Below, in pieces: positions 1-64,000 of a stretch of 64,000 nt of DNA. The stretch comes from Nocardioides aquaticus (GTDB taxonomy: Bacteria; Actinomycetota; Actinomycetes; Propionibacteriales; Nocardioidaceae), in contig NZ_CP075371.1 in assembly GCF_018459925.1 (NCBI RefSeq), positions 62,001 through 126,000 on the forward strand, given 5' to 3'. The notes under the pieces were generated by a model. It was given only the letters and a program-made list of their open reading frames with translations. It had not been told where the DNA came from and did not search any database. Within the stretch, counting starts at the first letter, position 1, and each line of letters opens with the position of its first letter. A program made the position numbers and the translations under genes.

Positions 1-10
1 TGATGAAGAT

Positions 11-25
11 CAAGGGTTTCCTCCT
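11..25 (-). promoter_or_regulatory. Ribosome-binding site and possible TTG start of the next gene, cut by the window edge
   Basis: On the minus strand, just after the alcohol dehydrogenase stop, a perfect AGGAGG (positions 25 to 20) lies 6 nt before a TTG (13 to 11). This suggests that the operon continues beyond the left edge. In related clusters the gene after the dehydrogenase is often a GroEL-like chaperonin, but too little sequence is present to identify it. The real start could also lie outside the window. Confidence 0.35.
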
Positions 26-40
26 GCTGGGTGGTGGGGG

Positions 41-1075
41 TCAGGGGACCAGGATGGCGCGCCCGCGGACGCGGCCGTGGTCGAGGTCGTCGACGGCGGT
101 CGCGAAGTCGTCCAGGGCGTACTTCTGGGTGTGCAGCGTGACCTGGCCGCGGGCCGCGAGGACCATCAGGTCGCACAGGTCGTTGTAGGAGCCGACCAGG
201 TTGCCGACGATGTTGATCTCGGCGCTGACGATGTCGATGGTCGGGACGTCGATGTTCTCGCCGTACCCGACCACGTGGTAGTCGCCGGCCCGGCGCAGCA
301 TCGCCACGCCCTCGGCCGTCGCCCCGCCCTCGCCCACGAAGTCCACGAGCACCTCGGCGCCGTGGCCATCGGTCAGCTCGAGGACCTGCTCGACGTGGGT
401 GCTGTCGGCGACGACACCGTGGTCCGCGCCGATCGACAGCGCCAGCTTCACCGCGTCCGGGTTGCGGTCGACCACGACGATCTCGGCCGGGGTCAGCGCC
501 TTGAGGACCTGGATCCCGATGTGGCCCAGACCGCCGGCGCCGATCACCACGCACCGGTCGCGCGGGGTCAGCCGCTTCGCGGCCTTGGCGGCGGCGTGGT
601 ACGCCGTGAGGCCGGCGTCGGCCAGCGCCGCGACGTCCGACGGCTCGAGGGAGTCGTCGATCTTCACCACGCTGCGTGCGGTGGTGCGCAGGTAGTCGGC
701 GTACCCGCCGTTCGTGTCGATGCCGGGGAAGTCGCTGACCTCGCAGTGCACGTCGTCGCCGGAGCGGCAGGCGCGGCACAGGCCGCAGGTGACCAGCGGG
801 TGCAGGATCACCTTGTCCCCCTCGCGCAGGTGGGTCACCGCCGAGCCGACCGCGTGCACCCAGCCGGCGTTCTCGTGCCCGATCGTGTACGGCAACGTGA
901 CCTGGGACTTCTCGGCCCACTGCCCCTCCAGGATGTGGAGGTCGGTGCGGCAGACGCCGGCGCCGCCGATCCTGACGACGACGTCGAGGGGGCCGGTGGC
1001 CTCGGGGACGTCGACCTCGGCCATCTGCAGGCCCTGGTGGTAGCCGACGACCTGGACGGCGCGCATGGTGCTCAT
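41..1075 (-). CDS. Zinc-dependent NAD(P)+ alcohol dehydrogenase
   Basis: This is a 344-residue medium-chain dehydrogenase that oxidises alcohols with NAD(P)+ in the cytoplasm. Visible features are the catalytic zinc ligands Cys42 and His67-Glu68 (in GHENAG), the four structural zinc cysteines 97, 100, 103 and 111, and a Rossmann motif GAGGLGHIG near residue 178. Its ATG overlaps the stop of the DUF59 gene by 4 bp (ATGA), so it is the third gene of an operon with the amidohydrolase. In propane and short-chain alkane monooxygenase clusters this dehydrogenase oxidises the alcohol product. That role is inferred from the neighbours; the substrate cannot be read from sequence. Length is normal for the family. 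Confidence 0.9.
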   Translation of the reverse strand: MSTMRAVQVVGYHQGLQMAEVDVPEATGPLDVVVRIGGAGVCRTDLHILEGQWAEKSQVTLPYTIGHENAGWVHAVGSAVTHLREGDKVILHPLVTCGLCRACRSGDDVHCEVSDFPGIDTNGGYADYLRTTARSVVKIDDSLEPSDVAALADAGLTAYHAAAKAAKRLTPRDRCVVIGAGGLGHIGIQVLKALTPAEIVVVDRNPDAVKLALSIGADHGVVADSTHVEQVLELTDGHGAEVLVDFVGEGGATAEGVAMLRRAGDYHVVGYGENIDVPTIDIVSAEINIVGNLVGSYNDLCDLMVLAARGQVTLHTQKYALDDFATAVDDLDHGRVRGRAILVP

Positions 1076-1899
1076 CGGTGCTGCTCCTTCGCGGGGTGGG
1101 GACGGGTGGTGAGCGAGGCCAGCGGCACGAACGCCTCCTCGGCGCGGGGGGCCTGGTCGCCCTCCGAGCCGGGGTAGCGGGTGGCGAGCAGGCCGCGGCA
1201 GAAGTGGGCGTTGCCGTCGATCGAGATCCGCGTCGAGCGGGCCCGGCGCAGCGCCATCGGGACGTCGTCGGGACGCCGGCCCTCGGCGTCGACCAGGACC
1301 ACGGCGTCACCGTCGACGGGCAGGCCGAGGGCGGCGCGGCGGCGTACGAGCGCCTCCCGGTCGTGACCCTCGGGCAGGTCGCCCAGGCGGACCTCCCCGA
1401 GCGTGTCGACCGCGCGCTCCGGGTCCAGGCGCAGGAGCCCGGTCAGGCAGCGCTCGGCGGCGGCCGTGTGCGCCTTGCGACGGAAGACCATCCGCAGCTC
1501 GTCGAGGCTGTCCTCGGCCTCGTCGCCGAAGGTGCCGCGGTAGCCGGCGTCGGCGGCCAGGCCGGCGTTGATCCTCGGTGAGTCGTGGTGGTCGTCGAGC
1601 TCGACCACCAGCGCCCGCGGGTCGTCGCGCCGGGCGAGCAGGGCGGTGACCTCGTCGCGGCTGTCGGAGGCCATCAGGTAGGCGAAGCTCGGCGAGCAGA
1701 ACGACGTCGGCAGGCGCAGGTGCACCTCGACCGCCGCCTCGGTGACCGTCACCGAGGTGACGAAGCCGAGGTCGGTGATCGGCTCGTCGAGCTCGGGGTC
1801 GAGCACGACGTCGAGCACCCCGCGCACGTGGGCCTCGGTCAGCGGTGGTCCGGGGACGCTCGCCGGCGCGCGCTCCTCGACCTCCGACAGGAGCGTCAT
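1072..1899 (-). CDS. DUF59 (MIP18-like) metal-sulfur cluster assembly protein with a C-terminal extension
   Basis: The product has 275 residues. The first ~110 form a DUF59/MIP18 domain, with DPELDEPITDLGFV and the conserved cysteine in TSFCSPSFAY. DUF59 proteins act in iron-sulfur or other metal-centre maturation. The remaining ~165 residues (HFCRG near the end) resemble no domain I can name, but this long form is usual in alkane/propane monooxygenase clusters beside the same amidohydrolase and dehydrogenase, where a role in maturing the diiron enzyme is suspected. The ATG at 1899 was chosen because it overlaps the amidohydrolase stop (ATGA); the open frame upstream is only the antisense of that gene. 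Confidence 0.82.
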   Translation of the reverse strand: MTLLSEVEERAPASVPGPPLTEAHVRGVLDVVLDPELDEPITDLGFVTSVTVTEAAVEVHLRLPTSFCSPSFAYLMASDSRDEVTALLARRDDPRALVVELDDHHDSPRINAGLAADAGYRGTFGDEAEDSLDELRMVFRRKAHTAAAERCLTGLLRLDPERAVDTLGEVRLGDLPEGHDREALVRRRAALGLPVDGDAVVLVDAEGRRPDDVPMALRRARSTRISIDGNAHFCRGLLATRYPGSEGDQAPRAEEAFVPLASLTTRPHPAKEQHR

Positions 1900-2948
1900 C
1901 GGGCGCCCACCAGGTCCGGGTCGGCGGCCGAGGGGTCGCGGGGACCGGTGGCGGTCTCGTCGGCCTCGGGCAGGCGCAGGGCCTGCGGCACGTCGAGGTC
2001 GTACAGCGCGGCGGCGTTGAGGCCGAGGATCTTCTTCTTCTGTTCCAGGGTGATCGGCGCGTACTCGCTCATGTCGGAGGGGATCTGGAAGTCCACGAAG
2101 GCCTCGACCAGCCACTTCGGGGTCCAGATCGCGTAGTCGGAGGAGAACAGGATCCGGTCCTCACCGATCCAGTAGAGGAGCTCCCCCATGATCTGGGCGA
2201 AGTAGCGGGGACGGGTGTGGATGAAGGGCATCGCCACGGCCAGGCCGCCGTAGACGTTCGGCTCCTGGGTGGCGATCCAGCAGAAGTCCTCCAGGCGCGG
2301 CAGGCCGACGTGCTCCACGATGAAGTTCAGGTCGGTGAAGTCGGTGGCCACGTGGTCGACGTCGGCCACGTCGAAGGCGTCGCGGTCGAGGGGGCGGATG
2401 GTGGGGCCCTTGTGGACGTGGATGTTCTTGATGCCCAGCTCGCGGCAGGCCTCGAAGTAGCGGTAGGCCCACGGGTCGTCGAGTTTCCAGCCACGGGAGT
2501 CCCCGTGCCACTCGGCGGTGTAGAGCTTGACGCCCTTCAGGCCGTACTTCTCCGCGTCCGCGTGGAGCTGCTCGAGGCCGCGCTCGCCGTTGCGGGGGTC
2601 GAAGTTGTGGTTGTAGGTGAGCTTGTCCGGGTGCGCCGCGGCCAGGGCGGAGGCCTCCTCGGACTGTCCGAAACCGGTCTTGTAGAACTCGTGGAGGTAG
2701 GCCGGCTGGAAGATGGCGTGGTCGGCGTAGCCGTCGGTGAAGACGTCCTTCATCAGCCGCTCCCCGCCCTGGTAGAGGTACTCCTCGTAGGGCCAGACCT
2801 CGGACTCGGGCGAGAGGTTGCGGTGGTAGTCGTAGAAGCAGTCGATGAACTGCTTGCCGTGGATGTTGCGCTGGTTCTCCTCGCGGGCGTCCCACAGGGC
2901 GATGTGCGCATCGACGATGTAGAAGTCCTCGCCGTCCTTGGTGTACAT
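1896..2948 (-). CDS. Amidohydrolase-2 family protein of the propane monooxygenase cluster type
   Basis: A 350-residue TIM-barrel amidohydrolase that is the first gene of a tightly overlapping operon. Motifs include KGVKLYTAEWHGDSRG, IHVHKGPTIRPL, FIVEHVGLPRL and FSSDYAIWTPKW (a late metal-ligand Asp). The N-terminal metal motif reads DAHIALWD, with Ala17 where many relatives have the second His of HxH, so the metal site may be altered. From memory, mycobacterial members near MimABCD-type clusters have the same variant. The ATG at 2948 has GGAGG 5 nt upstream. The reaction is unknown. In known clusters the monooxygenase subunits precede this gene; here the gene comes first and faces a divergent regulator. 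Confidence 0.85.
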   Translation of the reverse strand: MYTKDGEDFYIVDAHIALWDAREENQRNIHGKQFIDCFYDYHRNLSPESEVWPYEEYLYQGGERLMKDVFTDGYADHAIFQPAYLHEFYKTGFGQSEEASALAAAHPDKLTYNHNFDPRNGERGLEQLHADAEKYGLKGVKLYTAEWHGDSRGWKLDDPWAYRYFEACRELGIKNIHVHKGPTIRPLDRDAFDVADVDHVATDFTDLNFIVEHVGLPRLEDFCWIATQEPNVYGGLAVAMPFIHTRPRYFAQIMGELLYWIGEDRILFSSDYAIWTPKWLVEAFVDFQIPSDMSEYAPITLEQKKKILGLNAAALYDLDVPQALRLPEADETATGPRDPSAADPDLVGAR

Positions 2949-3129
2949 GGTTCCTCCGTCTCCGCCCGTGACGACCGTCACGGAGCACGTCGCCGACGCT
3001 AGGTCGTCGCGACCCCGCTGCCGAGGGGGTGCGCGTCTCACTTTGAGACGCGGGTCACAGTCCGCGTCGTACGCTGGCGCCACCGCCGGGCACGCGTGGG
3101 TGTCCCGGGGGCGGCCGTGGAGGTGGCTG
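2949..3129. promoter_or_regulatory. Divergent promoter region with two inverted repeats
   Basis: The region separates the amidohydrolase operon from the activator gene. A perfect inverted repeat with 9-bp arms, CGCGTCTCA-ctt-TGAGACGCG, lies at 3032-3052. A second one, CCGTGAC-gacc-GTCACGG, lies at 2966-2983. A minus-strand -10-like TAGCGT (3001 to 2996) would place the first repeat about 45-65 bp upstream of the transcription start, where activators bind. TACGCT at 3070-3075 is a possible -10 for the regulator. The repeat is the likely binding site of the adjacent regulator, by inference from position and symmetry. Confidence 0.6.
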
Positions 3130-4554
3130 GTGGGGGAGCTCGAGCAGCACGCGCCCGACCGGGTCGTGGCGTCGTGGCGCCGCAGCGAGGACTACGGCGT
3201 GTCCCACGGTGAGGTGCAGCCGCGCTTCAGCGGCGCGCCGCCCACGGAGTCGCTGTTCGCGACCTGCGGCCGCGAGGTGCTCGGCGACCTCCACCGGTCG
3301 CTGGCCGCCGAGCCGGTCAGCCTCATGCTCACCGACGCCGACGGCCTGGTGCTGGACCGCCGCAGCGGTGACCACGCGCTGCTGCGCGCCCTGGACGCGG
3401 TGCACCTCGCACCGGGCTTCTCCTACGCCGAGCGCGAGGCCGGGACCAACGGGCTCGGCCTGGCGCTCGCCGACCGCACGCCGACGGTGGTGCGGTCCGA
3501 GCAGCACTACGCGCTGAGCCTGCGCGGCTACACCTGCGCCGCCGTGCCGGTGCTGGACCCCCGCACGGGACGGCTCGAGGGCGCGTTGAACCTCACCACC
3601 TGGTCGGCCTCGCACAGCGACCTGCTGCTGGCGCTGGCCCGCTCGGCCGCCGGCACCACGACCGCGCTGATGCTGGCCCGATCCGGCGGCGGTGCCGCCC
3701 CGACGCCCTCGCGCGGGGCGGTCTACCGGGTGGAGGCACCGCGCCTGGAGCCCGGCTCCGGCACGCTGACGGGTCTGTCCGCGTCCTGGACCGACGCGCT
3801 CACGCAGGTCCGCGCCGCCGTGGCGAGCGGGCGGGTGGTGGCCGTGGTGGGCGAGCGCGGCGCCGGGCGGACGACCCTGCTGGCCCAGGCCGCGCGTGCC
3901 GAGCGCCCCCGCGGCCGGGTGCTGGCGGCCCGGGTCCCGGCCCCCGACGACGTCGCCACCTGGCTCGACCTATGGTCGCCGGAGGTCGGCAAGGAGCACA
4001 CCACGGTGCTGCTCGGCGACGCCGACCTGCTGCCGGCGTGGGCGGCCGACCGGCTCCGCGACCTGCTGCCCGGTGCCGGCCCGGCCGGCTGGGGCGCGAC
4101 CGCCGGACGCCTGGAGGACCTGCCGGCCGCGCTGGTCCCGCTGGTGGGCGCGGTCGTCCAGGTCCCGCCGCTGCGCGAGCGTCCCGACGACGTGGTCCCG
4201 CTCGCGCGCCACCTCGCCCACCAGGTGCGCGGGCGCGAGGTGGACCTCACCCCGGCGGCCGAGCAGGCGCTGCGCGACCACGGCTGGCCGGGCAACGTCG
4301 CGGAGCTGCGCGACGTGGTGCGCGACGCGGCCACGCGTACCGACGTCGTCGACGTCCGCCACCTGCCCGCCGAGGTGCTCAGCCAGGGCACCCACCGGCT
4401 CAGCCGGATCGAGACCTTCGAGCGCGACGAGATCGTGCGGGTGCTGACCCGGCCGGGGGTGACGATGCGTGAGGGAGCGCTCGAGCTGGGCATGAGCAGG
4501 GCGACGGTCTACCGCAAGATCGGGCAGTACGGCATCCGGCTCCCCCGGGGGTGA
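3130..4554 (+). CDS. AcoR/MimR-like activator: GAF, AAA+ and Fis-type helix-turn-helix
   Basis: The protein has 474 residues from the GTG at 3130, chosen because GGAGG sits 6 nt upstream. Domains in order: an N-terminal sensor including a GAF-like segment (YAEREAGTNGLGLAL), an AAA+ core with Walker A (GERGAGRTT) and a Walker-B-like VLLGDAD, then a C-terminal Fis helix-turn-helix (GALELGMSRATVYRKI). The core resembles sigma-54 activators (PPLRERPDDVVPLARH, HGWPGNVAELRD). However, the segment that should carry the GAFTGA loop is missing, in keeping with actinobacteria lacking sigma-54. It is divergent from the amidohydrolase operon and probably senses an alkane-derived or other hydrophobic inducer and activates that operon. 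Confidence 0.85.
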   Translation: MGELEQHAPDRVVASWRRSEDYGVSHGEVQPRFSGAPPTESLFATCGREVLGDLHRSLAAEPVSLMLTDADGLVLDRRSGDHALLRALDAVHLAPGFSYAEREAGTNGLGLALADRTPTVVRSEQHYALSLRGYTCAAVPVLDPRTGRLEGALNLTTWSASHSDLLLALARSAAGTTTALMLARSGGGAAPTPSRGAVYRVEAPRLEPGSGTLTGLSASWTDALTQVRAAVASGRVVAVVGERGAGRTTLLAQAARAERPRGRVLAARVPAPDDVATWLDLWSPEVGKEHTTVLLGDADLLPAWAADRLRDLLPGAGPAGWGATAGRLEDLPAALVPLVGAVVQVPPLRERPDDVVPLARHLAHQVRGREVDLTPAAEQALRDHGWPGNVAELRDVVRDAATRTDVVDVRHLPAEVLSQGTHRLSRIETFERDEIVRVLTRPGVTMREGALELGMSRATVYRKIGQYGIRLPRG

Positions 4555-4593
4555 CCGCGGGGGTGATTGGCCCGCGCCCCGTAGCGTCGGGCC

Positions 4594-5700
4594 ATGACCT
4601 CCCCGCGGCGCTGGCTGGTGGTGGCCGCGCTGGTCGCGGCCGTCGTGCTGCTCCCGCTCGCCCCCCGGCTGCTGCCGGCCGAGGAGACCGACCAGGACCC
4701 CGCCGCGCTGCTCGCGCTGCTGGCCGAGGCACCCGACGCGGGCTGGAGCGGCTACGTCGAGACGACCGGCACGCTGCAGCTGCCGGCCACCGGGGACCTC
4801 GACGACCTCGGGTCGCTGCTCGGCGAGACGACCCGGCTGCGCGTGTGGTGGCGCGACGCGGACTCGTGGCGGGTCGACCGGCTGCTCACCGCCGGCGAGA
4901 GCGACCTGCGGCACACCGACGACGTCACCGTGGCCTACTCCTACGAGGCGCAGGAGGCCGAGGTCAGCCGCGACCCCGACATCCGGCTGCCCCGCACGAG
5001 CGACCTGCTGCCCTCCGAGCTGGCGCGGCGGTTCGTGGTCGGCGCCGACCCGGCGGCGGTCGACGCGCTGCCCGCGCGGCGGGTGGCCGGCGTCTCGGCC
5101 GCAGGGCTGCGCGTCGACGGGTCGCAGGCCGACGAGCGGACCACGATCGGGCGGGTCGACGTCTGGCTCGACCCCGCCACCGGGGTGCCGCTGCTCGTCG
5201 AGGCCTACGCCGAGGGGTCGTCCTCGCCGGCGCTGACCAGCGAGGTCCGTGACTACGACCCGGGGACGCCACCGGCCTCCGTCGTCGCGCTGGACCCCAC
5301 CGCCGGGACCGACGTCGAGCGGGTCGACGTGCTCGACATCGCCGACGCCGCCAGCCAGTACGCCCCGCTCCGCCCGCCGGACGAGGTCGCCGGCCTCGAC
5401 CTCCAGCCGAGCTCGCGCGGAGCCGTCGGGGTCTACGGGCAGGGGCTGACCCAGCTCGTGGCCATCCCGCTGCGCGACAACGAGGCCGACCCGCTGCGCG
5501 AGCAGGTCGCCGTCACGCCCGACGCGGTCGCCACCGAGGACAGCATCGGAGCCCTCGCCGGCCCGCTCGGCGTCCTCGTCGGCGGCCGGGCCGGTGACGG
5601 GGGCTGGCTGGTCGCCGGCACCCTCGACCTCGACGCGCTGCGCGCCGCCGAGGCCGACCTGCGCTCCGGCGCCGTCTATCTCCCCGAGGAGGACCAGTGA
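4594..5700 (+). CDS. Exported LolA/RseB-fold protein
   Basis: A 368-residue protein with one N-terminal hydrophobic segment (residues ~8-28) and a large extracytoplasmic domain resembling the LolA/RseB (MucB-like) fold. WSGYVETTGTLQLP and RVDVWLDPATGVPLLVEAY are typical of this group. It is followed by an ABC ATPase whose GTG overlaps its stop (GTGA), so it probably works with the exporter, perhaps as a lipoprotein or lipid-binding partner, or as a stress sensor. The start is supported by a leaderless-type -10 box TAGCGT at 4582-4587, 6 nt before the ATG, with no Shine-Dalgarno. No cysteine lipobox is present. Confidence 0.75.
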   Translation: MTSPRRWLVVAALVAAVVLLPLAPRLLPAEETDQDPAALLALLAEAPDAGWSGYVETTGTLQLPATGDLDDLGSLLGETTRLRVWWRDADSWRVDRLLTAGESDLRHTDDVTVAYSYEAQEAEVSRDPDIRLPRTSDLLPSELARRFVVGADPAAVDALPARRVAGVSAAGLRVDGSQADERTTIGRVDVWLDPATGVPLLVEAYAEGSSSPALTSEVRDYDPGTPPASVVALDPTAGTDVERVDVLDIADAASQYAPLRPPDEVAGLDLQPSSRGAVGVYGQGLTQLVAIPLRDNEADPLREQVAVTPDAVATEDSIGALAGPLGVLVGGRAGDGGWLVAGTLDLDALRAAEADLRSGAVYLPEEDQ

Positions 5701-6635
5701 TCCGCACCCACGGCCTGACCAAGCGTTTCGGCCGGGTGGCGGCGGTCAGCGACCTCGACCTCGACGTGCGCGAGGGCGACGTCTACGGCTTCCTGGGCCC
5801 CAACGGCTCCGGGAAGACCACCACGGTCCGGATGCTGCTCGGCCTGGTCCTGCCCACCTCCGGCACCGCCGAGGTGCTCGGGCGCCCGATGCCCGGCTCG
5901 GCCGCCGAGGTGCTGCCGCAGGTCGGGGCGATGGTCGAGGGGCCGGCGGCGTACGGGCAGCTGTCCGGGCGCCGCAACCTGGCGCTCTACGACGCCGCGG
6001 GACGCGGGTCGCGCCAGGGGCGGGCCGGGCGCGTCGACGACGCGCTGGCGCGGGTCGGGCTGTCGGGCGTGGACAAGCGGCCCGTGCACGCCTACTCGCT
6101 CGGGATGCGGCAGCGCCTCGGGCTGGCGCAGGCGCTGCTGACCTCGCCGCGGCTGCTGGTCCTCGACGAGCCCACCAACGGCCTGGACCCGCAGGGCATC
6201 CGGGACATCCGGGCGCTGCTGCTCGACCTGAACGCCGCCGGCACCACCGTGCTCGTCTCCAGCCACCTGCTGGCCGAGATCGAGCAGACCTGCGGCCGGG
6301 TGGGCGTGATCTCGCGGGGCCGTCTCGTCGTCCAGGACGACCTCGACGCCCTGCGGGGGCCGACCGGGCGCCAGCTGCTGCGCACCGCCGGCGCGGCGCA
6401 CGGTGAGCGGGCGGCCGCGGTCCTCGGCCGCGCGGTCGAGGACCGCGACGGCGAGCGGCTGGTGGTGCGTGGCGACGACCCGGCCGCCATGGTCGCCGCG
6501 CTCGTCGCTGCGGGCGTGCCCGTGGTCGAGGTGACCCCGGAGCGGCGCACGCTGGAGGGCGTCGTCCTCGACGCGACCGGCGCCGGCTCCGACGACTTCT
6601 CCGTCACCGACCAGGGCAGGGTGGGCGCCGCGTGA
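5697..6635 (+). CDS. ABC transporter ATP-binding protein (ABC-2 exporter type)
   Basis: A 312-residue ATPase with Walker A GPNGSGKTTT, Q-loop region, signature YSLGMRQRLGLA (a variant of LSGGQ), Walker B LLVLDEPTNGLDP and the H-switch in SSHLLAEIE. The C-terminal ~80 residues form the extension seen in drug- and bacitracin-type exporters (CcmA/DrrA-like). Its GTG overlaps the upstream stop and its own stop overlaps the permease GTG, so all three genes are translationally coupled. The substrate is unknown. Confidence 0.93.
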   Translation: MIRTHGLTKRFGRVAAVSDLDLDVREGDVYGFLGPNGSGKTTTVRMLLGLVLPTSGTAEVLGRPMPGSAAEVLPQVGAMVEGPAAYGQLSGRRNLALYDAAGRGSRQGRAGRVDDALARVGLSGVDKRPVHAYSLGMRQRLGLAQALLTSPRLLVLDEPTNGLDPQGIRDIRALLLDLNAAGTTVLVSSHLLAEIEQTCGRVGVISRGRLVVQDDLDALRGPTGRQLLRTAGAAHGERAAAVLGRAVEDRDGERLVVRGDDPAAMVAALVAAGVPVVEVTPERRTLEGVVLDATGAGSDDFSVTDQGRVGAA

Positions 6636-7465
6636 TCCGCGTCGAGCTGTCCAAGATGGTGCGCAGCCGCCGCACCTGGGTGACGATCCTGCTGATCGAC
6701 GCCTTGCCCAGCCTGGTCGCGGTGCTGCTGTCGCTCACCGCGATCGGGCCCCGGCCCGGCACGGGCCCCGCCTTCCTGTCCGCCGTGCTCACCGACGGCA
6801 CGCTGTTCCCGCTGGCCGCGCTGGCCATCGTGCTGCCGCTGCTGCTGCCGATCGCGGTGGCCCTGACCGCGGGCGAGGCCGTGGCCGGCGAGGCGCAGCA
6901 GGGGACGCTGCGCTACCTGCTGGTGCGCCCCGTCGGGCGGCTCAGCTTCCTGGTCGCCAAGATGGTGGCAGTGATGGCCTTCGTGGTGATCACGATCGTG
7001 GTCGTCGCGGTGACGGCGTACGTCCTCGGGGTGCTCCTGCTCGGCAACGGCGAGGTCACCGCCGGCTCGGCGGTGGTGCCCGGCGGCACGTCGGTCTCCG
7101 GCACGACGCTGTCGACGCCCGAGCTGGTCGGGCGCACGGCGCTGGCCCTGGCGTACGCGATCCTCTGCATGGCCGGCGTGGCCGCGATCGCGCTGTTCCT
7201 CTCCACCGTCGCCGACTCCCCGCTCGGGGCGGCGCTCGGGACGATGGCGGTGCTGATCGCCTCCACGCTGCTGTTCACCCTGGACGCCGCCGACGTGGTC
7301 CGGGACGTGCTGCCGACGCGCTACTGGCTGGCCTTCGTCGACCTGTTCCGGGACCCGGTCCTGTGGCGCGACGTCGTGCGCGGGGTGCTGCTGCAGCTGG
7401 CCTACGTCGTGGTCTTCTTCGGCGCGGCCTGGGCCAACTTCGCCACCAAGGACGTCACCGACTGA
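6632..7465 (+). CDS. ABC-2 family permease
   Basis: A 277-residue membrane protein with about six hydrophobic segments. The N-terminal MIRVELSKMVRSRRTW and the GTLRYLLVRPVGRLSFLVAK segment are typical of ABC-2 permeases that pair with CcmA-like ATPases. A Gly/Ser/Thr-rich extracytoplasmic loop lies near residues 145-165. It overlaps the ATPase gene by 4 bp (GTGA) and ends the operon. It forms the membrane part of the exporter; the cargo cannot be told. Confidence 0.9.
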   Translation: MIRVELSKMVRSRRTWVTILLIDALPSLVAVLLSLTAIGPRPGTGPAFLSAVLTDGTLFPLAALAIVLPLLLPIAVALTAGEAVAGEAQQGTLRYLLVRPVGRLSFLVAKMVAVMAFVVITIVVVAVTAYVLGVLLLGNGEVTAGSAVVPGGTSVSGTTLSTPELVGRTALALAYAILCMAGVAAIALFLSTVADSPLGAALGTMAVLIASTLLFTLDAADVVRDVLPTRYWLAFVDLFRDPVLWRDVVRGVLLQLAYVVVFFGAAWANFATKDVTD

Positions 7466-7485
7466 GGTGAGGTGATGATGGCCCG

Positions 7486-9030
7486 ATGAGGACGGCGTCC
7501 GAGGCCCGGCAGCTCGCGTCGCAGCTGGTGCGTGTCGTGACCGACGGTGGCCCGGACGAGTGGCGCGCCGGCTCCCACACCCTTGCGCGGCTCGGGGGCA
7601 GGTCGTGGTTGCTGCTGGACGAGGCTGCGCGGTGGTCCTTGCCGATGGCGGGCGCGCCCGTCGGCGGCTCCCAGGGCTGGTTGGGGCCGGAGGTGGCCGA
7701 GTCCACCGGTTTCGTCGCTGCCGTGACCAGCATGCACGTGGACGGGCGCGTCCGACAGCGCGCGTCGCGGGTGCTCGCCGCCAGGGACGGAACGGTCGCG
7801 TCGGCCGCTCTCGCCGTCCGGTTGCTGGACCACGTCGAGCAGGTGCGGGACGAGGCCACCCGAGCGCTCCACCCGCGCCTGGGCGCCGCCGACGCAGGCA
7901 CGGTCCTTGCCGTGGTCCTCGCTGGCCGCGGACGCCGGCACGCGCCGTCCGCCCTGGCGTTCGTCCGCGGCCTCCTGCTGGAGCGGCTGCCCCCAGAGGG
8001 GCTGGTCGAGGAGCTCCTGCGCGGGGACGACCGCGCCGTACGACGGTGGGCGCTGGCCCTCGCCCAGGACCGTCACCTGCTTGGTGCCGAGCAGCTGCTG
8101 GAGATGGTGAGGTCCGACCCGGACCAGTGGGTGCGCGCCTCGGCCGCTGAGTGGCTGCTGCCTGTGGCGGAGCCGCAGGAGCTGCGCGAGCTCCTGGTGG
8201 CCAAGACGGTCGAGGCGAGGATCGTGGCGCTGACGCGGTTGCCCGACGAGCTCCTGGCGGACGACGAGACGACACGGTTGCTGACCGACCGCGCCCCTCG
8301 CGTGCGGGAGCAGGCACAGATGCGAGCACGTCGTCGCGGCATCGACGCCGCGCGGTGGTACCGGGAGCTCGCCGGCACGATCACTACCCCGGCGCACAGG
8401 GTGGCGGCGGTCCTCGAGGGACTGGCGACGGTCGGGGGACCGGAAGACCTCGAGGTGTTCGCCGCACACCTGGACCACCAGAGCGCCCGCGTCCGAGCCG
8501 CCGCAGTGAGCGGCGTCAGCGCCCACGCTTCTGCGGACCTCGCCGTCGGCATGCTCGGGCCGGTCCTGCTGGACCCCAGCCCACGCGTGGCCTCGGCCGC
8601 TGCCCGTGCCCTGGTCCGTCTCCGGGCACCGCAGGAGGTGGCGACGAAGGCGTGGACGGCTCCCGGGCCCTGGAACCGTCGGGCCGCGTGGCACGTCGGT
8701 CACCGAGCGGGCGCTTGGGACCGGGTGGAGGCCGACCTGCGCGCTGCTTCGGACCCCGACCCGCAGCTGGTCTCCCTCGGCCGCACTGGGGTCCTGAACT
8801 GGCTCGAGACCAGCGCGGCGACCACCTGGGCGCGGCTGTCGGAGGAGCAGCGAGACCGGGTGCAGGGTCTTCTCGACACCGCATCGATCGACAGCGCGAC
8901 GAACCGGACCGTGGCGTTCCACGCCGGGATCAGGAGCCAGGCGCCCGCGCCTACGGCGCCTGCGCCCGCCACCCCCGGACCCCGGCCCCACGGCGCGCGA
9001 CGCTGGTTGCGGCTCGTACGCCGCCGCTGA
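7486..9030 (+). CDS. HEAT-repeat protein of unknown function
   Basis: A 514-residue protein made mostly of short helical repeats rich in Ala, Leu and Arg (for example SARVRAAAVSGVSAHASADL and DPSPRVASAAARALVRLRAP), the pattern of HEAT/PBS-lyase-like repeats that serve as protein-binding scaffolds. There is no signal peptide or membrane segment, and the C-terminus is Pro/Arg-rich and probably disordered. Third-position base choice looks less strict than in neighbouring genes, with more CTT, TTG and GCT, which could mean later acquisition or weak selection. A GATGAT box 6 nt before the ATG may be a weak leaderless promoter. I do not recognise a specific function. Confidence 0.7.
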   Translation: MRTASEARQLASQLVRVVTDGGPDEWRAGSHTLARLGGRSWLLLDEAARWSLPMAGAPVGGSQGWLGPEVAESTGFVAAVTSMHVDGRVRQRASRVLAARDGTVASAALAVRLLDHVEQVRDEATRALHPRLGAADAGTVLAVVLAGRGRRHAPSALAFVRGLLLERLPPEGLVEELLRGDDRAVRRWALALAQDRHLLGAEQLLEMVRSDPDQWVRASAAEWLLPVAEPQELRELLVAKTVEARIVALTRLPDELLADDETTRLLTDRAPRVREQAQMRARRRGIDAARWYRELAGTITTPAHRVAAVLEGLATVGGPEDLEVFAAHLDHQSARVRAAAVSGVSAHASADLAVGMLGPVLLDPSPRVASAAARALVRLRAPQEVATKAWTAPGPWNRRAAWHVGHRAGAWDRVEADLRAASDPDPQLVSLGRTGVLNWLETSAATTWARLSEEQRDRVQGLLDTASIDSATNRTVAFHAGIRSQAPAPTAPAPATPGPRPHGARRWLRLVRRR

Positions 9031-9063
9031 CACCGCCAGGGACTGTCCCGCCCGGCGGTCAGC
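9026..9063. terminator. Hairpin between convergent genes, probable bidirectional terminator
   Basis: GCTGAC-CGCC arms (9026-9037 with a 2-nt bulge, and 9054-9063) can pair around a 16-nt loop that holds its own small GGGAC/TCCC dyad. The hairpin contains the stop codons of both the HEAT-repeat gene and the convergent lipase gene. No T run follows, as is common in this group. Confidence 0.5.
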
Positions 9064-9841
9064 AGACCTCGGGGCCGGGGACGACCGGCGGTGTGGTGCC
9101 GAGCTCGGCGACCACGATCCGCAGCACCGCCGGGGTGCTCGGCACGTCACCGTGGCTCACGACCAGGTCGGGGCAGACGTCCTGGAGGCCGAACGAGACC
9201 GCGCCGTCGAGCCGTCCGGAGGTCGGCGGCACGACCGTCTGGTCGTCCTCGGTCCACAGCGCCGCCCACTCCGGGCCGCTCGGGGTCTCGTCCCCGGCGT
9301 TGAGGCTGGCCAGCAGCTCGCTGTCGGGCTGCAGCTGCTGGCACCCCTCCGGGCACCCGGACCCGGCCAGGCCGGCCGCCTCGGCCAGCTCGGTGCCGTG
9401 GTGCGGCGAGGCCAGGGTCAGCACCCGCCGCGTGATCTCGTCACCGCCCAGCTCGGCGACGAAGAGCCGGGCCGCCACGCCGCCGGCCGAGTAGCCCACC
9501 ACGTCGACCGACGGCGCACCGCCCGCGACCGCGGCCTCGGCCGCCTCCGCCACGAGCGCGGCGTGCTCGCGCAGGTCGCCGCGGCCGTCGCCAGGAGGGG
9601 CCACCACCTCGACGGTCCGGCCGTCCTCCCGCAGCGCGCCGGCCAGCGTCTCGAGGCCGGTCTCGCTGCCGCCGTACCCCGGCAGCAGCAGGACGGGGCC
9701 GACGTCGCCCTGCGCGACCGGCGGCGCCGGCTCGTCGCGGCCGAGGACCAGCGCGACCGACCCCGCGACCACGGCGGCGACGACCAGGGCGGCGACGACG
9801 AGCCAGAGTCGGCGGCGGGCGGGGGAGAGGGAGTCGAGCAC
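9059..9841 (-). CDS. Secreted or membrane-anchored lipase-like alpha/beta hydrolase
   Basis: A 260-residue protein with a hydrophobic anchor or signal segment (LWLVVAALVVAAVVAGSVAL) near the N-terminus. The hydrolase domain has an oxyanion region LLLPGYGGS, nucleophile elbow GYSAGG, and TLASPHHGTELA as in LipA/EstA triacylglycerol lipases. Four cysteines (GCPEGC, the VC of QDVCPD and the last residue) could form disulfides outside the cell. I chose the GTG at 9841 over the longer frame because a CATGCT -10-like box lies 6 nt upstream and the signal segment then starts near the N-terminus. It probably hydrolyses esters or lipids at the cell surface. Confidence 0.8.
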   Translation of the reverse strand: MLDSLSPARRRLWLVVAALVVAAVVAGSVALVLGRDEPAPPVAQGDVGPVLLLPGYGGSETGLETLAGALREDGRTVEVVAPPGDGRGDLREHAALVAEAAEAAVAGGAPSVDVVGYSAGGVAARLFVAELGGDEITRRVLTLASPHHGTELAEAAGLAGSGCPEGCQQLQPDSELLASLNAGDETPSGPEWAALWTEDDQTVVPPTSGRLDGAVSFGLQDVCPDLVVSHGDVPSTPAVLRIVVAELGTTPPVVPGPEVC

Positions 9842-9927
9842 CGCTCCAGCATGCCCCGGGGGCGCACGCCGGTCCCGACGGACTGCCACCCGACCGGGTG
9901 CGGGGACGCCCTCCTAGGTTGGGTGGC

Positions 9928-10935
9928 ATGACCTCGATCCCCGCCGGGCTCACCCGCGCCCTCGACACCGCGCTCGACCGGTCGGTCGTCCTGGGCTACA
10001 CCCGGGTCGGCTCTGCGGTGCGCCGTCGCTTCTGGGCCGCCGACCCGCCGGCCGGGGCGCTGCTCGGCAAGCACGTCGTCGTCACCGGCGCGACGTCCGG
10101 CATCGGGGAGGCGATGGCGCTGTCCTTCGCCCGACTCGGCGCGACGGTGCACGTGCTCGGCCGCACCCAGCACAAGATCGACACCGTCCTGGCCGACGTC
10201 CGCAGCCGGGTGCCGGGCGCGTCGGTGGTCGGCGAGCTCTGCGACGTGAGCGACCTCGACGCCGTCCGCGCGTGGTGCGCCGACCTCGTCGGCCGGGTCG
10301 ACGCGCTGCACGGGCTGGTGCACAACGCCGGCGTGCTCCCGCCCGAGCGGCAGGAGAGCGCGCAGGGCCACGAGATGACGCTGGCCGCGCACGTGCTCGG
10401 GCCGCACCTGATGACCGAGCTGCTGCTCGAGCCGCTGCACGCGGGGGGCCGCGACGGCGGCGCGACCGTCGTGTGGATGAGCTCCGGCGGGATGTACACC
10501 TCCGGTCTTCGCGCCGACGACCTGCAGTTCGTCCGGGGCGAGTACGACGGGGTCCGCGCCTACGCGCGCACCAAGCGGATGCAGGTGGTCCTGGCCGACG
10601 CCTGGGCCGAGCGGCTCCGCGAGAGCGGCGTGACTGCCGCGTCGATGCACCCCGGCTGGGCCGGCACCCCCGGCATCACGGACTCGCTGCCCGGCTTCGG
10701 CAAGGTCGTCGGCCCGTTGCTGCGCAGCGCGGAGGACGGCGCTGACACCGCGGTGTGGCTGGTCGCCACGCGGCCCTCGGCGCCGGGGACGCACCACTTC
10801 TGGCACGACCGGCGCACTCGGCCCACCACGTACCCGGTGCAGATGGCGGACGACCGGGGCCGGGTCGCCGACTTCCTCGGCCAGGTCGCCGACCTCACCG
10901 GCACCGAGGCGTGGCCCGCGACGGTGCTCCGATGA
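9928..10935 (+). CDS. Short-chain dehydrogenase/reductase
   Basis: A 335-residue SDR with cofactor motif TGATSGIGEAM near residue 53, NAG motif (VHNAGVLPP), Ser in VVWMSSGGMY and catalytic YARTK. It resembles the DHRS12-like group of NAD(P)-dependent oxidoreductases, and the last ~80 residues (HHFWHDRRTRPTTY) are characteristic of that group. The ATG at 9928 is preceded by TAGGTT 7 nt upstream, a leaderless-type -10. Its stop overlaps the nitroreductase ATG (ATGA), so the two are coupled. The substrate is unknown. Confidence 0.88.
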   Translation: MTSIPAGLTRALDTALDRSVVLGYTRVGSAVRRRFWAADPPAGALLGKHVVVTGATSGIGEAMALSFARLGATVHVLGRTQHKIDTVLADVRSRVPGASVVGELCDVSDLDAVRAWCADLVGRVDALHGLVHNAGVLPPERQESAQGHEMTLAAHVLGPHLMTELLLEPLHAGGRDGGATVVWMSSGGMYTSGLRADDLQFVRGEYDGVRAYARTKRMQVVLADAWAERLRESGVTAASMHPGWAGTPGITDSLPGFGKVVGPLLRSAEDGADTAVWLVATRPSAPGTHHFWHDRRTRPTTYPVQMADDRGRVADFLGQVADLTGTEAWPATVLR

Positions 10936-11537
10936 GCGCCGCGCCGGTCAACGACGACGCGCTCGCCGAGCCGCTCCGCTCCCGGTGGAGCCCCACGTTC
11001 TTCGACGACACCCAGGCCCTCGACCGGGCGCAGGTCACGACGCTGCTGCAGGCGGCCCGCTGGGCCCCGAGTGCCGGCAACTCCCAGCCGTGGGTCTTCC
11101 TGGTCGCTGAGCGCGGCTCGGGGACGCGCGCCGCGCTCGAGGAACACCTCTCGCGCGGCAACGCGTGGGTGCGCCGACCAGCGGTGGTCCTGCTCGGCTG
11201 CACCCAGGTGGGCCCGGACCCGGCGGCCCCGCCGAGCGGCAAGCCCGCGAAGGACCCGGCGTACGCCCACCACGACCTCGGCCAGGCCGCCGCCCACGTC
11301 ACGCTGCAGGCGCGGGCGATGGGCCTGGACGCCCACCAGTTCTCGGGGTTCGACAAGGACGCGGTCGCCGCCGCCCTCGGCCTGCCCGACCACGTCCGAC
11401 TGCTCACCGGCATCGCCGTCGGCCACCGCGGCGACCCCGCCGCCGCCCCGGAGGCCGAGCGCGAGCGCGAGGCCAAGCCGCGTACCCGCAAGCCCCTCGA
11501 CGAGGTGGCGCTGGTGCGGTGGGGCGAGGCCTGGTAG
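10932..11537 (+). CDS. Nitroreductase-family FMN oxidoreductase
   Basis: A 201-residue protein of the nitroreductase superfamily, with the FMN-binding segment RWAPSAGNSQPWVF near residue 44 and the later AMGLDAHQFSGFD and GIAVGHRGD segments. Members use FMN and NAD(P)H to reduce nitro groups, quinones or enones. The ATG overlaps the SDR stop (ATGA), so the two reductases form an operon. The C-terminus is rich in charged residues. It ends 12 bp before copy 1 of the 106-nt repeat. Confidence 0.9.
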   Translation: MSAAPVNDDALAEPLRSRWSPTFFDDTQALDRAQVTTLLQAARWAPSAGNSQPWVFLVAERGSGTRAALEEHLSRGNAWVRRPAVVLLGCTQVGPDPAAPPSGKPAKDPAYAHHDLGQAAAHVTLQARAMGLDAHQFSGFDKDAVAAALGLPDHVRLLTGIAVGHRGDPAAAPEAEREREAKPRTRKPLDEVALVRWGEAW

Positions 11538-11549
11538 ATCGCCGCTGCG

Positions 11550-11655
11550 CGGAGCCGGAAGGAACGATGTCGACCCGGGGGTCGCGCTGACCGTGTCTTC
11601 GCAGGTCAGCCAGTTCGAGGCGACGGGTCAGCAGACTTCGTTCCTTCCGGCTACG
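11550..11655. repeat. Structured 106-nt intergenic repeat, copy 1
   Basis: The element is bounded by long inverted arms: 11553-11570 pairs with 11635-11652 with one mismatch in 18. An inner hairpin GCTGACC...GGTCAGC lies at 11586-11610. A second element of exactly the same length lies at 40952-41057. I counted 73 of 106 identical positions without gaps, with the arms, the CAGGTCAG box and the GCGACGGG box best conserved. It lies after the nitroreductase stop. Its 3' arm supplies the stop codon of the membrane-protein remnant. It may be a MITE-like element or a structured RNA. Confidence 0.8.
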
Positions 11656-11812
11656 ACCGCTGACCCACCTCCCAGCCGAGGCGGAGGCGGAGCCGGTGCG
11701 TGCGGGTGCGCTGGCGCAGTGTTTCCCACCAGATGACGGGCCCTGCTGCCAGCGTGACGACCGGCAGCAGGGTCAACAGCAACGGAACGTCCACACCGGC
11801 CGCGCCCGCCAA
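11651..11812 (-). pseudogene. C-terminal remnant of a third copy of the neighbouring membrane protein
   Basis: In the 54 codons before the TAG at 11651, the minus strand encodes LPVV....GP..WWE...R and ends RLRLRLG plus eight residues. This aligns without gaps to the last 31 residues of the adjacent gene at 11830, with 17 of 31 identical. There is no room for the rest of the gene, because the next stop codon lies 18 nt away. It is best read as what is left of a tandem paralogue after deletion. Its stop lies inside the arm of the repeat element. Confidence 0.65.
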
Positions 11813-11829
11813 CGACCGCGGCCGCCCGG

Positions 11830-12360
11830 TCAGCCGAGCCGCATCGCCAACCGGCGCAGGCGCTCGCGCCGGCGCACCGCCTCCCACCACGCCAGCGGTC
11901 CCACCACCACCACGACGACGGGCAGGAAGGCGGGGAAGCGCCAGGCGTCCCAGCCGGCGGCCCAAGCGATGGCGACGGGTATCCCGAGGGGGACGGCCAG
12001 CACCCACAGCCAGGGTGCCCCGGCGATCTCGGCCTCGGTCGAGCGGAGCTGGCGTGACGTCTCAGCCCGCCACCTCGCCTCGTCGCCGACCCCCTCGGGC
12101 GGGAGCTCGCCCTTGCGCACGGCGCGTCGGAAGGCCCAGACCCGGTCCAGCCTGCCCAGCCGGGCCGCGGTGGCGTCCTGACGCCGCCAGCCCAGGACGA
12201 CGGCGGCGCCGATCACCCCCACCATCGCCACGAACAGGGCAAGGGCGCCGAGGGTGCCGGAGGTGGCGTCGAAGGCAGCCCACAGCCAGGAGTAGACGGC
12301 GAGCGGGAGGAGGGGCGCCCCGATGAGGACCAGGCCGCGGACCGGCCCCGTGTCGCTCAT
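11830..12360 (-). CDS. Membrane protein of unknown function (paralogue pair, second gene)
   Basis: A 176-residue protein with four hydrophobic segments, two near residues 10-60 and two near 110-165, separated by a charged cytoplasmic loop (RRQDATAARLGRLDRVWAFRRAVRKGELPPEG). The C-terminal motif is GPLAWWEAVRRRERL. The ATG overlaps the upstream stop by one base (TGATG), so it is translated together with the gene at 12360-12923, which has the same overall layout. No named family is recognised. Confidence 0.7.
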   Translation of the reverse strand: MSDTGPVRGLVLIGAPLLPLAVYSWLWAAFDATSGTLGALALFVAMVGVIGAAVVLGWRRQDATAARLGRLDRVWAFRRAVRKGELPPEGVGDEARWRAETSRQLRSTEAEIAGAPWLWVLAVPLGIPVAIAWAAGWDAWRFPAFLPVVVVVVGPLAWWEAVRRRERLRRLAMRLG

Positions 12361-12923
12361 CAGCGCCCCAGCCGCTCGGCCAGCGCGTCGAGCCGGTCAC
12401 GGCGACGTCGCAGGTGGACGGCGAGGAACGGCCAGCCCAGGACGGTGACCGTCGCGACCGAGGCAGGCACAGAGGCGGCCTCGCCCCTTCCCGTGAGGAC
12501 CAGCACGACGACGGCGGCCACCAGGGCCAGCACCACGAGACCGACCCACGGCACCGCCAGGACGGCCTCGCGGGCTCGTAGCCGGAGCACCGGGAGGTGC
12601 AGACGCCACGCCCCGACCTCACCGTCCGGGTGCACCCGGGCCCCGGTCAGGGCCTGCTCGAAGAGATCGCGCTGGCCGGGACCGCCGTACGGGAGCTCCT
12701 CGCGCCGGCGGAGCCGCCGACCGACCAGGACCGCCGCTGCGACGACGAGGAGCAGCACGCCGTAGGCGACGAGCAGCTCCCTTCCCCACGGGACCTCGCC
12801 CCAGAGGGCGCCGGCGACGATGATCGCCCACCACGGCGCCCACGACCGCGCCATCCCGCGCACCCGACGGAGCACCGGGCCGGCCGGTGTCGCGGCGACG
12901 GGAGGGGCGGTGGTCGTGCTCAT
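12360..12923 (-). CDS. Membrane protein of unknown function (paralogue pair, first gene)
   Basis: A 187-residue protein with an N-terminal TTTAPP tail, two hydrophobic segments near residues 30-70, a charged loop (GRRLRRREELPYGGPGQRD) and two more segments near 125-165, ending in HLRRRRDRLDALAERLGR. The arrangement of two membrane pairs around a central loop matches the next gene, so the two probably arose by duplication and may form one complex. The start at 12923 (STTTAPP) is preferred to the longer frame because the upstream extension is Arg-rich and lacks a ribosome-binding site. Confidence 0.65.
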   Translation of the reverse strand: MSTTTAPPVAATPAGPVLRRVRGMARSWAPWWAIIVAGALWGEVPWGRELLVAYGVLLLVVAAAVLVGRRLRRREELPYGGPGQRDLFEQALTGARVHPDGEVGAWRLHLPVLRLRAREAVLAVPWVGLVVLALVAAVVVLVLTGRGEAASVPASVATVTVLGWPFLAVHLRRRRDRLDALAERLGR

Positions 12924-13018
12924 GACGGCATCATCCGACGCCCGCACCCGTCTGTCACGCACTTCCTGCACGCCCGCGCTCGCCTTTCCGGTTGCCGCCC
13001 GGCTGGCAGGATCGGAGC

Positions 13019-13501
13019 ATGACCTCCCTCCACGACCACCACGCGACCGCGATCGACGGGGGGGACGTCGACCTGGGGACGTACTCCGGTCAGGTCGTCC
13101 TCGTCGTCAACACGGCCTCGCAGTGCGGCTTCACGCCCCAGTACGAGGGCCTCCAGGACCTGCAGAAGTCCTACGCCGACCAGGGCTTCAGCGTGCTCGG
13201 TTTCCCGTGCAACCAGTTCCAGTCCCAGGAGCCGGGCGACGACGCCTCGATCGCGGGGTTCTGCGAGCGCAGCTTCGGCGTCACGTTCCCGATGTTCAGC
13301 AAGGTCGACGTCAACGGCGACCAGGCGCACCCGCTCTTCCGCTGGCTCCGCGAGGAGAAGGGCGGCCTGCTGGGCGACAAGATCAAGTGGAACTTCACCA
13401 AGTTCCTCGTCGGCAAGGACGGCCAGGTCATCAAGCGGTACGCGCCGACGACCAAGCCGGAGAAGATCACCGGCGACATCGAGAAGGCGCTGGCCTCGTG
13501 A
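13019..13501 (+). CDS. Glutathione peroxidase family (thioredoxin-type peroxidase)
   Basis: A 160-residue protein with the catalytic triad of the family: Cys in NTASQCGFT (residue ~39), Gln in GFPCNQF (~73) and Trp in WNFTKFLV. The second cysteine in FPCNQF suits the two-Cys thioredoxin-dependent mechanism. Actinobacteria lack glutathione, so the electron donor is probably thioredoxin or a mycothiol system (inference). It reduces hydrogen or lipid peroxides in the cytoplasm. The start is supported by CAGGAT 6 nt upstream. The next gene overlaps its stop (GTGA). Confidence 0.93.
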   Translation: MTSLHDHHATAIDGGDVDLGTYSGQVVLVVNTASQCGFTPQYEGLQDLQKSYADQGFSVLGFPCNQFQSQEPGDDASIAGFCERSFGVTFPMFSKVDVNGDQAHPLFRWLREEKGGLLGDKIKWNFTKFLVGKDGQVIKRYAPTTKPEKITGDIEKALAS

Positions 13502-14007
13502 GCGGCTTCACCGCGACCACCACCGCCGAGGCGATCGTCCTGGCGACCCGGGAGCAGATCTGGGAGGTCCTGCGCGACGCCGACGAGGTCGCCCGGCTGA
13601 CCCCGTTCGTCACCCGGATCGAGGACCGTGGCGAGCACTGGATCTGGTCGATGACCAAGCTGCCCGTGCCCAAGGCCACCCTCTCGCCGACCTTCACCGA
13701 GAAGATGGAGTTCGTCGAGCTCGAGCGGATCGAGTTCAAGCACGACGCCCCCGAGGGCTCGGACGAGAACGCCTGCGTCGACGGGTGGTACGAGCTGGAG
13801 GAGCTCGAGCCGCTGGAGGGCGAGCCGGCCGCCACGATGCTGCGCACGTCGCTGTCGATCACCCTCGACCTGCCGCTGCCCAAGGCGCTCGGGCCGGCGG
13901 TGAAGGCGTCGATGAAGACGGTCATCAACCAGATGGGCGACCGGTTCTCGGCGGGCATGCTGGAGACGCTCGGCACGACGACGCGGGGGAAGCCCACACG
14001 CTCGTGA
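13498..14007 (+). CDS. SRPBCC-fold (START/polyketide cyclase-like) protein
   Basis: A 169-residue protein that appears to belong to the SRPBCC superfamily of small-ligand pockets: ATREQIWEVLRDADEVARL is the typical N-terminal helix-loop, and a long C-terminal helix (AVKASMKTVINQMGDRF) closes the cavity. Its GTG overlaps the glutathione peroxidase stop, so it is cotranslated with the peroxidase. The ligand is unknown; the pairing hints at a lipid or membrane-related role but does not show it. Confidence 0.75.
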   Translation: MSGFTATTTAEAIVLATREQIWEVLRDADEVARLTPFVTRIEDRGEHWIWSMTKLPVPKATLSPTFTEKMEFVELERIEFKHDAPEGSDENACVDGWYELEELEPLEGEPAATMLRTSLSITLDLPLPKALGPAVKASMKTVINQMGDRFSAGMLETLGTTTRGKPTRS

Positions 14008-14044
14008 CTTGCCGGTAACCCGACCCGGGCGGGAGTCTGACCCC

Positions 14045-15445
14045 GTGCCCAAGATCGCGACCACGTCCTCGTACTCCATCACCATGCGGCTCCACACCGA
14101 GCCCGACCACTCCGTGATCGGCTCGGTGGCCACGGCGATCGCCGCGGAGGGCGGGATCGTCATGGCCGTCGACGTCGCGGAGTCGGCCAACGACCGCCTC
14201 GTCATCGACGTCACCTGCTCCGCGATCGACGCCGACCACGCCGCGCAGCTGCGCGAGAAGGTCGACGCGGTCGACGGCGTGACGGTGCACAAGGTCAGCG
14301 ACCGGACCTTCCTGCTCCACATCGGCGGCAAGATCGAGGTCACCTCGAAGGTCCCGCTGCGCAACCGCGACGACCTGTCGATGGCCTACACCCCGGGCGT
14401 GGGGCGGGTCAGCAAGGCGCTGGCCGACAACCCCGGCGACGTCTCGCGGCTGACGGTCAAGGGCAACTCGGTCGCGGTCGTCACCGACGGCTCGGCCGTG
14501 CTCGGCCTCGGAAACATCGGCCCGGGTGCCGCGCTGCCGGTGATGGAGGGCAAGGCGGCGCTGTTCAAGCGGTTCGCCGGCATCGACGCCTGGCCGATCT
14601 GCCTGGCCTCCCAGGACACCGACGAGATCGTGCGGGCCGTCGAGATGATCGCCCCCGGCTTCGGTGGCATCAACCTGGAGGACATCGCCGCCCCCCGGTG
14701 CTTCGAGATCGAGGCGCGGCTGCGCGAGAGCCTGGACATCCCGGTCTTCCACGACGACCAGCACGGCACCGCGATCGTCGTGCTCGCGGCGCTCACCAAC
14801 GCGCTGCGCGTGGTCGGCAAGAAGCTCGAGGACCTGCGGATCGTGGTCTCCGGTGCGGGTGCCGCCGGCACCGCCATCGTGACCCTGCTGCTCGCCGCCG
14901 GCGTGACGGACGTCGTGGTCTGGGACCGCGAGGGCTGCCTGTCCGGCGACGACGAGTCGCTGCCCGCCGCGAAGCTCAAGCTGGCCAAGGTGACCAACCC
15001 GCGCAAGGTCCGCGGCGACCTGCACACCGGCGTGACCGGCGCGGACGTCTTCATCGGCGTGAGCGCCCCGAACGTCCTCGACGCCGAGTGGATCAAGGAC
15101 ATGAACGAGAAGGCCATCGTCTTCGCCCTGGCCAACCCCGACCCGGAGGTCGAGCCCGGTGACGCCGGGGAGTACGCCGCGGTGGTCGCCAGCGGGCGGT
15201 CGGACTACCCCAACCAGATCAACAACGTGCTGGCGTTCCCGGGTGTCTTCCGCGGGCTGCTCGACGCCCGCGCCACCGACGTGACGATCGAGATGATGCT
15301 GCGGGCCGCCGACGCCATCGCCCACGTGGTCAAGGACGAGGAGCTCAACCCCACGTTCATCATCCCGTCGGTCTTCAACTCCGAGGTGCCCAAGGCGGTC
15401 GCGCGCGCGATCGCCGGGAAGCACGCCACCCTCGGCGACGACTGA
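14045..15445 (+). CDS. NAD-dependent malic enzyme with N-terminal ACT domain
   Basis: A 466-residue enzyme that decarboxylates malate to pyruvate with NAD(P)+. The first ~75 residues form an ACT-like regulatory domain (SITMRLHTEPDHSVIGSVAT). The malic enzyme core follows, with the catalytic Tyr in MAYTPGVGRVSKAL, the lysine region MEGKAALFKRF, metal ligands in INLEDIAAPRCFEIE and FHDDQHGTA, and an NAD site with GAGAAG. I chose the GTG at 14045; the region upstream lacks coding character and GAGTCT-N6-GTG gives a weak leaderless box. The ACT domain suggests allosteric control by a small molecule. Confidence 0.93.
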   Translation: MPKIATTSSYSITMRLHTEPDHSVIGSVATAIAAEGGIVMAVDVAESANDRLVIDVTCSAIDADHAAQLREKVDAVDGVTVHKVSDRTFLLHIGGKIEVTSKVPLRNRDDLSMAYTPGVGRVSKALADNPGDVSRLTVKGNSVAVVTDGSAVLGLGNIGPGAALPVMEGKAALFKRFAGIDAWPICLASQDTDEIVRAVEMIAPGFGGINLEDIAAPRCFEIEARLRESLDIPVFHDDQHGTAIVVLAALTNALRVVGKKLEDLRIVVSGAGAAGTAIVTLLLAAGVTDVVVWDREGCLSGDDESLPAAKLKLAKVTNPRKVRGDLHTGVTGADVFIGVSAPNVLDAEWIKDMNEKAIVFALANPDPEVEPGDAGEYAAVVASGRSDYPNQINNVLAFPGVFRGLLDARATDVTIEMMLRAADAIAHVVKDEELNPTFIIPSVFNSEVPKAVARAIAGKHATLGDD

Positions 15446-15453
15446 ACGGCGAC

Positions 15454-15478
15454 TTGACAGTCACCTAGGTATTGTCAA
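15454..15478. promoter_or_regulatory. Operator 1 of the alk operon (TTGACA-N13-TGTCAA)
   Basis: A 25-bp imperfect palindrome with perfect 6-bp ends, TTGACA-N13-TGTCAA, with CCTAGG at its centre. An equal-length site starts exactly 30 bp downstream. Two sites so placed before the AlkB gene, whose operon ends in a TetR gene, are the likely autoregulatory operator; TetR-type control of alkane hydroxylase operons (for example AlkX in Dietzia) is known. Binding here is inferred. Confidence 0.72.
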
Positions 15479-15483
15479 GTGCG

Positions 15484-15508
15484 TTGACAATCGGTACCTT
15501 TCTGTCAA
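15484..15508. promoter_or_regulatory. Operator 2 of the alk operon (TTGACA-N13-TGTCAA)
   Basis: The second 25-bp site has the same TTGACA and TGTCAA ends, the same 13-nt spacer and a central GGTACC. It begins 30 bp (about three helical turns) after operator 1, so repressors could sit on the same face of the DNA. The TTGACA half may also serve as a -35 element. The start codon of alkB lies 39 bp further on. Confidence 0.72.
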
Positions 15509-15547
15509 CCCGGCGCGCTCCCGCGCCGGCGACAGGAGGGACTCCTC

Positions 15548-17044
15548 GTGAGCGCACGGACCACCACCGGCAGCAGCCCCGGCGCCGGCAGCACCGTCCC
15601 CGCCGGATCGACCGACGGGTGGCACGACCACAAGCGGACCCTGTGGCTGATCGGGCTGGTCGTGCCCTCGCTGGCGTTCGTCGCGTACGGCGGGTGGCTG
15701 GCCACCGGGTCCGGCCTGTGGTTCTGGGTCGGCCCGGTCGTGATCCTGGTGATCGTCCCGGCCGTCGACCTGGTCGCGGGCCTCGACCGCGCCAACCCGC
15801 CCGACGACGTGATCGAGGCGCTCGAGCAGGACCGCTACTACCGCTGGGTGACCTACCTGTTCCTGCCGGTGCAGTACGCCGGGTTCGTCGGGGCCGCCTA
15901 CCTGGTCGCCCGCGGCGACCCGCTGGGCGTCGGCGGTGACCTGACCCTGGTCGAGCAGCTGGGCCTGGCGGCCACCATCGGCTGCATCGGCGGGATCGGG
16001 ATCAACACCGCCCACGAGCTCGGCCACAAGCGGGAGGCCAACGAGCGCTGGCTCTCCAAGATCGCCCTGGCCCAGAGCTTCTACGGCCACTTCTACATCG
16101 AGCACAACCGCGGCCACCACGTCCGCGTCGCGACGCCCGAGGACCCGGCGAGCAGCCGGATCGGGGAGTCGTTCTACGCCTTCTGGCCGCGCACCGTGCT
16201 CGGCTCGGTGCGCTCGGCCTGGCGCCTGGAGGAGAAGCGGTACGCCCGCCGCGACCAGCACCCGTACCGGCCCGGCAACGACGTCCTGAACGCGTGGGTC
16301 ATGTCGGCGGTGCTGTGGGGCGCCCTCGCGGTCTGGCTCGGCCCGGTCGTCCTGCCCTTCCTGGTCGTCCAGGCGCTGATCGGCCTCACCCTGCTCGAGG
16401 TCGTCAACTACATGGAGCACTACGGCATGCGCCGGCAGAAGGTCGGCGTCGGACACCGCGAGCGCTACGAGCGGGTCGACCCGTCGCACTCCTGGAACTC
16501 CAACAACGTGGCGACCAACGTGCTGCTCTACCACCTGCAGCGCCACAGCGACCACCACGCCAACCCCACCCGGCGCTACCAGACGCTGCGCGACTTCGAG
16601 GAGTCGCCGGTGCTGCCGACGGGGTACGCCGGGATGATCCTGATCGCGCTCGTGCCGCCGCTGTGGCGCCGGGTGATGGACCCCCGGGTGGTCGCCCACT
16701 TCGACGGCGACGTCACCCGCGCCAACGTCCACCCGCCGCGCCGCACGCGGGTGCTCGCCGCGTGGCCCGCCCCGGCTGCGGCCGACCAGCCGGCCGCGGC
16801 CGACCAGCCGATCGAGGACGCCGCCGCCCCTGCCGCTGCCGCCACAGCCGTCGTCCCCGCGGACGAGGTGCTGGCTGCGCGCTGCCCCGGCTGCGGCTAC
16901 ACCTACGAGGTCGAGGTCGGCAACGAGCTGGAGGGCTTCGCGGCCGGCACCTCCTGGGCCGACGTCCCCGACGCGTGGTGCTGCCCGGACTGCGGGGTCC
17001 GCGAGAAGGTCGACTTCGTCCCGATGACCGGGAGCGACGCCTGA
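15548..17044 (+). CDS. alkB: Alkane 1-monooxygenase AlkB with fused C-terminal rubredoxin
   Basis: A 498-residue membrane diiron enzyme that hydroxylates the terminal carbon of n-alkanes. It has about six membrane helices and the AlkB histidine boxes HELGH (~156), EHNRGHH (~184), HSDHH (~334), plus NYMEHYG. After an Ala/Pro-rich linker (residues ~400-440), a rubredoxin domain follows with CPGCGY (~445) and CCPDCG (~479) to bind one iron and pass electrons directly. AlkB-rubredoxin fusions are known in Nocardioides, Dietzia and relatives. The GTG start has AGGAGGG 7 nt upstream. Two 25-bp operators precede it. It is coupled to the ferredoxin gene (TGATG). Confidence 0.97.
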   Translation: MSARTTTGSSPGAGSTVPAGSTDGWHDHKRTLWLIGLVVPSLAFVAYGGWLATGSGLWFWVGPVVILVIVPAVDLVAGLDRANPPDDVIEALEQDRYYRWVTYLFLPVQYAGFVGAAYLVARGDPLGVGGDLTLVEQLGLAATIGCIGGIGINTAHELGHKREANERWLSKIALAQSFYGHFYIEHNRGHHVRVATPEDPASSRIGESFYAFWPRTVLGSVRSAWRLEEKRYARRDQHPYRPGNDVLNAWVMSAVLWGALAVWLGPVVLPFLVVQALIGLTLLEVVNYMEHYGMRRQKVGVGHRERYERVDPSHSWNSNNVATNVLLYHLQRHSDHHANPTRRYQTLRDFEESPVLPTGYAGMILIALVPPLWRRVMDPRVVAHFDGDVTRANVHPPRRTRVLAAWPAPAAADQPAAADQPIEDAAAPAAAATAVVPADEVLAARCPGCGYTYEVEVGNELEGFAAGTSWADVPDAWCCPDCGVREKVDFVPMTGSDA

Positions 17045-17232
17045 TGCGGGTCGTGGCGGACCGCGACACCTGCGAGGGTCTCGGCATGTGCGAGGCGATG
17101 AGCGAGCTGTTCGAGGTCGGCGACGACGGCTCCGTCGTGGTCCACGACGAGCAGCCCCCCGAGGCCGCCCGGGCCGACGTGCAGGCCGCGGTGGACGCCT
17201 GCCCGGTCCTGGCCCTGCGGCTCGAGGGCTGA
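17044..17232 (+). CDS. Small 3Fe-4S ferredoxin
   Basis: A 62-residue ferredoxin with the cysteine pattern C-x5-C (DTCEGLGMCEAM) and a later Cys-Pro (DACPVLAL). This is the three-ligand pattern of 3Fe-4S ferredoxins that usually serve cytochromes P450 in actinobacteria. It starts one base inside the alkB stop (TGATG) and is followed 3 bp later by the reductase gene. Its presence beside an AlkB that already carries a rubredoxin is unexpected. It may link the reductase to the rubredoxin or serve another oxygenase. Confidence 0.9.
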   Translation: MRVVADRDTCEGLGMCEAMSELFEVGDDGSVVVHDEQPPEAARADVQAAVDACPVLALRLEG

Positions 17233-17235
17233 GGC

Positions 17236-18471
17236 GTGCGCGCGGGCGGACGCCTGGTCGTGGTCGGTGCCGGACTGGCCGGGTTCAGGGCGGTCGAGAC
17301 CGCCCGCCGCGAGGGTCACGCGGGCGAGCTGGTGCTCCTCGGGGCCGAGGAGCGGGCGCCGTACGACCGGCCGCCGCTGAGCAAGGCGGCGCTCGCCCCC
17401 GGTGCCACCGAGCCCGTCCCCTTCCGCACCGCGGAGGAGCTGGAGGACGACCTCGGGATCGACCTGCGGCTGGGGGAGGAGGCGACCGGTCTCGACACCG
17501 CCGCCCGTGAGGTGGTCCTGGGCGGCGAGCGACTGGCCTACGACGCCCTGGTCGTCGCCACCGGCGCCCGCCCGCGGGCCGTCCCCGGCGACCACCTGGC
17601 GGGCGTGACCCACCTCCGCACGGCCGACGACGCCGCGGTCGTCCGGCGGGCGCTGGACGCCGGCGCGCGCACCGTCGTCGTCGGCGCCGGGTTCATCGGC
17701 TCCGAGGTCGCCTCCGCCGCCCGCGCCCGCGGGCTCGAGGTGACCGTGGTCGAGGCGGCCGACGTGCCGCTGCAGCGGTCGCTCGGGCCCGAGGTCGGCA
17801 GGCTCGTCACCCGGCTGCACCGCGACGCGGGCGTCGACCTGCGCCTGGGCTCGGGCGTCACCGGGCTCACCGAGGTCGCCGGCCACGTGACGGGGCTCGC
17901 CCTGGAGGACGGCACCGAGCTGGCCGCCGACCTGGTGGTGCTCGGCGTCGGCGTGGCCCCGTCGACCGGCTGGCTCGAGGGCAGCGGCGTCGACCTGCAC
18001 CCCCGCGACCGCGGCGTCGTCTGCGACGACACCCTGGCCACCAACGCCCCCGGGGTGTGGGCCGCGGGGGACGTCGTGCACGCGCCCCACCCGCTGCTCG
18101 GCGGGGACCTGCTGCGGGTCGAGCACTGGACCAGCGCCGCCGAGCAGGGTGCAGCGGCCGCGCGCCACGCGCTCGACCCGTCGTCCGCGCAGCCGTTCGC
18201 CCCCGTGCCGTACGTCTGGTCCGACCTCTTCGGCCACCGCCTCCAGCTCGTCGGCACCTCCGTGGCCGACGGGGTGGTGGTCCTCGACGCCGACGACGGC
18301 GGCGTCGCCGGGACGACGGCGCTCTGGCACCGGGGCGGGCAGGTGGTCGGGGCGCTGGTCGTCGACCGTCCGCGGGTGGTGATGAAGCTGCGTCGCCGGA
18401 TCGCCGACGGCGGGCCGTTCGACGAGGCGCTGCACGCTGCCCGGGAGCTGCTCGGGCGCGCCGGGACCTAA
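17236..18471 (+). CDS. FAD-dependent ferredoxin/rubredoxin reductase
   Basis: A 411-residue two-dinucleotide-fold flavoprotein. Residues ~7-12 hold the FAD motif (GAGLAG), RPPLSK is the family hallmark, the NAD-binding GAGFIGSE lies near residue 154, and the second FAD motif is VWAAGDV. It passes electrons from NAD(P)H to ferredoxin or rubredoxin and on to AlkB. It starts 3 bp after the ferredoxin stop. The size and domains are those of the P450-type ferredoxin reductases and rubredoxin reductases. Confidence 0.93.
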   Translation: MRAGGRLVVVGAGLAGFRAVETARREGHAGELVLLGAEERAPYDRPPLSKAALAPGATEPVPFRTAEELEDDLGIDLRLGEEATGLDTAAREVVLGGERLAYDALVVATGARPRAVPGDHLAGVTHLRTADDAAVVRRALDAGARTVVVGAGFIGSEVASAARARGLEVTVVEAADVPLQRSLGPEVGRLVTRLHRDAGVDLRLGSGVTGLTEVAGHVTGLALEDGTELAADLVVLGVGVAPSTGWLEGSGVDLHPRDRGVVCDDTLATNAPGVWAAGDVVHAPHPLLGGDLLRVEHWTSAAEQGAAAARHALDPSSAQPFAPVPYVWSDLFGHRLQLVGTSVADGVVVLDADDGGVAGTTALWHRGGQVVGALVVDRPRVVMKLRRRIADGGPFDEALHAARELLGRAGT

Positions 18472-18481
18472 AGTGGGGCCG

Positions 18482-19068
18482 GTGACCTCCACCGCCCGAC
18501 CGCACCAGGCCGTCGCCACCCGCGACCGGATCCTCGCCGCGGCCGTGGACCTCACCTCGCGCACGGGGTGGGCGAAGGTGACGATGGCGCGGCTCGCCGA
18601 CGAGGTCGGGGTCAGCCGGCAGACGGTCTACAACGAGATCGGCACCAAGAACGTGCTGGCCGAGGCGATGGTCCAGCGCGAGCTGGAGGCGTTCCTCTCG
18701 GTGGTCGGCACGGCGTTCGACGAGCACCCCGACGACCTGCAGGCCGCCGTCGTGGCCGCCTCGCGCGGGGTGCTGGACCGGGCCCAGGACAACCCGCTGC
18801 TGCACGCCGTCGCCTCGGCCACGCACGGCGCCGACACCGAGCTGCTGCCCCTGCTGACCACCCACGCCGGCTCCCTGCTGGCCGTGGCCAAGATGGTGGT
18901 CGGCGAGCGGGTGGCCTCCTTCGACGTCGCGCTCGGCGCCCGCGACCTCGACGCCGCCATCGACACGGTGGTCCGGGTCGTGCTCAGCCACGTGATGCAG
19001 CCCAGCGGCCCCCCGCGCAGACCGCCGACGACATCGGGTGGGTCGCCACGCGGGTGCTGCGGGGCTGA
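18482..19068 (+). CDS. TetR-family regulator of the alk operon (reading frame broken near its end)
   Basis: The N-terminal helix-turn-helix is clear (TMARLADEVGVSRQTVYNEI), followed by a ligand domain of about 140 residues. In the given sequence the frame runs past the expected end into antisense of the next gene. Adding one C to the run of six C at 19009-19014 restores a normal C-terminus (ADDIGWVATRVLRG, then TGA at 19068) and a usual length near 195 residues. The start at 18482 is supported by TAAAGT 7 nt upstream. It is the likely repressor for the two 25-bp operators before alkB, responding to alkane-derived ligands (inference). Confidence 0.85.
19009..19014. other. Probable frameshift point in tetR (run of six C)
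   Basis: Upstream codons fit frame 2 and downstream codons fit another frame of the same protein. One extra C here joins them without loss. The shift matches the three other breaks in this window, all in G or C runs. Confidence 0.8.
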
Positions 19069-19096
19069 GCCGGAGGGGCCGTCCGCCGCGCGCGGG

Positions 19097-19678
19097 TCAG
19101 CCGACGACGCCCGCGCCCTCGAGGATCAGCAGGACGCCGAAGAGCGCGAACAGCGTCGCGGCGCCGTAGGTGATCGCCTTCTCGGGCAGCTTCCTGCCGA
19201 GCATGGCGCCGACCACGATGGCCAGCGCGTCGGCGGCGACCATGCCGACGGTGCTGCCGATCCAGGTGCCGAACCAGCCGTGCTGGGTGGCCAGGGTGAT
19301 CGTGGCCAGCATGGTCTTGTCGCCGAGCTCGGCGAGGAAGAACGCGACGCCGACGGCGAAGATCGCCTTGCCGGTGGAGCGGCGGGCCTTGTCGGCCTCG
19401 TCGTCGGTGAGCTCGTCGCCGCGCAGCGTCCAGGCCGCGAAGCCCAGGAAGGCGATGCCGGCCACGATCGCGATCACGTCCTGCTGCTCGGCGAAGGCGT
19501 CGCCGATCCAGAAGCCGATCGCGACGGAGGCGAGGTGCACCACGGCGGTGGCCACGGTGATGCCCAGGAGGACGTCCCGGGCGCGGTAGCGGCTGGCGAA
19601 GGTCATCGCCATCAGCTGGCTCTTGTCGCCGAGCTCGGCGACGAAGATGACGGCGGTGCTGAGCAGGAAGGCTTCCAC
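19097..19678 (-). CDS. GDT1/TMEM165 (UPF0016) family manganese/calcium transporter
   Basis: A 193-residue membrane protein with six predicted helices and the two family motifs: VAELGDKSQLMA (residue ~14) and LAELGDKTMLAT (~119). The acidic residues carry Mn2+ or Ca2+. Bacterial members export manganese. The GTG has AGGAGA about 7 nt upstream. The leader contains a yybP-ykoY manganese riboswitch, which fits control by Mn2+ and argues for a manganese-export role. Confidence 0.95.
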   Translation of the reverse strand: MEAFLLSTAVIFVAELGDKSQLMAMTFASRYRARDVLLGITVATAVVHLASVAIGFWIGDAFAEQQDVIAIVAGIAFLGFAAWTLRGDELTDDEADKARRSTGKAIFAVGVAFFLAELGDKTMLATITLATQHGWFGTWIGSTVGMVAADALAIVVGAMLGRKLPEKAITYGAATLFALFGVLLILEGAGVVG

Positions 19679-19740
19679 GAGGTGTCTCCTCGGCCCGGGA
19701 GGGCCAGGTCAGGGCCCGGCCGAGCACGTGGTCCGCGGGA

Positions 19741-19874
19741 CGGAGACGTCTTCGACCGGGCGCATCAGGGTTCGGTGCGCTGGTCGAAGGTCTCGTCCGC
19801 CCGGCTGAGCCGGGCCTGCCGCACCGGACCGTGAGGTCAGTGTGTCGATGCGACTGTTGAGGACTACTCCCCTT
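19741..19874 (-). ncRNA. yybP-ykoY manganese riboswitch
   Basis: On the minus strand the leader begins with the hallmark GGGGAGTAG (19872 to 19864), then GACACACTGACC, a GC hairpin (CCCGGC-tca-GCCGGG at 19814-19800), then GGACGAGACCTTCGACC (about 19798-19782) whose CTTCGACC pairs with GGTCGAAG at 19757-19750, ending in GTCTCCG. These conserved blocks and their order match the Mn2+-sensing yybP-ykoY aptamer. It lies 63-196 nt before the GDT1-type manganese transporter, one of its classic targets. Rising Mn2+ should switch the gene on. Confidence 0.9.
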
Positions 19875-19981
19875 CGTGTCCCAGGATGACGCACCGGTGG
19901 GGGTCCAGTCCAGCCGGCTCCGCGGCGTTCGGTGAACGGGTGTTGCTCCTCACGTCTACGCTCCACACGGGAGGGATGCAG

Positions 19982-21292
19982 ATGCGTCGAGGTGTGGCCC
20001 GGGTCGCCGGGGGTCTGGCGGTGGCCGCCGTGCTGACGGCCTGCGCCGGCGACCCCTCCGGCGCCGGCTCCGGCACCGCCGAGGACCCCGTGATGGGCAC
20101 CAGCCCGGTCTCCGAGGCGCTGGAGGCGCCGACGGGCGGTGGCAGCGCTGCCGGCTCCGGACGCTCCACCGACCGGGAGGACCGGCAGGACGCCGCGGGC
20201 GGCCGGGACGACGGCGTCGTGGTCGCCGACCCCGAGCACGCCGTCGAGCCGCCCGGCCCGCGCGGTCGGGACGAGGCGATCGCCCCGCCCGACATGCTGC
20301 TGTTCAACGCCGACGAGCCGCTGGCCGACGAGGTCGTGGACGAGATCGCCGCGGTGGACGGCGTCGACGAGGTCTCGCGCCTCTCGATGGCCCAGGTCTC
20401 GCTCGAGGAGCGCGTCTACACCGTCGCCGCGGTCGACTCGGCGACGTACCGGCTCTTCACCCCGCCCGAGAGCGCGCTCTTCCAGGAGCAGTGGGACCGC
20501 GTCGCGGGCGGCGAGGTCGCGCTGACCACCGCCAGCGAGAAGTCGCTGCCGGTCGACGGCGACGGCTACCTCCAGCTCGCGCTCGGCGAGGACGACGCCC
20601 AGGAGATCCACGTCGGCGCCATCGCGCCCCAGATCGACCAGGTCGACGCCGTCGTGAACACCTCGTGGGGCGAGGAGCTCGGCATCCCGGCCGGCAACGC
20701 GCTGCTGGTGCGTACCGGTCAGAAGGCGCCCCAGGCGCTCCGCCCCGTGATCGCGAAGATCCTCGGCGACCAGGCCACCATCCAGGACATGGACGTCGTC
20801 GCCCGCGAGGGCCTCGACACCGACGCCACGCAGCAGGCGTTCCTCGTCGGCGGCGTGGCCGAGGCGGTCGGCACCTTCCGCTACACCGTCGCCGGCGGCC
20901 AGGTGATCCCCGAGCAGGCCTGGGAGAGCCAGTACATCAGCACCGAGGAGGTCCCGATCCTCGGCACGGTGACCTGCAACAAGGCGATGATGCCGCAGCT
21001 GCGGGCCGCGCTGGAGGAGATCACGCTGGCCGGGCTGGCCGACAAGATCAACCCCGGCGAGTACGCCGGCTGCTACTACCCGCGGTTCATCGCCGGGTCC
21101 ACCACGCTGTCGAACCACTCCTTCGGCACCGCCTTCGACCTCAACGTGCCGGGCAACCTGCGCGGCACCGTCGGGGAGATGGACCGCGGCGTCGTGGCGA
21201 TCTTCAAGCGGTGGGGCTTCGCCTGGGGCGGCGATTGGAGCTACACCGACCCGATGCACTTCGAGATGGAGAGCCTGGTCGAGCCCCGCTGA
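19982..21292 (+). CDS. Lipoprotein with M15-type D-alanyl-D-alanine carboxypeptidase domain
   Basis: A 436-residue exported lipoprotein: Arg-rich start, hydrophobic stretch and lipobox LTAC (Cys ~21), then a low-complexity Gly/Ala/Asp linker. The C-terminal ~90 residues carry the M15 zinc peptidase motif NHSFGTAFDLN and DPMHFEM, as in VanY-type carboxypeptidases that trim peptidoglycan stem peptides. The middle ~180 residues (LFNADEPLADEVVDEIAAV) resemble no domain I recognise. I chose the ATG at 19982 because GGGAGGG lies 6 nt upstream; the ATG at 19976 is too close. It is divergent from the manganese transporter. Confidence 0.85.
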   Translation: MRRGVARVAGGLAVAAVLTACAGDPSGAGSGTAEDPVMGTSPVSEALEAPTGGGSAAGSGRSTDREDRQDAAGGRDDGVVVADPEHAVEPPGPRGRDEAIAPPDMLLFNADEPLADEVVDEIAAVDGVDEVSRLSMAQVSLEERVYTVAAVDSATYRLFTPPESALFQEQWDRVAGGEVALTTASEKSLPVDGDGYLQLALGEDDAQEIHVGAIAPQIDQVDAVVNTSWGEELGIPAGNALLVRTGQKAPQALRPVIAKILGDQATIQDMDVVAREGLDTDATQQAFLVGGVAEAVGTFRYTVAGGQVIPEQAWESQYISTEEVPILGTVTCNKAMMPQLRAALEEITLAGLADKINPGEYAGCYYPRFIAGSTTLSNHSFGTAFDLNVPGNLRGTVGEMDRGVVAIFKRWGFAWGGDWSYTDPMHFEMESLVEPR

Positions 21293-21307
21293 CCTGCGCC
21301 GGTCGGT

Positions 21308-22237
21308 TCACCGGTCGTCGGGTCGCTCCAGCAGCACGTCCCGCACGATCGCCGCGACCCGTGCCATCAGCCGCCGCGCGCGGTCGGGGTCGTGGGACCA
21401 GAAGTAGTGGTCCGCGCCGGGCGTGACGTCGTGCAGCAGCACCGGGACGCCCGCCTCGGCCAGCCGCTGGGCGTAGAGGTCGCCGTCGGCACGCAGCGAG
21501 TCCCGCTCGGCGGTCATCACCACCGCGGGCGGCAGCCCACGCAGGTCCGGCGCCAGCAGCGGGGAGGCGTACGGCTCCGCACGGCGGGCCGGGTCGGGGA
21601 AGTAGACGCGACGCACCAGCGCGCGCAGCGACGGCGAGATCATCGGCTCCGCCCCCGGCCCGGCACCGCCCTCCGGCACCTCGGTGGCCAGGTCGAGCGC
21701 CGGGACGCCGAGCACCTGCAGCAGCGGGCGCACGGTGCCGCAGTCGCGGGCCATCAGGCAGGCCGCGGCGGCCATCCCGCCGCCCGACGAGAGGCCGCCG
21801 ACGGCCAGCCGGGTGCCGTCGACCCCGAGCGAGGTGCCGTGCCCGGACTGCGGGCCGTCCAGCCAGGCCAGCACGTCGTGCGTCTGCTCCTGCGCGACCG
21901 GGTAGCGCACGTACGGGCCGGTGCGGAAGTCGACGTTGACCACCGCGACCCCGGCCTCGGCGACCAGGTAGCGGCACCAGAAGTCGTCCATGAACGGGTG
22001 GCGCATCAACCAGGCGCCGCCGTGCAGGTGGACGTACGCCGGCCGTGGCCGCGAGCCGGGCGCCCACGCCGGGTCGGTGTAGACGTGCACCGGCACCCGG
22101 CCGTGCCGGGTGGGGACGAGGTGGCGCCGGGGACCCGGCAGGTCGGTGCCTGCGAACCGGAGCTCCTCGCCGTAGCGCACGGACCACCGCGCGCTCGCGT
22201 GCATCGTCATCGCCGCGACGCGGTCGGACAGCCTCAC
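21308..22237 (-). CDS. Alpha/beta hydrolase of the hormone-sensitive-lipase family
   Basis: A 309-residue esterase with the HSL-family oxyanion motif HLHGGAWL, nucleophile motif GLSSGGGMA, catalytic Asp in ERDSLRADG and His in GADHYFWS. It has no signal peptide. It probably hydrolyses short- or medium-chain esters in the cytoplasm. It is convergent with the M15 lipoprotein gene (15 bp apart) and divergent from the quinone oxidoreductase. The GTG at 22237 is used; a later in-frame ATG (MTMHASARW) is possible. Confidence 0.88.
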   Translation of the reverse strand: MRLSDRVAAMTMHASARWSVRYGEELRFAGTDLPGPRRHLVPTRHGRVPVHVYTDPAWAPGSRPRPAYVHLHGGAWLMRHPFMDDFWCRYLVAEAGVAVVNVDFRTGPYVRYPVAQEQTHDVLAWLDGPQSGHGTSLGVDGTRLAVGGLSSGGGMAAAACLMARDCGTVRPLLQVLGVPALDLATEVPEGGAGPGAEPMISPSLRALVRRVYFPDPARRAEPYASPLLAPDLRGLPPAVVMTAERDSLRADGDLYAQRLAEAGVPVLLHDVTPGADHYFWSHDPDRARRLMARVAAIVRDVLLERPDDR

Positions 22238-22320
22238 CGGGTGGACCTCACCGCCGGGATTCGGAACGGTCGCACGGACGGATGGGTCGCCCGCGCGCGC
22301 CCTGGCCTACCCTGCCGGGC

Positions 22321-23286
22321 ATGCGCGCAGCCCAGGTCGTCACGCTCACCGGTCCCACCGACGTCGTCGTGCAGGAGGTGCCGGACGCGACCGCCGGCGA
22401 GGGCCAGGTCCTCGTCGAGGTCCACGCCGTCGGCACGTCCTTCCCCGACCTCCTGCTGTCCCGGGGGGAGTACCAGATGAAGCCCGAGCCGCCCTTCACG
22501 CTCGGCGTCGACGTCGCGGGCGTCGTCGTGTCCGGCGAGGGCTTCGAGCCCGGCCAGCGCGTCTGCGCGGTCCAGGGCTACGGCGGGGCGTCCGAGCTGG
22601 CCGCGATGCCGGTCGACTCGACGTTCGCGCTGCCCGACGCGCTGTCCTTCGAGGAGGGCGCGGCGATGCCGATGAACTACCTCACCGCGCAGTTCGCCCT
22701 GGCCGAGCGTGCCGGGCTCCGCGAGGGCGAGACCGTGCTGGTCCACGGGGCCGCCGGCGGCGTCGGCACCGCGACCATCCAGGTCGCCAAGGGGTACGGC
22801 GCCCGCAGCGTCGCGGTCGTCTCGACCGAGGAGAAGGCCGAGGTCGCCCGGCAGGCCGGTGCGGACGAGGTCGTCCTGCTCGACGGCTGGAAGGACGCCG
22901 TGAAGGACCTCACCGGCGGCAAGGGCGTGGACGTGGTGATGGACGTCGTCGGCGGCGACGTGTTCCTCGACTCCCTGCGCTCCCTGGCCCCCCAGGGCCG
23001 TCTGCTCGTGGTCGGCTTCGCCGCCGGGCAGGGCATCCCCGAGGTCAAGGTCAACCGGCTGCTGCTCAACAACACCGACGTCCGGGGCGTCGGCTGGGGC
23101 GCCTACGCGATGGCCCGCCCGGGCTACATGCAGCAGCAGTGGGCCGCGCTGGTGCCGATGATCGAGGCCGGGGTCGTCAAGCCGCCGGTCGGTCGCACGT
23201 ACGCCTTCGAGGAGTTCGGGCAGGCGCTGGTCGACCTCGACGAGCGGCGCACGCTGGGCAAGGGCGTCGTCCGGCTCCGTGACTGA
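22321..23286 (+). CDS. NADPH:quinone oxidoreductase-type zinc-independent MDR protein
   Basis: A 321-residue medium-chain reductase of the QOR group with no zinc-ligand cysteines. The NADPH-binding motif is VHGAAGGVGTATIQVAK (~142-158). It is known in the family for one-electron reduction of quinones or enone reduction. The ATG at 22321 is preceded by TACCCT 7 nt upstream, a leaderless-type box, which rules out the longer frame. Its stop overlaps the GTG of the following comB-like gene by 8 bp. Confidence 0.9.
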   Translation: MRAAQVVTLTGPTDVVVQEVPDATAGEGQVLVEVHAVGTSFPDLLLSRGEYQMKPEPPFTLGVDVAGVVVSGEGFEPGQRVCAVQGYGGASELAAMPVDSTFALPDALSFEEGAAMPMNYLTAQFALAERAGLREGETVLVHGAAGGVGTATIQVAKGYGARSVAVVSTEEKAEVARQAGADEVVLLDGWKDAVKDLTGGKGVDVVMDVVGGDVFLDSLRSLAPQGRLLVVGFAAGQGIPEVKVNRLLLNNTDVRGVGWGAYAMARPGYMQQQWAALVPMIEAGVVKPPVGRTYAFEEFGQALVDLDERRTLGKGVVRLRD

Positions 23287-24519
23287 CGACGACCCGCGGG
23301 GCGCCGGGCGGCGGGCCGCGCACGGGCAGGCGGCGTACGCCGTCCGGCTCGAGACCGGCCCGGCCGGTGCCGCCGCGGTGGTCGCCGGGCTGGGGGCGGA
23401 GGACGTGACGGTGGTGGTGGACGTGCTGTCCTTCACGACCACGGTGACCCTCGCGGTGGAGCGGGGCGTCGAGGTGCACCCGTTCGCCTGGCGCGACGAG
23501 CGCGCGGAGGCGTACGCCCGGGAGCGCGACGCCGTGCTGGCCGTCGGCCGGTTCGAGGCCGCGGCGTCGTCCCCGGGGGTCGAGGAGCGAGCGTCTCGAG
23601 ACCGGCCCACGCTGTCCCCTGCCGCGATGCTGCGTGGCGACGGCCTCGCCGGGGTGCGGCGGCTCGTGCTGCCGTCCCCGAACGGTTCGACGATCAGCGC
23701 CCTGCTGGCCGACGCCGGGGTCGGCGTGGTGGGCGCGTGCCTGCGCAACGCCCGCGCGGTCGCCGACGCGCTGGCCCCGGCGCTCCTGAGGGGCTCGACC
23801 CTGGCCGTCGTGGCGTCGGGGGAGCGCTGGGGGACGGGTCGCTGCGCCCCGCGACCGAGGACGTCTGGGGGGCCGGGGCGCTGCTCGCCGCGCTCCTCGA
23901 TCGCGGCGTGACCGGGTTGAGCCCGGAGGCGGGGCTGGCGGTCGCCGCCTGGCAGGCGGTCGCCGACGACCCGGCCGCCGCGCTCCGCGCCTGCGCAGGC
24001 GGCCGCGAGCTGGCGGCGGCCGGGTTCGGCGAGGACGTCGACGTCGCGGCGGCGGTCGACGTCAGCGACGCGGTGCCGGTGCTGCTGGACGGGGCGTTCC
24101 GCGGCGGGCGGCGCTGGGGCTGGTCCGCCGACGGCGGCAGCGGGCCCGAGCGGTGGTTCGACCCGACCTCGGTGTGGCGCAGCCCGCCGCCGTCACCGCC
24201 GCCCCGCACCGGCCCCACGGAGATCCGGGTGATGGTGGACGACCACACCGGCATCTGGTGCTGGACCGACGACGACTCCTTCACCGAGGAGGACCTGGAC
24301 CGCGACGACGCGCCACCCGTGCCGCCCGGTCTCCGCGCCCGGTTGCGGGCCTGGACCGAGGAGCACGAGGCGCACCTCGGCGCGGCCGTCGAGCCGGGCT
24401 GGCCGGCCGACCACGACCGCCGGGGGCGGGCGATGGCCGCAGAGCTGCAGGAGTCGCTCGGGGAGGACTACCGGGTCGAGCACGTCCCGGGGTGGGCGCT
24501 CGAGGGAGGCCAGGAGTGA
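23279..24519 (+). CDS. ComB-like 2-phosphosulfolactate phosphatase family protein with extra C-terminal domain (frame broken)
   Basis: The N-terminal part (DVLSFTTTVTLAVERGVEV, LPSPNGSTISALL, VVASGERW) and the next part in another frame (DGSLRPATEDVWGAGALLAALL) together form one ComB-type protein. One extra G in the run of five at 23829-23833 joins them into a 413-residue product. The family hydrolyses 2-phosphosulfolactate in coenzyme M synthesis; in actinobacteria the real substrate is unknown. The ComB part should end near residue 280, but the frame goes on for about 130 residues (VDDHTGIWCWTDDD...), possibly a fusion or a second gene starting near GTG 24229. A dispersed repeat lies in frame at 23579-23608. 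Confidence 0.78.
23579..23608. repeat. Dispersed repeat element inside the comB-like gene
   Basis: GTCGAGGAGCGAGCG followed by TCTCGAGACCGGCCC matches the intergenic element at 53487-53524, except that it lacks a 9-bp GCAGCGAGC segment. It adds about ten in-frame codons (VEERASRDRP) in a loop of the protein. From memory, this sequence recurs many times between genes in Nocardioides genomes. Confidence 0.75.
23829..23833. other. Probable frameshift point in the comB-like gene (run of five G)
   Basis: Codons before read VVASGERW and codons after read DGSLRPATEDVWGAG in a different frame; both belong to one conserved family segment. One added G restores GERWGDGSLRP. Confidence 0.85.
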
Positions 24520-24604
24520 GGCTCGCACGGCGGCCGACCGTCCCGGCGAGGAACGGTCCGGGGGACGGTGCAACCTCCGGACCCGTGCAGAGCATCTTCT
24601 CGGC

Positions 24605-25195
24605 GTGGACGCCACCGACCTCGTGAGCCCGGAGACGGGGGATCCGACCGACCGACCGCCCGACCATGCGTCCGGCGGGGTCGACGACGCCTTCGCCGAC
24701 TTCTTCCGGTCCTGCTGGCCCCGCTCCTACCGGGTGGCTCTAGGAGTCACCCGCGACGCCGCCGCCGCGGAGGACGCCTGCCAGGCGGCGTTCGCCCGGG
24801 TCTACGCGTCCTGGGCGCGCATCAGCCGCGTCGACCACCCGGAGGCGTACGTGCGTCGGATGGTCATCAACGAGGTGCTGGGCCAGCACCGCCGGCCCTG
24901 GCGCCGCCACGAGCGGATGCAGGCGGACCCGACCGCCGATCCACGACCGACGAACGGCGACCTGGACGCGCTCGGGCAGGTGGTCACCGGCCGGGACGCG
25001 CTCTGGGGGGCCGTCGCCGTCCTGCCGCCGCGGCAGCGGGCGGTCGTGGTGCTCCGCTACTACGAGGACCTCTCCGAGACGGAGATCGCCTCCGTCCTCG
25101 GCTGCTCGGCCGGGACCGTGAAGTCCCAGGCCTCGCGAGCCCTGGCCACCCTGCGCCGCGTGGCGGCCGACGACAGCACCGGAGACCTGCGATGA
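24605..25195 (+). CDS. ECF sigma factor of the SigE/Sig70 family
   Basis: A 196-residue sigma factor with region 2 (FADFFRSCWPRSYRVALGVT, AEDACQAAFARVYASW) and region 4 (LPPRQRAVVVLRYYEDLSE, CSAGTVKSQASRALATLR). The next gene overlaps its stop (ATGA) and encodes a single-pass membrane protein, a likely partner or anti-sigma factor. Upstream, GGTGCAACC at 24567-24575 sits 30-36 bp before the GTG and could be its own -35 box on a leaderless promoter (inference). It directs RNA polymerase to a small regulon, unknown here. Confidence 0.9.
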   Translation: MDATDLVSPETGDPTDRPPDHASGGVDDAFADFFRSCWPRSYRVALGVTRDAAAAEDACQAAFARVYASWARISRVDHPEAYVRRMVINEVLGQHRRPWRRHERMQADPTADPRPTNGDLDALGQVVTGRDALWGAVAVLPPRQRAVVVLRYYEDLSETEIASVLGCSAGTVKSQASRALATLRRVAADDSTGDLR

Positions 25196-26280
25196 GCACC
25201 GACCTCGAGCACCTGCTGGCGGCCACGGTCCGCGAGCGGCTCGACCCCAGCGCGATCCCCCCCGGTGACCTGGACCTCGTCCTCGCGTCCGGGCGCCGGA
25301 TCCGACGGCGCCGTCGCGGGGCTGCGGTCGCGGCGGGGGTGGCCCTCTCCGCGACAGCGGTGCTGGGCGCGCTGCTCCTCACAGGCCCGGGCGATGGCGC
25401 GTCCGACGGGCCCGAGGTCGCCGTCGACGTCGCCCTCGGACCGCTGGACGTCTCCGACGGTCTGCGTGCCTACGCGGACCCCGGCCAGGAGGTCCACCTC
25501 GGCGGGCGGGTCTTCCCCGCCGACGCGCTCGGGGCACTGGACACCGACGCGGCCGCGACCCCCGCCGGGATCGTCGCGTACGTCGACGGCCGGCCGGTGC
25601 TGCTCGACGAGTCGGGCGAGGTCCGCGAGCTCGAGCCGGGGGCCGAGGCCACCGACTTCACCCCGACCGCCAAGGCCGACTCCACCAGCCCCTCGGCCGC
25701 CTACGGCGCCCGGCTCGGCGGTGAGCCGACCATCGTCGTCCGGGACCTGGTCACCGACCAGGTCCTCGGCCGTCGCACGGTCCCCGCCGGGACCGTGGTG
25801 GACGCCTACGACGACGGGCTCGTGGTGCTGCGCACGGAGGGGGGCACCTCGGTCTGGGACGTGGCTCGGGACTCCGTCGTCGAGCTCGGTGGCCCACGCA
25901 CCCGGGTGGCCGACCTGCGGGGCGGGGTGCTGCTCTACGACGGCCCGCGCCCTGACGGGCCCGCGGCGGCCGGGTTGCGGCGGCTGGTGCCCGGTGCCAT
26001 CGACTCCCAGCTCACCTTCGACGGTGAGCACGTCCTGTCCTGGGCCAGCCGGTTGGAGCCGACCGACCCGGCAGGTCGGCCGGTGGTCCTCGAGGAGGGT
26101 CCCCCGGGCGGCGGGTACGCCTTCTTCACCATCGACACCGACGGCTCGGTCCTGCTGGCCGAGCCCGGCGCGCGCGGTGCGACCGTGTACGACTGCCTGG
26201 TCCCGTCCGGGACCTGCGAGGAGCTCGGCCCTCTCAGCACCACGGGCGGGGACCCCGCGTTCATCGGCAACGACATGTAG
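25192..26280 (+). CDS. Membrane-anchored protein coupled to the ECF sigma factor (candidate anti-sigma or sensor)
   Basis: A 362-residue protein with an Arg-rich cytoplasmic segment (RRIRRRRRGAA) followed by one membrane helix (VAAGVALSATAVLGALLL, residues ~45-62) and a ~300-residue outer domain of short beta-rich repeats that suggest a beta-propeller-like fold. It starts within the sigma factor stop (ATGA). No ZAS zinc motif is visible, so an anti-sigma role rests on position and layout. Similar pairs are common in actinobacteria. Confidence 0.7.
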   Translation: MSTDLEHLLAATVRERLDPSAIPPGDLDLVLASGRRIRRRRRGAAVAAGVALSATAVLGALLLTGPGDGASDGPEVAVDVALGPLDVSDGLRAYADPGQEVHLGGRVFPADALGALDTDAAATPAGIVAYVDGRPVLLDESGEVRELEPGAEATDFTPTAKADSTSPSAAYGARLGGEPTIVVRDLVTDQVLGRRTVPAGTVVDAYDDGLVVLRTEGGTSVWDVARDSVVELGGPRTRVADLRGGVLLYDGPRPDGPAAAGLRRLVPGAIDSQLTFDGEHVLSWASRLEPTDPAGRPVVLEEGPPGGGYAFFTIDTDGSVLLAEPGARGATVYDCLVPSGTCEELGPLSTTGGDPAFIGNDM

Positions 26281-26285
26281 TGGGC

Positions 26286-26301
26286 GGGCCGTGCACGGCC
26301 C
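26286..26301. terminator. Perfect GC palindrome after the sigma operon
   Basis: GGGCCG-TGCA-CGGCCC, a 6-bp stem with TGCA loop, lies 5 bp after the stop of the membrane partner and just before the leaderless promoter of the peptidase gene. It has no T run. It may be a terminator or a regulator site. Confidence 0.4.
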
Positions 26302-26317
26302 CGGTTAGGGTCGACGG

Positions 26318-28297
26318 GTGAGCATCCTGGACGACGCCCGCGAGGGCATGAACCCCGACATCCGACCGCAGGACGACCTCTTCGGCCACGTCAACGGCCG
26401 GTGGCTCGACGAGGTCGAGATCCCCGCGGACCGCTCCAGCTGGGGCCCCTTCGTGCAGCTGGCCGACGCCGCCGAGGAGCGGGTGCGCCAGATCATCGAG
26501 GACTTCGCCGCGCAGTCGCGCGAGCCGGGCGTGCCCGACGCCGACGCCGCGTCGGCCGAGGAGGCGCAGAAGATCGGCGACCTCTACGCCTCCTTCATGG
26601 ACACCGAGGAGGTGGACCGGCGTGGGGCGGCACCGATCCGGGCGCTGGTCGACGCCAGCCGGTCGCTGCGCGACGTGCGCGACCTGGCCGCGTTCCTCGG
26701 GGAGTTCGAGCGGATCGGCGGGCACGGCCTGTTCGGGTCCTACGTCGACACCGACGACCGCAACTCCGACCGGTACCTGTTCCACCTCGCCCAGGGCGGC
26801 CTCGGGCTGCCCGACGAGTCGTACTACCGCGAGGAGAAGTTCGCCGAGATCCGCGGCAGCTACGTCGCCTACCTCGAGCGGCTCTTCACCCTGGTCGACC
26901 ACGAGGACCCCGCCGGCGCCGCCGCGGCCGTGCTCGCCCTGGACACCCGGATCGCCGCCGGTCACTGGGAGCGCGCCGACACCCGGGACGTCCAGAAGAC
27001 CTACAACCTGCGCACCCTCGAGGAGGTCAAGGCGGCCTGCCCGTCCTTCGACTGGGACGCCTACGTCCAGAACCTCAGCGGCCCCGAGATCGACCCCGCC
27101 CCGCTGCTGGCCGAGGCCTGCGTACGTCAGCCGTCGTTCTTCGAGCACCTCGACGGCGTGCTGCGCGAGACCCCGCTGGACGACTGGAAGTCCTGGCTGC
27201 TGGCGCACGTGCTGCGCTCCTCGGCGGCCTACCTGACCGACGACTTCGTCGAGACCAACTTCGACTTCTACGGCCGCACCCTCAACGGCACCCCCGAGCT
27301 GCGGGCCCGGTGGAAGCGCGGCGTCGCCCTGGTCGAGGGCGGCCTCGGCGAGGCCGTCGGCAAGGAGTACGTCGGGCGCCACTTCGGCCCGCGCGCGAAG
27401 GCGATGATGGACGACCTGGTCGCCAACCTGCTCGCGGCGTACCGCAGCTCGATCGGCCGGCTCGACTGGATGACCGAGGAGACCAAGCAGCGGGCGTACG
27501 AGAAGCTGGGGACCTTCCGGCCGAAGATCGGCTACCCGGACCGCTTCCGTGACTACTCCGCGCTGCGCATCGACCCGCACGACCTCGTCGGCAACGTCGC
27601 GGCGATCTCCGCGCACGAGACCGACCGCCACCTGCGCAAGATCGGCTCCCCGGTGGACCGCGACGAGTGGTTCATGCTGCCGCAGACCGTCAACGCCTAC
27701 TACAACCCCGGCACGAACGAGATCTGCTTCCCCGCCGGCATCCTGCAGAAGCCGTTCTTCGACCCCGACGCGCTCGAGGCGGAGAACTACGGCGGGATCG
27801 GCGCGGTGATCGGCCACGAGATCGGCCACGGGTTCGACGACCAGGGCGCGCAGTACGACGGCACCGGCACTCTCAACGACTGGTGGACCGCCGACGACAA
27901 GGCCGCCTTCGAGGTGAAGTCCAAGACGCTGGTCGCGCAGTACGACGGGTTCTCCCCGCGCAACCTGCCCGGCGAGAAGGTCAACGGCTCGCTGACCGTC
28001 GGCGAGAACATCGGCGACCTGGGCGGTCTCACGATCGCGCACACCGCGTTCGTCATCGCCCAGGGCGGCCACGCCTCGGTCGAGGACCGCCGGCGGCTGT
28101 TCATGAACTGGGCCTACGTCTGGCGCACCAAGCGCCGCACCGAGCAGGAGCAGACCTACCTGACGATCGACCCGCACAGCCCGCCGGAGTTCCGCGCCAA
28201 CATCGTGCGCAACCTCGACGAGTTCCACGACGTCTTCGGCACCGTCGCCGGCGACGGGCTGTGGCTGGACCCGGGGGACCGCGTCCGGATCTGGTGA
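26318..28297 (+). CDS. M13-family zinc metallopeptidase (neprilysin/PepO type)
   Basis: A 659-residue peptidase of normal family length. The zinc motif HEIGHGFDDQGAQYD lies near residue 500, with the third ligand and proton donor region ENIGDLGG (~565), the substrate-binding NAYYNPGTNEICFPAG upstream, and a C-terminal RVR motif (DRVRIW). There is no signal peptide, so it probably degrades oligopeptides in the cytoplasm, as do other bacterial PepO-type enzymes. TAGGGT 6 nt before the GTG marks a leaderless promoter. Confidence 0.95.
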   Translation: MSILDDAREGMNPDIRPQDDLFGHVNGRWLDEVEIPADRSSWGPFVQLADAAEERVRQIIEDFAAQSREPGVPDADAASAEEAQKIGDLYASFMDTEEVDRRGAAPIRALVDASRSLRDVRDLAAFLGEFERIGGHGLFGSYVDTDDRNSDRYLFHLAQGGLGLPDESYYREEKFAEIRGSYVAYLERLFTLVDHEDPAGAAAAVLALDTRIAAGHWERADTRDVQKTYNLRTLEEVKAACPSFDWDAYVQNLSGPEIDPAPLLAEACVRQPSFFEHLDGVLRETPLDDWKSWLLAHVLRSSAAYLTDDFVETNFDFYGRTLNGTPELRARWKRGVALVEGGLGEAVGKEYVGRHFGPRAKAMMDDLVANLLAAYRSSIGRLDWMTEETKQRAYEKLGTFRPKIGYPDRFRDYSALRIDPHDLVGNVAAISAHETDRHLRKIGSPVDRDEWFMLPQTVNAYYNPGTNEICFPAGILQKPFFDPDALEAENYGGIGAVIGHEIGHGFDDQGAQYDGTGTLNDWWTADDKAAFEVKSKTLVAQYDGFSPRNLPGEKVNGSLTVGENIGDLGGLTIAHTAFVIAQGGHASVEDRRRLFMNWAYVWRTKRRTEQEQTYLTIDPHSPPEFRANIVRNLDEFHDVFGTVAGDGLWLDPGDRVRIW

Positions 28298-28336
28298 CGG
28301 GGGGCGCGGGGGACGACCACGCGGCATGCTGACCCC

Positions 28337-28927
28337 GTGCACCGGACCGCGCTCGTCTCCTCCGCCCTCGCCCCCGTCGCGCTCATCGGGGGCTGGACGC
28401 TGGCAGCGACCCGGCAGCCGGAGGCGTACGACGCCACCCGCGACACCATCAGCGCGCTGGCCGCGGTCGGCGCCGAGGACCGGTGGGTGATGACGACCGG
28501 GTTCCTGGTCCTCGGCGGCTGCCACGTGGTCACCGCCCTCGGGCTGAGCGAGGCGCACCGGTGGGGCCGGCTCGTGCTGGGCGCCGGCGGGGTGGCGGTG
28601 GTCGGCGTCGCCGTGGCGGCCGAGCCGTCGACGGCCCACGTGCCCGTGGCGACGGCGAGCTTCGTGGCCCTGTCGCTGTGGCCGGGGTTGTCCGGCCTGC
28701 CCGGGCGGCGCACCGGGTGGGTGGCCACGGCCGTGCTGGGCGGGCTGCTCGCCTGGTTCTCCCTCGAGCTGGGCGGTCCCCGGTCGGGCCTGGCCGAGCG
28801 GGTGGTGGCGGGCGCGCAGGTGCTGTGGCCCCTCGCGGTGGTCCTCACGCTGCGGGCCCGGGGGCGTACGGCCGGCCGCGCCGCGGGCCGCACCGCCCGC
28901 CGGGGAGCTGTCGGCGGGCGCTCGTAG
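28337..28927 (+). CDS. DUF998-like integral membrane protein
   Basis: A 196-residue protein with six hydrophobic segments and the early motif YDATRDTISALAAVGAEDRWVM seen in DUF998 proteins (function unknown). The C-terminus is an Arg/Gly-rich tail. The GTG start has CATGCT 6 nt before it. It lies between the peptidase and the DUF2470 gene, all on the same strand. Confidence 0.8.
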   Translation: MHRTALVSSALAPVALIGGWTLAATRQPEAYDATRDTISALAAVGAEDRWVMTTGFLVLGGCHVVTALGLSEAHRWGRLVLGAGGVAVVGVAVAAEPSTAHVPVATASFVALSLWPGLSGLPGRRTGWVATAVLGGLLAWFSLELGGPRSGLAERVVAGAQVLWPLAVVLTLRARGRTAGRAAGRTARRGAVGGRS

Positions 28928-28936
28928 GCTCGCGGC

Positions 28937-29233
28937 ATGCCCTTCGACGACGCCACCTGCGACGCGGTCCTCGCGCACATGAACGACGACCACCGCGACG
29001 ACAGCCTGCGCATCGTGCAGGCCCACGGCCACCCGGGCGCGACCGCCGCCGAGATGACCGGCCTCGACGAGCACGGCGGCACCTGGCACGTCACCGAGGG
29101 CAGCGCCGAGGCCACGCTGCGCGTGGGCTGGCCCGACGGCCCGGTCACCGAGCGGGCCGACCTGCGGGGCGCCGTGGTCGCCCTGCACGACGAGTCGGTC
29201 CGCCTCCTCAGCGCACCGCAGGACCACCGGTGA
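28937..29233 (+). CDS. DUF2470 protein (HugZ C-terminal-like)
   Basis: A 98-residue protein consisting of one DUF2470 domain, with the typical FDDATCDAVLAHMNDDHRDD start. The same domain closes heme-degrading HugZ and pyridoxamine-phosphate-oxidase-like proteins; standalone copies are common in actinobacteria and have no known role. TAGGCT 6 nt before the ATG indicates a leaderless promoter. The RecQ GTG overlaps its stop (GTGA). Confidence 0.85.
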   Translation: MPFDDATCDAVLAHMNDDHRDDSLRIVQAHGHPGATAAEMTGLDEHGGTWHVTEGSAEATLRVGWPDGPVTERADLRGAVVALHDESVRLLSAPQDHR

Positions 29234-31392
29234 CCGCCGGGTCCGCCGCGCCCGGGGCGACCGACGCGGGCACCCGTGCCGACGTGCGCGCCCGAGCCGA
29301 GGGCCACCTGCGGGCCCTGGTCGGCAAGGACGACGCCGTGCTGCGCGAGGACCAGTGGTCGGCGATCGAGGCGCTGGCGGTCGACCAGCGCCGGGCGCTG
29401 GTCGTCCAGCGCACCGGCTGGGGCAAGTCCGCGGTCTACTTCGTGGCCACGCTGCTGCTCCGTGAGCGGGGCGCCGGACCCACCGTCATCGTCTCGCCGC
29501 TGCTGGCGCTGATGCGCAACCAGATCGCCGCCGCCGAGCGGGCCGGCATCCGCGCGGTGACCATCAACTCCACCAACGCCGAGAGCTGGGAGCCGACCCA
29601 CGAGGCGATCCGCGCCGGGGAGGTGGACGTCCTCCTGGTCAGCCCCGAGCGGCTGAACAACCCCGGCTTCCGCGACGAGGTGCTGCCGCGCCTGGCGGCG
29701 ACCTGCGGCCTGCTGGTCGTCGACGAGGCGCACTGCATCTCCGACTGGGGCCACGACTTCCGACCCGACTACCGCCGGATCCGCACCCTGCTGGGCGACC
29801 TCCCCGACGGCATCCCGGTCCTGGCCACCACCGCGACCGCCAACCAGCGGGTCACCGACGACGTCGCCGAGCAGCTCGGCGGGCTCGACCGCGGCGCCGG
29901 CCGCGCCGAGGTGCTCGTGCTGCGTGGCTCGCTGGACCGGGAGTCGCTGCGACTGGGGGTGGTGCGTCTGCCCACCGCCGAGCAGCGGCTCGGCTGGCTT
30001 GCCGACCACCTCGCCGAGCAGCCGGGGTCGGGGATCGTCTACTGCCTCACCGTCGCCGCCACGGCCGAGGTCGCCGACTACCTCCGCTCCCGCGGGCACG
30101 ACGTCGCGGCGTACTCCGGGCAGACCGAGGCGACCGAGCGGCAGGCCCTCGAGCAGGACCTGCAGGCCGGGCGGGTCAAGGCCCTGGTCGCCACCAGCGC
30201 GCTCGGCATGGGCTTCGACGCCTCCCTCGGCTTCGTGGTCAACCTCGGGGCGCCGTCCTCGCCGGTCGCCTACTACCAGCAGGTCGGCCGCGCCGGGCGC
30301 GGGCTCGACGCCCGCAGCGAGAGCGCCACGGTGGTGCTGCTGCCGGCGACCGAGGACCGCGACATCTGGGCCTACTTCGCCTCCCTGGCCTTCCCGCGGG
30401 AGGAGCTGGTCCGCCAGACGCTCGACGTGCTCGCCGAGGAGGGCCGGGCGATGAGCACGGCCGCCCTGGAGACCCGCGTCGAGCTCAGCCGCAACCGGCT
30501 GGAGACCCTGCTCAAGGTGCTCGACGTCGACGGCGCCGTCCGCCGGGTCCGTGGCGGCTGGGAGTCGACCGGGCAGCCGTGGACCTACGAGGCCGAGCGC
30601 TTCGAGCGGGTCCGCGCGGCCCGGGAGCGCGAGCAGCGCGCGATGCTCGACTACCTCGACACCGACCGGTGCCGGATGCGCTACCTGCGCGAGCAGCTCG
30701 ACGACCCCGACGCCGAGGACTGCGGCCGCTGCGACACCTGCGGCGGCCTGGACCTGCCCACCGGTGTCTCCGACGCGGCGCTGGCCGAGGCCGGTGCCCG
30801 GCTCTCGCGCCCCGGCGTCGTCGTCGAGCCCCGCAAGATGTGGCCGACCGGGCTGCCCGCGATCGGTGTCGACCTCAAGGGCAAGATCGCCGAGGGGGCC
30901 GGCGAGGGCCGCGCGGTGGCCCGGCTCACCGACCTCGGCTACGGCCAGGCGCTGCGCGAGCTGTTCCGCGCCGGGACGGAGGACGGGCCGGTCCCCGTAC
31001 CCCTGGTGAAGGCCGTCGTGGCCGTCCTCGGCGACTGGTCGCCCCGGGTGGACGCCATCGTCGTGCTCGACTCGGCCACCCGGCCGACCCTGGTGGCCGA
31101 CCTGGCCGCGGGCCTGTCGCGCTACCTCGGCGCCCCGGTGGTGGGCCGCTTCGCGATCGTCGACCCCTCGGTCGAGCCGGGTCGGGGCGCGGTGAACTCC
31201 GCCCAGCGGGTCGCGGCCGTCGGGCGTCGCTACGACCTGCACCTCGACGACCCCGCCGCCCTCGACGGCGCGTCGGTGCTGCTGGTCGACGACCTGGTGG
31301 TCACCGGATGGACGATGACGCTGGCCGCCCGGGCCGTCCGCCGCGCCGGCGCCGCCCAGGTCGTGCCGCTGGCGCTGGCCACCCAGAGCTGA
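29230..31392 (+). CDS. recQ: RecQ-type DNA helicase with C-terminal phosphoribosyltransferase-like domain
   Basis: A 720-residue SF2 helicase. Motif I is RTGWGKSAVYF, the DEAH box is VVDEAHCISDWGHDFRPDY, motif VI is QQVGRAGRG, and a zinc region near residue 495 has cysteines (CRM..., DCGRCDTCGG). The last ~200 residues hold LLVDDLVVTGWTMTLAARA, the ribose-phosphate loop of phosphoribosyltransferases, fused to the helicase. It unwinds DNA 3'-5' in repair and recombination. The start overlaps the DUF2470 stop. Confidence 0.92.
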   Translation: MTAGSAAPGATDAGTRADVRARAEGHLRALVGKDDAVLREDQWSAIEALAVDQRRALVVQRTGWGKSAVYFVATLLLRERGAGPTVIVSPLLALMRNQIAAAERAGIRAVTINSTNAESWEPTHEAIRAGEVDVLLVSPERLNNPGFRDEVLPRLAATCGLLVVDEAHCISDWGHDFRPDYRRIRTLLGDLPDGIPVLATTATANQRVTDDVAEQLGGLDRGAGRAEVLVLRGSLDRESLRLGVVRLPTAEQRLGWLADHLAEQPGSGIVYCLTVAATAEVADYLRSRGHDVAAYSGQTEATERQALEQDLQAGRVKALVATSALGMGFDASLGFVVNLGAPSSPVAYYQQVGRAGRGLDARSESATVVLLPATEDRDIWAYFASLAFPREELVRQTLDVLAEEGRAMSTAALETRVELSRNRLETLLKVLDVDGAVRRVRGGWESTGQPWTYEAERFERVRAAREREQRAMLDYLDTDRCRMRYLREQLDDPDAEDCGRCDTCGGLDLPTGVSDAALAEAGARLSRPGVVVEPRKMWPTGLPAIGVDLKGKIAEGAGEGRAVARLTDLGYGQALRELFRAGTEDGPVPVPLVKAVVAVLGDWSPRVDAIVVLDSATRPTLVADLAAGLSRYLGAPVVGRFAIVDPSVEPGRGAVNSAQRVAAVGRRYDLHLDDPAALDGASVLLVDDLVVTGWTMTLAARAVRRAGAAQVVPLALATQS

Positions 31393-31393
31393 G

Positions 31394-32665
31394 GTGACCC
31401 GCGCCGTGCCCGTGCCCCTGCTGACCTCCTCCGAGGCCGTCGCCCTCGACGCCCACGCCCGTCGGCTGCTCGACGTCGCCGCGGGTGCCCGGCACCCCGA
31501 CGGCGGCTACGCCTGGCTGAGCGACGACGGCACGGTCGACCCGGTCCGGGCGCGGGAGCTGTGGATCACCTGCCGGATGACGCACGTGCACGCGCTCGGG
31601 GTGCTCCTGGACCACCCCGGGTCGACGGCGCTCGCCGACCACGGCGTGGCGGCGCTGCGCGGGGTCTTCCGCGACGAGGCCCACGGTGGCTGGCACGCGC
31701 GGGTCGGCCCGGACGGCGCGGTGCCCGGCGCCAAGACCGCCTACGAGCACGCGTTCGTCGTCCTGGCCGCGTCGTCGGCCGTCGCCGCCGACCGGCCCGG
31801 GGCCGCCGACCTCCTCGAGGAGGCGCTCGCGGTCCTGCTCGAGCGCTTCGTCGCACCGGCCGGGCCCGGCGCCGGCCTGGTCGCCGAGGAGTGGGACCAG
31901 CGGTTCGAGGTCCTCGACGACTACCGCGGCCTGAACGCCACCATGCACGCGGTCGAGGCGCTGTCGGCCGCCGCCGACGTGCTCGACGACCCCGGTCCGC
32001 GCGCCGTCGCCGCCGGGATCGTCGACCACGTCCTCGGCCGGCTCGCCCCGGCCCACGACTGGTTGCTGCCCGAGCACTTCGACCCCGCGGGGAGACCGCT
32101 GCTCGACTACCACCACGACCGGCCGGCCGACCCGTTCCGCCCCTACGGCGCCACCATCGGGCACGGCTTCGAGTGGGCCCGGCTGGCCCTGCAGCTGCAC
32201 GCCGCGACCGGGGACACCGCCCCCGGCTGGTGGGTCGACCACGCGGTCGCCCTGGCCGACGCGGCCGCCCGGCACGGGTGGGCGCCCGACGGCCACGACG
32301 GGTTCGTCTACACCGTCGACTGGGACGGCGCCCCGGTCGTCCGGGAGCGGATGCACTGGGTGGCGGCCGAGGCGGTGGCCGCCGCCTCGGCGCTGCACCA
32401 GGCCACCGGCGACCCCCGGCACGCCGACCGCTACCGCGCCTGGTGGGCCCACGCCGGGGAGTGGTTCGTCGATCCCGTCCGCGGGTCCTGGGTGCACGAA
32501 CGCTCGCCCGACGGCGGCGCCAGCAGCCTGACCTGGTCCGGCCGCCCGGACGTCTACCACGCGCTGCAGGCCGCGCTGCTGCCCCGGCTGCCGCTCTCGC
32601 CGTCGCTGGCGACGGCGCTGCGCGACGGCCTGCTGCCCCCGCCCGGCACCCACCCGACGCCCTAG
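31394..32665 (+). CDS. AGE-family sugar epimerase/isomerase
   Basis: A 423-residue (alpha/alpha)6-barrel protein of the N-acylglucosamine 2-epimerase superfamily. Conserved segments include CRMTHVHALG, YEHAFVVLAAS, GLNATMHAVEAL, IGHGFEWARL and RMHWVAAEAV, which hold the paired histidines of the active site. Members interconvert free sugars such as mannose/fructose or sulfoquinovose; the substrate is not readable here. It begins 1 bp after the RecQ stop and is probably cotranscribed. Confidence 0.88.
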   Translation: MTRAVPVPLLTSSEAVALDAHARRLLDVAAGARHPDGGYAWLSDDGTVDPVRARELWITCRMTHVHALGVLLDHPGSTALADHGVAALRGVFRDEAHGGWHARVGPDGAVPGAKTAYEHAFVVLAASSAVAADRPGAADLLEEALAVLLERFVAPAGPGAGLVAEEWDQRFEVLDDYRGLNATMHAVEALSAAADVLDDPGPRAVAAGIVDHVLGRLAPAHDWLLPEHFDPAGRPLLDYHHDRPADPFRPYGATIGHGFEWARLALQLHAATGDTAPGWWVDHAVALADAAARHGWAPDGHDGFVYTVDWDGAPVVRERMHWVAAEAVAAASALHQATGDPRHADRYRAWWAHAGEWFVDPVRGSWVHERSPDGGASSLTWSGRPDVYHALQAALLPRLPLSPSLATALRDGLLPPPGTHPTP

Positions 32666-32675
32666 GGTCGGGCCC

Positions 32676-33524
32676 ATGCGCCACGGAATCACGATCCTGC
32701 CCGAGCTGCCCTGGGCGCAGGCCGCCCCGCGGTGGCGTGCGGCCGAGGAGATGGGCTTCGACCACGCCTGGACCTACGACCACGTGGTGTGGGGGGGCCT
32801 GCCGGAGTCCGACTGGTACGCCGCCGTGCCGACGCTGACCGCCGCGGCCACCCTCACCACGACGATGCGCCTCGGCACGCTGGTCGCGTCCCCCAACTTC
32901 CGCCACCCGGTGCCCTTCCACCGTGAGGTGCAGGCTCTCGACGACATCTCGGGCGGGCGCTTCCTGCTCGGTGTCGGCACCGGCGGCGACCTCGACTCCC
33001 GCATCCTCGGGATCGAGGACCTCGCGGTCCGCGACCGCGTCGACCGCTTCCAGGAGTTCACCGACCTCCTCGTCCGGCTGCGCACCGAGGACCACGTCGA
33101 CGCCGACGGCCGCTGGTTCTCCGCCCGCGGGGCGCGCACGCTCCCGCGGCTGCGCGACGTCCCGCTGCTGGTGGCGGCCAACGGACCGCGCTCGCTGCGG
33201 TACGCCGCCCGCACCGGCGACGGCTGGGTGACGACCGGGCCGCGGACCGAGGCGCTCGAGGACTGGTGGGTCGGGCTGGCGACGGCGCGGGACACCTTCG
33301 AGACGGCCCTGGACGCCGCCGGCCGGGACGCCGCCGCGGTGCCCCGCTACCTGCTGCTCGACGCCTCGCCGCAGTTCTCCCTGGAGAGCGTCGGCGTCTT
33401 CGACGACATGGTGGGCCGGGCCGCCGACCTCGGCTTCACCGACGTGGTGACCCACTGGCCGCGCGCCTCGGACCCGTACGCCGGCGACGAGTCGGTCCTG
33501 GAGGCGGTCGCCGCCCGGTTCTGA
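32676..33524 (+). CDS. LLM-class F420-dependent oxidoreductase
   Basis: A 282-residue luciferase-like monooxygenase fold protein of the F420-dependent group (AEEMGFDHAWTYDHV, RLGTLVASPNFRHPV, GGRFLLGVGTGGDLDSRI). F420-utilising LLM enzymes are typical of actinobacteria. The substrate is unknown. TAGGGT 7 nt before the ATG marks a leaderless promoter, though the gene is only 10 bp from the AGE epimerase. Confidence 0.9.
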   Translation: MRHGITILPELPWAQAAPRWRAAEEMGFDHAWTYDHVVWGGLPESDWYAAVPTLTAAATLTTTMRLGTLVASPNFRHPVPFHREVQALDDISGGRFLLGVGTGGDLDSRILGIEDLAVRDRVDRFQEFTDLLVRLRTEDHVDADGRWFSARGARTLPRLRDVPLLVAANGPRSLRYAARTGDGWVTTGPRTEALEDWWVGLATARDTFETALDAAGRDAAAVPRYLLLDASPQFSLESVGVFDDMVGRAADLGFTDVVTHWPRASDPYAGDESVLEAVAARF

Positions 33525-33586
33525 GACCCGCGTCACATGCCGTCCCGGTCCCTGGATCTCGACGCGGCGGGGAGGGCAGGTCGGGT

Positions 33587-33592
33587 TATGGT
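33587..33592 (+). promoter_or_regulatory. Likely -10 box (TATGGT) of the GntR-family gene
   Basis: TATGGT lies 28 bp before the ATG at 33621. A transcript starting near 33600 would have a short leader that includes GGAG at 33612. The same spacing rule of about 7 nt to the transcription start is seen in leaderless genes of this window. Confidence 0.5.
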
Positions 33593-33620
33593 CGTGCCCG
33601 ATTCAAGGACCGGAGACCAG

Positions 33621-34412
33621 ATGCCCCAAGGCGTGACCGCGCGTGCTGCCGCAGACCTGCTCGACCTGATCCTCGACCAGACCTTCCCCCCGGGCGCGTC
33701 CCTGCCGTCCGAGACCGAGCTCGCCGAGCGTCTCGGCGTCAGCCGCCTGACCGTCCGCGAGGCGATCAAGTCGCTCGCCGGGACCCGGGTGATCGTGGTG
33801 CGGCAGGGCCGCTCCAGCATGGTGAACGAGGTCGAGGAGTGGTCGCCGTTGGAGCCGCGGCTGTTCGCCGCCCGGGTGGCCCGGGGCAGCGACTCCCTGC
33901 CCGCGCAGATCCTCGAGGTGCGGCGCATCGTCGAGGTGGAGGCGCTGCCGCTGGCCGTCGAGCGGTGCACCGACACGCAGCGTGAGGTCCTCGCCGACGC
34001 GCTGAGGTGGATGCGGGAGGCCCACGCCGCCGACGACCCGACCACCTTCGCGGAGAACGCCCTGCGGTTCCGGTCCGGGCTGATCGCCGCCGCCGGGAAC
34101 GTCTACCTCGAGGCGCTCCTCGCTCCGCTCACCGACATCGTGATGCCCGCGGCGCACGAGGCCCACGCGGACCCCGGCCTGCGGCAGCGGGTGCTCGACG
34201 TGCACGGCGAGCTGCTCGCGGCCGTCGAGGCGGGGGACGTGCCCCGGGCGCGTGCGGTGCTGACGGGCCACTTCGAGAAGCAGCGGGCCGACCCGATGTG
34301 GCTGCGCACCCGTCAGATCAGCAGACCGACCAGCAGCACCAGCGCCACGACGCCGAGCACCAGCGCGAGCAGCAACGGCACGGCGACGAGCAGCAGCGCC
34401 GACGCGACGTAG
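33621..34412 (+). CDS. GntR-family (FadR subfamily) transcriptional regulator
   Basis: A 263-residue protein with winged helix (LPSETELAERLGVSRLTVRE, residues ~30-50) and an FCD ligand domain with metal/ligand residues (EVRRIVEVEAL, HGELLAAVE). Such proteins control carbon-source or fatty-acid genes, binding small acids. The ATG at 33621 has GGAG 5 nt upstream. The normal domain ends near HFEKQRADPMW; the frame then runs another ~35 Ser/Thr-rich residues into the 3' end of the opposing DUF4112 gene, a 100-bp tail-to-tail overlap. The target is unknown. Confidence 0.88.
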   Translation: MPQGVTARAAADLLDLILDQTFPPGASLPSETELAERLGVSRLTVREAIKSLAGTRVIVVRQGRSSMVNEVEEWSPLEPRLFAARVARGSDSLPAQILEVRRIVEVEALPLAVERCTDTQREVLADALRWMREAHAADDPTTFAENALRFRSGLIAAAGNVYLEALLAPLTDIVMPAAHEAHADPGLRQRVLDVHGELLAAVEAGDVPRARAVLTGHFEKQRADPMWLRTRQISRPTSSTSATTPSTSASSNGTATSSSADAT

Positions 34413-34792
34413 CCGACCGTCGGCGCCGGGACCGGCGCGCCGACCGGCCGGTCCGCCAGTGCCCGCTCCATCAGCCTGATGTTCTTGCGGTTGGCCCGGT
34501 GGGCGACGTCCGCGGCATCGCCCACCAGCGGCACCACCCCGAGCAGGGCGTCGACCACGAGGTTGCCGCCCATCCGCGCGAGCACCGGCACCGGGACGTG
34601 GCACCGCACCGCGTCGTAGAGCACCACCCCGGAGATCGCGGAGCCGGCGAGGTCCCCGACGCCGGGGACCAGGCCGATCACGGCGTCCAGGCCGAGGCCG
34701 ACCTGGGTCCCGGGCACCCGGATCGCGTCGTCCATCACGCGGGCGAGGACCCGGCTGCGGCGGGGGACGGGGGTCCCGGTCTGCTCGTCCAT
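34313..34792 (-). CDS. DUF4112 membrane protein
   Basis: A 159-residue protein with the DUF4112 core (GLGLDAVIGLVPGVGDLAGS, GVVPLVGDAADVAHRAN) and a very hydrophobic C-terminal helix pair (LLLVAVPLLLALVLGVVALV). The function is unknown. I chose the ATG at 34792; the longer frame is antisense of the next promoter. Its 3' end overlaps the GntR gene by 100 bp on the other strand. Confidence 0.85.
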   Translation of the reverse strand: MDEQTGTPVPRRSRVLARVMDDAIRVPGTQVGLGLDAVIGLVPGVGDLAGSAISGVVLYDAVRCHVPVPVLARMGGNLVVDALLGVVPLVGDAADVAHRANRKNIRLMERALADRPVGAPVPAPTVGYVASALLLVAVPLLLALVLGVVALVLLVGLLI

Positions 34793-34833
34793 GCCCCGAT
34801 CCTCCCGGACGGCTGCGCGGGCCCGGTCGTCTC

Positions 34834-34839
34834 CTAGGG
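34834..34839 (+). promoter_or_regulatory. Likely -10 box (TAGGGT) of the lipoprotein gene
   Basis: TAGGGT lies 34 bp before the ATG at 34874. A transcript starting near 34846 would carry the strong GGAGGAA site at 34861-34867. Confidence 0.5.
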
Positions 34840-34873
34840 TGAGGCCTCCGCACCGACCCTCGGAGGAACCTCC

Positions 34874-35803
34874 ATGCGACTGCGTCCCCAGCACCGTCCG
34901 CGTCCCCTGGCCGCCGTCGCCGTCGCGGCGGTGACCGCGGCGGCCCTCGCCGGCTGCTCCGGCGGGGAGGAGGAGTCGCCGGAGGACGAGACGTCCGGGT
35001 CCCCGTCGGCGTCGTCCTCGGAGTCGGCGGAGCCCTCCGCGTCATCGGAACCGTCGGAGCCGGCCGACGGTGAGGCGGCCGCCCAGGCCCTCCAGGACGC
35101 CGTCGACGCCACGATCGCGGCGCGGGTCTTCACGATCGACGGCGACCTCGACCTCGAGATCGCCGGTCAGCAGCTGGAGCTGCAGACCGAGGGCAGCGTC
35201 GACTACGACGCGACCGTCGCGGACCTGCGGCTCGCGATCGGCCAGGGCGGCCAGACCAGCGAGGCCGAGGTGAAGGCCGACGGTGAGACGCTCTGGGTGC
35301 GCGCCGAGGGCCAGGGTGTCCCCGCCTTCCCCGGCGGCGCGACCTGGCTGCAGGGCGAGGCCACCCGCCTGGCCGAGTCCACCACCTTCACCCCGACCGG
35401 TCTCGTCGGAGCGGTCCTCGTGCTGCGCGGCGCGTCCGAGGTCGAGGAGGTCGGCACCGAGGAGGAGGACGGCGTCGAGGTCACCCGCTACGCCACCACC
35501 TTCACCTACGACGACGCCCTGGCGGCCGTCGACGGCCAGGAGGCCCAGGTGCTCGGCAGCGCCTTCTCCCTGACCGGCGCGGCGTCCTCGATCGACCTCG
35601 ACGTCGAGGTCGCGGTGGGCGACGACGGCGTGCTGCGGGAGTTCGACCTGGAGCTCGCCGAGTCCGACGTCGCGGCCGCGGGCAGCTACGAGATCAGCCT
35701 GAGCGACGTCGCCGGCGAGGTCACGCCGCCCGCGCCGCCGGCCCCCTCCGACGTGGCCACGGGTCCCGAGGCCGAGGCGCTGCTCGACCAGGTCATCGTC
35801 TGA
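34874..35803 (+). CDS. LppX/LprAFG-family lipoprotein
   Basis: A 309-residue exported lipoprotein: signal peptide with lipobox LAGC (Cys ~28), then a Ser/Glu/Pro-rich linker (~30-65) and a beta-rich domain typical of LppX/LprG proteins (TIAARVFTIDGDLDLEI, ADLRLAI, VGAVLVLRGASEVEEV). In mycobacteria these carry lipids across the cell wall. The ribosome-binding site GGAGGAA lies 6 nt before the ATG. No linked exporter is seen. Confidence 0.8.
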   Translation: MRLRPQHRPRPLAAVAVAAVTAAALAGCSGGEEESPEDETSGSPSASSSESAEPSASSEPSEPADGEAAAQALQDAVDATIAARVFTIDGDLDLEIAGQQLELQTEGSVDYDATVADLRLAIGQGGQTSEAEVKADGETLWVRAEGQGVPAFPGGATWLQGEATRLAESTTFTPTGLVGAVLVLRGASEVEEVGTEEEDGVEVTRYATTFTYDDALAAVDGQEAQVLGSAFSLTGAASSIDLDVEVAVGDDGVLREFDLELAESDVAAAGSYEISLSDVAGEVTPPAPPAPSDVATGPEAEALLDQVIV

Positions 35804-35864
35804 CGCGCCCGGTGTCGGCGGCCGCGGCTAGCGTGGGACAGGTGCGGTCGACGAGGGGGTGCCT

Positions 35865-38738
35865 GTGGGTTTCGTCCCGCTGACCGGGCCGGCCGAGCTC
35901 GCCGAGGCCGCACCCGGCGCACGCCCCGGCGAGGCCGTGGTGGCGTTCACCGCCGCCGACGGGGGCCGACGGGTCGAGCTGCCGGTGCGCGCCGCCCTGC
36001 CGGTGCTCACCAAGGCCCACGCCCGCGACGACGTGCACCCCAGCGTCGGTCTCCTGGCCGGCGCGGCGCTGCTGGCGCTGCGCCTCGTGGCGGCCGGTCG
36101 GCTGGCGCCGGACGCGGTCGGCGACGGCTGGCGGATCGCCCCGCTGCCGGCCGAGGACGACGACCGGGTCGCGCAGCTGGCCCTGGCCCGCTCCCACGAC
36201 GGTCTCGCGCCCGACCAGGCCGAGGCCGTCGTGCGCCGGGTGCTGGACGCCGTGGCCGACACGATGCCGCGCACCGCCTCCCGCCCGCCCCGGGCCCGGC
36301 CGGCCGAGCGCGTCGCGCCCGGTGACTTCGCGGAGCGGCTGGCTGCCCGGCTCGACCGGCTGCGCGCACCCGCCCCGACAGGGCAGGTCGACCGGACGCC
36401 GCCGGCGCGGCGGGCCGAGGACGACGACCGGCCGCAGCTGGTCCGCCTCGCGCTCCGGGTCGAGGCCGACGAGGAGGACCTGTCGGCCGGCTCGGTGCGG
36501 CTCGTGCTCCAGGTCCACGACGAGCTGGACCCGCTGCACCTCTGCGAGGCCGTGGACCTCTGGGCGGACCCCGACGCGACCGACGGGGCGGGTCACGGGT
36601 TCGGCGTCCGGGCCCGCACCCACGCCGCCATCGCGCTGCGCGCGGCGGCCGAGGCGTGGCCGGTGCTCGACCGGATGCTCGACGGGCCCACGCCTGCGGA
36701 GCTGACCCTCAGCGGCGAGGACCTCGCGAGCCTGCTGGAGGACGGGGTCGCCGCGCTCGGCGCCCGGGGCGTCGACGTGCTGTGGCCCCGCAGCCTCGGC
36801 CGGGACCTGACCGCGACCAGCGTGCTCGACCGGGTCGACCCCCGCCACCCGCAGGACCGGGGTCCGGCGACCGGGCCGGGGCCGCACGAGGAGCCGCTCC
36901 AGGACCCGCTCCTCGGTCCCGACTCGGTCTTCGCCTTCCGCTGGCAGCTCGCGCTGCACGGCGAGGACCTGACCGCGGCCGAGATGGACGCGCTGGCCGA
37001 CGCCGCCTCACCGCTGCTGAGGCTGCGCGGTGGCTGGACGGTCGTCGACCCCGCCACCGCGCGCAAGGCCCGCAAGCGGCTGCAGCGCACCGTGGCCCCC
37101 ACCCGCGCGATCGCCGCCGCGCTGACCGGCACCGTGCCGGTCGAGCCGGGCACCGGCCTGCCCCCCGACACCCCGGTCGTGGTGGGCGCGTCGCTGCTGA
37201 AGGTGCGCGAGCAGCTGGTCGGCGCGGCCACGACGGAGCCGGTGCCCCCGCCGCCGGGGCTCCGGGCGGAGCTGCGGGACTACCAGCGGCACGGCCTGAC
37301 CTGGCTGGCCACGCTGACCGGCCTCGGCCTCGGCGGCTGCCTGGCCGACGACATGGGACTGGGCAAGACCGTCACCCTCGTCGCGCTGCACCTGCACCGG
37401 ACCTCCCGCGGCGCCACCGGGCCGACCCTCGTCGTCTGCCCGGCCAGCCTGCTCGGCAACTGGGAGGCCGAGATCCGCCGCTTCGCCCCCGGGGTGCGGG
37501 TCCGGCGCTTCCACGGCGGGGAGCGGACGCACGAGGACCTCGCCCCCGACGCGACGGGTGCGACCGGGCCGGGCGCCGACACCCGGGGCTTCGTGCTGAC
37601 CACCTACGGCACCATGCGCCGCGACGCCGAGCGCCTCGGCACCACCGCCTGGGACCTGGTGGTCGCCGACGAGGCCCAGCACGTCAAGAACGCCCGGTCC
37701 TCGACGGCCCGGGCGCTGCGCACCATCGACAGCGCCGCCCGGGTCGCCCTGACCGGGACCCCCGTCGAGAACGACCTCACCGAGCTGTGGGCGATCCTCG
37801 ACTGGACCGTGCCGGGCCTCCTGGGCAGCCGCAACGCCTTCCGCAAGGTGTGGGCGGCCCCCATCGAGTCCGGCCTCGAGCCGACCAAGGCACGCCAGTT
37901 CGCCGACCTGATCGGACCGTTCCTGCTGCGGCGTCGCAAGTCCGACCCCGGCATCGCCCCCGAGCTGCCGGCCAAGACCGAGACCGACCACCTGCTGCGC
38001 CTGACCCGGGAGCAGGTCGTGCTCTACGAGGCCTTCTGCCGCGACACCCTGGCCCGCATCGAGCGCGCCGACGAGGACGCGCGCCGCGGCCTCGTGCTGG
38101 CCCTGCTGACCGGGTGCAAGCAGATCTGCAACCACCCGGCGCAGTTCCTGAAGCAGTCCGGGGGGCGGTTGCGCGGCCGGTCCGAGAAGCTGGACCTGCT
38201 CGAGGAGCTGCTCACCACGGTCGTCGCCGAGGGCGGCGCGGTGCTCGTCTTCACGCAGTACGTCGCGATGGCCCGCCTCGTCGAGCAGCACCTCACCGCC
38301 GTCGGCGTGCCGCACCAGCTGCTCCACGGGGGCACCCCGGTCCCGCAGCGCGAGGCCATGGTCGCGTCCTTCCAGGCCGGGGAGGTCCCGGTCTTCCTGC
38401 TCTCCCTCAAGGCCGGTGGCACCGGCCTCAACCTGGTCCGCGCCGACCACGTCGTCCACCTCGACCGGTGGTGGAACCCGGCCGTCGAGGACCAGGCGAC
38501 CGACCGTGCCCACCGGATCGGGCAGACCAGGCCCGTCCAGGTGCACCGCCTGGTCGCCCAGGGCACCATCGAGGAGCGGATCGGGCAGCTCCTGGCCCGC
38601 AAGCGGTCGCTGGCCGACGCGGTCCTGGGGCGCGGGGAGGCGGCGCTGACCGAGCTCAGCGACGCCGAGCTGCACGACCTCGTCCGCCTGCGGCAGCCCG
38701 ACGGACCGGACGGGCCGGACGGGCCGGACGGGCCGTGA
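35865..38738 (+). CDS. SNF2-family DEAD/DEAH helicase (HepA-like)
   Basis: A 957-residue bacterial SNF2 ATPase. The first ~470 residues hold the bacterial SNF2-associated region (DUF3670-like), then Walker A DDMGLGKTV, DEAQHVKN, the Snf2 motif ALTGTPVENDLTELW, and the helicase C half ending in DRAHRIGQTRPVQVHRL. The C-terminus is four repeats of Gly-Pro-Asp coded by a 9-bp tandem repeat (38700-38735). The GTG at 35865 has GAGGGG 6 nt upstream and is preferred to the GTG at 35859. The next gene encodes a SWIM zinc-finger protein, a usual bacterial partner. It probably remodels protein-DNA or RNA polymerase complexes. Confidence 0.93.
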   Translation: MGFVPLTGPAELAEAAPGARPGEAVVAFTAADGGRRVELPVRAALPVLTKAHARDDVHPSVGLLAGAALLALRLVAAGRLAPDAVGDGWRIAPLPAEDDDRVAQLALARSHDGLAPDQAEAVVRRVLDAVADTMPRTASRPPRARPAERVAPGDFAERLAARLDRLRAPAPTGQVDRTPPARRAEDDDRPQLVRLALRVEADEEDLSAGSVRLVLQVHDELDPLHLCEAVDLWADPDATDGAGHGFGVRARTHAAIALRAAAEAWPVLDRMLDGPTPAELTLSGEDLASLLEDGVAALGARGVDVLWPRSLGRDLTATSVLDRVDPRHPQDRGPATGPGPHEEPLQDPLLGPDSVFAFRWQLALHGEDLTAAEMDALADAASPLLRLRGGWTVVDPATARKARKRLQRTVAPTRAIAAALTGTVPVEPGTGLPPDTPVVVGASLLKVREQLVGAATTEPVPPPPGLRAELRDYQRHGLTWLATLTGLGLGGCLADDMGLGKTVTLVALHLHRTSRGATGPTLVVCPASLLGNWEAEIRRFAPGVRVRRFHGGERTHEDLAPDATGATGPGADTRGFVLTTYGTMRRDAERLGTTAWDLVVADEAQHVKNARSSTARALRTIDSAARVALTGTPVENDLTELWAILDWTVPGLLGSRNAFRKVWAAPIESGLEPTKARQFADLIGPFLLRRRKSDPGIAPELPAKTETDHLLRLTREQVVLYEAFCRDTLARIERADEDARRGLVLALLTGCKQICNHPAQFLKQSGGRLRGRSEKLDLLEELLTTVVAEGGAVLVFTQYVAMARLVEQHLTAVGVPHQLLHGGTPVPQREAMVASFQAGEVPVFLLSLKAGGTGLNLVRADHVVHLDRWWNPAVEDQATDRAHRIGQTRPVQVHRLVAQGTIEERIGQLLARKRSLADAVLGRGEAALTELSDAELHDLVRLRQPDGPDGPDGPDGP

Positions 38739-39442
38739 GCGCCGTGGCCCACCCGCGGGTCCCGGCCCGGCGCGGTCGCGCGTGGGCGGGGCGGTGGTGG
38801 GCGAAGGCGTGGCTGCGGGCGGTGGAGGAGGTGGCCTACGACGAGGGCGACCTGCGCCGCGCCCGCTCCCTGGCCCGGAGCGGCGCCGTGGGGGCGGTCC
38901 GGGTCGACGCCGGCAGCCTGCGCTCGGCGGTCACCGAGCAGCGCCGCGGTGCCGAGGAGCTGTGGGGCGTGGAGGTCGCGCTGCCCGTCCTCGACCCCTC
39001 CGCGGTCGCGGCGCTCGTGGAGGCGGTGGCCGCGGACCCCGCCCGGGTGGCCGCGCTGCTGGCCGGCGAGCTGCCGCACGACCTGGTCGAGCACGCCGAG
39101 GAGGCCGGGGTCGAGCTCGTGCCGTACGGGACGGAGCTGGCGGCCTCGTGCACCTGCGCGTCCTGGGTCGACCCGTGCCCGCACGCGCTGGCCCTGCTGC
39201 TCCAGGTCGGCTGGCTGGTGGAGGACGACCCGCTGGTGCTGCTCCAGCTGCGCGGGCTGCCCCGCGAGGACCTCCTCGCCGCGCTGCACCACCGCCGCGA
39301 CCCGCAACCCGGGCCGGGGCCCGGCCGCGACGACGCCGAGGAGGTCCTCGAGACCGCGGAGGACGCCGCGCGCCGTGCCGCGCGGATCCTGGACCTGCTC
39401 GGGCACGACCACGACCCGGCCGAGCTGGACCGGCTCTGGTGA
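38735..39442 (+). CDS. SWIM zinc-finger protein
   Basis: A 235-residue protein with a SWIM motif CTCASWVDPCPHALAL (CxC...CxH, ~residues 139-154), which binds zinc and DNA or protein. An N-terminal basic, Trp-rich segment (GRWWAKAWLRAVEE) is typical of the bacterial partners of SNF2 helicases. Its GTG overlaps the helicase stop, so they are made together and probably act as a complex. Confidence 0.9.
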   Translation: MSAVAHPRVPARRGRAWAGRWWAKAWLRAVEEVAYDEGDLRRARSLARSGAVGAVRVDAGSLRSAVTEQRRGAEELWGVEVALPVLDPSAVAALVEAVAADPARVAALLAGELPHDLVEHAEEAGVELVPYGTELAASCTCASWVDPCPHALALLLQVGWLVEDDPLVLLQLRGLPREDLLAALHHRRDPQPGPGPGRDDAEEVLETAEDAARRAARILDLLGHDHDPAELDRLW

Positions 39443-39519
39443 CCCACCCGGCCCGACAGGTGGGGCCTGGTCTGGCACCCTGAGGCCGCCGCACCACCCG
39501 CCCGTACCGAGGAGACCCG

Positions 39520-40326
39520 ATGAGCGACGTCCTGCGCGTGGAGCGCGACCGCACCCCGCACGTCGAGACCTGGACGCTGGACCTGCCCGACCAGCGCAAC
39601 CCGATCTCGGGGCCCGACGTGGTCGCGGCCCTCGTCGAGAACCTGGAGCGCGTCGACGCCGACACCGACGTGCGCTGCGTGGTCCTCACCGGTGCGGGAT
39701 CGGCGTTCTCCGCCGGCGGCAACGTGCGCGACATGGAGGAGCGCCGCGGCATGTTCGGCGGGACCCCCTGGGAGCTGCGCAACGGCTACCGGCACGGGAT
39801 CCAGCAGATCCCGGCGGCGATGGCCCGCTGCGAGACCCCGTTCGTCGCCGCGGTCAACGGGCCGGCCGTCGGCGCCGGGTGCGACCTGACCCTGATGTGC
39901 GACCTGCGGGTGGCCTCCAGCCGCGCGTGGTTCGCCGAGTCCTTTGTCCAGCTCGGCATCATCCCCGGAGACGGGGGCGCCTGGCTGCTGACCCAGGCCG
40001 TCGGACCCGCCCGGGCCGCCGAGATGGCCCTGACCGGGGACCGGGTCGACGCCGCCACCGCGCTGGACTGGGGCCTGGTCTCGCAGGTCGTCGAGCCCGA
40101 CGACCTGCTCGACGCCGCCCACGCGCTGGCCGCCCGGGTCGCGAAGAACCCGCCGCACGCGACCCGGATGGCCAAGAAGCTGCTCAAGGCCTCCCAGCAC
40201 CAGGGCCAGGCCGCGGTGCTGGAGCTGTCCGCGGCCATGCAGGCCCTCGCGCACCACACCGCCGACCACGCCGAGGCACTGGCAGCGCTGCGCGAGAAGC
40301 GCGCCGGCGACTACCAGGGCTCCTAG
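39520..40326 (+). CDS. Enoyl-CoA hydratase/isomerase (crotonase) family protein
   Basis: A 268-residue crotonase with the oxyanion-hole segments FSAGGNVRDM and GPAVGAGCDLTLMCDLR, and the second acid region ESFVQLGIIPGDGG, where Asp replaces the usual Glu of dehydratases and suggests an isomerase or other CoA chemistry. The ATG has GAGGAG about 8 nt upstream. It acts on acyl-CoA in the cytoplasm. It is near, but not in, the leucine-degradation genes at 43.5-48 kb. Confidence 0.88.
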   Translation: MSDVLRVERDRTPHVETWTLDLPDQRNPISGPDVVAALVENLERVDADTDVRCVVLTGAGSAFSAGGNVRDMEERRGMFGGTPWELRNGYRHGIQQIPAAMARCETPFVAAVNGPAVGAGCDLTLMCDLRVASSRAWFAESFVQLGIIPGDGGAWLLTQAVGPARAAEMALTGDRVDAATALDWGLVSQVVEPDDLLDAAHALAARVAKNPPHATRMAKKLLKASQHQGQAAVLELSAAMQALAHHTADHAEALAALREKRAGDYQGS

Positions 40327-40328
40327 CC

Positions 40329-40913
40329 GTGCGCACCCCGCGCGAGGTGCTCGACCGGGTCGCGCTCTGGAGGATCGACCCCACCTCGCTGGTCCGGCCG
40401 GACGAGCAGACGACCGTGCGGCGGATCGAGGTCGTCCGGGGCACCTGGGGCCTGGTGATGCTCGCCGGCCCGACGCCGCTGCTGCGCGCGATCTCGATCG
40501 ACGACGACCCCGTCATGATCTGGACCGGGCGGGTGCTGGGCACGCGCCACCTGACCCAGGCCGTGCTGTCCGGGGCGCGGCCGAGTCCCGAGGGCCTGGC
40601 GATGGGCGTCTGGGTGGACGCGGTGCACGCGCTGTGCGCGCTCGGGCTCGCGGCGTCGTCCCGCCGCCGCGCGGCGGCCGGGATCTTCGACGCGGTCGCG
40701 GCGACCGGCTGGGCGGTCGCGGGCTACCGCGACCTGGTCAACCCCCGCGCCGCCCTGCCCACCCACACCGGACGCCGCGACGCGCTGGCCCGCCGCTTCC
40801 TGCGGGCGCTGCCCGGCGGCGCGCCCCTGGCCGACCGCGTGGAGCAGGACCGCGAGCGGCTGCCGACCGCCGAGCGGGGCGGCACGGACGACGCCCGGGG
40901 CGACGTGTCGTAG
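40329..40913 (+). CDS. Conserved hypothetical protein
   Basis: A 194-residue protein with a hydrophobic segment (GTWGLVMLAGPTPLLRAI) near residue 40 and two later ones (VDAVHALCALGLAAS, AGIFDAVAATGWAVAGY). It starts 2 bp after the crotonase stop and is probably cotranslated. No family is recognised. The C-terminus is charged and probably disordered. Confidence 0.65.
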   Translation: MRTPREVLDRVALWRIDPTSLVRPDEQTTVRRIEVVRGTWGLVMLAGPTPLLRAISIDDDPVMIWTGRVLGTRHLTQAVLSGARPSPEGLAMGVWVDAVHALCALGLAASSRRRAAAGIFDAVAATGWAVAGYRDLVNPRAALPTHTGRRDALARRFLRALPGGAPLADRVEQDRERLPTAERGGTDDARGDVS

Positions 40914-40951
40914 CCGCGCAACGGCGCCCGTACGGCAGGCCCCGCCGCCGG

Positions 40952-41057
40952 CGTAGTCGGAAGGAAGGAAGTCGGCGCGGCCGTGGCCGGTGACCTGGAT
41001 CCACAGGTCAGCGCGGTGCGGGCGACGGGACGAGGTACTTCGTTCCTTCCCGCTACG
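40952..41057. repeat. Structured 106-nt intergenic repeat, copy 2
   Basis: Arms 40952-40972 and 41037-41057 pair with three mismatches over 21 bp. An inner hairpin TGACCTG-gatcca-CAGGTCA at 40991-41010 keeps the structure of copy 1 (11550-11655) although its loop and many bases differ. It sits between the hypothetical protein gene and a convergent TetR gene, thus in the same kind of 3' location as copy 1. Confidence 0.8.
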
Positions 41058-41089
41058 ACTGCCGGGCCGCTGTCCCACCCCGGCTGCCG

Positions 41090-41662
41090 TCAGCCCGCCG
41101 GCGCCACCCCCAGCGCCGCCTCGGCCATCGCGCGGAGCAGCGCGGCCATGTCGGCCGGCGGCAGGACCGCGCTGTGGGGGGTGGAGTTGATCAGGCCGAA
41201 CACCGCGTGCGCGCGGGCCCGGGCCGGCGCCGGCCCGAGCGCGGGGTCGGCCGCGCGGCACTGAGCCGCCCACAGGTCGACGTACGAGCGCTGGAGCGTC
41301 CGCACCCGCTCGCGGGCGTCGCCGGGCAGCGAGGACCAGTCCCGGTCCTGCACCACGATCAGCGCCGGGTGGGCCAGCGCGAAGTCGACGTGGAAGGCGA
41401 TCAGCGCCCGGAGACCCGCGACCGGGTCGGTCGCCTCGGCGACCCGGCGGCTGCCGTCACCCAGGAGCCGCTCGCTGATCGAGACCAGCATCTCGGCCAG
41501 CACCGAGTCCTTGGACGGGAAGTGCTTGTAGAGCGCCGGGCCCGAGACGCCGCAGGCGGCGCCGATGTCGCTGACCGACACCCCGTGGAACCCGCGGCGG
41601 GCGAACAGGTCGGCCGCGGTCTCGAGGATCTGCTCGCGGCGGGAGACCGCGCTGGTCGTCAC
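41090..41662 (-). CDS. TetR-family regulator, probably of the leucine/acyl-CoA carboxylase genes
   Basis: A 190-residue repressor with helix-turn-helix VSDIGAACGVSGPALYKHF and a ligand domain (DRDWSSLPGDARERVRTLQR). This subtype is found beside methylcrotonyl-CoA carboxylase genes in many actinobacteria. Start chosen at GTG 41662 because TAGCCT lies exactly 6 nt upstream (leaderless); the longer GTG is inside that spacer. The palindrome at 43507-43522 before mccB is its likely operator. A BCCT transporter gene lies between the regulator and that operon. Confidence 0.88.
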   Translation of the reverse strand: MTTSAVSRREQILETAADLFARRGFHGVSVSDIGAACGVSGPALYKHFPSKDSVLAEMLVSISERLLGDGSRRVAEATDPVAGLRALIAFHVDFALAHPALIVVQDRDWSSLPGDARERVRTLQRSYVDLWAAQCRAADPALGPAPARARAHAVFGLINSTPHSAVLPPADMAALLRAMAEAALGVAPAG

Positions 41663-41814
41663 GGCCACAGGCTAGGGGCCGCACCGGGCGGCCGCACGCC
41701 GGCCTCCCACCGTCCTCCCGCCGACGTGCAACCCGGCGCCGAGGCGCCTACGGTGGTAGTCGCCCTCGGGCGGCGGCACGATGTCCCAGACCTCCGACCA
41801 GAAGGACCGAGATC

Positions 41815-43487
41815 TTGCGTTCCTACCTCAGGGAGCACACCAACCCGCCCGTCTTCCTCGGCTCGGCCGCGGTGATGCTGGCCTTCCTCGTCTGGGGTGT
41901 CGTCTCGCCGCCGAGCGTGGCCTCCGTCAGCGACAGTGTGCTGTCCTTCATCACCAGCAACTTCGAGTGGCTCTACATCTTCGGCGCCAGCGGCTTCGTG
42001 GTGTTCGTGATCTACCTGATGCTGGGCCGCTACGGCTCGGTCAAGCTGGGCCCCAACGACTCCGAGCCCGAGTACAGCAACCTGTCGTGGTTCGCGATGC
42101 TGTTCACCGCCGGGATGGGCATCGGCCTGGTCTACTACGCGGTCAGCGAGCCGGTCTTCCACTTCCTGAACCCGCCCACCGGTGACCCCGGCACGGACGA
42201 GGCCGCGGCCAACGCGATGAACTACACCCTGTTCCACTGGGGGCTGCACCCCTGGGCGATCTACATCGTGCTCGGGACGTCGCTGGCCTACTTCTCCTTC
42301 CGCCGCGGCCTGCCGCTCCGTCCGGCGTCGGCCTTCTACTCCTTCCTCGGGGACCGGATCTACGGCTGGCCCGGGGCGCTGGTCGACATCCTCGCCGTGT
42401 TCGGCACCCTCTTCGGGCTCGCCACGTCCCTCGGGATCGGGGGCCGCCAGGTCGGGGCCGGCCTGAACGAGCTCTTCGGGATCCCCAACAACACCCTGGT
42501 CCAGGTGCTGATCATCGCGGCGATCACCTCCGTCGCGGTCGTCTCGGTGATGCTCGGGGTCGACAAGGGGATCCGGAACCTGTCCCTGGCCAACCTCTGG
42601 CTGGCCCTGGCCCTGCTGCTCTTCGTCTTCGTGTTCGGCCCGACCCGCGACCTCGTCAACACCCTCGCGGCCAACGTGGGCACCTACGTCCAGACGCTGC
42701 CGAGCCTCGGGCTGGAGACCTTCCCCAACGGCGGGGAGCAGGCCCAGGGGTGGCAGAACGGCTGGACCCTCTTCTACTGGGGCTGGTGGATCTCCTGGGC
42801 GCCCTTCGTCGGGATGTTCCTGGCCCGCATCTCCTACGGGCGCACGATCCGGTCCTTCGTGGCCGGAGCGCTGTTCGCGCCGGTGGGCGCCTCGATGGTC
42901 TGGCTGACGGTGTTCGGCGACTCGGCGCTGACGATCCTGCGCGACGACCCGGAGAACGCGCTGAACCAGGCCGGCGACGACGCGCCGCGCAGCCTGTTCC
43001 TGCTCTTCGAGCAGCTCCCCGCGCCGGAGGTCCTCACGACCCTCGCCTCGGTGCTGGTGGTGCTCGTGGTCGTGCTGTTCTTCGCCACCTCGTCGGACTC
43101 CGGCTCGCTGGTGGTCGACATCCTCACCAACGGCGGGGACCCGAACCCGGTCTGGCAGCAGCGCCTGTTCTGGGCGGTCACCGAGGGGGCGCTGGCGTCC
43201 GTGCTGCTCATCGCCGGGGCGAACGCCGCCGGGGGGCCGATCCGCTGGCCGCGCTCCAGGCGGCCTCGATCGCCGCGGGCCTGCCGTTCTGCGTGGTGCT
43301 GATCTTCATGGCGGCGGCGCTGATGAAGGCGCTGCGTGAGGAGCGCATCGAACGGCCCGGCATCGCCGCGCCGTCCCCGATGGTCGGCATGCGGGAGTAC
43401 GCGATGCGTACCCGGCCGCCGCGCGACGGCGACGCCCAGGCCGAGGGCGGGGCCGGGTCGGCGAAGGAGGACCCCGCGGACGCGTGA
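41815..43487 (+). CDS. BCCT-family betaine/carnitine/choline transporter (frame broken near its end)
   Basis: A membrane transporter with about twelve helices that imports betaine-type compounds. The family motif GMGIGLVYYAVSEP is near residue 98; the core WGWWISWAPFVGMFLARIS (~320) carries the substrate-binding tryptophans. In the raw sequence the last ~65 residues lie in another frame; one extra G in the run of six at 43231-43236 restores ANAAGGADPLAALQAASIAAG and a 557-residue protein. Start: TTG 41815 with AAGGA upstream; an ATG at 41781 in another frame would also make a fitting N-terminus if one base were removed. Confidence 0.88.
43231..43236. other. Probable frameshift point in the BCCT gene (run of six G)
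   Basis: The conserved last helices (LAALQAASIAAGLPFCVVL) follow in the +2 frame after GANAAGG. Adding one G keeps the whole C-terminus. Confidence 0.87.
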
Positions 43488-43506
43488 GCCGGGTCTCGAC
43501 GCGGCG

Positions 43507-43522
43507 GTTAACGATCGCTAAC
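43507..43522. promoter_or_regulatory. Operator overlapping the leaderless promoter of mccB
   Basis: GTTAACGATCGCTAAC is a palindrome with 7 of 8 paired positions. It contains the -10 box TAACCT (43519-43524), which is 6 nt before the GTG of mccB; no Shine-Dalgarno is present. A repressor here would block RNA polymerase. The TetR at 41090-41662 is the likely binder (inference). Confidence 0.7.
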
Positions 43523-43530
43523 CTGACCCC

Positions 43531-45087
43531 GTGACCGACGACCTGCGTACCCAGACCGCGCAGCTGCACGCGCGGCTCGAGACCGTGCGTCGCGGCGGCA
43601 GCGAGGCCGCCCGCGCCAAGCACGTCGCCCGCGGCAAGCTGCTCGCCCGCGACCGGGTCGACCGGCTGCTCGACCCCGGCAGCCCGTTCCTCGAGCTCAG
43701 CCCGCTCGCGGCCACCGGGATGTACGACGACGCGGTCCCGGCCGCGGGCGTGGTCACCGGGATCGGCCGGGTGGCCGGGCGCGAGGTCGTCGTCGTGGCC
43801 AACGACGCGACCGTCAAGGGCGGCACCTACTACCCGGTCACGGTCAAGAAGCACCTGCGCGCGCAGGCCGTCGCCGCCGAGAACCACCTGCCCTGCGTCT
43901 ACCTCGTCGACTCCGGCGGGGCGTTCCTGCCGCTGCAGGACGAGGTGTTCCCCGACCGCGAGCACTTCGGCCGGATCTTCTTCAACCAGGCGCAGATGTC
44001 GGCGCGCGGGATCGCCCAGGTGGCGGCGGTGATGGGCTCCTGCACCGCCGGCGGCGCCTACGTCCCGGCGATGAGCGACGAGACCGTGATCGTCAAGGAC
44101 CAGGGCACGATCTTCCTCGGCGGCCCGCCCCTGGTGAAGGCGGCCACCGGCGAGGTCGTCACGGCCGAGGAGCTCGGCGGCGGCGAGGTCCACGCCCGGG
44201 TCTCCGGGGTGGTCGACCACCTCGCCGACGACGACGCGCACGCCCTCGACCTGGTCCGCTCGATCGTCGGCACCCTCGGACCCGGCCGGGTGCACCTGGA
44301 GCCCCAGCCGGTCGAGGAGCCGCTCGAGGACCCCGAGGGCCTCTACGACGTCGTCCCGGCCGACCCGCGCACGCCGTACGACGTCCGCGAGGTGCTGCGC
44401 CGCGTCGTCGACGGCTCGCGGCTGCACGAGTTCAAGCCGCTCTACGGCGAGACGCTGGTCTGCGCGTTCGCGCACGTCCACGGCTACCCGGTCGCGATCG
44501 TGGCCAACAACGGCATCCTGTTCAGCGAGTCGGCCCTCAAGGGCGCCCACTTCGTCGAGCTGGCCAACCAGCGCGGCATCCCGCTGCTGTTCGTGCAGAA
44601 CATCGCCGGCTTCATGGTCGGGCGCGAGTACGAGAACGGCGGGATCGCCAAGGACGGCGCCAAGCTGGTCACCGCCGTGGCCTCCTCGGTGGTGCCCAAG
44701 CTGACCGTCGTCATCGGCGGCTCCTACGGCGCCGGCAACTACGGGATGTGCGGGCGCGCCTACGACCCCCGCTTCCTGTGGATGTGGCCCAACGCCCGGA
44801 TCTCGGTGATGGGCGGCGAGCAGGCCGCCTCCGTCCTGGCCACCGTGCGCCGCGACGGGATCGAGGCCCGCGGCGGGGAGTGGACGGCCGAGGAGGAGGA
44901 GGCGTTCAAGGACCCGGTCCGCGCCCAGTACGAGGAGCAGGGCTCGCCCTACTACTCCACCGCCCGTCTCTGGGACGACGGCGTCATCGATCCCGTCGAC
45001 ACCCGCCGCGTGCTCGGGCTCGGCCTCGCCGCCGCCGCCCGCGCCCCGATCCCGGAGACGCCGCACTTCGGCGTCTTCCGGATGTGA
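43531..45087 (+). CDS. Methylcrotonyl-CoA carboxylase beta subunit (carboxyltransferase)
   Basis: A 518-residue acyl-CoA carboxyltransferase of the MCC/geranyl-CoA group, in which the N- and C-domains hold the CoA and carboxybiotin sites ([60 protein letters not shown]). It transfers CO2 from carboxybiotin to 3-methylcrotonyl-CoA in leucine breakdown. It starts leaderless at GTG 43531 under a palindromic operator and is followed by the biotin carboxylase/carrier subunit 7 bp later. Confidence 0.93.
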
Positions 45088-45094
45088 GGACCCG

Positions 45095-47035
45095 ATGACC
45101 CCGCAGCAGCGCTTCACCTCCGTGCTCGTCGCCAACCGCGGCGAGATAGCGCGCCGCGTCATCCGCGGCTGCCGCGCCGCCGGCCTGCGCACCGTCGCGG
45201 TCTACTCCGACGCCGACGCCCGCGCCCCGTTCGTGCGCGAGGCCGACACCGCCGTCCGCCTCGGGCCGACGCCCGCCGCGGAGTCGTACCTCTCGGTCGA
45301 GCGGCTGCTGGCCGCGGCCGCCGAGTCCGGCGCCGAGGCGGTGCACCCCGGGTACGGGTTCCTGTCCGAGAACGCCGGCTTCGCCCGCGCCGTCCGGGAC
45401 GCGGGGCTGGTCTGGATCGGGCCCACGCCCGAGGTGATCGACCTGATGGGCCGCAAGGACCACGCCCGCGACGTCGCCGAGCGGGCCGGTGTCCCCGTCA
45501 CGCCGCGCTACCCCGAGGACGGCGTCCCGGCCGACGCCTACCCCGTGCTGGTCAAGGCCGCGGCCGGCGGCGGCGGCAAGGGCATGCACGTCGTGCGGGA
45601 CGCCGCCGACCTCGACGCCGCCGTCGCGCGGGCCCGCCGCGAGGCGCGCTCGGCCTTCGGCGACGACACGCTGCTGGTCGAGACCTTCGTGGAGCGCGGG
45701 CGCCACGTCGAGGTCCAGGTCGTCGGCGACGAGCACGGCCACGTCGTGCACCTCTTCGAGCGGGACTGCTCGGCGCAGCGGCGCCACCAGAAGGTGGTCG
45801 AGGAGGCGCCGGCGCCGTACCTCGACGAGACGGTCCGCCGCCGCCTGCTCGACTCCTCCGTCGCGCTGTGCCAGGAGGTCGGCTACACCGGCGCCGGCAC
45901 GGTCGAGTTCCTCGTCGACGGCGACGGGCCGGACGCCGGTGCCTACTTCCTGGAGATGAACACCCGCCTCCAGGTCGAGCACCCCGTCACCGAGGAGGTC
46001 ACCGGGGTCGACCTCGTCGCCTGGCAGCTCACGGTCGCCCAGGGCCTCCCGCTGCCGCTGGCCCAGGACGAGATCACCTGCACCGGCCACGCCGTCGAGG
46101 TCCGCGTCTACGCCGAGGACCCGTACGCCGGGTTCGTCCCCCAGACCGGCCGGGTCCACCGGCTGCTGCGCGCGGACGGCGCCCGCCACGAGTGGGGCGT
46201 CGAGCAGGGCGGCACGGTCGGCACGGCGTACGACCCGATGCTCGCGAAGGTCGTCACCACCGGGGCCGACCGCGACGCCGCGCTGGCGGCGATGGTGACC
46301 GCGCTGGACCACTCCGCCGTGCTGGGCGTGGTCACCAACACCGGCTTCCTGCGGCGGCTGGTCGCGAGCGAGGCCTTCCGCACCGGCGAGGTGCACACCT
46401 CCTGGCTGGACGGGACGGCGGCGGACGAGCTGCTGACCGCGCCGGCACAGCCCCCGCACGCCGCCGGGCACGCCGCCCAGGCCTGGGCCGACGAGCACCT
46501 CGTCGCCGGCCCCGGGCCCTGGGAGGCGCTCGACGGGTGGCGCAGCGCCGGGCCGGCGCGCCCGGTCTCGGTCACGCTCCTCGACCCCGCGGGGGAGGTG
46601 CACGAGGTGCCGGTGGTCCTCGGCGGCCCGCCCCGCACCGCGGACGACGGCACCGCGGACGACCGGGGTCCGGTCGTGGTCGACCGCGCCGGCGCCTGGG
46701 CCCTCGTCGAGGGCCACCCGTGGCGCTTCGAGCGCCCCGACCCGGCCCGGCGCGGCGAGGTCGCCGTCGGTGACGCCGACGTGACCTCCCCGATGCCGGG
46801 CACGGTCATCGACCTGGCCGTCGCGGTCGGCGACCGGGTGGTGGCCGGCCAACGGCTCGGCGCGGTCGAGGCCATGAAGATGGAGCTGGCGCTGACCGCC
46901 CCGCACGACGGCGTCGTCGCCGGCGTCGGCGCCGCGGTGGGCGACCAGGTCCCGATGGGCCACGTCGTGGTCCGGGTCGACCCCGACGACGGGCCGGGCG
47001 ACGGGCCGGGCGACGGGCCGGGGGACGCGTCGTGA
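45095..47035 (+). CDS. Methylcrotonyl-CoA carboxylase alpha subunit (biotin carboxylase and carrier)
   Basis: A 646-residue protein with the biotin carboxylase domain (ANRGEIARRVIRGCR; ATP-grasp KAAAGGGGKGMHVV; EMNTRLQVEHPVTE) and a C-terminal biotin carrier domain with the biotinylated lysine in VEAMKMEL near residue 598. The extreme C-terminus is (DGPG)n from three 12-bp tandem repeats (46988-47023). It works with the beta subunit at 43531. The HMG-CoA lyase GTG overlaps its stop. Confidence 0.94.
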   Translation: MTPQQRFTSVLVANRGEIARRVIRGCRAAGLRTVAVYSDADARAPFVREADTAVRLGPTPAAESYLSVERLLAAAAESGAEAVHPGYGFLSENAGFARAVRDAGLVWIGPTPEVIDLMGRKDHARDVAERAGVPVTPRYPEDGVPADAYPVLVKAAAGGGGKGMHVVRDAADLDAAVARARREARSAFGDDTLLVETFVERGRHVEVQVVGDEHGHVVHLFERDCSAQRRHQKVVEEAPAPYLDETVRRRLLDSSVALCQEVGYTGAGTVEFLVDGDGPDAGAYFLEMNTRLQVEHPVTEEVTGVDLVAWQLTVAQGLPLPLAQDEITCTGHAVEVRVYAEDPYAGFVPQTGRVHRLLRADGARHEWGVEQGGTVGTAYDPMLAKVVTTGADRDAALAAMVTALDHSAVLGVVTNTGFLRRLVASEAFRTGEVHTSWLDGTAADELLTAPAQPPHAAGHAAQAWADEHLVAGPGPWEALDGWRSAGPARPVSVTLLDPAGEVHEVPVVLGGPPRTADDGTADDRGPVVVDRAGAWALVEGHPWRFERPDPARRGEVAVGDADVTSPMPGTVIDLAVAVGDRVVAGQRLGAVEAMKMELALTAPHDGVVAGVGAAVGDQVPMGHVVVRVDPDDGPGDGPGDGPGDAS

Positions 47036-48000
47036 GCCGGCCGCCCGGCCTGCCGATGGCCGTCCCCGCGCCCGGGATGCCCGAGCACGTCACGATCTAC
47101 GAGGTCGGCCCCCGCGACGGCCTGCAGAACGAGCAGGAGCTGGTCCCGACCCCGGTCAAGGCCGAGTTCGTGCGCCGGCTGCTCGCCGCCGGGCTGCCCG
47201 TGGTCGAGGCGACCAGCTTCGTGCACCCCCGCTGGGTGCCCCAGCTGGCCGACGCCGCCGACCTGGTCGGGTCCCTGGTCGACGACCTGGGCGACCATGC
47301 GCGCGCGCTGCCGGTCCTGGTGCCCAACGAGCGGGGGCTCGACCGGGCGCTCGAGCTCGGGATGCGCCACGTGGCGGTGTTCGGCTCCGCCACGGAGACC
47401 TTCGCCCGCAAGAACCTCAACCGCGGGCTGGACGAGCAGCACGCCATGTTCGCGCCGGTCGTCGACCGTGCGCTGGCGGCCGGCGCCGACGTCCGGGCGT
47501 ACGTGTCGATGTGCTTCGGCGACCCCTGGGAGGGCCCGGTGCCGCTGGCGCAGGTCGTCGACGCCGGGCGCCGGCTGCTCGACCTCGGCGCCTCCCAGCT
47601 CAGCCTCGGCGACACCATCGGGGTCGGCACCGCCGGCCACGTGGTGGCCCTGGTGGAGGCCTTCGGCGACGCCGGGATCGGCCCGGAGCGGCTGGCGCTG
47701 CACTTCCACGACACCTACGGCCAGGCGCTGTCGAACGTGCAGGCCGGGCTGCGCGCCGGGATCACCACCTTCGACGCCTCCGCCGGGGGCCTCGGCGGCT
47801 GCCCGTACGCCGAGAGCGCCACGGGCAACCTCGCCACCGAGGACCTCGTGTGGCTGCTCGACGGCCTCGGCGTGGGGCACGGCGTCGACCTCGCGTCGCT
47901 CGTGGCGACGTCGACCTGGATGGCCGGGCAGCTCGGACGGCCCAGCCCGTCGGCCGTGGTGCGGGCGCTCGGGAGCGGTACGGCACAATCGCCGACGTGA
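47032..48000 (+). CDS. Hydroxymethylglutaryl-CoA lyase
   Basis: A 322-residue TIM-barrel lyase that splits HMG-CoA to acetyl-CoA and acetoacetate, the last step of leucine degradation. Motifs: EVGPRDGLQNE at the N-terminus, HFHDTYGQAL with metal-binding histidines, and GGLGGCPYAESATGNLATED with the catalytic Cys loop. It is coupled to the MCC alpha gene (GTGA overlap) and its own stop overlaps the GTG of the first sulfotransferase. Isovaleryl-CoA dehydrogenase and methylglutaconyl-CoA hydratase genes are not next to it. Confidence 0.95.
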   Translation: MSRPPGLPMAVPAPGMPEHVTIYEVGPRDGLQNEQELVPTPVKAEFVRRLLAAGLPVVEATSFVHPRWVPQLADAADLVGSLVDDLGDHARALPVLVPNERGLDRALELGMRHVAVFGSATETFARKNLNRGLDEQHAMFAPVVDRALAAGADVRAYVSMCFGDPWEGPVPLAQVVDAGRRLLDLGASQLSLGDTIGVGTAGHVVALVEAFGDAGIGPERLALHFHDTYGQALSNVQAGLRAGITTFDASAGGLGGCPYAESATGNLATEDLVWLLDGLGVGHGVDLASLVATSTWMAGQLGRPSPSAVVRALGSGTAQSPT

Positions 48001-49109
48001 GCCGAACCGCCCCGCGTCGCGTCTTCCTCCACGTCGGGGCACCCAAGACCGGCACCACCTACCTGCAGGACCGGCTGACGCTCAACGCCCGGTCGCTGGC
48101 CCGGCACGGCGTGCACGTGCCGACCGGCTCGCGCCTGGTCAGCCCCGCGCTGTTCCAGTTCCGAGCCGCCCTGGACCTGCTCGGCCAGGACTGGGGCGGC
48201 GCGCCCGGCCACGCCGAGGGCGCCTGGGAGGCGCTGGTCAAGAAGGTGCGCGCGACCAGCGGCACCGTCGTGGTCAGCCACGAGATCCTCGCCCCGGCCA
48301 AGGCCGAGGCGGTGGCCCGCGCCAAGCGTGACCTGACCGCCGACGGCTCCGAGCTGCACGTCGTCTACACCGCGCGCGACCTCGGTCGGCAGGTGCCCGC
48401 CGCGTGGCAGGAGAGCATCAAGCAGGGCCGGACGTGGTCCTACGCCGTGTTCGTGAAGAAGTTCCGTCGCCGCTCGGCGTGGTTCGCCCACGCCTTCGAC
48501 CTGCCCACGGCGCTCGGTCGGTGGTCCGAGGGGCTGCCGCCCGAGCGGGTCCACCTGGTCACGGTGCCGCCCAGCGGCACCCCCGGTGACCTGCTCTGGA
48601 CCCGCTTCTGCGCGGTCACCGGCATCGACCCGGCCTGGGCACCGCGGCCCAGCGACCGCCGCAACGCCTCCATGGGGGCGGCCGAGACCGAGGTGGTGCG
48701 CGCGCTCAACGAGGCGCTGGACCGCAAGGTGCGCCGCGGACCGGACTACGACTACCTGATCCGCAACCTGCTCGCCGAGGACAGCCTCGTCAGCGGCAGC
48801 AGCCACTCCTCGCCGGTGCGGATGCCCCCGCGGCTGCTCGACTGGGCGCAGGAGGAGACCGCGCGCTGGCGCACCTGGGTGGAGTCCGCGGGCATCGACG
48901 TCGTCGGCGACCTCGACGAGCTCGAGCCGCGCCCGATCGCCGAGGAGGACTGGAACGACCCCGACAAGACGACGCGCAAGTGGCGGCTCCGGGTGGCGAT
49001 GCGGGCGCTCACGGCCATGACCGAGGAGGCCGCCCGCCGTCCGATGCCGGAGCGCTCGCTGCCCGGGCGGGTCCGCGCCGAGGCGGCCCGCCGGATCCGG
49101 ACCAGGTGA
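47997..49109 (+). CDS. PAPS-dependent sulfotransferase-like protein 1
   Basis: A 370-residue protein with the 5'-phosphosulfate loop GAPKTGTTYLQDRL at residues ~14-27, and the 3'-phosphate site region VVYTARDLGRQVPAAWQESI. These are the two binding sites of PAPS-type sulfotransferases. It has no membrane segment. It overlaps the HMG-CoA lyase stop (GTGA) but also has CACAAT 7 nt before the GTG, so it may have its own promoter. The gene after next is a second member of the family (about 420 residues); the acceptor is unknown. Confidence 0.82.
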   Translation: MSRTAPRRVFLHVGAPKTGTTYLQDRLTLNARSLARHGVHVPTGSRLVSPALFQFRAALDLLGQDWGGAPGHAEGAWEALVKKVRATSGTVVVSHEILAPAKAEAVARAKRDLTADGSELHVVYTARDLGRQVPAAWQESIKQGRTWSYAVFVKKFRRRSAWFAHAFDLPTALGRWSEGLPPERVHLVTVPPSGTPGDLLWTRFCAVTGIDPAWAPRPSDRRNASMGAAETEVVRALNEALDRKVRRGPDYDYLIRNLLAEDSLVSGSSHSSPVRMPPRLLDWAQEETARWRTWVESAGIDVVGDLDELEPRPIAEEDWNDPDKTTRKWRLRVAMRALTAMTEEAARRPMPERSLPGRVRAEAARRIRTR

Positions 49110-50355
49110 GCGACCCGGCTGCGATCCGGGCCTGGTCCTGGGTGGCCCACCTGCGGGACGGGGGGTCCACGCCCTGGGCCGGATGGTCCGCGCCGGCCGA
49201 CAGCCCCGACAGCCCCGGCGGCCCCGACAGCCCCGGCGGCCCGGCCTCGACCGGTCCCCGGGTGCTCCCGGGCGCCCAGCAGCTCGAGCTGCTGCGTCGG
49301 GTCAACGCCGCCGGCGACCTGCCCGTCGCCGCGCGCGACCGGGTCCTCCTCGCCAGCGGGCTCGACCGTGGCCGCGCCGACCTGCCGCTGCCGGGGGACC
49401 GCGCGGCCGCTTCGGCCCCCTCCCGCTCGACCCCGCCGACGTGCCGACCGAGGAGCTGCTGCGGGTCGCGGTGCTGCTGCTGGCCGACGCGCTGCCCGGA
49501 GCCCCGGTGACCCGTCCCGCGACGGTGCCCCCGACCCGTACCTCCCGGCTGCGGCGGGCGGCGGGCGGCGGCTACCGGGTCGCCGGCGACCCGTGGCTCG
49601 CGGACCGGGTCCGCGAGGAGCTGCGCCGCCGCGGACGCCCTCCCGGCGGGCGGCGGCCCCGGGTCCTCGTCCTCGGCGGGTCGGTGCCGGACCTGCTCGC
49701 CCGCACCTGGGCCCACCGGGTGCTCCACGAGGGTGCGCCGGCGTGGCCGGACTGGGTCGCGGCCCGGGCCGGCGGTGCCCTGCCACCTGGTGCCGACGTG
49801 GCCGGCCAGGCCGACGCGTGGGCCTCGCGGGTGGGTGCGGCGCGGGTCGTCGTGGTCACCGACCCGGCCGCGCTCGGGCGGCTCACCGGAGTGCGCCGGC
49901 TGGACCCGGGCACCGCGCTCGGCCCGTGGGGCGCCCGTGGCCCGGGCGGCGACGCGGTCGAGCTCGCCCGGCGCGTCCGGGTGGCCCTGGCCGTGGTGGC
50001 CCCTCCGCACGAGCACGCGACCCTGCTGCGCGAGCGGTTCCTCCCCGCCCTCGCTGCGGAGGCCGCGCGACCCGCGTCGAGCGCCCTGGTCACCGGGCCC
50101 CTGCCCCGGGTGCCGGCCGAGCACGCCGAGTGGGCGGCGCGCCGTGCCGTCCGGCAGCGCCGCCGGGTGCTCCGGGCTGGCTACGCTGTCGCGGGCGACG
50201 TCGACGACCTGCTTCCGGGCCGACCAGGGGTCGTACCGGACCGACCCGGTCGTGACGTCCCGGATCCCGAGCGCGTGCTCGGGATCGCCGTGTCGCTGCT
50301 GGCCCAGGGGCTGGTGCCGGACCACGGATCCGATCACGGAGGGCAACAGGCATGA
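49106..50355 (+). CDS. Unknown protein between two sulfotransferases (frame broken)
   Basis: The first ~97 residues (AIRAWSWVAHLRDGG, QQLELLRRVNAAGDLP) are in one frame and the rest (RFGPLPLDPADVPTEELLRV onward) in another. One extra G in the five-G run at 49393-49397 makes a single 416-residue protein. It has Ser-Pro-Asp-Gly repeats at residues ~32-46 (18-bp DNA repeats). The C-terminal half (RPRVLVLGGSVPDLLARTWAHR, AARVVVVTDPAAL) suggests a Rossmann-like alpha/beta fold. It is coupled on both sides (4-bp overlaps) to sulfotransferases. I do not recognise the family. Confidence 0.65.
49393..49397. other. Probable frameshift point in the unknown gene (run of five G)
   Basis: An added G gives LPLPGGPRGRFGPLPLDP and joins two open frames that have strong coding character. 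This is the fourth such break in the window. Confidence 0.75.
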
Positions 50356-51611
50356 CGCGTCGGGTGCTGGTGCACGTCGGCACTCCCAAGACCGGGACGT
50401 CCTACCTCCAGGACGTGCTGTTCCGGAACCGGGAGCTCCTCCTGGAGCACGGCGTGCTCTACCCCGCCGACCGCTTCGACGCCCACTTCCTGGCCGCGCT
50501 GGACCTGATGCGGCTGCCCTGGGGCGGCCTGGAGCAGGAGGCCCTCGGGCGGTGGGACGAGCTCGCGGCCCAGGTGCGTGCGCACGACGGCACCTCGATC
50601 GTCAGCCACGAGATCCTGGCGCGTGCGAGCGCCACCCAGGCCGCCGAGGCGCTGGCCTCCTTCGACGAGCCCGGCCGCGAGCCCGCCGAGATCCACCTGC
50701 TGCTGTCCGGGCGCGACCTCGTCCGCCAGGTCCCGGCGGAGTGGCAGGAGAACGTCAAGCACCGCAACACGCTGACCTACGAGCGCTTCCTGGCCAGGCT
50801 GCGCGACCCGGACCGCTCCACCCGGATCGGCAGCTGGTTCTGGGCGGTGCAGGAGATCCCGGACATCCTCGACCGGTGGGGCGCGCACGTCCCGCCCGAG
50901 CGGGTGCACCTGATCACGGTGCCGCCGCCCGGCGGCGACCCCGACCTGCTGTGGCAGCGGTTCTCCTCCGCCTTCGGCCTCGACGGCCTCGACCTCGAGC
51001 TGGAGACCACCCGCTCCAACCCCTCGATGGGCGTGCCCGAGACCGCCCTCCTGCGCCGGATCAACGCGAGCACCAACAAGGTGGTCCCCCCGGCGCACTA
51101 CCGGGAGCTCGTCCGCGAGCTGGTGGCGCACCAGACCCTCTCCCCACGCCGCGACTCACCGCGGCTGGCGGTCCCCCCCGACCTGCACGACTGGTTGCAC
51201 GAGCTGCAGTCGCGGTGGGTCGCCGAGGTCCGCGACCGCGGGTACGACGTCGTGGGCGACCTCGATGACCTGCTCTCCCGGCCCACGGTCGCCGCGGAGG
51301 ACTTCGCCGACCCCGACCACCCCGACGAGGCCGAGGTCGCCGACGCCGCGCTGGCCACCATCGGGGCAGTGCTGCAGGAGCAGGTGCGCGAGCGCGAGGA
51401 CCGGGCCGCCGAGCGGGCCCGGGCCCGCGAGGTCGAGGACGACCTGCGACGTCAGCTCTCCGACGTTCGCGAGGCGCTCGCGCGGTCCTACCTCCGGCCG
51501 TCCTTCCTGCACCGCGAGCGGATCGTGCGCGGGCTCGAGGGCTCGCGCGCGGGCCGGGTGTCGATGCGGGTCTACCGCGCGGCGCGCGGCAGGAGCTCGC
51601 GCTCGGCGTAG
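50352..51611 (+). CDS. PAPS-dependent sulfotransferase-like protein 2
   Basis: A 419-residue relative of the first protein. It has the same phosphosulfate loop (GTPKTGTSYLQDVL) at residues ~9-22 and SGRDLVRQVPAEWQENVK for the 3' phosphate. Both contain VVGDLD-type segments in the C-terminal third. The last ~100 residues include a coiled-coil-like charged stretch (QVREREDRAAERARAREVE). The ATG overlaps the stop of the unknown gene (ATGA). The 3' end overlaps the opposing EcsC gene by 40 bp. Confidence 0.82.
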   Translation: MTRRVLVHVGTPKTGTSYLQDVLFRNRELLLEHGVLYPADRFDAHFLAALDLMRLPWGGLEQEALGRWDELAAQVRAHDGTSIVSHEILARASATQAAEALASFDEPGREPAEIHLLLSGRDLVRQVPAEWQENVKHRNTLTYERFLARLRDPDRSTRIGSWFWAVQEIPDILDRWGAHVPPERVHLITVPPPGGDPDLLWQRFSSAFGLDGLDLELETTRSNPSMGVPETALLRRINASTNKVVPPAHYRELVRELVAHQTLSPRRDSPRLAVPPDLHDWLHELQSRWVAEVRDRGYDVVGDLDDLLSRPTVAAEDFADPDHPDEAEVADAALATIGAVLQEQVREREDRAAERARAREVEDDLRRQLSDVREALARSYLRPSFLHRERIVRGLEGSRAGRVSMRVYRAARGRSSRSA

Positions 51612-52255
51612 CGCCCGATCTTCCAGGTGGCGTAGCCGTCGGCGCTCGCGCCCACGACGCCGCCGACGACCGGCACCCGGCGGCTCACGGTGATCGCGAG
51701 GCGCTTGCCGGTGATCCGGCTGATGATCGAGTTGGCGACCTCGCGGGAGACCGTGGCGTCCAGCGCCTCGTCGTGCACCGGTGCGGTGGCCAGGGCCATC
51801 GGCGGGGCGGGGAGCTTGTTGGCCTTCACCAGGTCCTCGACGGTGTCCTCGCCGAGGACCGTGACCAGGATGGCGTTGCGCACCTTGGGGTCCTCGAGGT
51901 CGTAGCCGCGCAGGTGCGCGATGCCGGCGACCATCCGGCACTGCAGCAGGGCGAGGCCGGTCACGTTGGTGGGGATGGTCAGCGGCGCGGTCACCAGGCC
52001 GCCGATGTTGGTCACGAAGCCCTGGGCGCCGGCGAAGCGGACGTGGTTCTCGACCAGCTCGCGCACCGCCTTGTCCCGGTCGCCCTTCTGCTCGGCCAGC
52101 TGCTTCTCCGCCGCCTGCGCCGCGGCGGGGAGGGGGCCGACGCCGTTGATGGCGCGCGAGAGCGCCTCACGTACGAAGGAGGTGGTCAGCCCCGGCGCGA
52201 ACCCCGTGACGCGGGATCCGAGCTGCTTGCCGATCTGGTTCTTGATCATACCCAT
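51572..52255 (-). CDS. EcsC-family protein
   Basis: A 227-residue protein of the EcsC family (function unknown, often near transporters). It has the long hydrophobic segment GFVTNIGGLVTAPLTIPTNV near residue 85 and GGVVGASADGYATWKIGR near the end. The ATG at 52255 is preceded by TAGGAT 7 nt upstream, which favours this start over the longer open frame. It is convergent with sulfotransferase 2. Confidence 0.85.
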   Translation of the reverse strand: MGMIKNQIGKQLGSRVTGFAPGLTTSFVREALSRAINGVGPLPAAAQAAEKQLAEQKGDRDKAVRELVENHVRFAGAQGFVTNIGGLVTAPLTIPTNVTGLALLQCRMVAGIAHLRGYDLEDPKVRNAILVTVLGEDTVEDLVKANKLPAPPMALATAPVHDEALDATVSREVANSIISRITGKRLAITVSRRVPVVGGVVGASADGYATWKIGRYAERELLPRAAR

Positions 52256-52330
52256 GCCGTCGATCCTAGGGACGGCCCGACCACCCGGTCGGCGGGCGTG
52301 GGGGGTCCGCGGAGCCGCTACGGTCGCCCC

Positions 52331-53014
52331 GTGCCCGTCGAGCCCCCTGCCACCGGTTGGATCTTCGGGGACGCCTCGGCGCACGACGAGACCGACGACC
52401 TGGTCGCGATCGGCGCCGATCTCGAGCCGGGCACGCTGCTGGAGGCCTACCGGCACGGCATCTTCCCGATGCCCGCCGGGGACGCCGGTGACCCGATGTA
52501 CTGGTTCAGCCCGGTCCGCCGCGGCGTGCTCCGGCTCGACGACCTGCGGGTCCCGCGCTCGCTGCGCCGCTCCTGCCGCGACACCGAGATCCGCGTCGAC
52601 ACCGTCTTCGCCGAGGTCGTCGAGGCCTGCGCCGACCCCCGCCGACCGCACGGCTGGATCACCGACGACGTGGCGGGGGCCTACCAGCGCCTGCACGCGC
52701 TGGGCTGGGCGCACTCCGTCGAGGCCTGGCAGGACGGCGAGCTCGTCGGCGGCCTGTACGGGCTCGCCCTCGGCGGGCTGTTCGCGGGGGAGTCGATGTT
52801 CCACCGGGTCCGCGACGCCTCGAAGGTGGCCCTGGTCGGGCTGGTCGACCTGCTGCGCGAGGGATCGGCCGAGGGACCGCGGCTGGTCGACGTGCAGTGG
52901 GCGACGCCGCACCTGGAGTCGCTCGGGATCACCGAGATCGGCCGGGCCGACTACCTCGCCGCGCTGCCGCGCCTGTTCGCCACGCCGCTCCCACCGGCCT
53001 TCGACCAGCGCTGA
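52331..53014 (+). CDS. aat: Leucyl/phenylalanyl-tRNA-protein transferase
   Basis: A 227-residue GNAT-like enzyme that adds Leu or Phe to proteins with N-terminal Arg or Lys, marking them for Clp degradation. Family motifs are GLLEAYRHGIFPMP-like (LEAYRHGIFPMPAGD), MYWFSPVRRGVL and GLYGLALGGLFAGESMFH. The length is normal. TACGGT 6 nt before the GTG marks a leaderless promoter. Confidence 0.95.
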   Translation: MPVEPPATGWIFGDASAHDETDDLVAIGADLEPGTLLEAYRHGIFPMPAGDAGDPMYWFSPVRRGVLRLDDLRVPRSLRRSCRDTEIRVDTVFAEVVEACADPRRPHGWITDDVAGAYQRLHALGWAHSVEAWQDGELVGGLYGLALGGLFAGESMFHRVRDASKVALVGLVDLLREGSAEGPRLVDVQWATPHLESLGITEIGRADYLAALPRLFATPLPPAFDQR

Positions 53015-53027
53015 GGGTCGGACCTGC

Positions 53028-53363
53028 TCAGACCACCCGGGGCGGCTGGCCGTCCTCGCTGACCATCGGCCGCCCGGCGGCCTCCCACTCGAGCATCCCG
53101 CCGTCGAGGTTGACCACGTCGTGGCCCTGCTGGACGAGGTAGGCCACGACCTGCGCCGAGCGGCCCCCGACCTTGCAGGTCACCAGCACCTGGCCCTCGG
53201 GCACCTCGTCGAGCCGCTCCACGAGCTGGCTCATCGGCAGGTGCCGCGCCCCCTCGATGTGCCCGGCGTCCCACTCGTGCTGCTCGCGCACGTCGATCAC
53301 GGGCAGCCGCTCGGGCAGGGGGTTCGGGACGGCGTCCAGGGTGACGGTGGGGACCTCGCTCAT
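53028..53363 (-). CDS. Rhodanese-domain protein
   Basis: A 111-residue single rhodanese domain with the active-site Cys in VTCKVGGRSAQ (~residue 74) and the substrate loop VIDVREQHEWDAGHI. It transfers sulfur or acts as a sulfur carrier. I chose the ATG at 53363; the longer frame runs through a repeat-rich region that lacks coding character. Confidence 0.92.
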   Translation of the reverse strand: MSEVPTVTLDAVPNPLPERLPVIDVREQHEWDAGHIEGARHLPMSQLVERLDEVPEGQVLVTCKVGGRSAQVVAYLVQQGHDVVNLDGGMLEWEAAGRPMVSEDGQPPRVV

Positions 53364-53411
53364 GCCCCGAGCCTGCCACGGCGGGGTACGCCAGGCCCGG
53401 CGGGCACCGCC

Positions 53412-53477
53412 GAGATGACGCTTCCGGACAGCCGAGATGACGCTCGCGGCGCGTCGAGGTGACGGTTGCGGACCGGT
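53412..53477. repeat. Three tandem 22-nt degenerate repeats
   Basis: Units start at 53412, 53434 and 53456; each opens with GAG(A/G)TGACG and then varies. They form the first part of a 175-bp repeat cluster between the rhodanese and phosphatase genes. The function is unknown. Confidence 0.65.
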
Positions 53478-53486
53478 GGGCACGCC

Positions 53487-53524
53487 GGTGGTCAAGGAGC
53501 GAGCGCAGCGAGCGTCTCGAGACC
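53487..53524. repeat. Dispersed 38-bp repeat element (intergenic copy)
   Basis: GGTGGTCAAGGAGCGAGCG, then CAGCGAGCGTCTCGAGACC. A shorter form lies inside the comB-like gene (23579-23608). It holds two small dyads (GCTCGC/GCGAGC and GTCTCGAGAC). From memory, this element is abundant in Nocardioides genomes. Confidence 0.8.
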
Positions 53525-53535
53525 GGCCCCCGGTG

Positions 53536-53586
53536 GGTCGATGGGTGATCTGCATGCACCTGGTGAGTGCAGATCACCCATCGACC
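53536..53586. repeat. Long perfect inverted repeat (19-bp arms)
   Basis: Left arm 53536-53554 and right arm 53568-53586 are exact reverse complements; the 13-nt middle (53555-53567) continues the dyad with CACC-t-GGTG. The RNA would form a very stable hairpin. It may be a terminator for the phosphatase gene (minus strand, ends 53616), a protein site, or a mobile repeat. Confidence 0.85.
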
Positions 53587-53615
53587 GGTGGGCGGTCGCA
53601 AACGATTCGGGAGGC

Positions 53616-54281
53616 TCAGTCCTCGACGTCGTCCCCCGTGACGTCGTGCGCGGACAGGTCGAGGAGCTCGGGCCCGCCGAGGGGGTCCCCGGTCCACGAG
53701 ACCAGCTCCCACCCGTCGTCGGGTGAGCCTTGGAGCACCGCGGCCGCGGTGTTCGAGACGTGCAGCTCGGCGGCGTGCTCCGGTGACATCGCCGTGGCGA
53801 CGGCCGTCCAGACCCGGATCGCCGCCCCGTGGCTGACCACCACGACGGTGTCGTCGGGCCCGTGCGCCTCGGCGAGGTCCGCGACGACGGCGTCGAAGCG
53901 GGCCAGGAAGGAGGTGCCGTCCTCGCCGCCGGGAAGGCGGCGGTCGCGGTCCACGTGCATCCAGGAGCGGAGCAGGTCGACGTACGCCAGCACGGCCTCC
54001 TCGTCGGTCCGCATCTCGAGGTCGCCGGCGGAGACCTCTTCGAGCCCGCGTCGCACGACGACCGGCAGCCCGCGCGCCTCGGCGAGCGGGGAGGCGGTCT
54101 GCTGGGTGCGGACGAGGGGGGAGGCGTAGACCGCCGTCACGTCCTCGTCGGCCAGCGCCCCGGGGACGGCCGCGGCCTGGCGCCGGCCGAGCTCCGTGAG
54201 GTCGGCACCGGGCTCGTCGGTGTCGAGCGCGCCGGCCACGTTGGAGGAGGTCTGGCCGTGCCGGACGAGGATCAGCCGCAT
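53616..54281 (-). CDS. Histidine phosphatase superfamily protein
   Basis: A 221-residue phosphoglycerate-mutase-like phosphatase with the catalytic RHG motif (LVRHGQTSSN, residues ~6-15) and a second His in VVSHGAAIRVW. Members hydrolyse small phosphate esters. The substrate is unknown. TACCCT 7 nt before the ATG marks a leaderless promoter. Confidence 0.92.
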   Translation of the reverse strand: MRLILVRHGQTSSNVAGALDTDEPGADLTELGRRQAAAVPGALADEDVTAVYASPLVRTQQTASPLAEARGLPVVVRRGLEEVSAGDLEMRTDEEAVLAYVDLLRSWMHVDRDRRLPGGEDGTSFLARFDAVVADLAEAHGPDDTVVVVSHGAAIRVWTAVATAMSPEHAAELHVSNTAAAVLQGSPDDGWELVSWTGDPLGGPELLDLSAHDVTGDDVED

Positions 54282-54318
54282 GGCGCGGAGGGTATCGGCG
54301 TCGGGTGGACGGGCGGCG

Positions 54319-54990
54319 TCACGACGTCACCCACTGCTCGCCGGCGAGCACCCGCGCGGCGGGGCCGCCGCTGTCGTCGCCGAGCAGGGTGGCGGCCACG
54401 AAGTCGGCGGCGGCCTTCTCGAAGGTCGCCCCGTGCTTCAGCATCGCGTGCTTGCCGCCGGTGACGGTCACGAACCCGACGTCGGTGGTGCGCATCAGCC
54501 GGCGCGCGACCGCCTCGGCCTTGGCCGGGCTGGCGATCCGGTCCTCGTCGCCGTGCACGAAGAGGACGTGGCGTCCGCGCAGGTCCGGGGCGTCGTCGGG
54601 GAAGACGTACGGGTTCAGCGCGACCACCGTGCGTACGGCCGGCCGGTCACCGGCGAGCAGCGCCGCCCGGCCCCCGAGCGAGTGGCCGACCAGCGCCACG
54701 GGAGCCGCGGGGAGCTCGGCGCGGACCTGGTCCAGCGCCCACTCGACGTCCTGGACCGGGGTCCGGGACGCGTCCCACCCGCGCACCGAGTTCAGCAGCC
54801 GGTAGACCGCCAGCCGTCCCCGCCCGGCGCGGCGCACCCGCTGCGCGACCGGGATCATCCGCAGCACCGACAGCTGGGTCGGGCTGACCGCGGCGGAGTC
54901 GCGGCGCGACCCGCCACCGTGGAGGAACAGGACGACCCCGTCGGGGTCGCGGGGGCGGTCGACGGTGATCAGCTGAGGAGTTCCAGGCAC
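54319..54990 (-). CDS. Alpha/beta hydrolase (dienelactone-hydrolase-like)
   Basis: A 223-residue cytoplasmic hydrolase with VLFLHGGGSRRDS (oxyanion), nucleophile GHSLGGRAALLAG, Asp in HGDEDRIASP and His in GGKHAMLKHG. The GTG at 54990 has GGGAGG 8 nt upstream. The longer frame upstream is antisense of another gene. It probably hydrolyses esters; the substrate is not known. Confidence 0.85.
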   Translation of the reverse strand: MPGTPQLITVDRPRDPDGVVLFLHGGGSRRDSAAVSPTQLSVLRMIPVAQRVRRAGRGRLAVYRLLNSVRGWDASRTPVQDVEWALDQVRAELPAAPVALVGHSLGGRAALLAGDRPAVRTVVALNPYVFPDDAPDLRGRHVLFVHGDEDRIASPAKAEAVARRLMRTTDVGFVTVTGGKHAMLKHGATFEKAAADFVAATLLGDDSGGPAARVLAGEQWVTS

Positions 54991-55089
54991 TCTGCAATCC
55001 TCCCCGAGGCCCAAGCCGCCGAGGGGTGAGGTGTGCGGACCCCGGGAAAGTCCGGGCGGGGCAGGCGCGTCCGCGGATACCCTCCGTCG

Positions 55090-55539
55090 GTGAGCGCGAG
55101 AGGACTCCCCGCCGACACCACCCCGGCGCGCGCCGCGCCCGGCGACGTCGAGGTCTTCCAGGTCGACGAGCGCGACTCGTCGTGGGAGGACGACCACCCA
55201 CGGTTCCGCGTCTACCTGCACGGCGGCGCCGGTGACGTGCCAGGTGCGTGGACGGACACCTACGACGTCATCGGTGCGGACCTCCTCCAGGTCGTCGACT
55301 GGGCCCAGCACCAGGCCGGTGACCGACTGACGTACGCCGTCGCGCTCGTCGGCGCCGACGGGGGCGGGCGTCGGGGACTGGTGTGGCTCGTCGGGATGGA
55401 TGCCAACGAGGGGACCGATCCGGGCAGTCGGCTCGAAGGGATCCAGCAGCGGATGCTCCTCCGTCGGCGGCACCCGGTCCGGCTGGGCACGGCGGACGCG
55501 ATGCCGGCCGACGTCCCGCAGCCCTACGCCCAGGACTGA
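55090..55539 (+). CDS. Conserved hypothetical protein
   Basis: A 149-residue protein with no membrane segment and a mixed alpha/beta pattern (VEVFQVDERDSSWEDDHPRF, DVIGADLLQVVDWAQ, LTYAVALVGAD). I do not recognise the family. The start at 55090 is set by TACCCT 6 nt upstream; the earlier in-frame codons lack a ribosome site. It is convergent with the Nei gene (10 bp apart). Confidence 0.7.
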   Translation: MSARGLPADTTPARAAPGDVEVFQVDERDSSWEDDHPRFRVYLHGGAGDVPGAWTDTYDVIGADLLQVVDWAQHQAGDRLTYAVALVGADGGGRRGLVWLVGMDANEGTDPGSRLEGIQQRMLLRRRHPVRLGTADAMPADVPQPYAQD

Positions 55540-55549
55540 GGAACGCCAC

Positions 55550-56416
55550 CTACTTCAGGAACTTGCTCGTCCGCCGGTCCGCCAGCGGCTTCCCGCCGGT
55601 CTGGCAGGTCGGGCAGTACTGCAGGCTCGAGTCGGCGAAGGACACCTCCCGCACGGTGTCGCCGCAGACGGGGCACGCCTCGCCCGTCCGCCCGTGCACG
55701 GCCATGTGGGTCTTCTTCTCGCCCTTGAGCTCGCTCGCCGCGAGACCCCGGTTGCGCGCGACCGCGTCGCCGAGCACGCCGCGGATCGCGGCGTACAGCG
55801 TCTGCACCTCCTCCTCGTCCAGGCTGCTCGCGGGCTTGTACGGCGACATCCGCGCGGCGTGGAGCAGCTCGTCGGAGTAGGCGTTGCCGATGCCGGCGAT
55901 CGTGCCCTGGTGGCGCAGCACGCCCTTGACCTGCTTGCGGCCCTCGCGCTCGAGGATCACCTTGAAGGCGTCGAGGGTGAAGTCGTCGGTGAGCGGGTCG
56001 GGGCCGAGGCTGGCGATGCCGGGCACGTCGAGCGGGTCGCGCACGACGTAGGCCGCGAGCGACTTGCGGGTGCCGGCCTCGGTCACGTCGAGCCCGGCCT
56101 CGGGGTCGAGGACCACCCGCAGCGCCAGGGGCGACTTGTTGCTCGCGCTCGGCGGCTTCTCGGGGACCTCGTCGCGCCAGCGCACCCACCCCGCGCGGGC
56201 CAGGTGCAGCACGAGGTGCGTGCCGGAGGCCTCGATGTCGAGGAACTTGCCGTGCCGGGTGACGTCGTCGACCAGCGTCCCCTCCAGCGCGGTCAGCGGC
56301 GGGTCGTAGGTCTTCAGCGCGCTGAACGCGGCCAGGTGGATCTTGGTGATCGCCCGGCCGTCGAGCCGCTGGCGCAGGTCGAGGGCCAGCGCCTCGACCT
56401 CGGGAAGCTCCGGCAT
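55550..56416 (-). CDS. Fpg/Nei-family DNA glycosylase
   Basis: A 288-residue DNA repair glycosylase. Catalytic Pro2 and Glu3 are in PELPEVEAL; the helix-two-turn-helix region is IAGIGNAYSDELL; the C-terminal zinc finger has CPVCG and CPTC. It removes oxidised bases and cuts the backbone. TAGGAT 6 nt before the ATG marks a leaderless promoter. Pro2/Glu3 require this exact start. Confidence 0.94.
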   Translation of the reverse strand: MPELPEVEALALDLRQRLDGRAITKIHLAAFSALKTYDPPLTALEGTLVDDVTRHGKFLDIEASGTHLVLHLARAGWVRWRDEVPEKPPSASNKSPLALRVVLDPEAGLDVTEAGTRKSLAAYVVRDPLDVPGIASLGPDPLTDDFTLDAFKVILEREGRKQVKGVLRHQGTIAGIGNAYSDELLHAARMSPYKPASSLDEEEVQTLYAAIRGVLGDAVARNRGLAASELKGEKKTHMAVHGRTGEACPVCGDTVREVSFADSSLQYCPTCQTGGKPLADRRTSKFLK

Positions 56417-56530
56417 GGCGTCATCCTAGGGACGACCGCCGCCACCGGCGAGGGATGCGTCGCCCCGGGCCACACCCCACTTTGTCGACTTTCTCTTCCC
56501 TCCGGACCCCCGCGCGGGCAGGATGGAGGG

Positions 56531-56824
56531 GTGCCACTCCCGCACCCCCTGCCCGAGACGGGCGCGATCTTCCTCGACGCGCGCGGGGCCGAGCGCGCCA
56601 TGCGGGTCTCGTGGCACTCCGAGAAGGACCTGATCGTGCTGTCGCTGTGGCGCGACAACGTCTGCACCGGCTCCTTCCGGCTCGGGCTCCCCGAGGCCGC
56701 GCAGCTGATGCAGGTGCTGCAGACGGGGCTGGACCAGGCGTACGCCGACGGCCACCCGGCCGCCGCCCGCGCCGTCCCCGTCACCGGCCACCACGCGCGC
56801 CACGCCCGGCCCGCCGCCATCTAG
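56531..56824 (+). CDS. Small conserved hypothetical protein
   Basis: A 97-residue protein with a conserved-looking core (RVSWHSEKDLIVLSLWRDNVC, TGSFRLGLPEAAQLMQVLQ) and a basic C-terminus. It resembles short proteins found in many actinobacteria without known role. CAGGAT 6 nt before the GTG supports this start. Confidence 0.7.
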   Translation: MPLPHPLPETGAIFLDARGAERAMRVSWHSEKDLIVLSLWRDNVCTGSFRLGLPEAAQLMQVLQTGLDQAYADGHPAAARAVPVTGHHARHARPAAI

Positions 56825-56857
56825 GGCTGGCGCTAGACACACCGATACGGTCCTGAC

Positions 56858-58060
56858 ATGGACCCGATCCGCAACCCGTACGCCCCCGGCGCGGGGCAGC
56901 GTCCCCCCGAGCTGGCCGGTCGCGACCGCGAGCTGGGGCAGTTCGAGGTCACCCTGGAACGCGTCGGCGCCGGGCGCCCGGAGCGCTCGATGGTGCTCTC
57001 CGGGCTGCGCGGGGTCGGCAAGACCGTGCTGCTCAACGCGCTGCGCGGCGAGGCCGTGCGCCGGGCGTGGGGGACCGGCAAGATCGAGGCGCGCCCCGAC
57101 CAGAGCATCCGGATCCCGGTCGCCCAGGCCGTGCACGCCGCCGTCCGCGAGGTCGCCCACCGCCACCGCGACCCCGACCGGGTCGACGAGGTCGCCGGCA
57201 CCCTGAAGTCGTTCGCCCTGCGCGCCACGGTCGAGGAGCGGCGTACGGCCCGCTCGGCCGGTGTCCGCTGGACGCCGCCGACCGACGTCCCGGCGACCCG
57301 CGGACGCGCCGACTCCGGCGACCTCGAGCTGGACCTCGTCGAGCTGTTCACCGACGTCGCCACCCTGGCCGGCGACCTCGGCGTCGGCGTGGGGCTCTTC
57401 ATCGACGAGATGCAGGACATCTCGATCGAGGAGCTGGCCGCGCTCTGCGGCGCGTGCCACGAGATCAGTCAGCAGGGCGCCCCGCTGATCGTGGTCGGCG
57501 CGGGCCTGCCGCACCTCCCGGTCGCGCTCGCGGCGTCCAAGTCGTACGCCGAGCGCCTCTTCCGCTACGTCTCCGTCGACCGCCTCCCGCGCGAGATGGC
57601 CGACCGGGCCTGGCGGCTGCCGGCGGCCACCGAGGGGGTCACCTTTGACGACGCGGCCCTCGACGAGCTCTACGCGCTCACCGACGGCTACCCCTACTTC
57701 GTGCAGGCCTACGGCAAGGTCACCTGGGACGCCGCGGTCGGCTCCCCGATCGCCGTCGAGGACGTCCGCGCCGCCGCACCCGAGGCCGAGCAGGAGCTCG
57801 CGATCGGGTTCTTCGGCGCCCGGTACGACCGCGCCACCCCCGCCGAGCGCGACTACATGACCGCGATGGCCGACCTCGGCGTCGACGCCGACGACCTCGC
57901 CGTGGCCACCGCCGGCATCGCCGAGCACCTGGCCCGCAAGCCGCAGTCGCTCTCCCCGGCCCGCGACGGGCTGATCAAGAAGGGCCTCGTCTACTCCGCC
58001 GAGCGGGGGAGCGTGGCGTTCACCGTGCCGCACTTCGGGAAGTACCTGCGGGCCCGGTGA
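56858..58060 (+). CDS. Orc1/Cdc6-like AAA ATPase
   Basis: A 400-residue ATPase: Walker A SGLRGVGKTVLLNAL near residue 48, Walker B GLFIDEMQD near residue 185, and a winged-helix-like C-terminus (SLSPARDGLIKKGLVYSAERG). It resembles archaeal Orc1/Cdc6-type or STAND-type ATPases found in actinobacteria. The role is unknown. It has a leaderless box TACGGT 6 nt before the ATG. Confidence 0.82.
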   Translation: MDPIRNPYAPGAGQRPPELAGRDRELGQFEVTLERVGAGRPERSMVLSGLRGVGKTVLLNALRGEAVRRAWGTGKIEARPDQSIRIPVAQAVHAAVREVAHRHRDPDRVDEVAGTLKSFALRATVEERRTARSAGVRWTPPTDVPATRGRADSGDLELDLVELFTDVATLAGDLGVGVGLFIDEMQDISIEELAALCGACHEISQQGAPLIVVGAGLPHLPVALAASKSYAERLFRYVSVDRLPREMADRAWRLPAATEGVTFDDAALDELYALTDGYPYFVQAYGKVTWDAAVGSPIAVEDVRAAAPEAEQELAIGFFGARYDRATPAERDYMTAMADLGVDADDLAVATAGIAEHLARKPQSLSPARDGLIKKGLVYSAERGSVAFTVPHFGKYLRAR

Positions 58061-58104
58061 CCGCCCTCCCACCCGCGCGCCGCTGACCCTGCCACCATGG
58101 AGTC

Positions 58105-58914
58105 ATGAGGCCGAAGGTCGTCGCTCACCGCGGCGCGAGCCACGACAACGCCGAGCACACGCTGCGCGCCTACCTCGCCGCGCTCGACGCCGGTGCGGAC
58201 GGGCTGGAGTGCGACGTGCGGCTGACCGCCGACGGGCACCTGATCTGCGTGCACGACCGCGACCTGCGGCGCACCGCCGCCTCGCCCGGGGCGGTGTCCA
58301 CCATGGAGCTGGCCGAGATCGCCGAGCTCGACTTCGCCAGCTGGAAGAACCCCTGGGCCGACCTCGACGACGAGGCGGCCGAGCCCGACCCGGCGACCAG
58401 CGGGGTGCTGACGCTGCGCAAGCTGCTCGAGCACGTCGCCGACCTCGACCGCCGCGTCGAGGTCGCGATCGAGACCAAGCACCCGACCCGCTACGGCGGC
58501 CTGGTCGAGAAGCGGCTGGTCGAGATGCTGGGGGAGTTCGGGTGGGACCGGGCCGGCTCCCCGGCGCGGGTGATGAGCTTCTCCTTCACCGCCCTGCAGC
58601 GCGTCGAGCGGCTCGCCCCGGGCGTCCAGCTCGTCCAGCTCATCGACCGGCCCGCGGCCTGGCCGATGCTCAGACGCGCGATCGGGCGGGACTGGCTGGT
58701 CGGGCCAGGGATGGACGACCTCACCGAGCACCGCAAGTACGGCAAGCGGCTGGCCCGCAGCGGCCACGAGGTCCACGTCTGGGTGGTCAACACCGCCGAG
58801 GAGCTGAGGCTCTGCCAGGACCTCGGGGTGACGACCGTGATCACCGACCGCCCGGCGTACCTGATCGGCCTGCTCGACGGGCGTCCCGGCGGGCGCTCCG
58901 CCCCCGGCGCCTGA
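58105..58914 (+). CDS. Glycerophosphodiester phosphodiesterase
   Basis: A 269-residue GDPD TIM barrel with the catalytic pair in VVAHRGAS and HDRDL, and metal ligands in LECDVRLT. It splits glycerophosphodiesters from phospholipids to glycerol 3-phosphate and alcohol. No signal peptide is visible, so it acts in the cytoplasm. CACCAT lies 6 nt before the ATG. Confidence 0.94.
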   Translation: MRPKVVAHRGASHDNAEHTLRAYLAALDAGADGLECDVRLTADGHLICVHDRDLRRTAASPGAVSTMELAEIAELDFASWKNPWADLDDEAAEPDPATSGVLTLRKLLEHVADLDRRVEVAIETKHPTRYGGLVEKRLVEMLGEFGWDRAGSPARVMSFSFTALQRVERLAPGVQLVQLIDRPAAWPMLRRAIGRDWLVGPGMDDLTEHRKYGKRLARSGHEVHVWVVNTAEELRLCQDLGVTTVITDRPAYLIGLLDGRPGGRSAPGA

Positions 58915-58933
58915 GGCCGGATAGGTTGCGGCC

Positions 58934-59878
58934 ATGGCCAAGAAGAACCGCAACCGGCAGCGCGCCGAGACCACCCCCACCGAGCCCGGCGAGGTCGGTC
59001 CCCGTCAGCCCTGCCCGTGCGGGTCGGGCAAGCGCTACAAGGCGTGCCACGGTGCCGCCGGCGGCGGCGACGTGTACGTGGCGCGCCCCTTCGAGGGCCT
59101 GGCCTCCGAGGGCGACGTCGTCGCCCTGCGCGAGCTCGTCCCCGCCGCGACCGCCCCGCTGACCCTGCGCGACGACGTCGACGCCCACGGGCGCACCGTC
59201 ACGCTGTGCACCCTGGCCCCCGGCGCCGTGCCGGCCGTCGTGCGTGACTCCGGCGAGGTGCTCCTGGGGCTCCAGGTCCAGCACTCCTTCGGCGACCCGT
59301 CGCGCGACCTGGCCGCCGTGCTGCTCGCCGCGCTCGAGGCCGAGCCCGGCGCCGTCGGCCTCACCGACGCCCCCGGCCCGGGCCCCCGCCTGCAGGACCT
59401 CGTCGTCGACGCCCCCCTCGACATCACGGTGCACGAGGGGTACGGCTACTGGGTCGAGGAGTCCGACCAGTCGCCCGAGGTCGCCGAGCTGCTCGAGCAG
59501 GCCGACGACCAGGCCGCGCCGACCGCCCGCCTGGCCTCGGTCGCGTCGGCCTACTGGACCCGGATGGGCTCCAAGGAGCACCTGCGCTGGGTGATGCCCG
59601 AGCCCGAGGGCGAGCTGCTCGACGCCCTGGCCCGGCTCCACGCCGCGGGCACCGACACGCTGATCCCGGAAGGGCGCCTGGTCGGCATGTTCCGCGCCCA
59701 CGGCCTGCTCACCCCGGTCTGGGACCTGCCCGTCGGCACCGGCGCGGAGGCGCTCGAGGACCCCGCCGCCGACTTCAAGACCGCGCTCGACGCCGCCCTG
59801 GCCGAGAAGGCCCCGCTCACCTCGGAGGAGCGCTCCGCACGGTCGGGCCTGGCGAACCGGCAGGTCACGATCCGCTGA
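58934..59878 (+). CDS. DUF5926 protein with SEC-C zinc motif
   Basis: A 314-residue protein. After a basic start (AKKNRNRQRAE) comes an SEC-C motif PCPCGSGKRYKACHG (residues ~27-41), which binds zinc as in SecA. The rest is a DUF5926 domain specific to actinobacteria. The function is unknown. TAGGTT 6 nt before the ATG marks a leaderless promoter. Confidence 0.9.
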   Translation: MAKKNRNRQRAETTPTEPGEVGPRQPCPCGSGKRYKACHGAAGGGDVYVARPFEGLASEGDVVALRELVPAATAPLTLRDDVDAHGRTVTLCTLAPGAVPAVVRDSGEVLLGLQVQHSFGDPSRDLAAVLLAALEAEPGAVGLTDAPGPGPRLQDLVVDAPLDITVHEGYGYWVEESDQSPEVAELLEQADDQAAPTARLASVASAYWTRMGSKEHLRWVMPEPEGELLDALARLHAAGTDTLIPEGRLVGMFRAHGLLTPVWDLPVGTGAEALEDPAADFKTALDAALAEKAPLTSEERSARSGLANRQVTIR

Positions 59879-59925
59879 GGTCGGCCGGGCGGGACGTCCC
59901 CGGCCGACCGGGGACTTCCGAACCT

Positions 59926-59947
59926 GTCGGCCTTTGCAAAGGCCGAC
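59926..59947. terminator. Perfect 22-bp palindrome between convergent genes
   Basis: Each arm is 11 bp (GTCGGCCTTTG and its complement), with AAGGCC-rich pairing around a TGCA centre. GAAC and GTTC flank it symmetrically, and GGGACTT/AAGTCCC lie further out, giving a nested dyad of about 65 bp. It separates the DUF5926 gene from the convergent cyclase gene. It probably ends transcription from both sides. Confidence 0.6.
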
Positions 59948-59989
59948 GAGTTCGAGACCTGCCCGTCAAGTCCCGCCCCCGGGAGGCGC

Positions 59990-61042
59990 TCAGCCCACCG
60001 AGCGCGTCCGCACCGTCCACGCCGCCAGCCGTGCGAACCCCTTCACCGAGACCCGCCGCACCCGCTTGAACCGGTACGCCGGCGCGTCGTCGGCGTCCGC
60101 CGTCGCCTCGGCGGGCGCCAGCGCGTCGTGCGTGCCGGCGTCGACCAGCACCCGGCCGGGCCGCGAGACCGACGTCAGCCGGGCGGCGACGTTGACGGTG
60201 GAGCCGAAGACGTCACCGAGCCGGCTGACCACCTCGCCCGTCGCGACGCCGGCGCGTACCCGCGGGAAGCGGTCGGCCTCGTCCTCCCCGCGCGCGGTCA
60301 TCGCCAGCGCCAGACCGACCATGGGTCCGGGGGCGTCGGCGACCAGGAGCACCTCGTCGCCGATGTTCTTGATGATCCGGGCGCCGGCGTCCAGCGACAT
60401 GCCGGCGCACTGGTCCTCGAAGTACTCCAGCCACGCCACCAGCTCGGACTCGTCCAGCGACCGGCTGTGCGCGGTGTACCCCACGATGTCGACGAAGCAC
60501 ACGGTCTGCGTCGAGACGGCCTCGGCGGCGTGCTGCGCCCCGCCGGCGGAGGTGAGCAGGCGTCCCGCGGCGCTGGTCAGGTGGCGGCGCCAGACGTAGG
60601 ACTGGAGCTTGTCGATGCGGGGCAGCACGTCGTCGGCGAACCGGGCCAGCTGCCCGGCCGGGTCCTGCCCGTCCTCGAGGGCGACCCGGGCCATCAGCGA
60701 GGTCTGCCACTCGGCCAGGCGGGCGAAGCTGCGCCCCCACGTCCGTACGAGCGCGGCCTGCGAGTCGGCGTCGAGCACGCCGAGGCGCAGGAGGTCGTGG
60801 GTGAGCCGCAACGCCTCGACGTCGGCGTCGGTGAACGCGACGTCGTCGTCGGTGACGCGGGCGAAGCCGAGCAGCCGCCAGAGCTCCTCGGCCAGCATCA
60901 TCGGCACCCCGGCGGCGTCGGCGACCTCCTGGCGGGTCAGTCGGGGGCGTCCGTCCAGCAGCCGCTCCTCGAGCTGCTGCACCGCGTCCCCCAGGGACCC
61001 GTCCGCCGGGAGGGTCTCGTCGCCGTCCTGGTCCTCGCTCAC
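59990..61042 (-). CDS. Class III adenylate cyclase
   Basis: A 350-residue soluble cyclase. An N-terminal regulatory domain (~residues 20-165, with helix-turn-helix-like LTRQEVADAAGVP) is followed by the catalytic domain: metal Asp in FVDIVGYTAHS, substrate Lys and second Asp in IKNIGDEVLLV, and transition-state Asn/Arg in GSTVNVAARL. All key residues are present, so it should make cAMP. It starts 7 bp after a cNMP-binding protein gene and is in its operon. Confidence 0.92.
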   Translation of the reverse strand: MSEDQDGDETLPADGSLGDAVQQLEERLLDGRPRLTRQEVADAAGVPMMLAEELWRLLGFARVTDDDVAFTDADVEALRLTHDLLRLGVLDADSQAALVRTWGRSFARLAEWQTSLMARVALEDGQDPAGQLARFADDVLPRIDKLQSYVWRRHLTSAAGRLLTSAGGAQHAAEAVSTQTVCFVDIVGYTAHSRSLDESELVAWLEYFEDQCAGMSLDAGARIIKNIGDEVLLVADAPGPMVGLALAMTARGEDEADRFPRVRAGVATGEVVSRLGDVFGSTVNVAARLTSVSRPGRVLVDAGTHDALAPAEATADADDAPAYRFKRVRRVSVKGFARLAAWTVRTRSVG

Positions 61043-61049
61043 CGGCGCA

Positions 61050-61418
61050 TCATCCCAGCCGGGACTCCGCCACCGCGTCCAGCGCCCGTCGGAAGCCCGG
61101 CATCTCCGCCGACAGCTCCTCGACGGCCTCGGCGGTGAAGTGGACCAGGTCCAGCGGGGTCAGCGCCACGAGCGTGGCGGAGCGCAGCGAGTGCCGCACG
61201 ATCCCGCCCTCGCCCATCACGTCACCGGCGCCGAGCCGGGCGATCTCCGCGCCGCCACGGCGTACGGACACCTCGCCCGAGATGATGACGTAGGCCTTGT
61301 CGGCCGGCGTCCGCTCCCAGATCGGCGACCAGCCCTCGGGCAGGCGCACGCGGCGCCCGGCGGCGCTGATCCGGGCGACCTCGGGCGGGGTGAAGGACTC
61401 GAAGAACGTGCCGGGCAT
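61050..61418 (-). CDS. Single-domain cyclic-nucleotide-binding protein
   Basis: A 122-residue protein that is little more than one cNMP-binding domain (AYVIISGEVSVRRGG, ARLGAGDVMGEGGIVRHSLRSATLVAL). The phosphate-binding cassette has GEGGIVRHSLRSA, where the usual Glu and Arg are seen. There is no DNA-binding or enzyme domain. It is directly upstream of an adenylate cyclase gene. It may bind cAMP and act on the cyclase or another partner (inference). The ATG at 61418 was chosen by homology of the N-terminal helix FFESFTPPEVARI. Confidence 0.88.
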   Translation of the reverse strand: MPGTFFESFTPPEVARISAAGRRVRLPEGWSPIWERTPADKAYVIISGEVSVRRGGAEIARLGAGDVMGEGGIVRHSLRSATLVALTPLDLVHFTAEAVEELSAEMPGFRRALDAVAESRLG

Positions 61419-61559
61419 GGGTGCGCCTCTCGTCTCGGGGGTTGCTCCCCGGTCAACGAGGGGGTGCGGCGGGGGGTCACGGCCTACGACGGTGACCCGG
61501 CCCACTGGACCGGACCACCGGGCCACCGGGCCACCGCCTGACGTGCCGGCGACCGGCGC

Positions 61560-62786
61560 TCAGCCGACCGGCATCGGGTCCCGCTCGATCGGGCAGCTCA
61601 TGCAGCGCGGTCCGCCGCGGCCCGAGCCGAGCTCGGAGCCGGAGATCCGGACGACCTCGATCCCGGCCTCCTCGAGGCGGGCGTTGGTCTCGGTGTTGCG
61701 CTCGTAGGCGACCGCGACCCGCGGGGCGAGGGCCAGGGTGTTGTTGCCGTCGTCCCACTGCTCGCGCTCGGCGGTGACGGGGTCGAGGCCGGTGTCGATG
61801 TGGTGCAGCCGGTCGATGCCCATCGCCCGGGCGGCGGCGACCAGGAACGGCTCGGCCCCGGCGACCGCGAGCAGGAGGCTGCCGTCGTCGGCGTGGCCGG
61901 CGTCGGTCACGGCGTAGGCCGTGAGCGAGTCGGCGACGTTGGGGTACATCACGACCTTGTCGACGTCGACCATCGTGCAGACCGTGTCGAGGTGCATGGT
62001 CGCGCGCTCCTGGGCGATCGGGACCGCGAGCACGGTGTGGGCCAGGCCGGCCTCGAAGACCTGGCGGGCCAGCCGCTCGGCGCCCGCGGGCGTCGTCCGC
62101 TCCCCGACGCCGACGGCGATCACGCCGGGGGAGAGCAGCAGCACGTCGCCGCCCTCGACGTGCTCGAGCTGGTGGCCGTGGATGCGCGGGGCCGCGTCGA
62201 AGCGCGGGTGCAGGCTGTAGACGAGCTCGGTGAGCTGGGTCTCGCGCTTGCGGGCCGGCATCGCCAGCGACGTGATCGCGACCCGGTCGCGCACCCAGAA
62301 GCTGGAGTCGCGGGTGAAGAGGAGGTTCGGCAGCGGGTCGATGAGGAACGCGTCGTGCGGCAGCAGCGAGGTGACCAGGCCGAACCCGCCGCGCACCTCG
62401 TCGTTGCGGATGCCCGCGGTCAGGTAGTGCGTCAGCTCGGCGGGCGTGGCGTCGCCCAGCTTGCCGGCCAGGTAGCCGCGCATCGTGTCGCCGAGGTCGA
62501 GCCCGGAGAGCGCCGTGCCGATCGCGGTCGCCCGGGCGTCGGGGTCGGCGAGGGTCTCGGTGAGCAGCTCGGTCAGGTACAGCACCTCGACGTCGCGGTC
62601 GCGCAGCGCCTGCGCGAAGGCGTCGTGCTCCTCCTGCGCGCGCGCCACCCACGGGATGCCGTCGAAGAGGAGGCGGTCGTTGTTGCCGGGGGTCAGCCGC
62701 TGCAGCTCGGCACCCGGGCGGTGCAGCAGCACCGTACGGAGGGTCCCGACCTCGCTGTCGGCGCCGGTGGGCGCGTGAGCCGTCAT
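61560..62786 (-). CDS. arcA: Arginine deiminase
   Basis: A 408-residue enzyme converting arginine to citrulline and ammonia. Active-site residues are seen in [35 protein letters not shown] and the nucleophile Cys in [10 protein letters not shown] near the end. Genes for the rest of the pathway (arcB, arcC, arcD) are not beside it. TAGGCT 6 nt before the ATG marks a leaderless promoter. Confidence 0.96.
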
Positions 62787-62813
62787 GGGCGCAGCCTAGG
62801 GCCAGGGCGACCC

Positions 62814-63653
62814 TCAGCGACGCGAGGCGTCGGCCGGGTAGACCCCGAGCACCTTGATCTCGTGCGTGAAGAACCGCAGCTCCTCCAGCGCCCGCGCCAG
62901 GCCGGGCTCGGCGGGGTGGCCGTCGACCTCGGCGAGGAACTGCGTCGCGGTGAACTGCCCGTCGACCATGTAGCTCTCCAGCTTGGTCATGTTCACGCCG
63001 TTGGTCGCGAAGCCGCCCAGGGCCTTGTAGAGGGCCGCCGGGATGTTGCGCACGTTGAAGACGAAGCTGGTCACGACCGGGCCGCGCCCGGCCTCGGCCT
63101 CGACCAGGTCGGGGGAGAGCACCACGAAGCGGGTGGTGTTGTGGTCCTCGTCCTCGACGTCCTCACGGAGCACCTCGAGGCCGTAGATCTCCGCGGCCAG
63201 CCGCGGCGAGATCGCGGCCTGGGTGGGGTCCCCGGCCTCGGCGATCTCGCGGGCGGCGCCGGCGGTGTCGCCGGAGATCAGCGGGGTCAGGCCGAGCTCG
63301 CGGATCACCCTGCGGCACTGGCCCAGGGCGTGGACGTGGCTGTGGACGGTGCGCAGCCCCGCGGTCGTCGCCCCGGGCACGCCGAGCAGCACGAACTGGA
63401 TCCGCCAGAAGTGCTCGGCCACGATGTGCAGGCCCGAGCCGGGCAGGAAGTGGTGGATGTCGGCGACCCGGCCGGCGATCGAGTTGTCGATCGGGATCAT
63501 CGCCAGGTCGGCGCTGCCCTGGTCGACCGCGGCGAAGACGTCCTCGAAGGAGGCGCACGGCACGGGCTCCAGGTCGGGGTAGTGGTGCGCGCACACCGCG
63601 TGGGAGTTGGCGCCCGGCTCGCCCTGGTAGGCGATGCGTCCCGTCCTGGTCAC
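62814..63653 (-). CDS. pheA: Prephenate dehydratase
   Basis: A 279-residue enzyme that makes phenylpyruvate in phenylalanine synthesis. The dehydratase domain has GEPGANSHAV, PIDNSIAGRV and DEDHNTTRFVVL; the C-terminal ACT domain (residues ~190-275; TKLESYMVDGQFTATQF) binds phenylalanine for feedback control. TAGACT lies 6 nt before the GTG. It is divergent from the DUF4446 gene with only 23 bp between starts. Confidence 0.95.
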   Translation of the reverse strand: MTRTGRIAYQGEPGANSHAVCAHHYPDLEPVPCASFEDVFAAVDQGSADLAMIPIDNSIAGRVADIHHFLPGSGLHIVAEHFWRIQFVLLGVPGATTAGLRTVHSHVHALGQCRRVIRELGLTPLISGDTAGAAREIAEAGDPTQAAISPRLAAEIYGLEVLREDVEDEDHNTTRFVVLSPDLVEAEAGRGPVVTSFVFNVRNIPAALYKALGGFATNGVNMTKLESYMVDGQFTATQFLAEVDGHPAEPGLARALEELRFFTHEIKVLGVYPADASRR

Positions 63654-63676
63654 CGGCTCAGTCTAGGGTCGGCGAC
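63654..63676. promoter_or_regulatory. Overlapping divergent leaderless promoters
   Basis: The whole intergenic region is 23 bp. The minus-strand -10 TAGACT (63665 to 63660) and plus-strand -10 TAGGGT (63664-63669) share two bases and lie 6 and 7 nt from the pheA and DUF4446 starts. Both genes must use start-codon-initiated (leaderless) transcripts, and polymerases at the two promoters should exclude each other. Each -35 would lie inside the opposite gene. Confidence 0.75.
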
Positions 63677-64000
63677 GTGCTGGTCCTGTCGCTGCTCACC
63701 GCCGTGGTCGCCCTCCTCGCCACCCTCGCCCTCGCCTTCGCGGTCGTCGCCCTGCGCCGCACCGCGCGTCCCCGCGGCGGCGGTGTCGACGCGCTGCCCG
63801 AGGACCTCCAGGGCCTGCGCCAGGAGGTCGCCGCGCTCACCGCCGAGAGCCGGGCGGCGCTGCGCAACCTCGCCGTCGTGCGCTACGACGCCTTCGGCGA
63901 CATGGGCGGGCACCTCTCCTGGTCGCTGGCGCTGCTCGACGAGGCCGGCCACGGGGTGGTGCTGACCTCGATCCACGGCCGCAGCGAGGCGCGCACCTAC
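63677..64000 (+). CDS. DUF4446 protein, cut at the window edge
   Basis: The first 108 residues are present. An N-terminal membrane helix (SLLTAVVALLATLALAFAVVAL) is followed by a coiled-coil-like segment and the DUF4446 core (VVRYDAFGDMGGHLSWSLALLDE, GVVLTSIHGRSEARTY). It is a common actinobacterial and firmicute protein of unknown function, often anchored in the membrane. TAGGGT lies 7 nt before the GTG. Confidence 0.9.
   Translation, partial: MLVLSLLTAVVALLATLALAFAVVALRRTARPRGGGVDALPEDLQGLRQEVAALTAESRAALRNLAVVRYDAFGDMGGHLSWSLALLDEAGHGVVLTSIHGRSEARTY

Follow-up and report, generated by a model that had tools for sequence, protein, structure and literature searches.

We know of one well-studied population of dispersed bacterial palindromes that is kept by a dedicated single-gene enzyme, namely REPIN/RAYT. 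The integron attC site, another candidate for the repeats considered here, is recognized by the ends RYYYAAC ... GTTRRRY. REPIN/RAYT consists of REP doublets together with a Y1 transposase (PMC3116915), and Di Nocera et al. 2013 (PMC3733652) describe GTAG/CGTC-tagged REPs as palindromes of 20–40 bp; for the CGTC class, there is apparently no transposase of its own. The main text of that article contains no Actinobacteria, Actinomycet- or Nocardioides. PMC7319586 describes AbiEi proteins as binding inverted repeats within their own promoter. The open-licence literature yielded no article joining REPIN, RAYT and Actinobacteria, none joining DUF559 with inverted repeat transposition or AbiEi with DUF559, and, for Nocardioides intergenic palindromic repeats, none that was relevant by title and the start of the abstract; matches for DUF559 together with palindromic appear, as listed, to be unrelated.

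Here we analyse a window of 64,000 nucleotides from Nocardioides aquaticus, in which two repeats belong to a family of short DNA palindromes scattered in soil actinobacteria. Together with a nuclease gene, the product of which is predicted to be an uncharacterised DNA-cutting enzyme, this element family appears to form a bacterial repeat system that has not been described before.

Architecture of the element family

The positions and lengths that a sequence-only reading had given for the two 106-nt copies are correct (Table 1), and its hand count of ~70% identity (73/106) compares with a BLAST identity of 75% between a1 and a2. As that reading had also described, both copies are located after plus-strand and ahead of minus-strand genes, that is, between converging reading frames, and the pairing of the matching long arms holds in both. 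The plus-strand folds of the two copies are better than those of dinucleotide shuffles (z −5.81 and −4.15). With the region around the second copy as query, a Deinococcus plasmid gave only a 6% coding match and phage records gave none.

Table 1. The two element copies in the window, their parts and the adjoining reading frames.
Feature	Position	Strand	Remarks
Copy a1 of the element (106 bp; arms of subfamily a)	11550..11655	+	Convergent reading frames on either side
a1 left arm, CGGAGCCGGAAGGAACGATGTC	11550..11571	+	20/22 Watson-Crick pairs with right arm
a1 core, CAGGTCAGC	11602..11610	+	Minus strand reads GC-TGA-CCTG, TGA at 11606-11608
a1 right arm	11634..11655	+	
Copy a2 of the element (106 bp; arms of subfamily a)	40952..41057	+	Convergent reading frames on either side
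a2 left arm, CGTAGTCGGAAGGAAGGAAGTC	40952..40973	+	18/22 Watson-Crick pairs
a2 core, CAGGTCAGC	41004..41012	+	
a2 right arm	41036..41057	+	
Flanking ORF, 260 aa	10755..11537	+	Outside element; stop 12 bp ahead of a1
Flanking ORF, 192 aa	41090..41668	-	Outside element; converges on a2

The further copies that the sequence-only reading called for exist, with 12 catalogued in the N. aquaticus genome and 107 distinct elements overall. A loose arm pattern returns 17 matches in this genome, of which 16 form eight pairs with fixed spacing and one is single, whereas the reversed control returns none, so that the element is not a product of chance. Each element is built from 22-bp inverted arms with CG ends, a CAGGTCA core and variable filler. 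The termini are CG...CG in 103 of 107 elements and not RYYYAAC ... GTTRRRY, and the integron attC site was rejected on this ground. The constant part of the interior is the sequence CAGGTCA rather than a hairpin; the filler is 33–34% identical among eight copies, compared with 32.6% expected by chance, and related interiors are found among neighbouring or orthologous copies. Element lengths cluster at 86–89, 97–99, 105–110 and 116–118 bp, a spacing of approximately one helical turn. The arms differ between subfamilies, yet they covary (0.489 versus 0.185 when shuffled).

The spread of the family is patchy, with R2 matches in 26 of 341 family genomes after filters that drop weak matches; copies differ between close relatives, and one genome (G194) carries arrays of the element. 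A strict-pattern scan of the genome collection returned 36 loci, two of them in Nocardioides sp. AX2bis. Of the 34 other loci, 30 were judged from title alone and four were inspected; among these four, the Polyangiaceae locus (L049) carries a terminal repeat that resembles the present one.

An element spans the stop codon of a predicted nuclease gene at many loci

The interpretation offered by the sequence-only reading is supported in part; it did not foresee an association with a nuclease gene. In 31 of 48 loci of a gene encoding an AbiEi-like plus EDxHD/Vsr-fold protein, an element spans the stop codon (null, 9/600), which falls at the element core; for the other 17 loci, the threshold applied yields no element in this position. 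The 48 loci comprise 18 that were chosen by hand, many from element-bearing genomes, and 30 that were returned by search, with positives in 12/18 and 20/30, respectively, and omitting the seven loci that first revealed the link (six positive) leaves 26/41 positive. The 23/23 association partly reflects physical linkage, since the matches include gene-linked copies.

The partner protein has an AbiEi-type fold and, by fold comparison, a C-terminal EDxHD/Vsr fold with the E, D, H and D residues; the acidic and histidine residues are conserved and the nuclease residues are invariant. A PDB sequence search using the partner-protein profile gave no match. The family, which is annotated only as DUF559 or very-short-patch-repair endonuclease, is present in 142/215 Nocardioides genomes (E 1e-15) and, at a looser cut-off (E 1e-10), in 104/394 class-level genomes. 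In the loci read, the nuclease genes are free-standing reading frames that adjoin elements, and none was seen to lie within an intron or intein.

A dispersed copy in the same genome with an arm at least 83% identical was found for 13 of 17 comparable genes, the match being poor (0.41–0.61) for the other four (L209, L213, L225 and L229). For 10 of the 17, no other genome surpasses that of the gene itself, ties included, and for seven another genome is better, such that, by these counts, the arm match is not specific; at L221, where the boundary was placed 3 bp off, the gene's own element may be among its comparison copies. The elements appear to change together with the nuclease gene. The only close gene found in the N. 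aquaticus genome (C1:4045473-4046363, minus strand) has an arm type that differs from that of the window copies, which are thus probably orphaned from their own enzyme; no gene carrying the arm type of the window copies was found in this genome.

On balance, we favour the reading that the window repeats are two-arm DNA sites belonging to this dedicated nuclease gene. The alternative of an operator network, in which the protein is an AbiEi-type autoregulator with the 5′ element as operator, the 3′ and dispersed copies serve as further sites of regulation or as decoys, and the enzyme's nuclease half is minor or acts elsewhere, seems to us unlikely. It would accord with the binding of own-promoter inverted repeats by AbiEi described in PMC7319586 and with the 5′ element, which ends at most 150 bp ahead of the aligned start in 18/48 loci, often by ~51–57 bp; helical phasing would fit cooperative binding and looping, and some dispersed copies are located just upstream of frames, for example by 13 bp (L026) or 25 bp (L024). 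Yet the 3′ element is commoner than the 5′ element (27 versus 18 of 48 loci, with at least 17 pairs), both window copies lie between convergent frames and the nuclease residues are invariant. Nor did a local all-against-all comparison reveal a family of element-neighbouring frames common to most copies, the few families found linking L024 with L117/L127 and L133, L002 with L028, and L001 with L024 and L123.

Flanks and mobility

The terminal inverted repeats, the dispersed intergenic copies and the patchy presence between relatives would also suit an ordinary MITE, mobilised by a transposase that escaped detection and with the nuclease gene as no more than a passenger. We regard this as improbable. 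Among 35 of 47 copies (G194 being omitted for its arrays), there is no consistent flank duplication of 2–9 bp beyond the CG ends above shuffled pairing, the largest z being 2.2 over many offsets; the CG ends themselves may be either a duplication or a component of the repeat. Moreover, same-genome copies have unrelated interiors, unlike the common interior of a MITE burst, so that neither the target site duplication nor the common internal sequence expected of a MITE of a DDE transposon was seen. An arm-pattern scan of 27 genomes gave many matches that, in the subset inspected, are short elements or pairs bracketing the nuclease gene, and no transposase was seen in the five intervals that were translated. 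A flush AGTGA flank repeat is seen at copy a3.

Clean transposition events were not found. A single 'empty' site that is clean, located in AX2bis, retains GCTACG and resembles a deletion, and three near-identical copies in G013 have 35–50 bp of flank in common on each side, so that the spreading unit there is larger than the element. At two loci, the AX2bis copies have changed arms, with the core changed in one of them, and the interior has changed also; between the orthologous copies C1:519765-519872 of this genome and C8:574675-574774 of AX2bis, the core and left interior are alike, whereas both arms differ.

REPIN/RAYT itself was rejected by its enzyme, given that Y1_Tnp (PF01797) occurs in only 1 of 215 genomes; that genome (G151) is absent from the element-match genomes, and controls were positive in 5/14, including E. 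coli. A single REP is itself a short hairpin; by eye, single arms of the present elements show no obvious internal hairpin.

A probable DNA element rather than an RNA

Of the two targets of selection that the sequence-only reading had proposed, an RNA and a folded DNA element, it is the DNA that is favoured. RNA is disfavoured by the lack of a clear G-U bias, the absence of gathering-level Rfam matches and the ~10-bp length steps, and a DNA element working through symmetric arms is the better reading. Oriented copies have 32 G/T-type versus 27 A/C-type mismatches (50 copies), and all 107 elements, many of arbitrary orientation, have 83 versus 57. There is no gathering-level Rfam match in the window, and a permissive search of seven loci gave four sub-threshold miRNA matches, two of which overlap an element.

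The inner hairpin seen by the sequence-only reading pairs at 7/7 positions in the two window copies, but at 2–5 of 7 (wobble counted) in either register in six others, and is thus present in two of eight copies of this genome; in the register of the first copy, no pair is changed on both sides. As to variation that breaks the pairing, which that reading took as counting against it, the arms covary strongly between subfamilies, whereas the hairpin is common to two copies only. Within the window subfamily, the arms have 2–5 unpaired positions of 23 and show no covariation beyond shuffles, 242 of 500 of which reach the observed score (10 copies, two from AX2bis).

A structured RNA or bidirectional terminator is very unlikely in our estimate. 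It would account for the stable folds, the between-subfamily covariation of the arms, the frequent 3′ position and a slight advantage in folding of the interiors of eight copies over shuffles (mean z −1.0, combined −2.9), but these eight have no common interior fold and the inner hairpin is lost. The left and right interiors do not pair with each other (p 0.66 and 0.53). Guide-like interiors were likewise rejected, as their match to their own flanks is at chance (24 tests, lowest permutation p 0.040). Fixed chromosomal sites for organisation, replication or recombination, to which the AbiEi-EDxHD protein would bind in a host function, would suit a fixed architecture spread over the chromosome and the arrays in G194, but are the least credible of these alternatives given the patchy distribution and the difference in copies between close relatives.

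Discussion

The reading of the elements as REPIN-like palindromes maintained by the nuclease gene rests on the helical-turn lengths, the drifting filler, the co-changing arms and the elements at the 3′ end of the gene. Binding, cutting and mobility of the element are what we infer from these features. Much as AbiEi does with inverted repeats of 23 bp, the AbiEi-like half may bind cooperatively to both arms, on a single face of bent DNA, and the nuclease half would then cut at or near the element. Repair could copy arm sequence between copies, and occasionally the whole element, such that the arms of one genome would stay alike and matched to the gene while interiors stay private. The outcome would be a REPIN-like population of short palindromes kept by one gene with an unrelated enzyme, of which the window copies (subfamily a) may be old members. 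More tentatively, and with some doubt, we suggest a self-maintaining system in which two-arm sites are cut by the AbiEi-EDxHD nuclease and only their arms are rewritten, in place, during repair, so that recognition sequence and enzyme would change in concert and interiors would remain private.

If true, this would be an independent REPIN/RAYT-like case in which the nuclease has an unrelated fold, gene and element have a stop codon in common, and length is fixed to helical turns. It would offer a direct test of how palindrome populations keep gene and sites matched, and a biological setting for a family known only by its annotation.

The present elements share with REPIN/RAYT (PMC3116915) the dispersed intergenic palindromes, in which two conserved inverted ends enclose a middle that varies, a single gene beside its own repeats and several subfamilies per genome; many copies have ends that resemble GTAG/GGAG. 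They differ from it in that their partner is an AbiEi-EDxHD protein, the lengths step by ~10 bp and the core lies on the stop codon of the gene. GTAG/CGTC-tagged REPs (PMC3733652) share the palindromic repeats bearing tetranucleotide tags. In contrast to AbiE type IV toxin-antitoxin (AbiEi / Rv2827c), the partner protein is a fusion with a nuclease fold, and its repeats are located at the 3′ end and dispersed. The C-terminal fold, with conserved acidic and histidine residues, resembles that of the EDxHD homing endonuclease I-Bth0305I and the Vsr endonuclease, whereas the partner differs from these in being associated with a palindromic element family.

Anatomy and distribution of a two-armed element

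The positions given by a sequence-only reading for two repeats in the window, which covers bases 62001-126000 of this single-contig genome (4.58 Mb), were borne out by inspection of the sequence at both places. Each repeat consists of two 22-bp inverted arms, filler and a central core, CAGGTCA. Within this genome, a 21-base arm pattern with at most three mismatches matched 15 arms and a looser pattern matched 17, of which 16 form eight pairs of constant spacing and the remaining one is a lone half, and a reversed control pattern gave no matches in the same scans. The eight copies bearing the window arms (subfamily a) align nearly gap-free over 107 columns, with pairwise identities of 85-87% in the arms, 64% in the 24-base central block, 93% in the CAGGTCAGC part of that block and 33-34% in the rest of the interior, compared with 32.6% expected from composition. 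Since the filler is at chance identity and element length is kept, the filler has drifted while the length has not. The inner hairpin noted previously pairs fully in the two window copies, but not in the other subfamily-a copies; folding of the interiors is slightly more stable than that of shuffles (combined z -2.9), and no common fold was found among the interiors examined.

The covariance-model search of related genomes that the same reading proposed returned further copies. A model built on ten copies (R1) matched 10 of 215 Nocardioides genomes and one built on 24 copies from several subfamilies (R2) matched 26 of 341 family genomes, namely 23 Nocardioides and three of a second genus, both searches being filtered with loss of weak matches. 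The arm sequences vary by subfamily, as exemplified by GGAAGGAACGAAG, GGACAGGCACAAG, GGACCGGAACAAC, AGGACCGAAC and AAGAACGTACACAAG. In the alignment of the 24 copies, pairing holds for 86.6% of arm cells, 18 of 22 arm pairs carry changes on both sides, and the arm covariation score is 0.489, versus 0.185 when shuffled and at most 0.107 in slid controls. Covariation of paired positions, which that reading proposed to look for, holds between subfamilies but not within subfamily a, where it is no higher than in shuffles.

Our catalogue comprises 107 distinct elements from 83 fetched sources, with identical copies counted once, and includes 12 from this genome. CG is present at both ends of 103 elements, and AGGTCA in 46 of the 57 that are at least 102 bp long. 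In one genome, G194 (L126-L134, L143, L177), elements form tandem arrays that in places alternate with 40-50 bp palindromes made of the same arms. Other arrangements are listed in the table.

Coordinates of elements, sites and the partner gene (C1, contig of this genome)
Feature	Source	Coordinates	Remark
Element a1	window	11550-11655	106 bp, subfamily a
Element a2	window	40952-41057	106 bp, subfamily a
Site orthologous to AX2bis L080	C1	73551	
Element compared with AX2bis	C1	519765-519872	
Dispersed copy	C1	519906-520008	AAGAACGTACACAAG arm type
Site orthologous to AX2bis L081	C1	2999555	
L028, compared with AX2bis L082/L083	C1	3700956	
Close partner gene	C1	4045473-4046363	minus strand
Element pair	L140	1813-1935, 1952-2052	different subfamilies, 16 bp apart
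Element pair	L176	1166-1273, 1307-1409	different subfamilies, 33 bp apart
Inverted repeat	Polyangiaceae MAG L049	4180-4278	99 bp; 19-bp terminal inverted repeat AGTCTTGGAAGGAAAGATC, similar to window arms

Element lengths cluster at 86-89 (34 elements), 97-99 (13), 105-110 (50) and 116-118 bp (3), the seven outside being 93, 100, 101, 103 (three) and 123 bp, five of them from the congeneric relative Nocardioides sp. AX2bis. A period near 10 bp fits best (R 0.62 over 56 genome-by-length entries; jittered null 0.17, with 0 of 2000 null runs reaching the observed R), and the lengths of one pair of AX2bis elements are exactly 20 bp apart, with 10 bp of the difference to either side of the core. 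Among the 191 arm mismatches in 50 oriented copies, 32 are of G/T type and 27 of A/C type, so wobble pairs are not clearly in excess; the full set of 107, where orientation is often arbitrary, has 83 and 57 of 376. Of the two possibilities raised earlier, an RNA or a folded DNA element, the length steps of about 10 bp and the lack of clear wobble excess argue for DNA and against RNA, and suggest duplex DNA with arms and core on one helix face.

The element often spans the end of a nuclease-like gene

Scanning 27 genomes with the arm pattern revealed element pairs about 1 kb apart in several, and every one of five translated intervals between them contains a single gene of about 280-300 codons, predicted to encode an AbiEi-like protein with an EDxHD/Vsr-fold nuclease domain. 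At L178 (G082), this gene is split over two frames between its two elements, an apparent pseudogene. Three products match DUF559 just over the cut-off and MTES_1575 under it, one additionally matching AbiEi_4 under cut-off, and relatives are named DUF559 protein or very-short-patch-repair endonuclease in databases. The gene is present in 142 of 215 Nocardioides genomes (E 1e-15).

We tested 48 gene loci (30 search-returned plus 20 hand-picked, less two duplicates). A 3' element, counted when 16 or more of 20 arm positions pair, occurs at 32 (random positions, 1.75%), comprising 20 of 30 search-returned and 12 of 18 hand-picked loci, or 26 of 41 once the seven from which the link first emerged are left out; at a threshold of 17 pairs, a 5' element occurs at 18 (random positions, 3.25%). 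The family is real, widespread, length-stepped, two-armed DNA that is physically tied to the AbiEi-EDxHD gene at 31 of the 48 loci, where the element spans the stop codon (null, 9 of 600). There, left arm and filler encode the final residues, which places the stop codon close to the middle of the element; at 23 loci the element starts exactly 49 bases before the stop's end. The partner gene of this genome ends GCG-TGA-CCTGCGG within a 99-bp element. Among catalogued elements, 37 of the 48 that are 105-108 bp long have TGA, TAG or TAA at positions 48-50 in minus orientation, whereas of the 34 that are 86-89 bp long only 10 have one at 47-49, with both strands considered. Nine DUF559 paralogues that are more distantly related lack any such 3' element, 14 of 20 pairs being the highest count among them. 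Outside Nocardioidaceae, a scan over a wider interval gave a candidate 3' inverted repeat of at least 16 of 20 pairs at 4 of 10 scanned loci (L261, L264, L268, L269), from three families.

The partner gene occurs in all 23 R2-matched Nocardioides genomes (p 3.7e-5), partly because gene-linked copies count as matches. Of 26 genes in genomes with catalogued elements, 22 have their own element, and for 17 a comparison with dispersed copies of that genome was possible. The best arm identity averages 0.85 within the genome versus a mean of 0.67 over others, and it reaches 0.83 for 13 of the 17. For ten genes no other genome gives a closer match than their own, for seven another genome does, and four have no good match. 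One of these arms, CTCCTGCGTAG (L213), is similar by eye to the AX2bis type GTCCTGCGTAG, its match probably being missed through too small a shift allowed in the comparison. The one close partner gene of this genome carries AAGAACGTACACAAG arms, and no gene matching subfamily a was found here.

Element turnover

At the eight subfamily-a sites of this genome, AX2bis shares two copies and has one half deleted. At one site the element is cleanly absent, with six element bases remaining, and another lacks it next to an insert that has inverted repeats at its ends. At L080 and L081 a different palindromic repeat (GGGGAATCCCCGCCCG..., with a TTGCA-centred hairpin after or before it) takes the element's place, one site adjoining an assembly gap. 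At L082/L083, AX2bis has a gene, which we take to resemble DUF222/HNH (13E12-type), whose last codons persist at L028 adjoining the element. These differences resemble loss and replacement more than recent insertion. Apart from CG, no duplication is consistently seen in the element flanks; one copy, a3, has a flush AGTGA repeat. In G013, three near-identical 97-bp elements (L163, L164, L165) have 35-50 bp of flank in common on each side, so that the repeated unit is larger than the element, at about 190 bp. The element at C1:519765 has core and left interior in common with AX2bis, and both arms different. On the basis of these site, flank and element comparisons, we favour arm rewriting by repair with occasional spread over classical transposition.

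Comparison with known systems

The predicted nuclease would bind the arms and cut; arms would be converted, and the upkeep of the family would be selfish. As a transposon-derived MITE the family fails on two features that were tested. In its inferred working it would resemble REPIN/RAYT, in which palindromic REP doublets accompany a Y1 transposase, but it fails the search for the RAYT (Y1_Tnp) domain. Because no tested family fits, we rate the element family as new in kind; defined by function, the system could be a new variant of REPIN-like systems.
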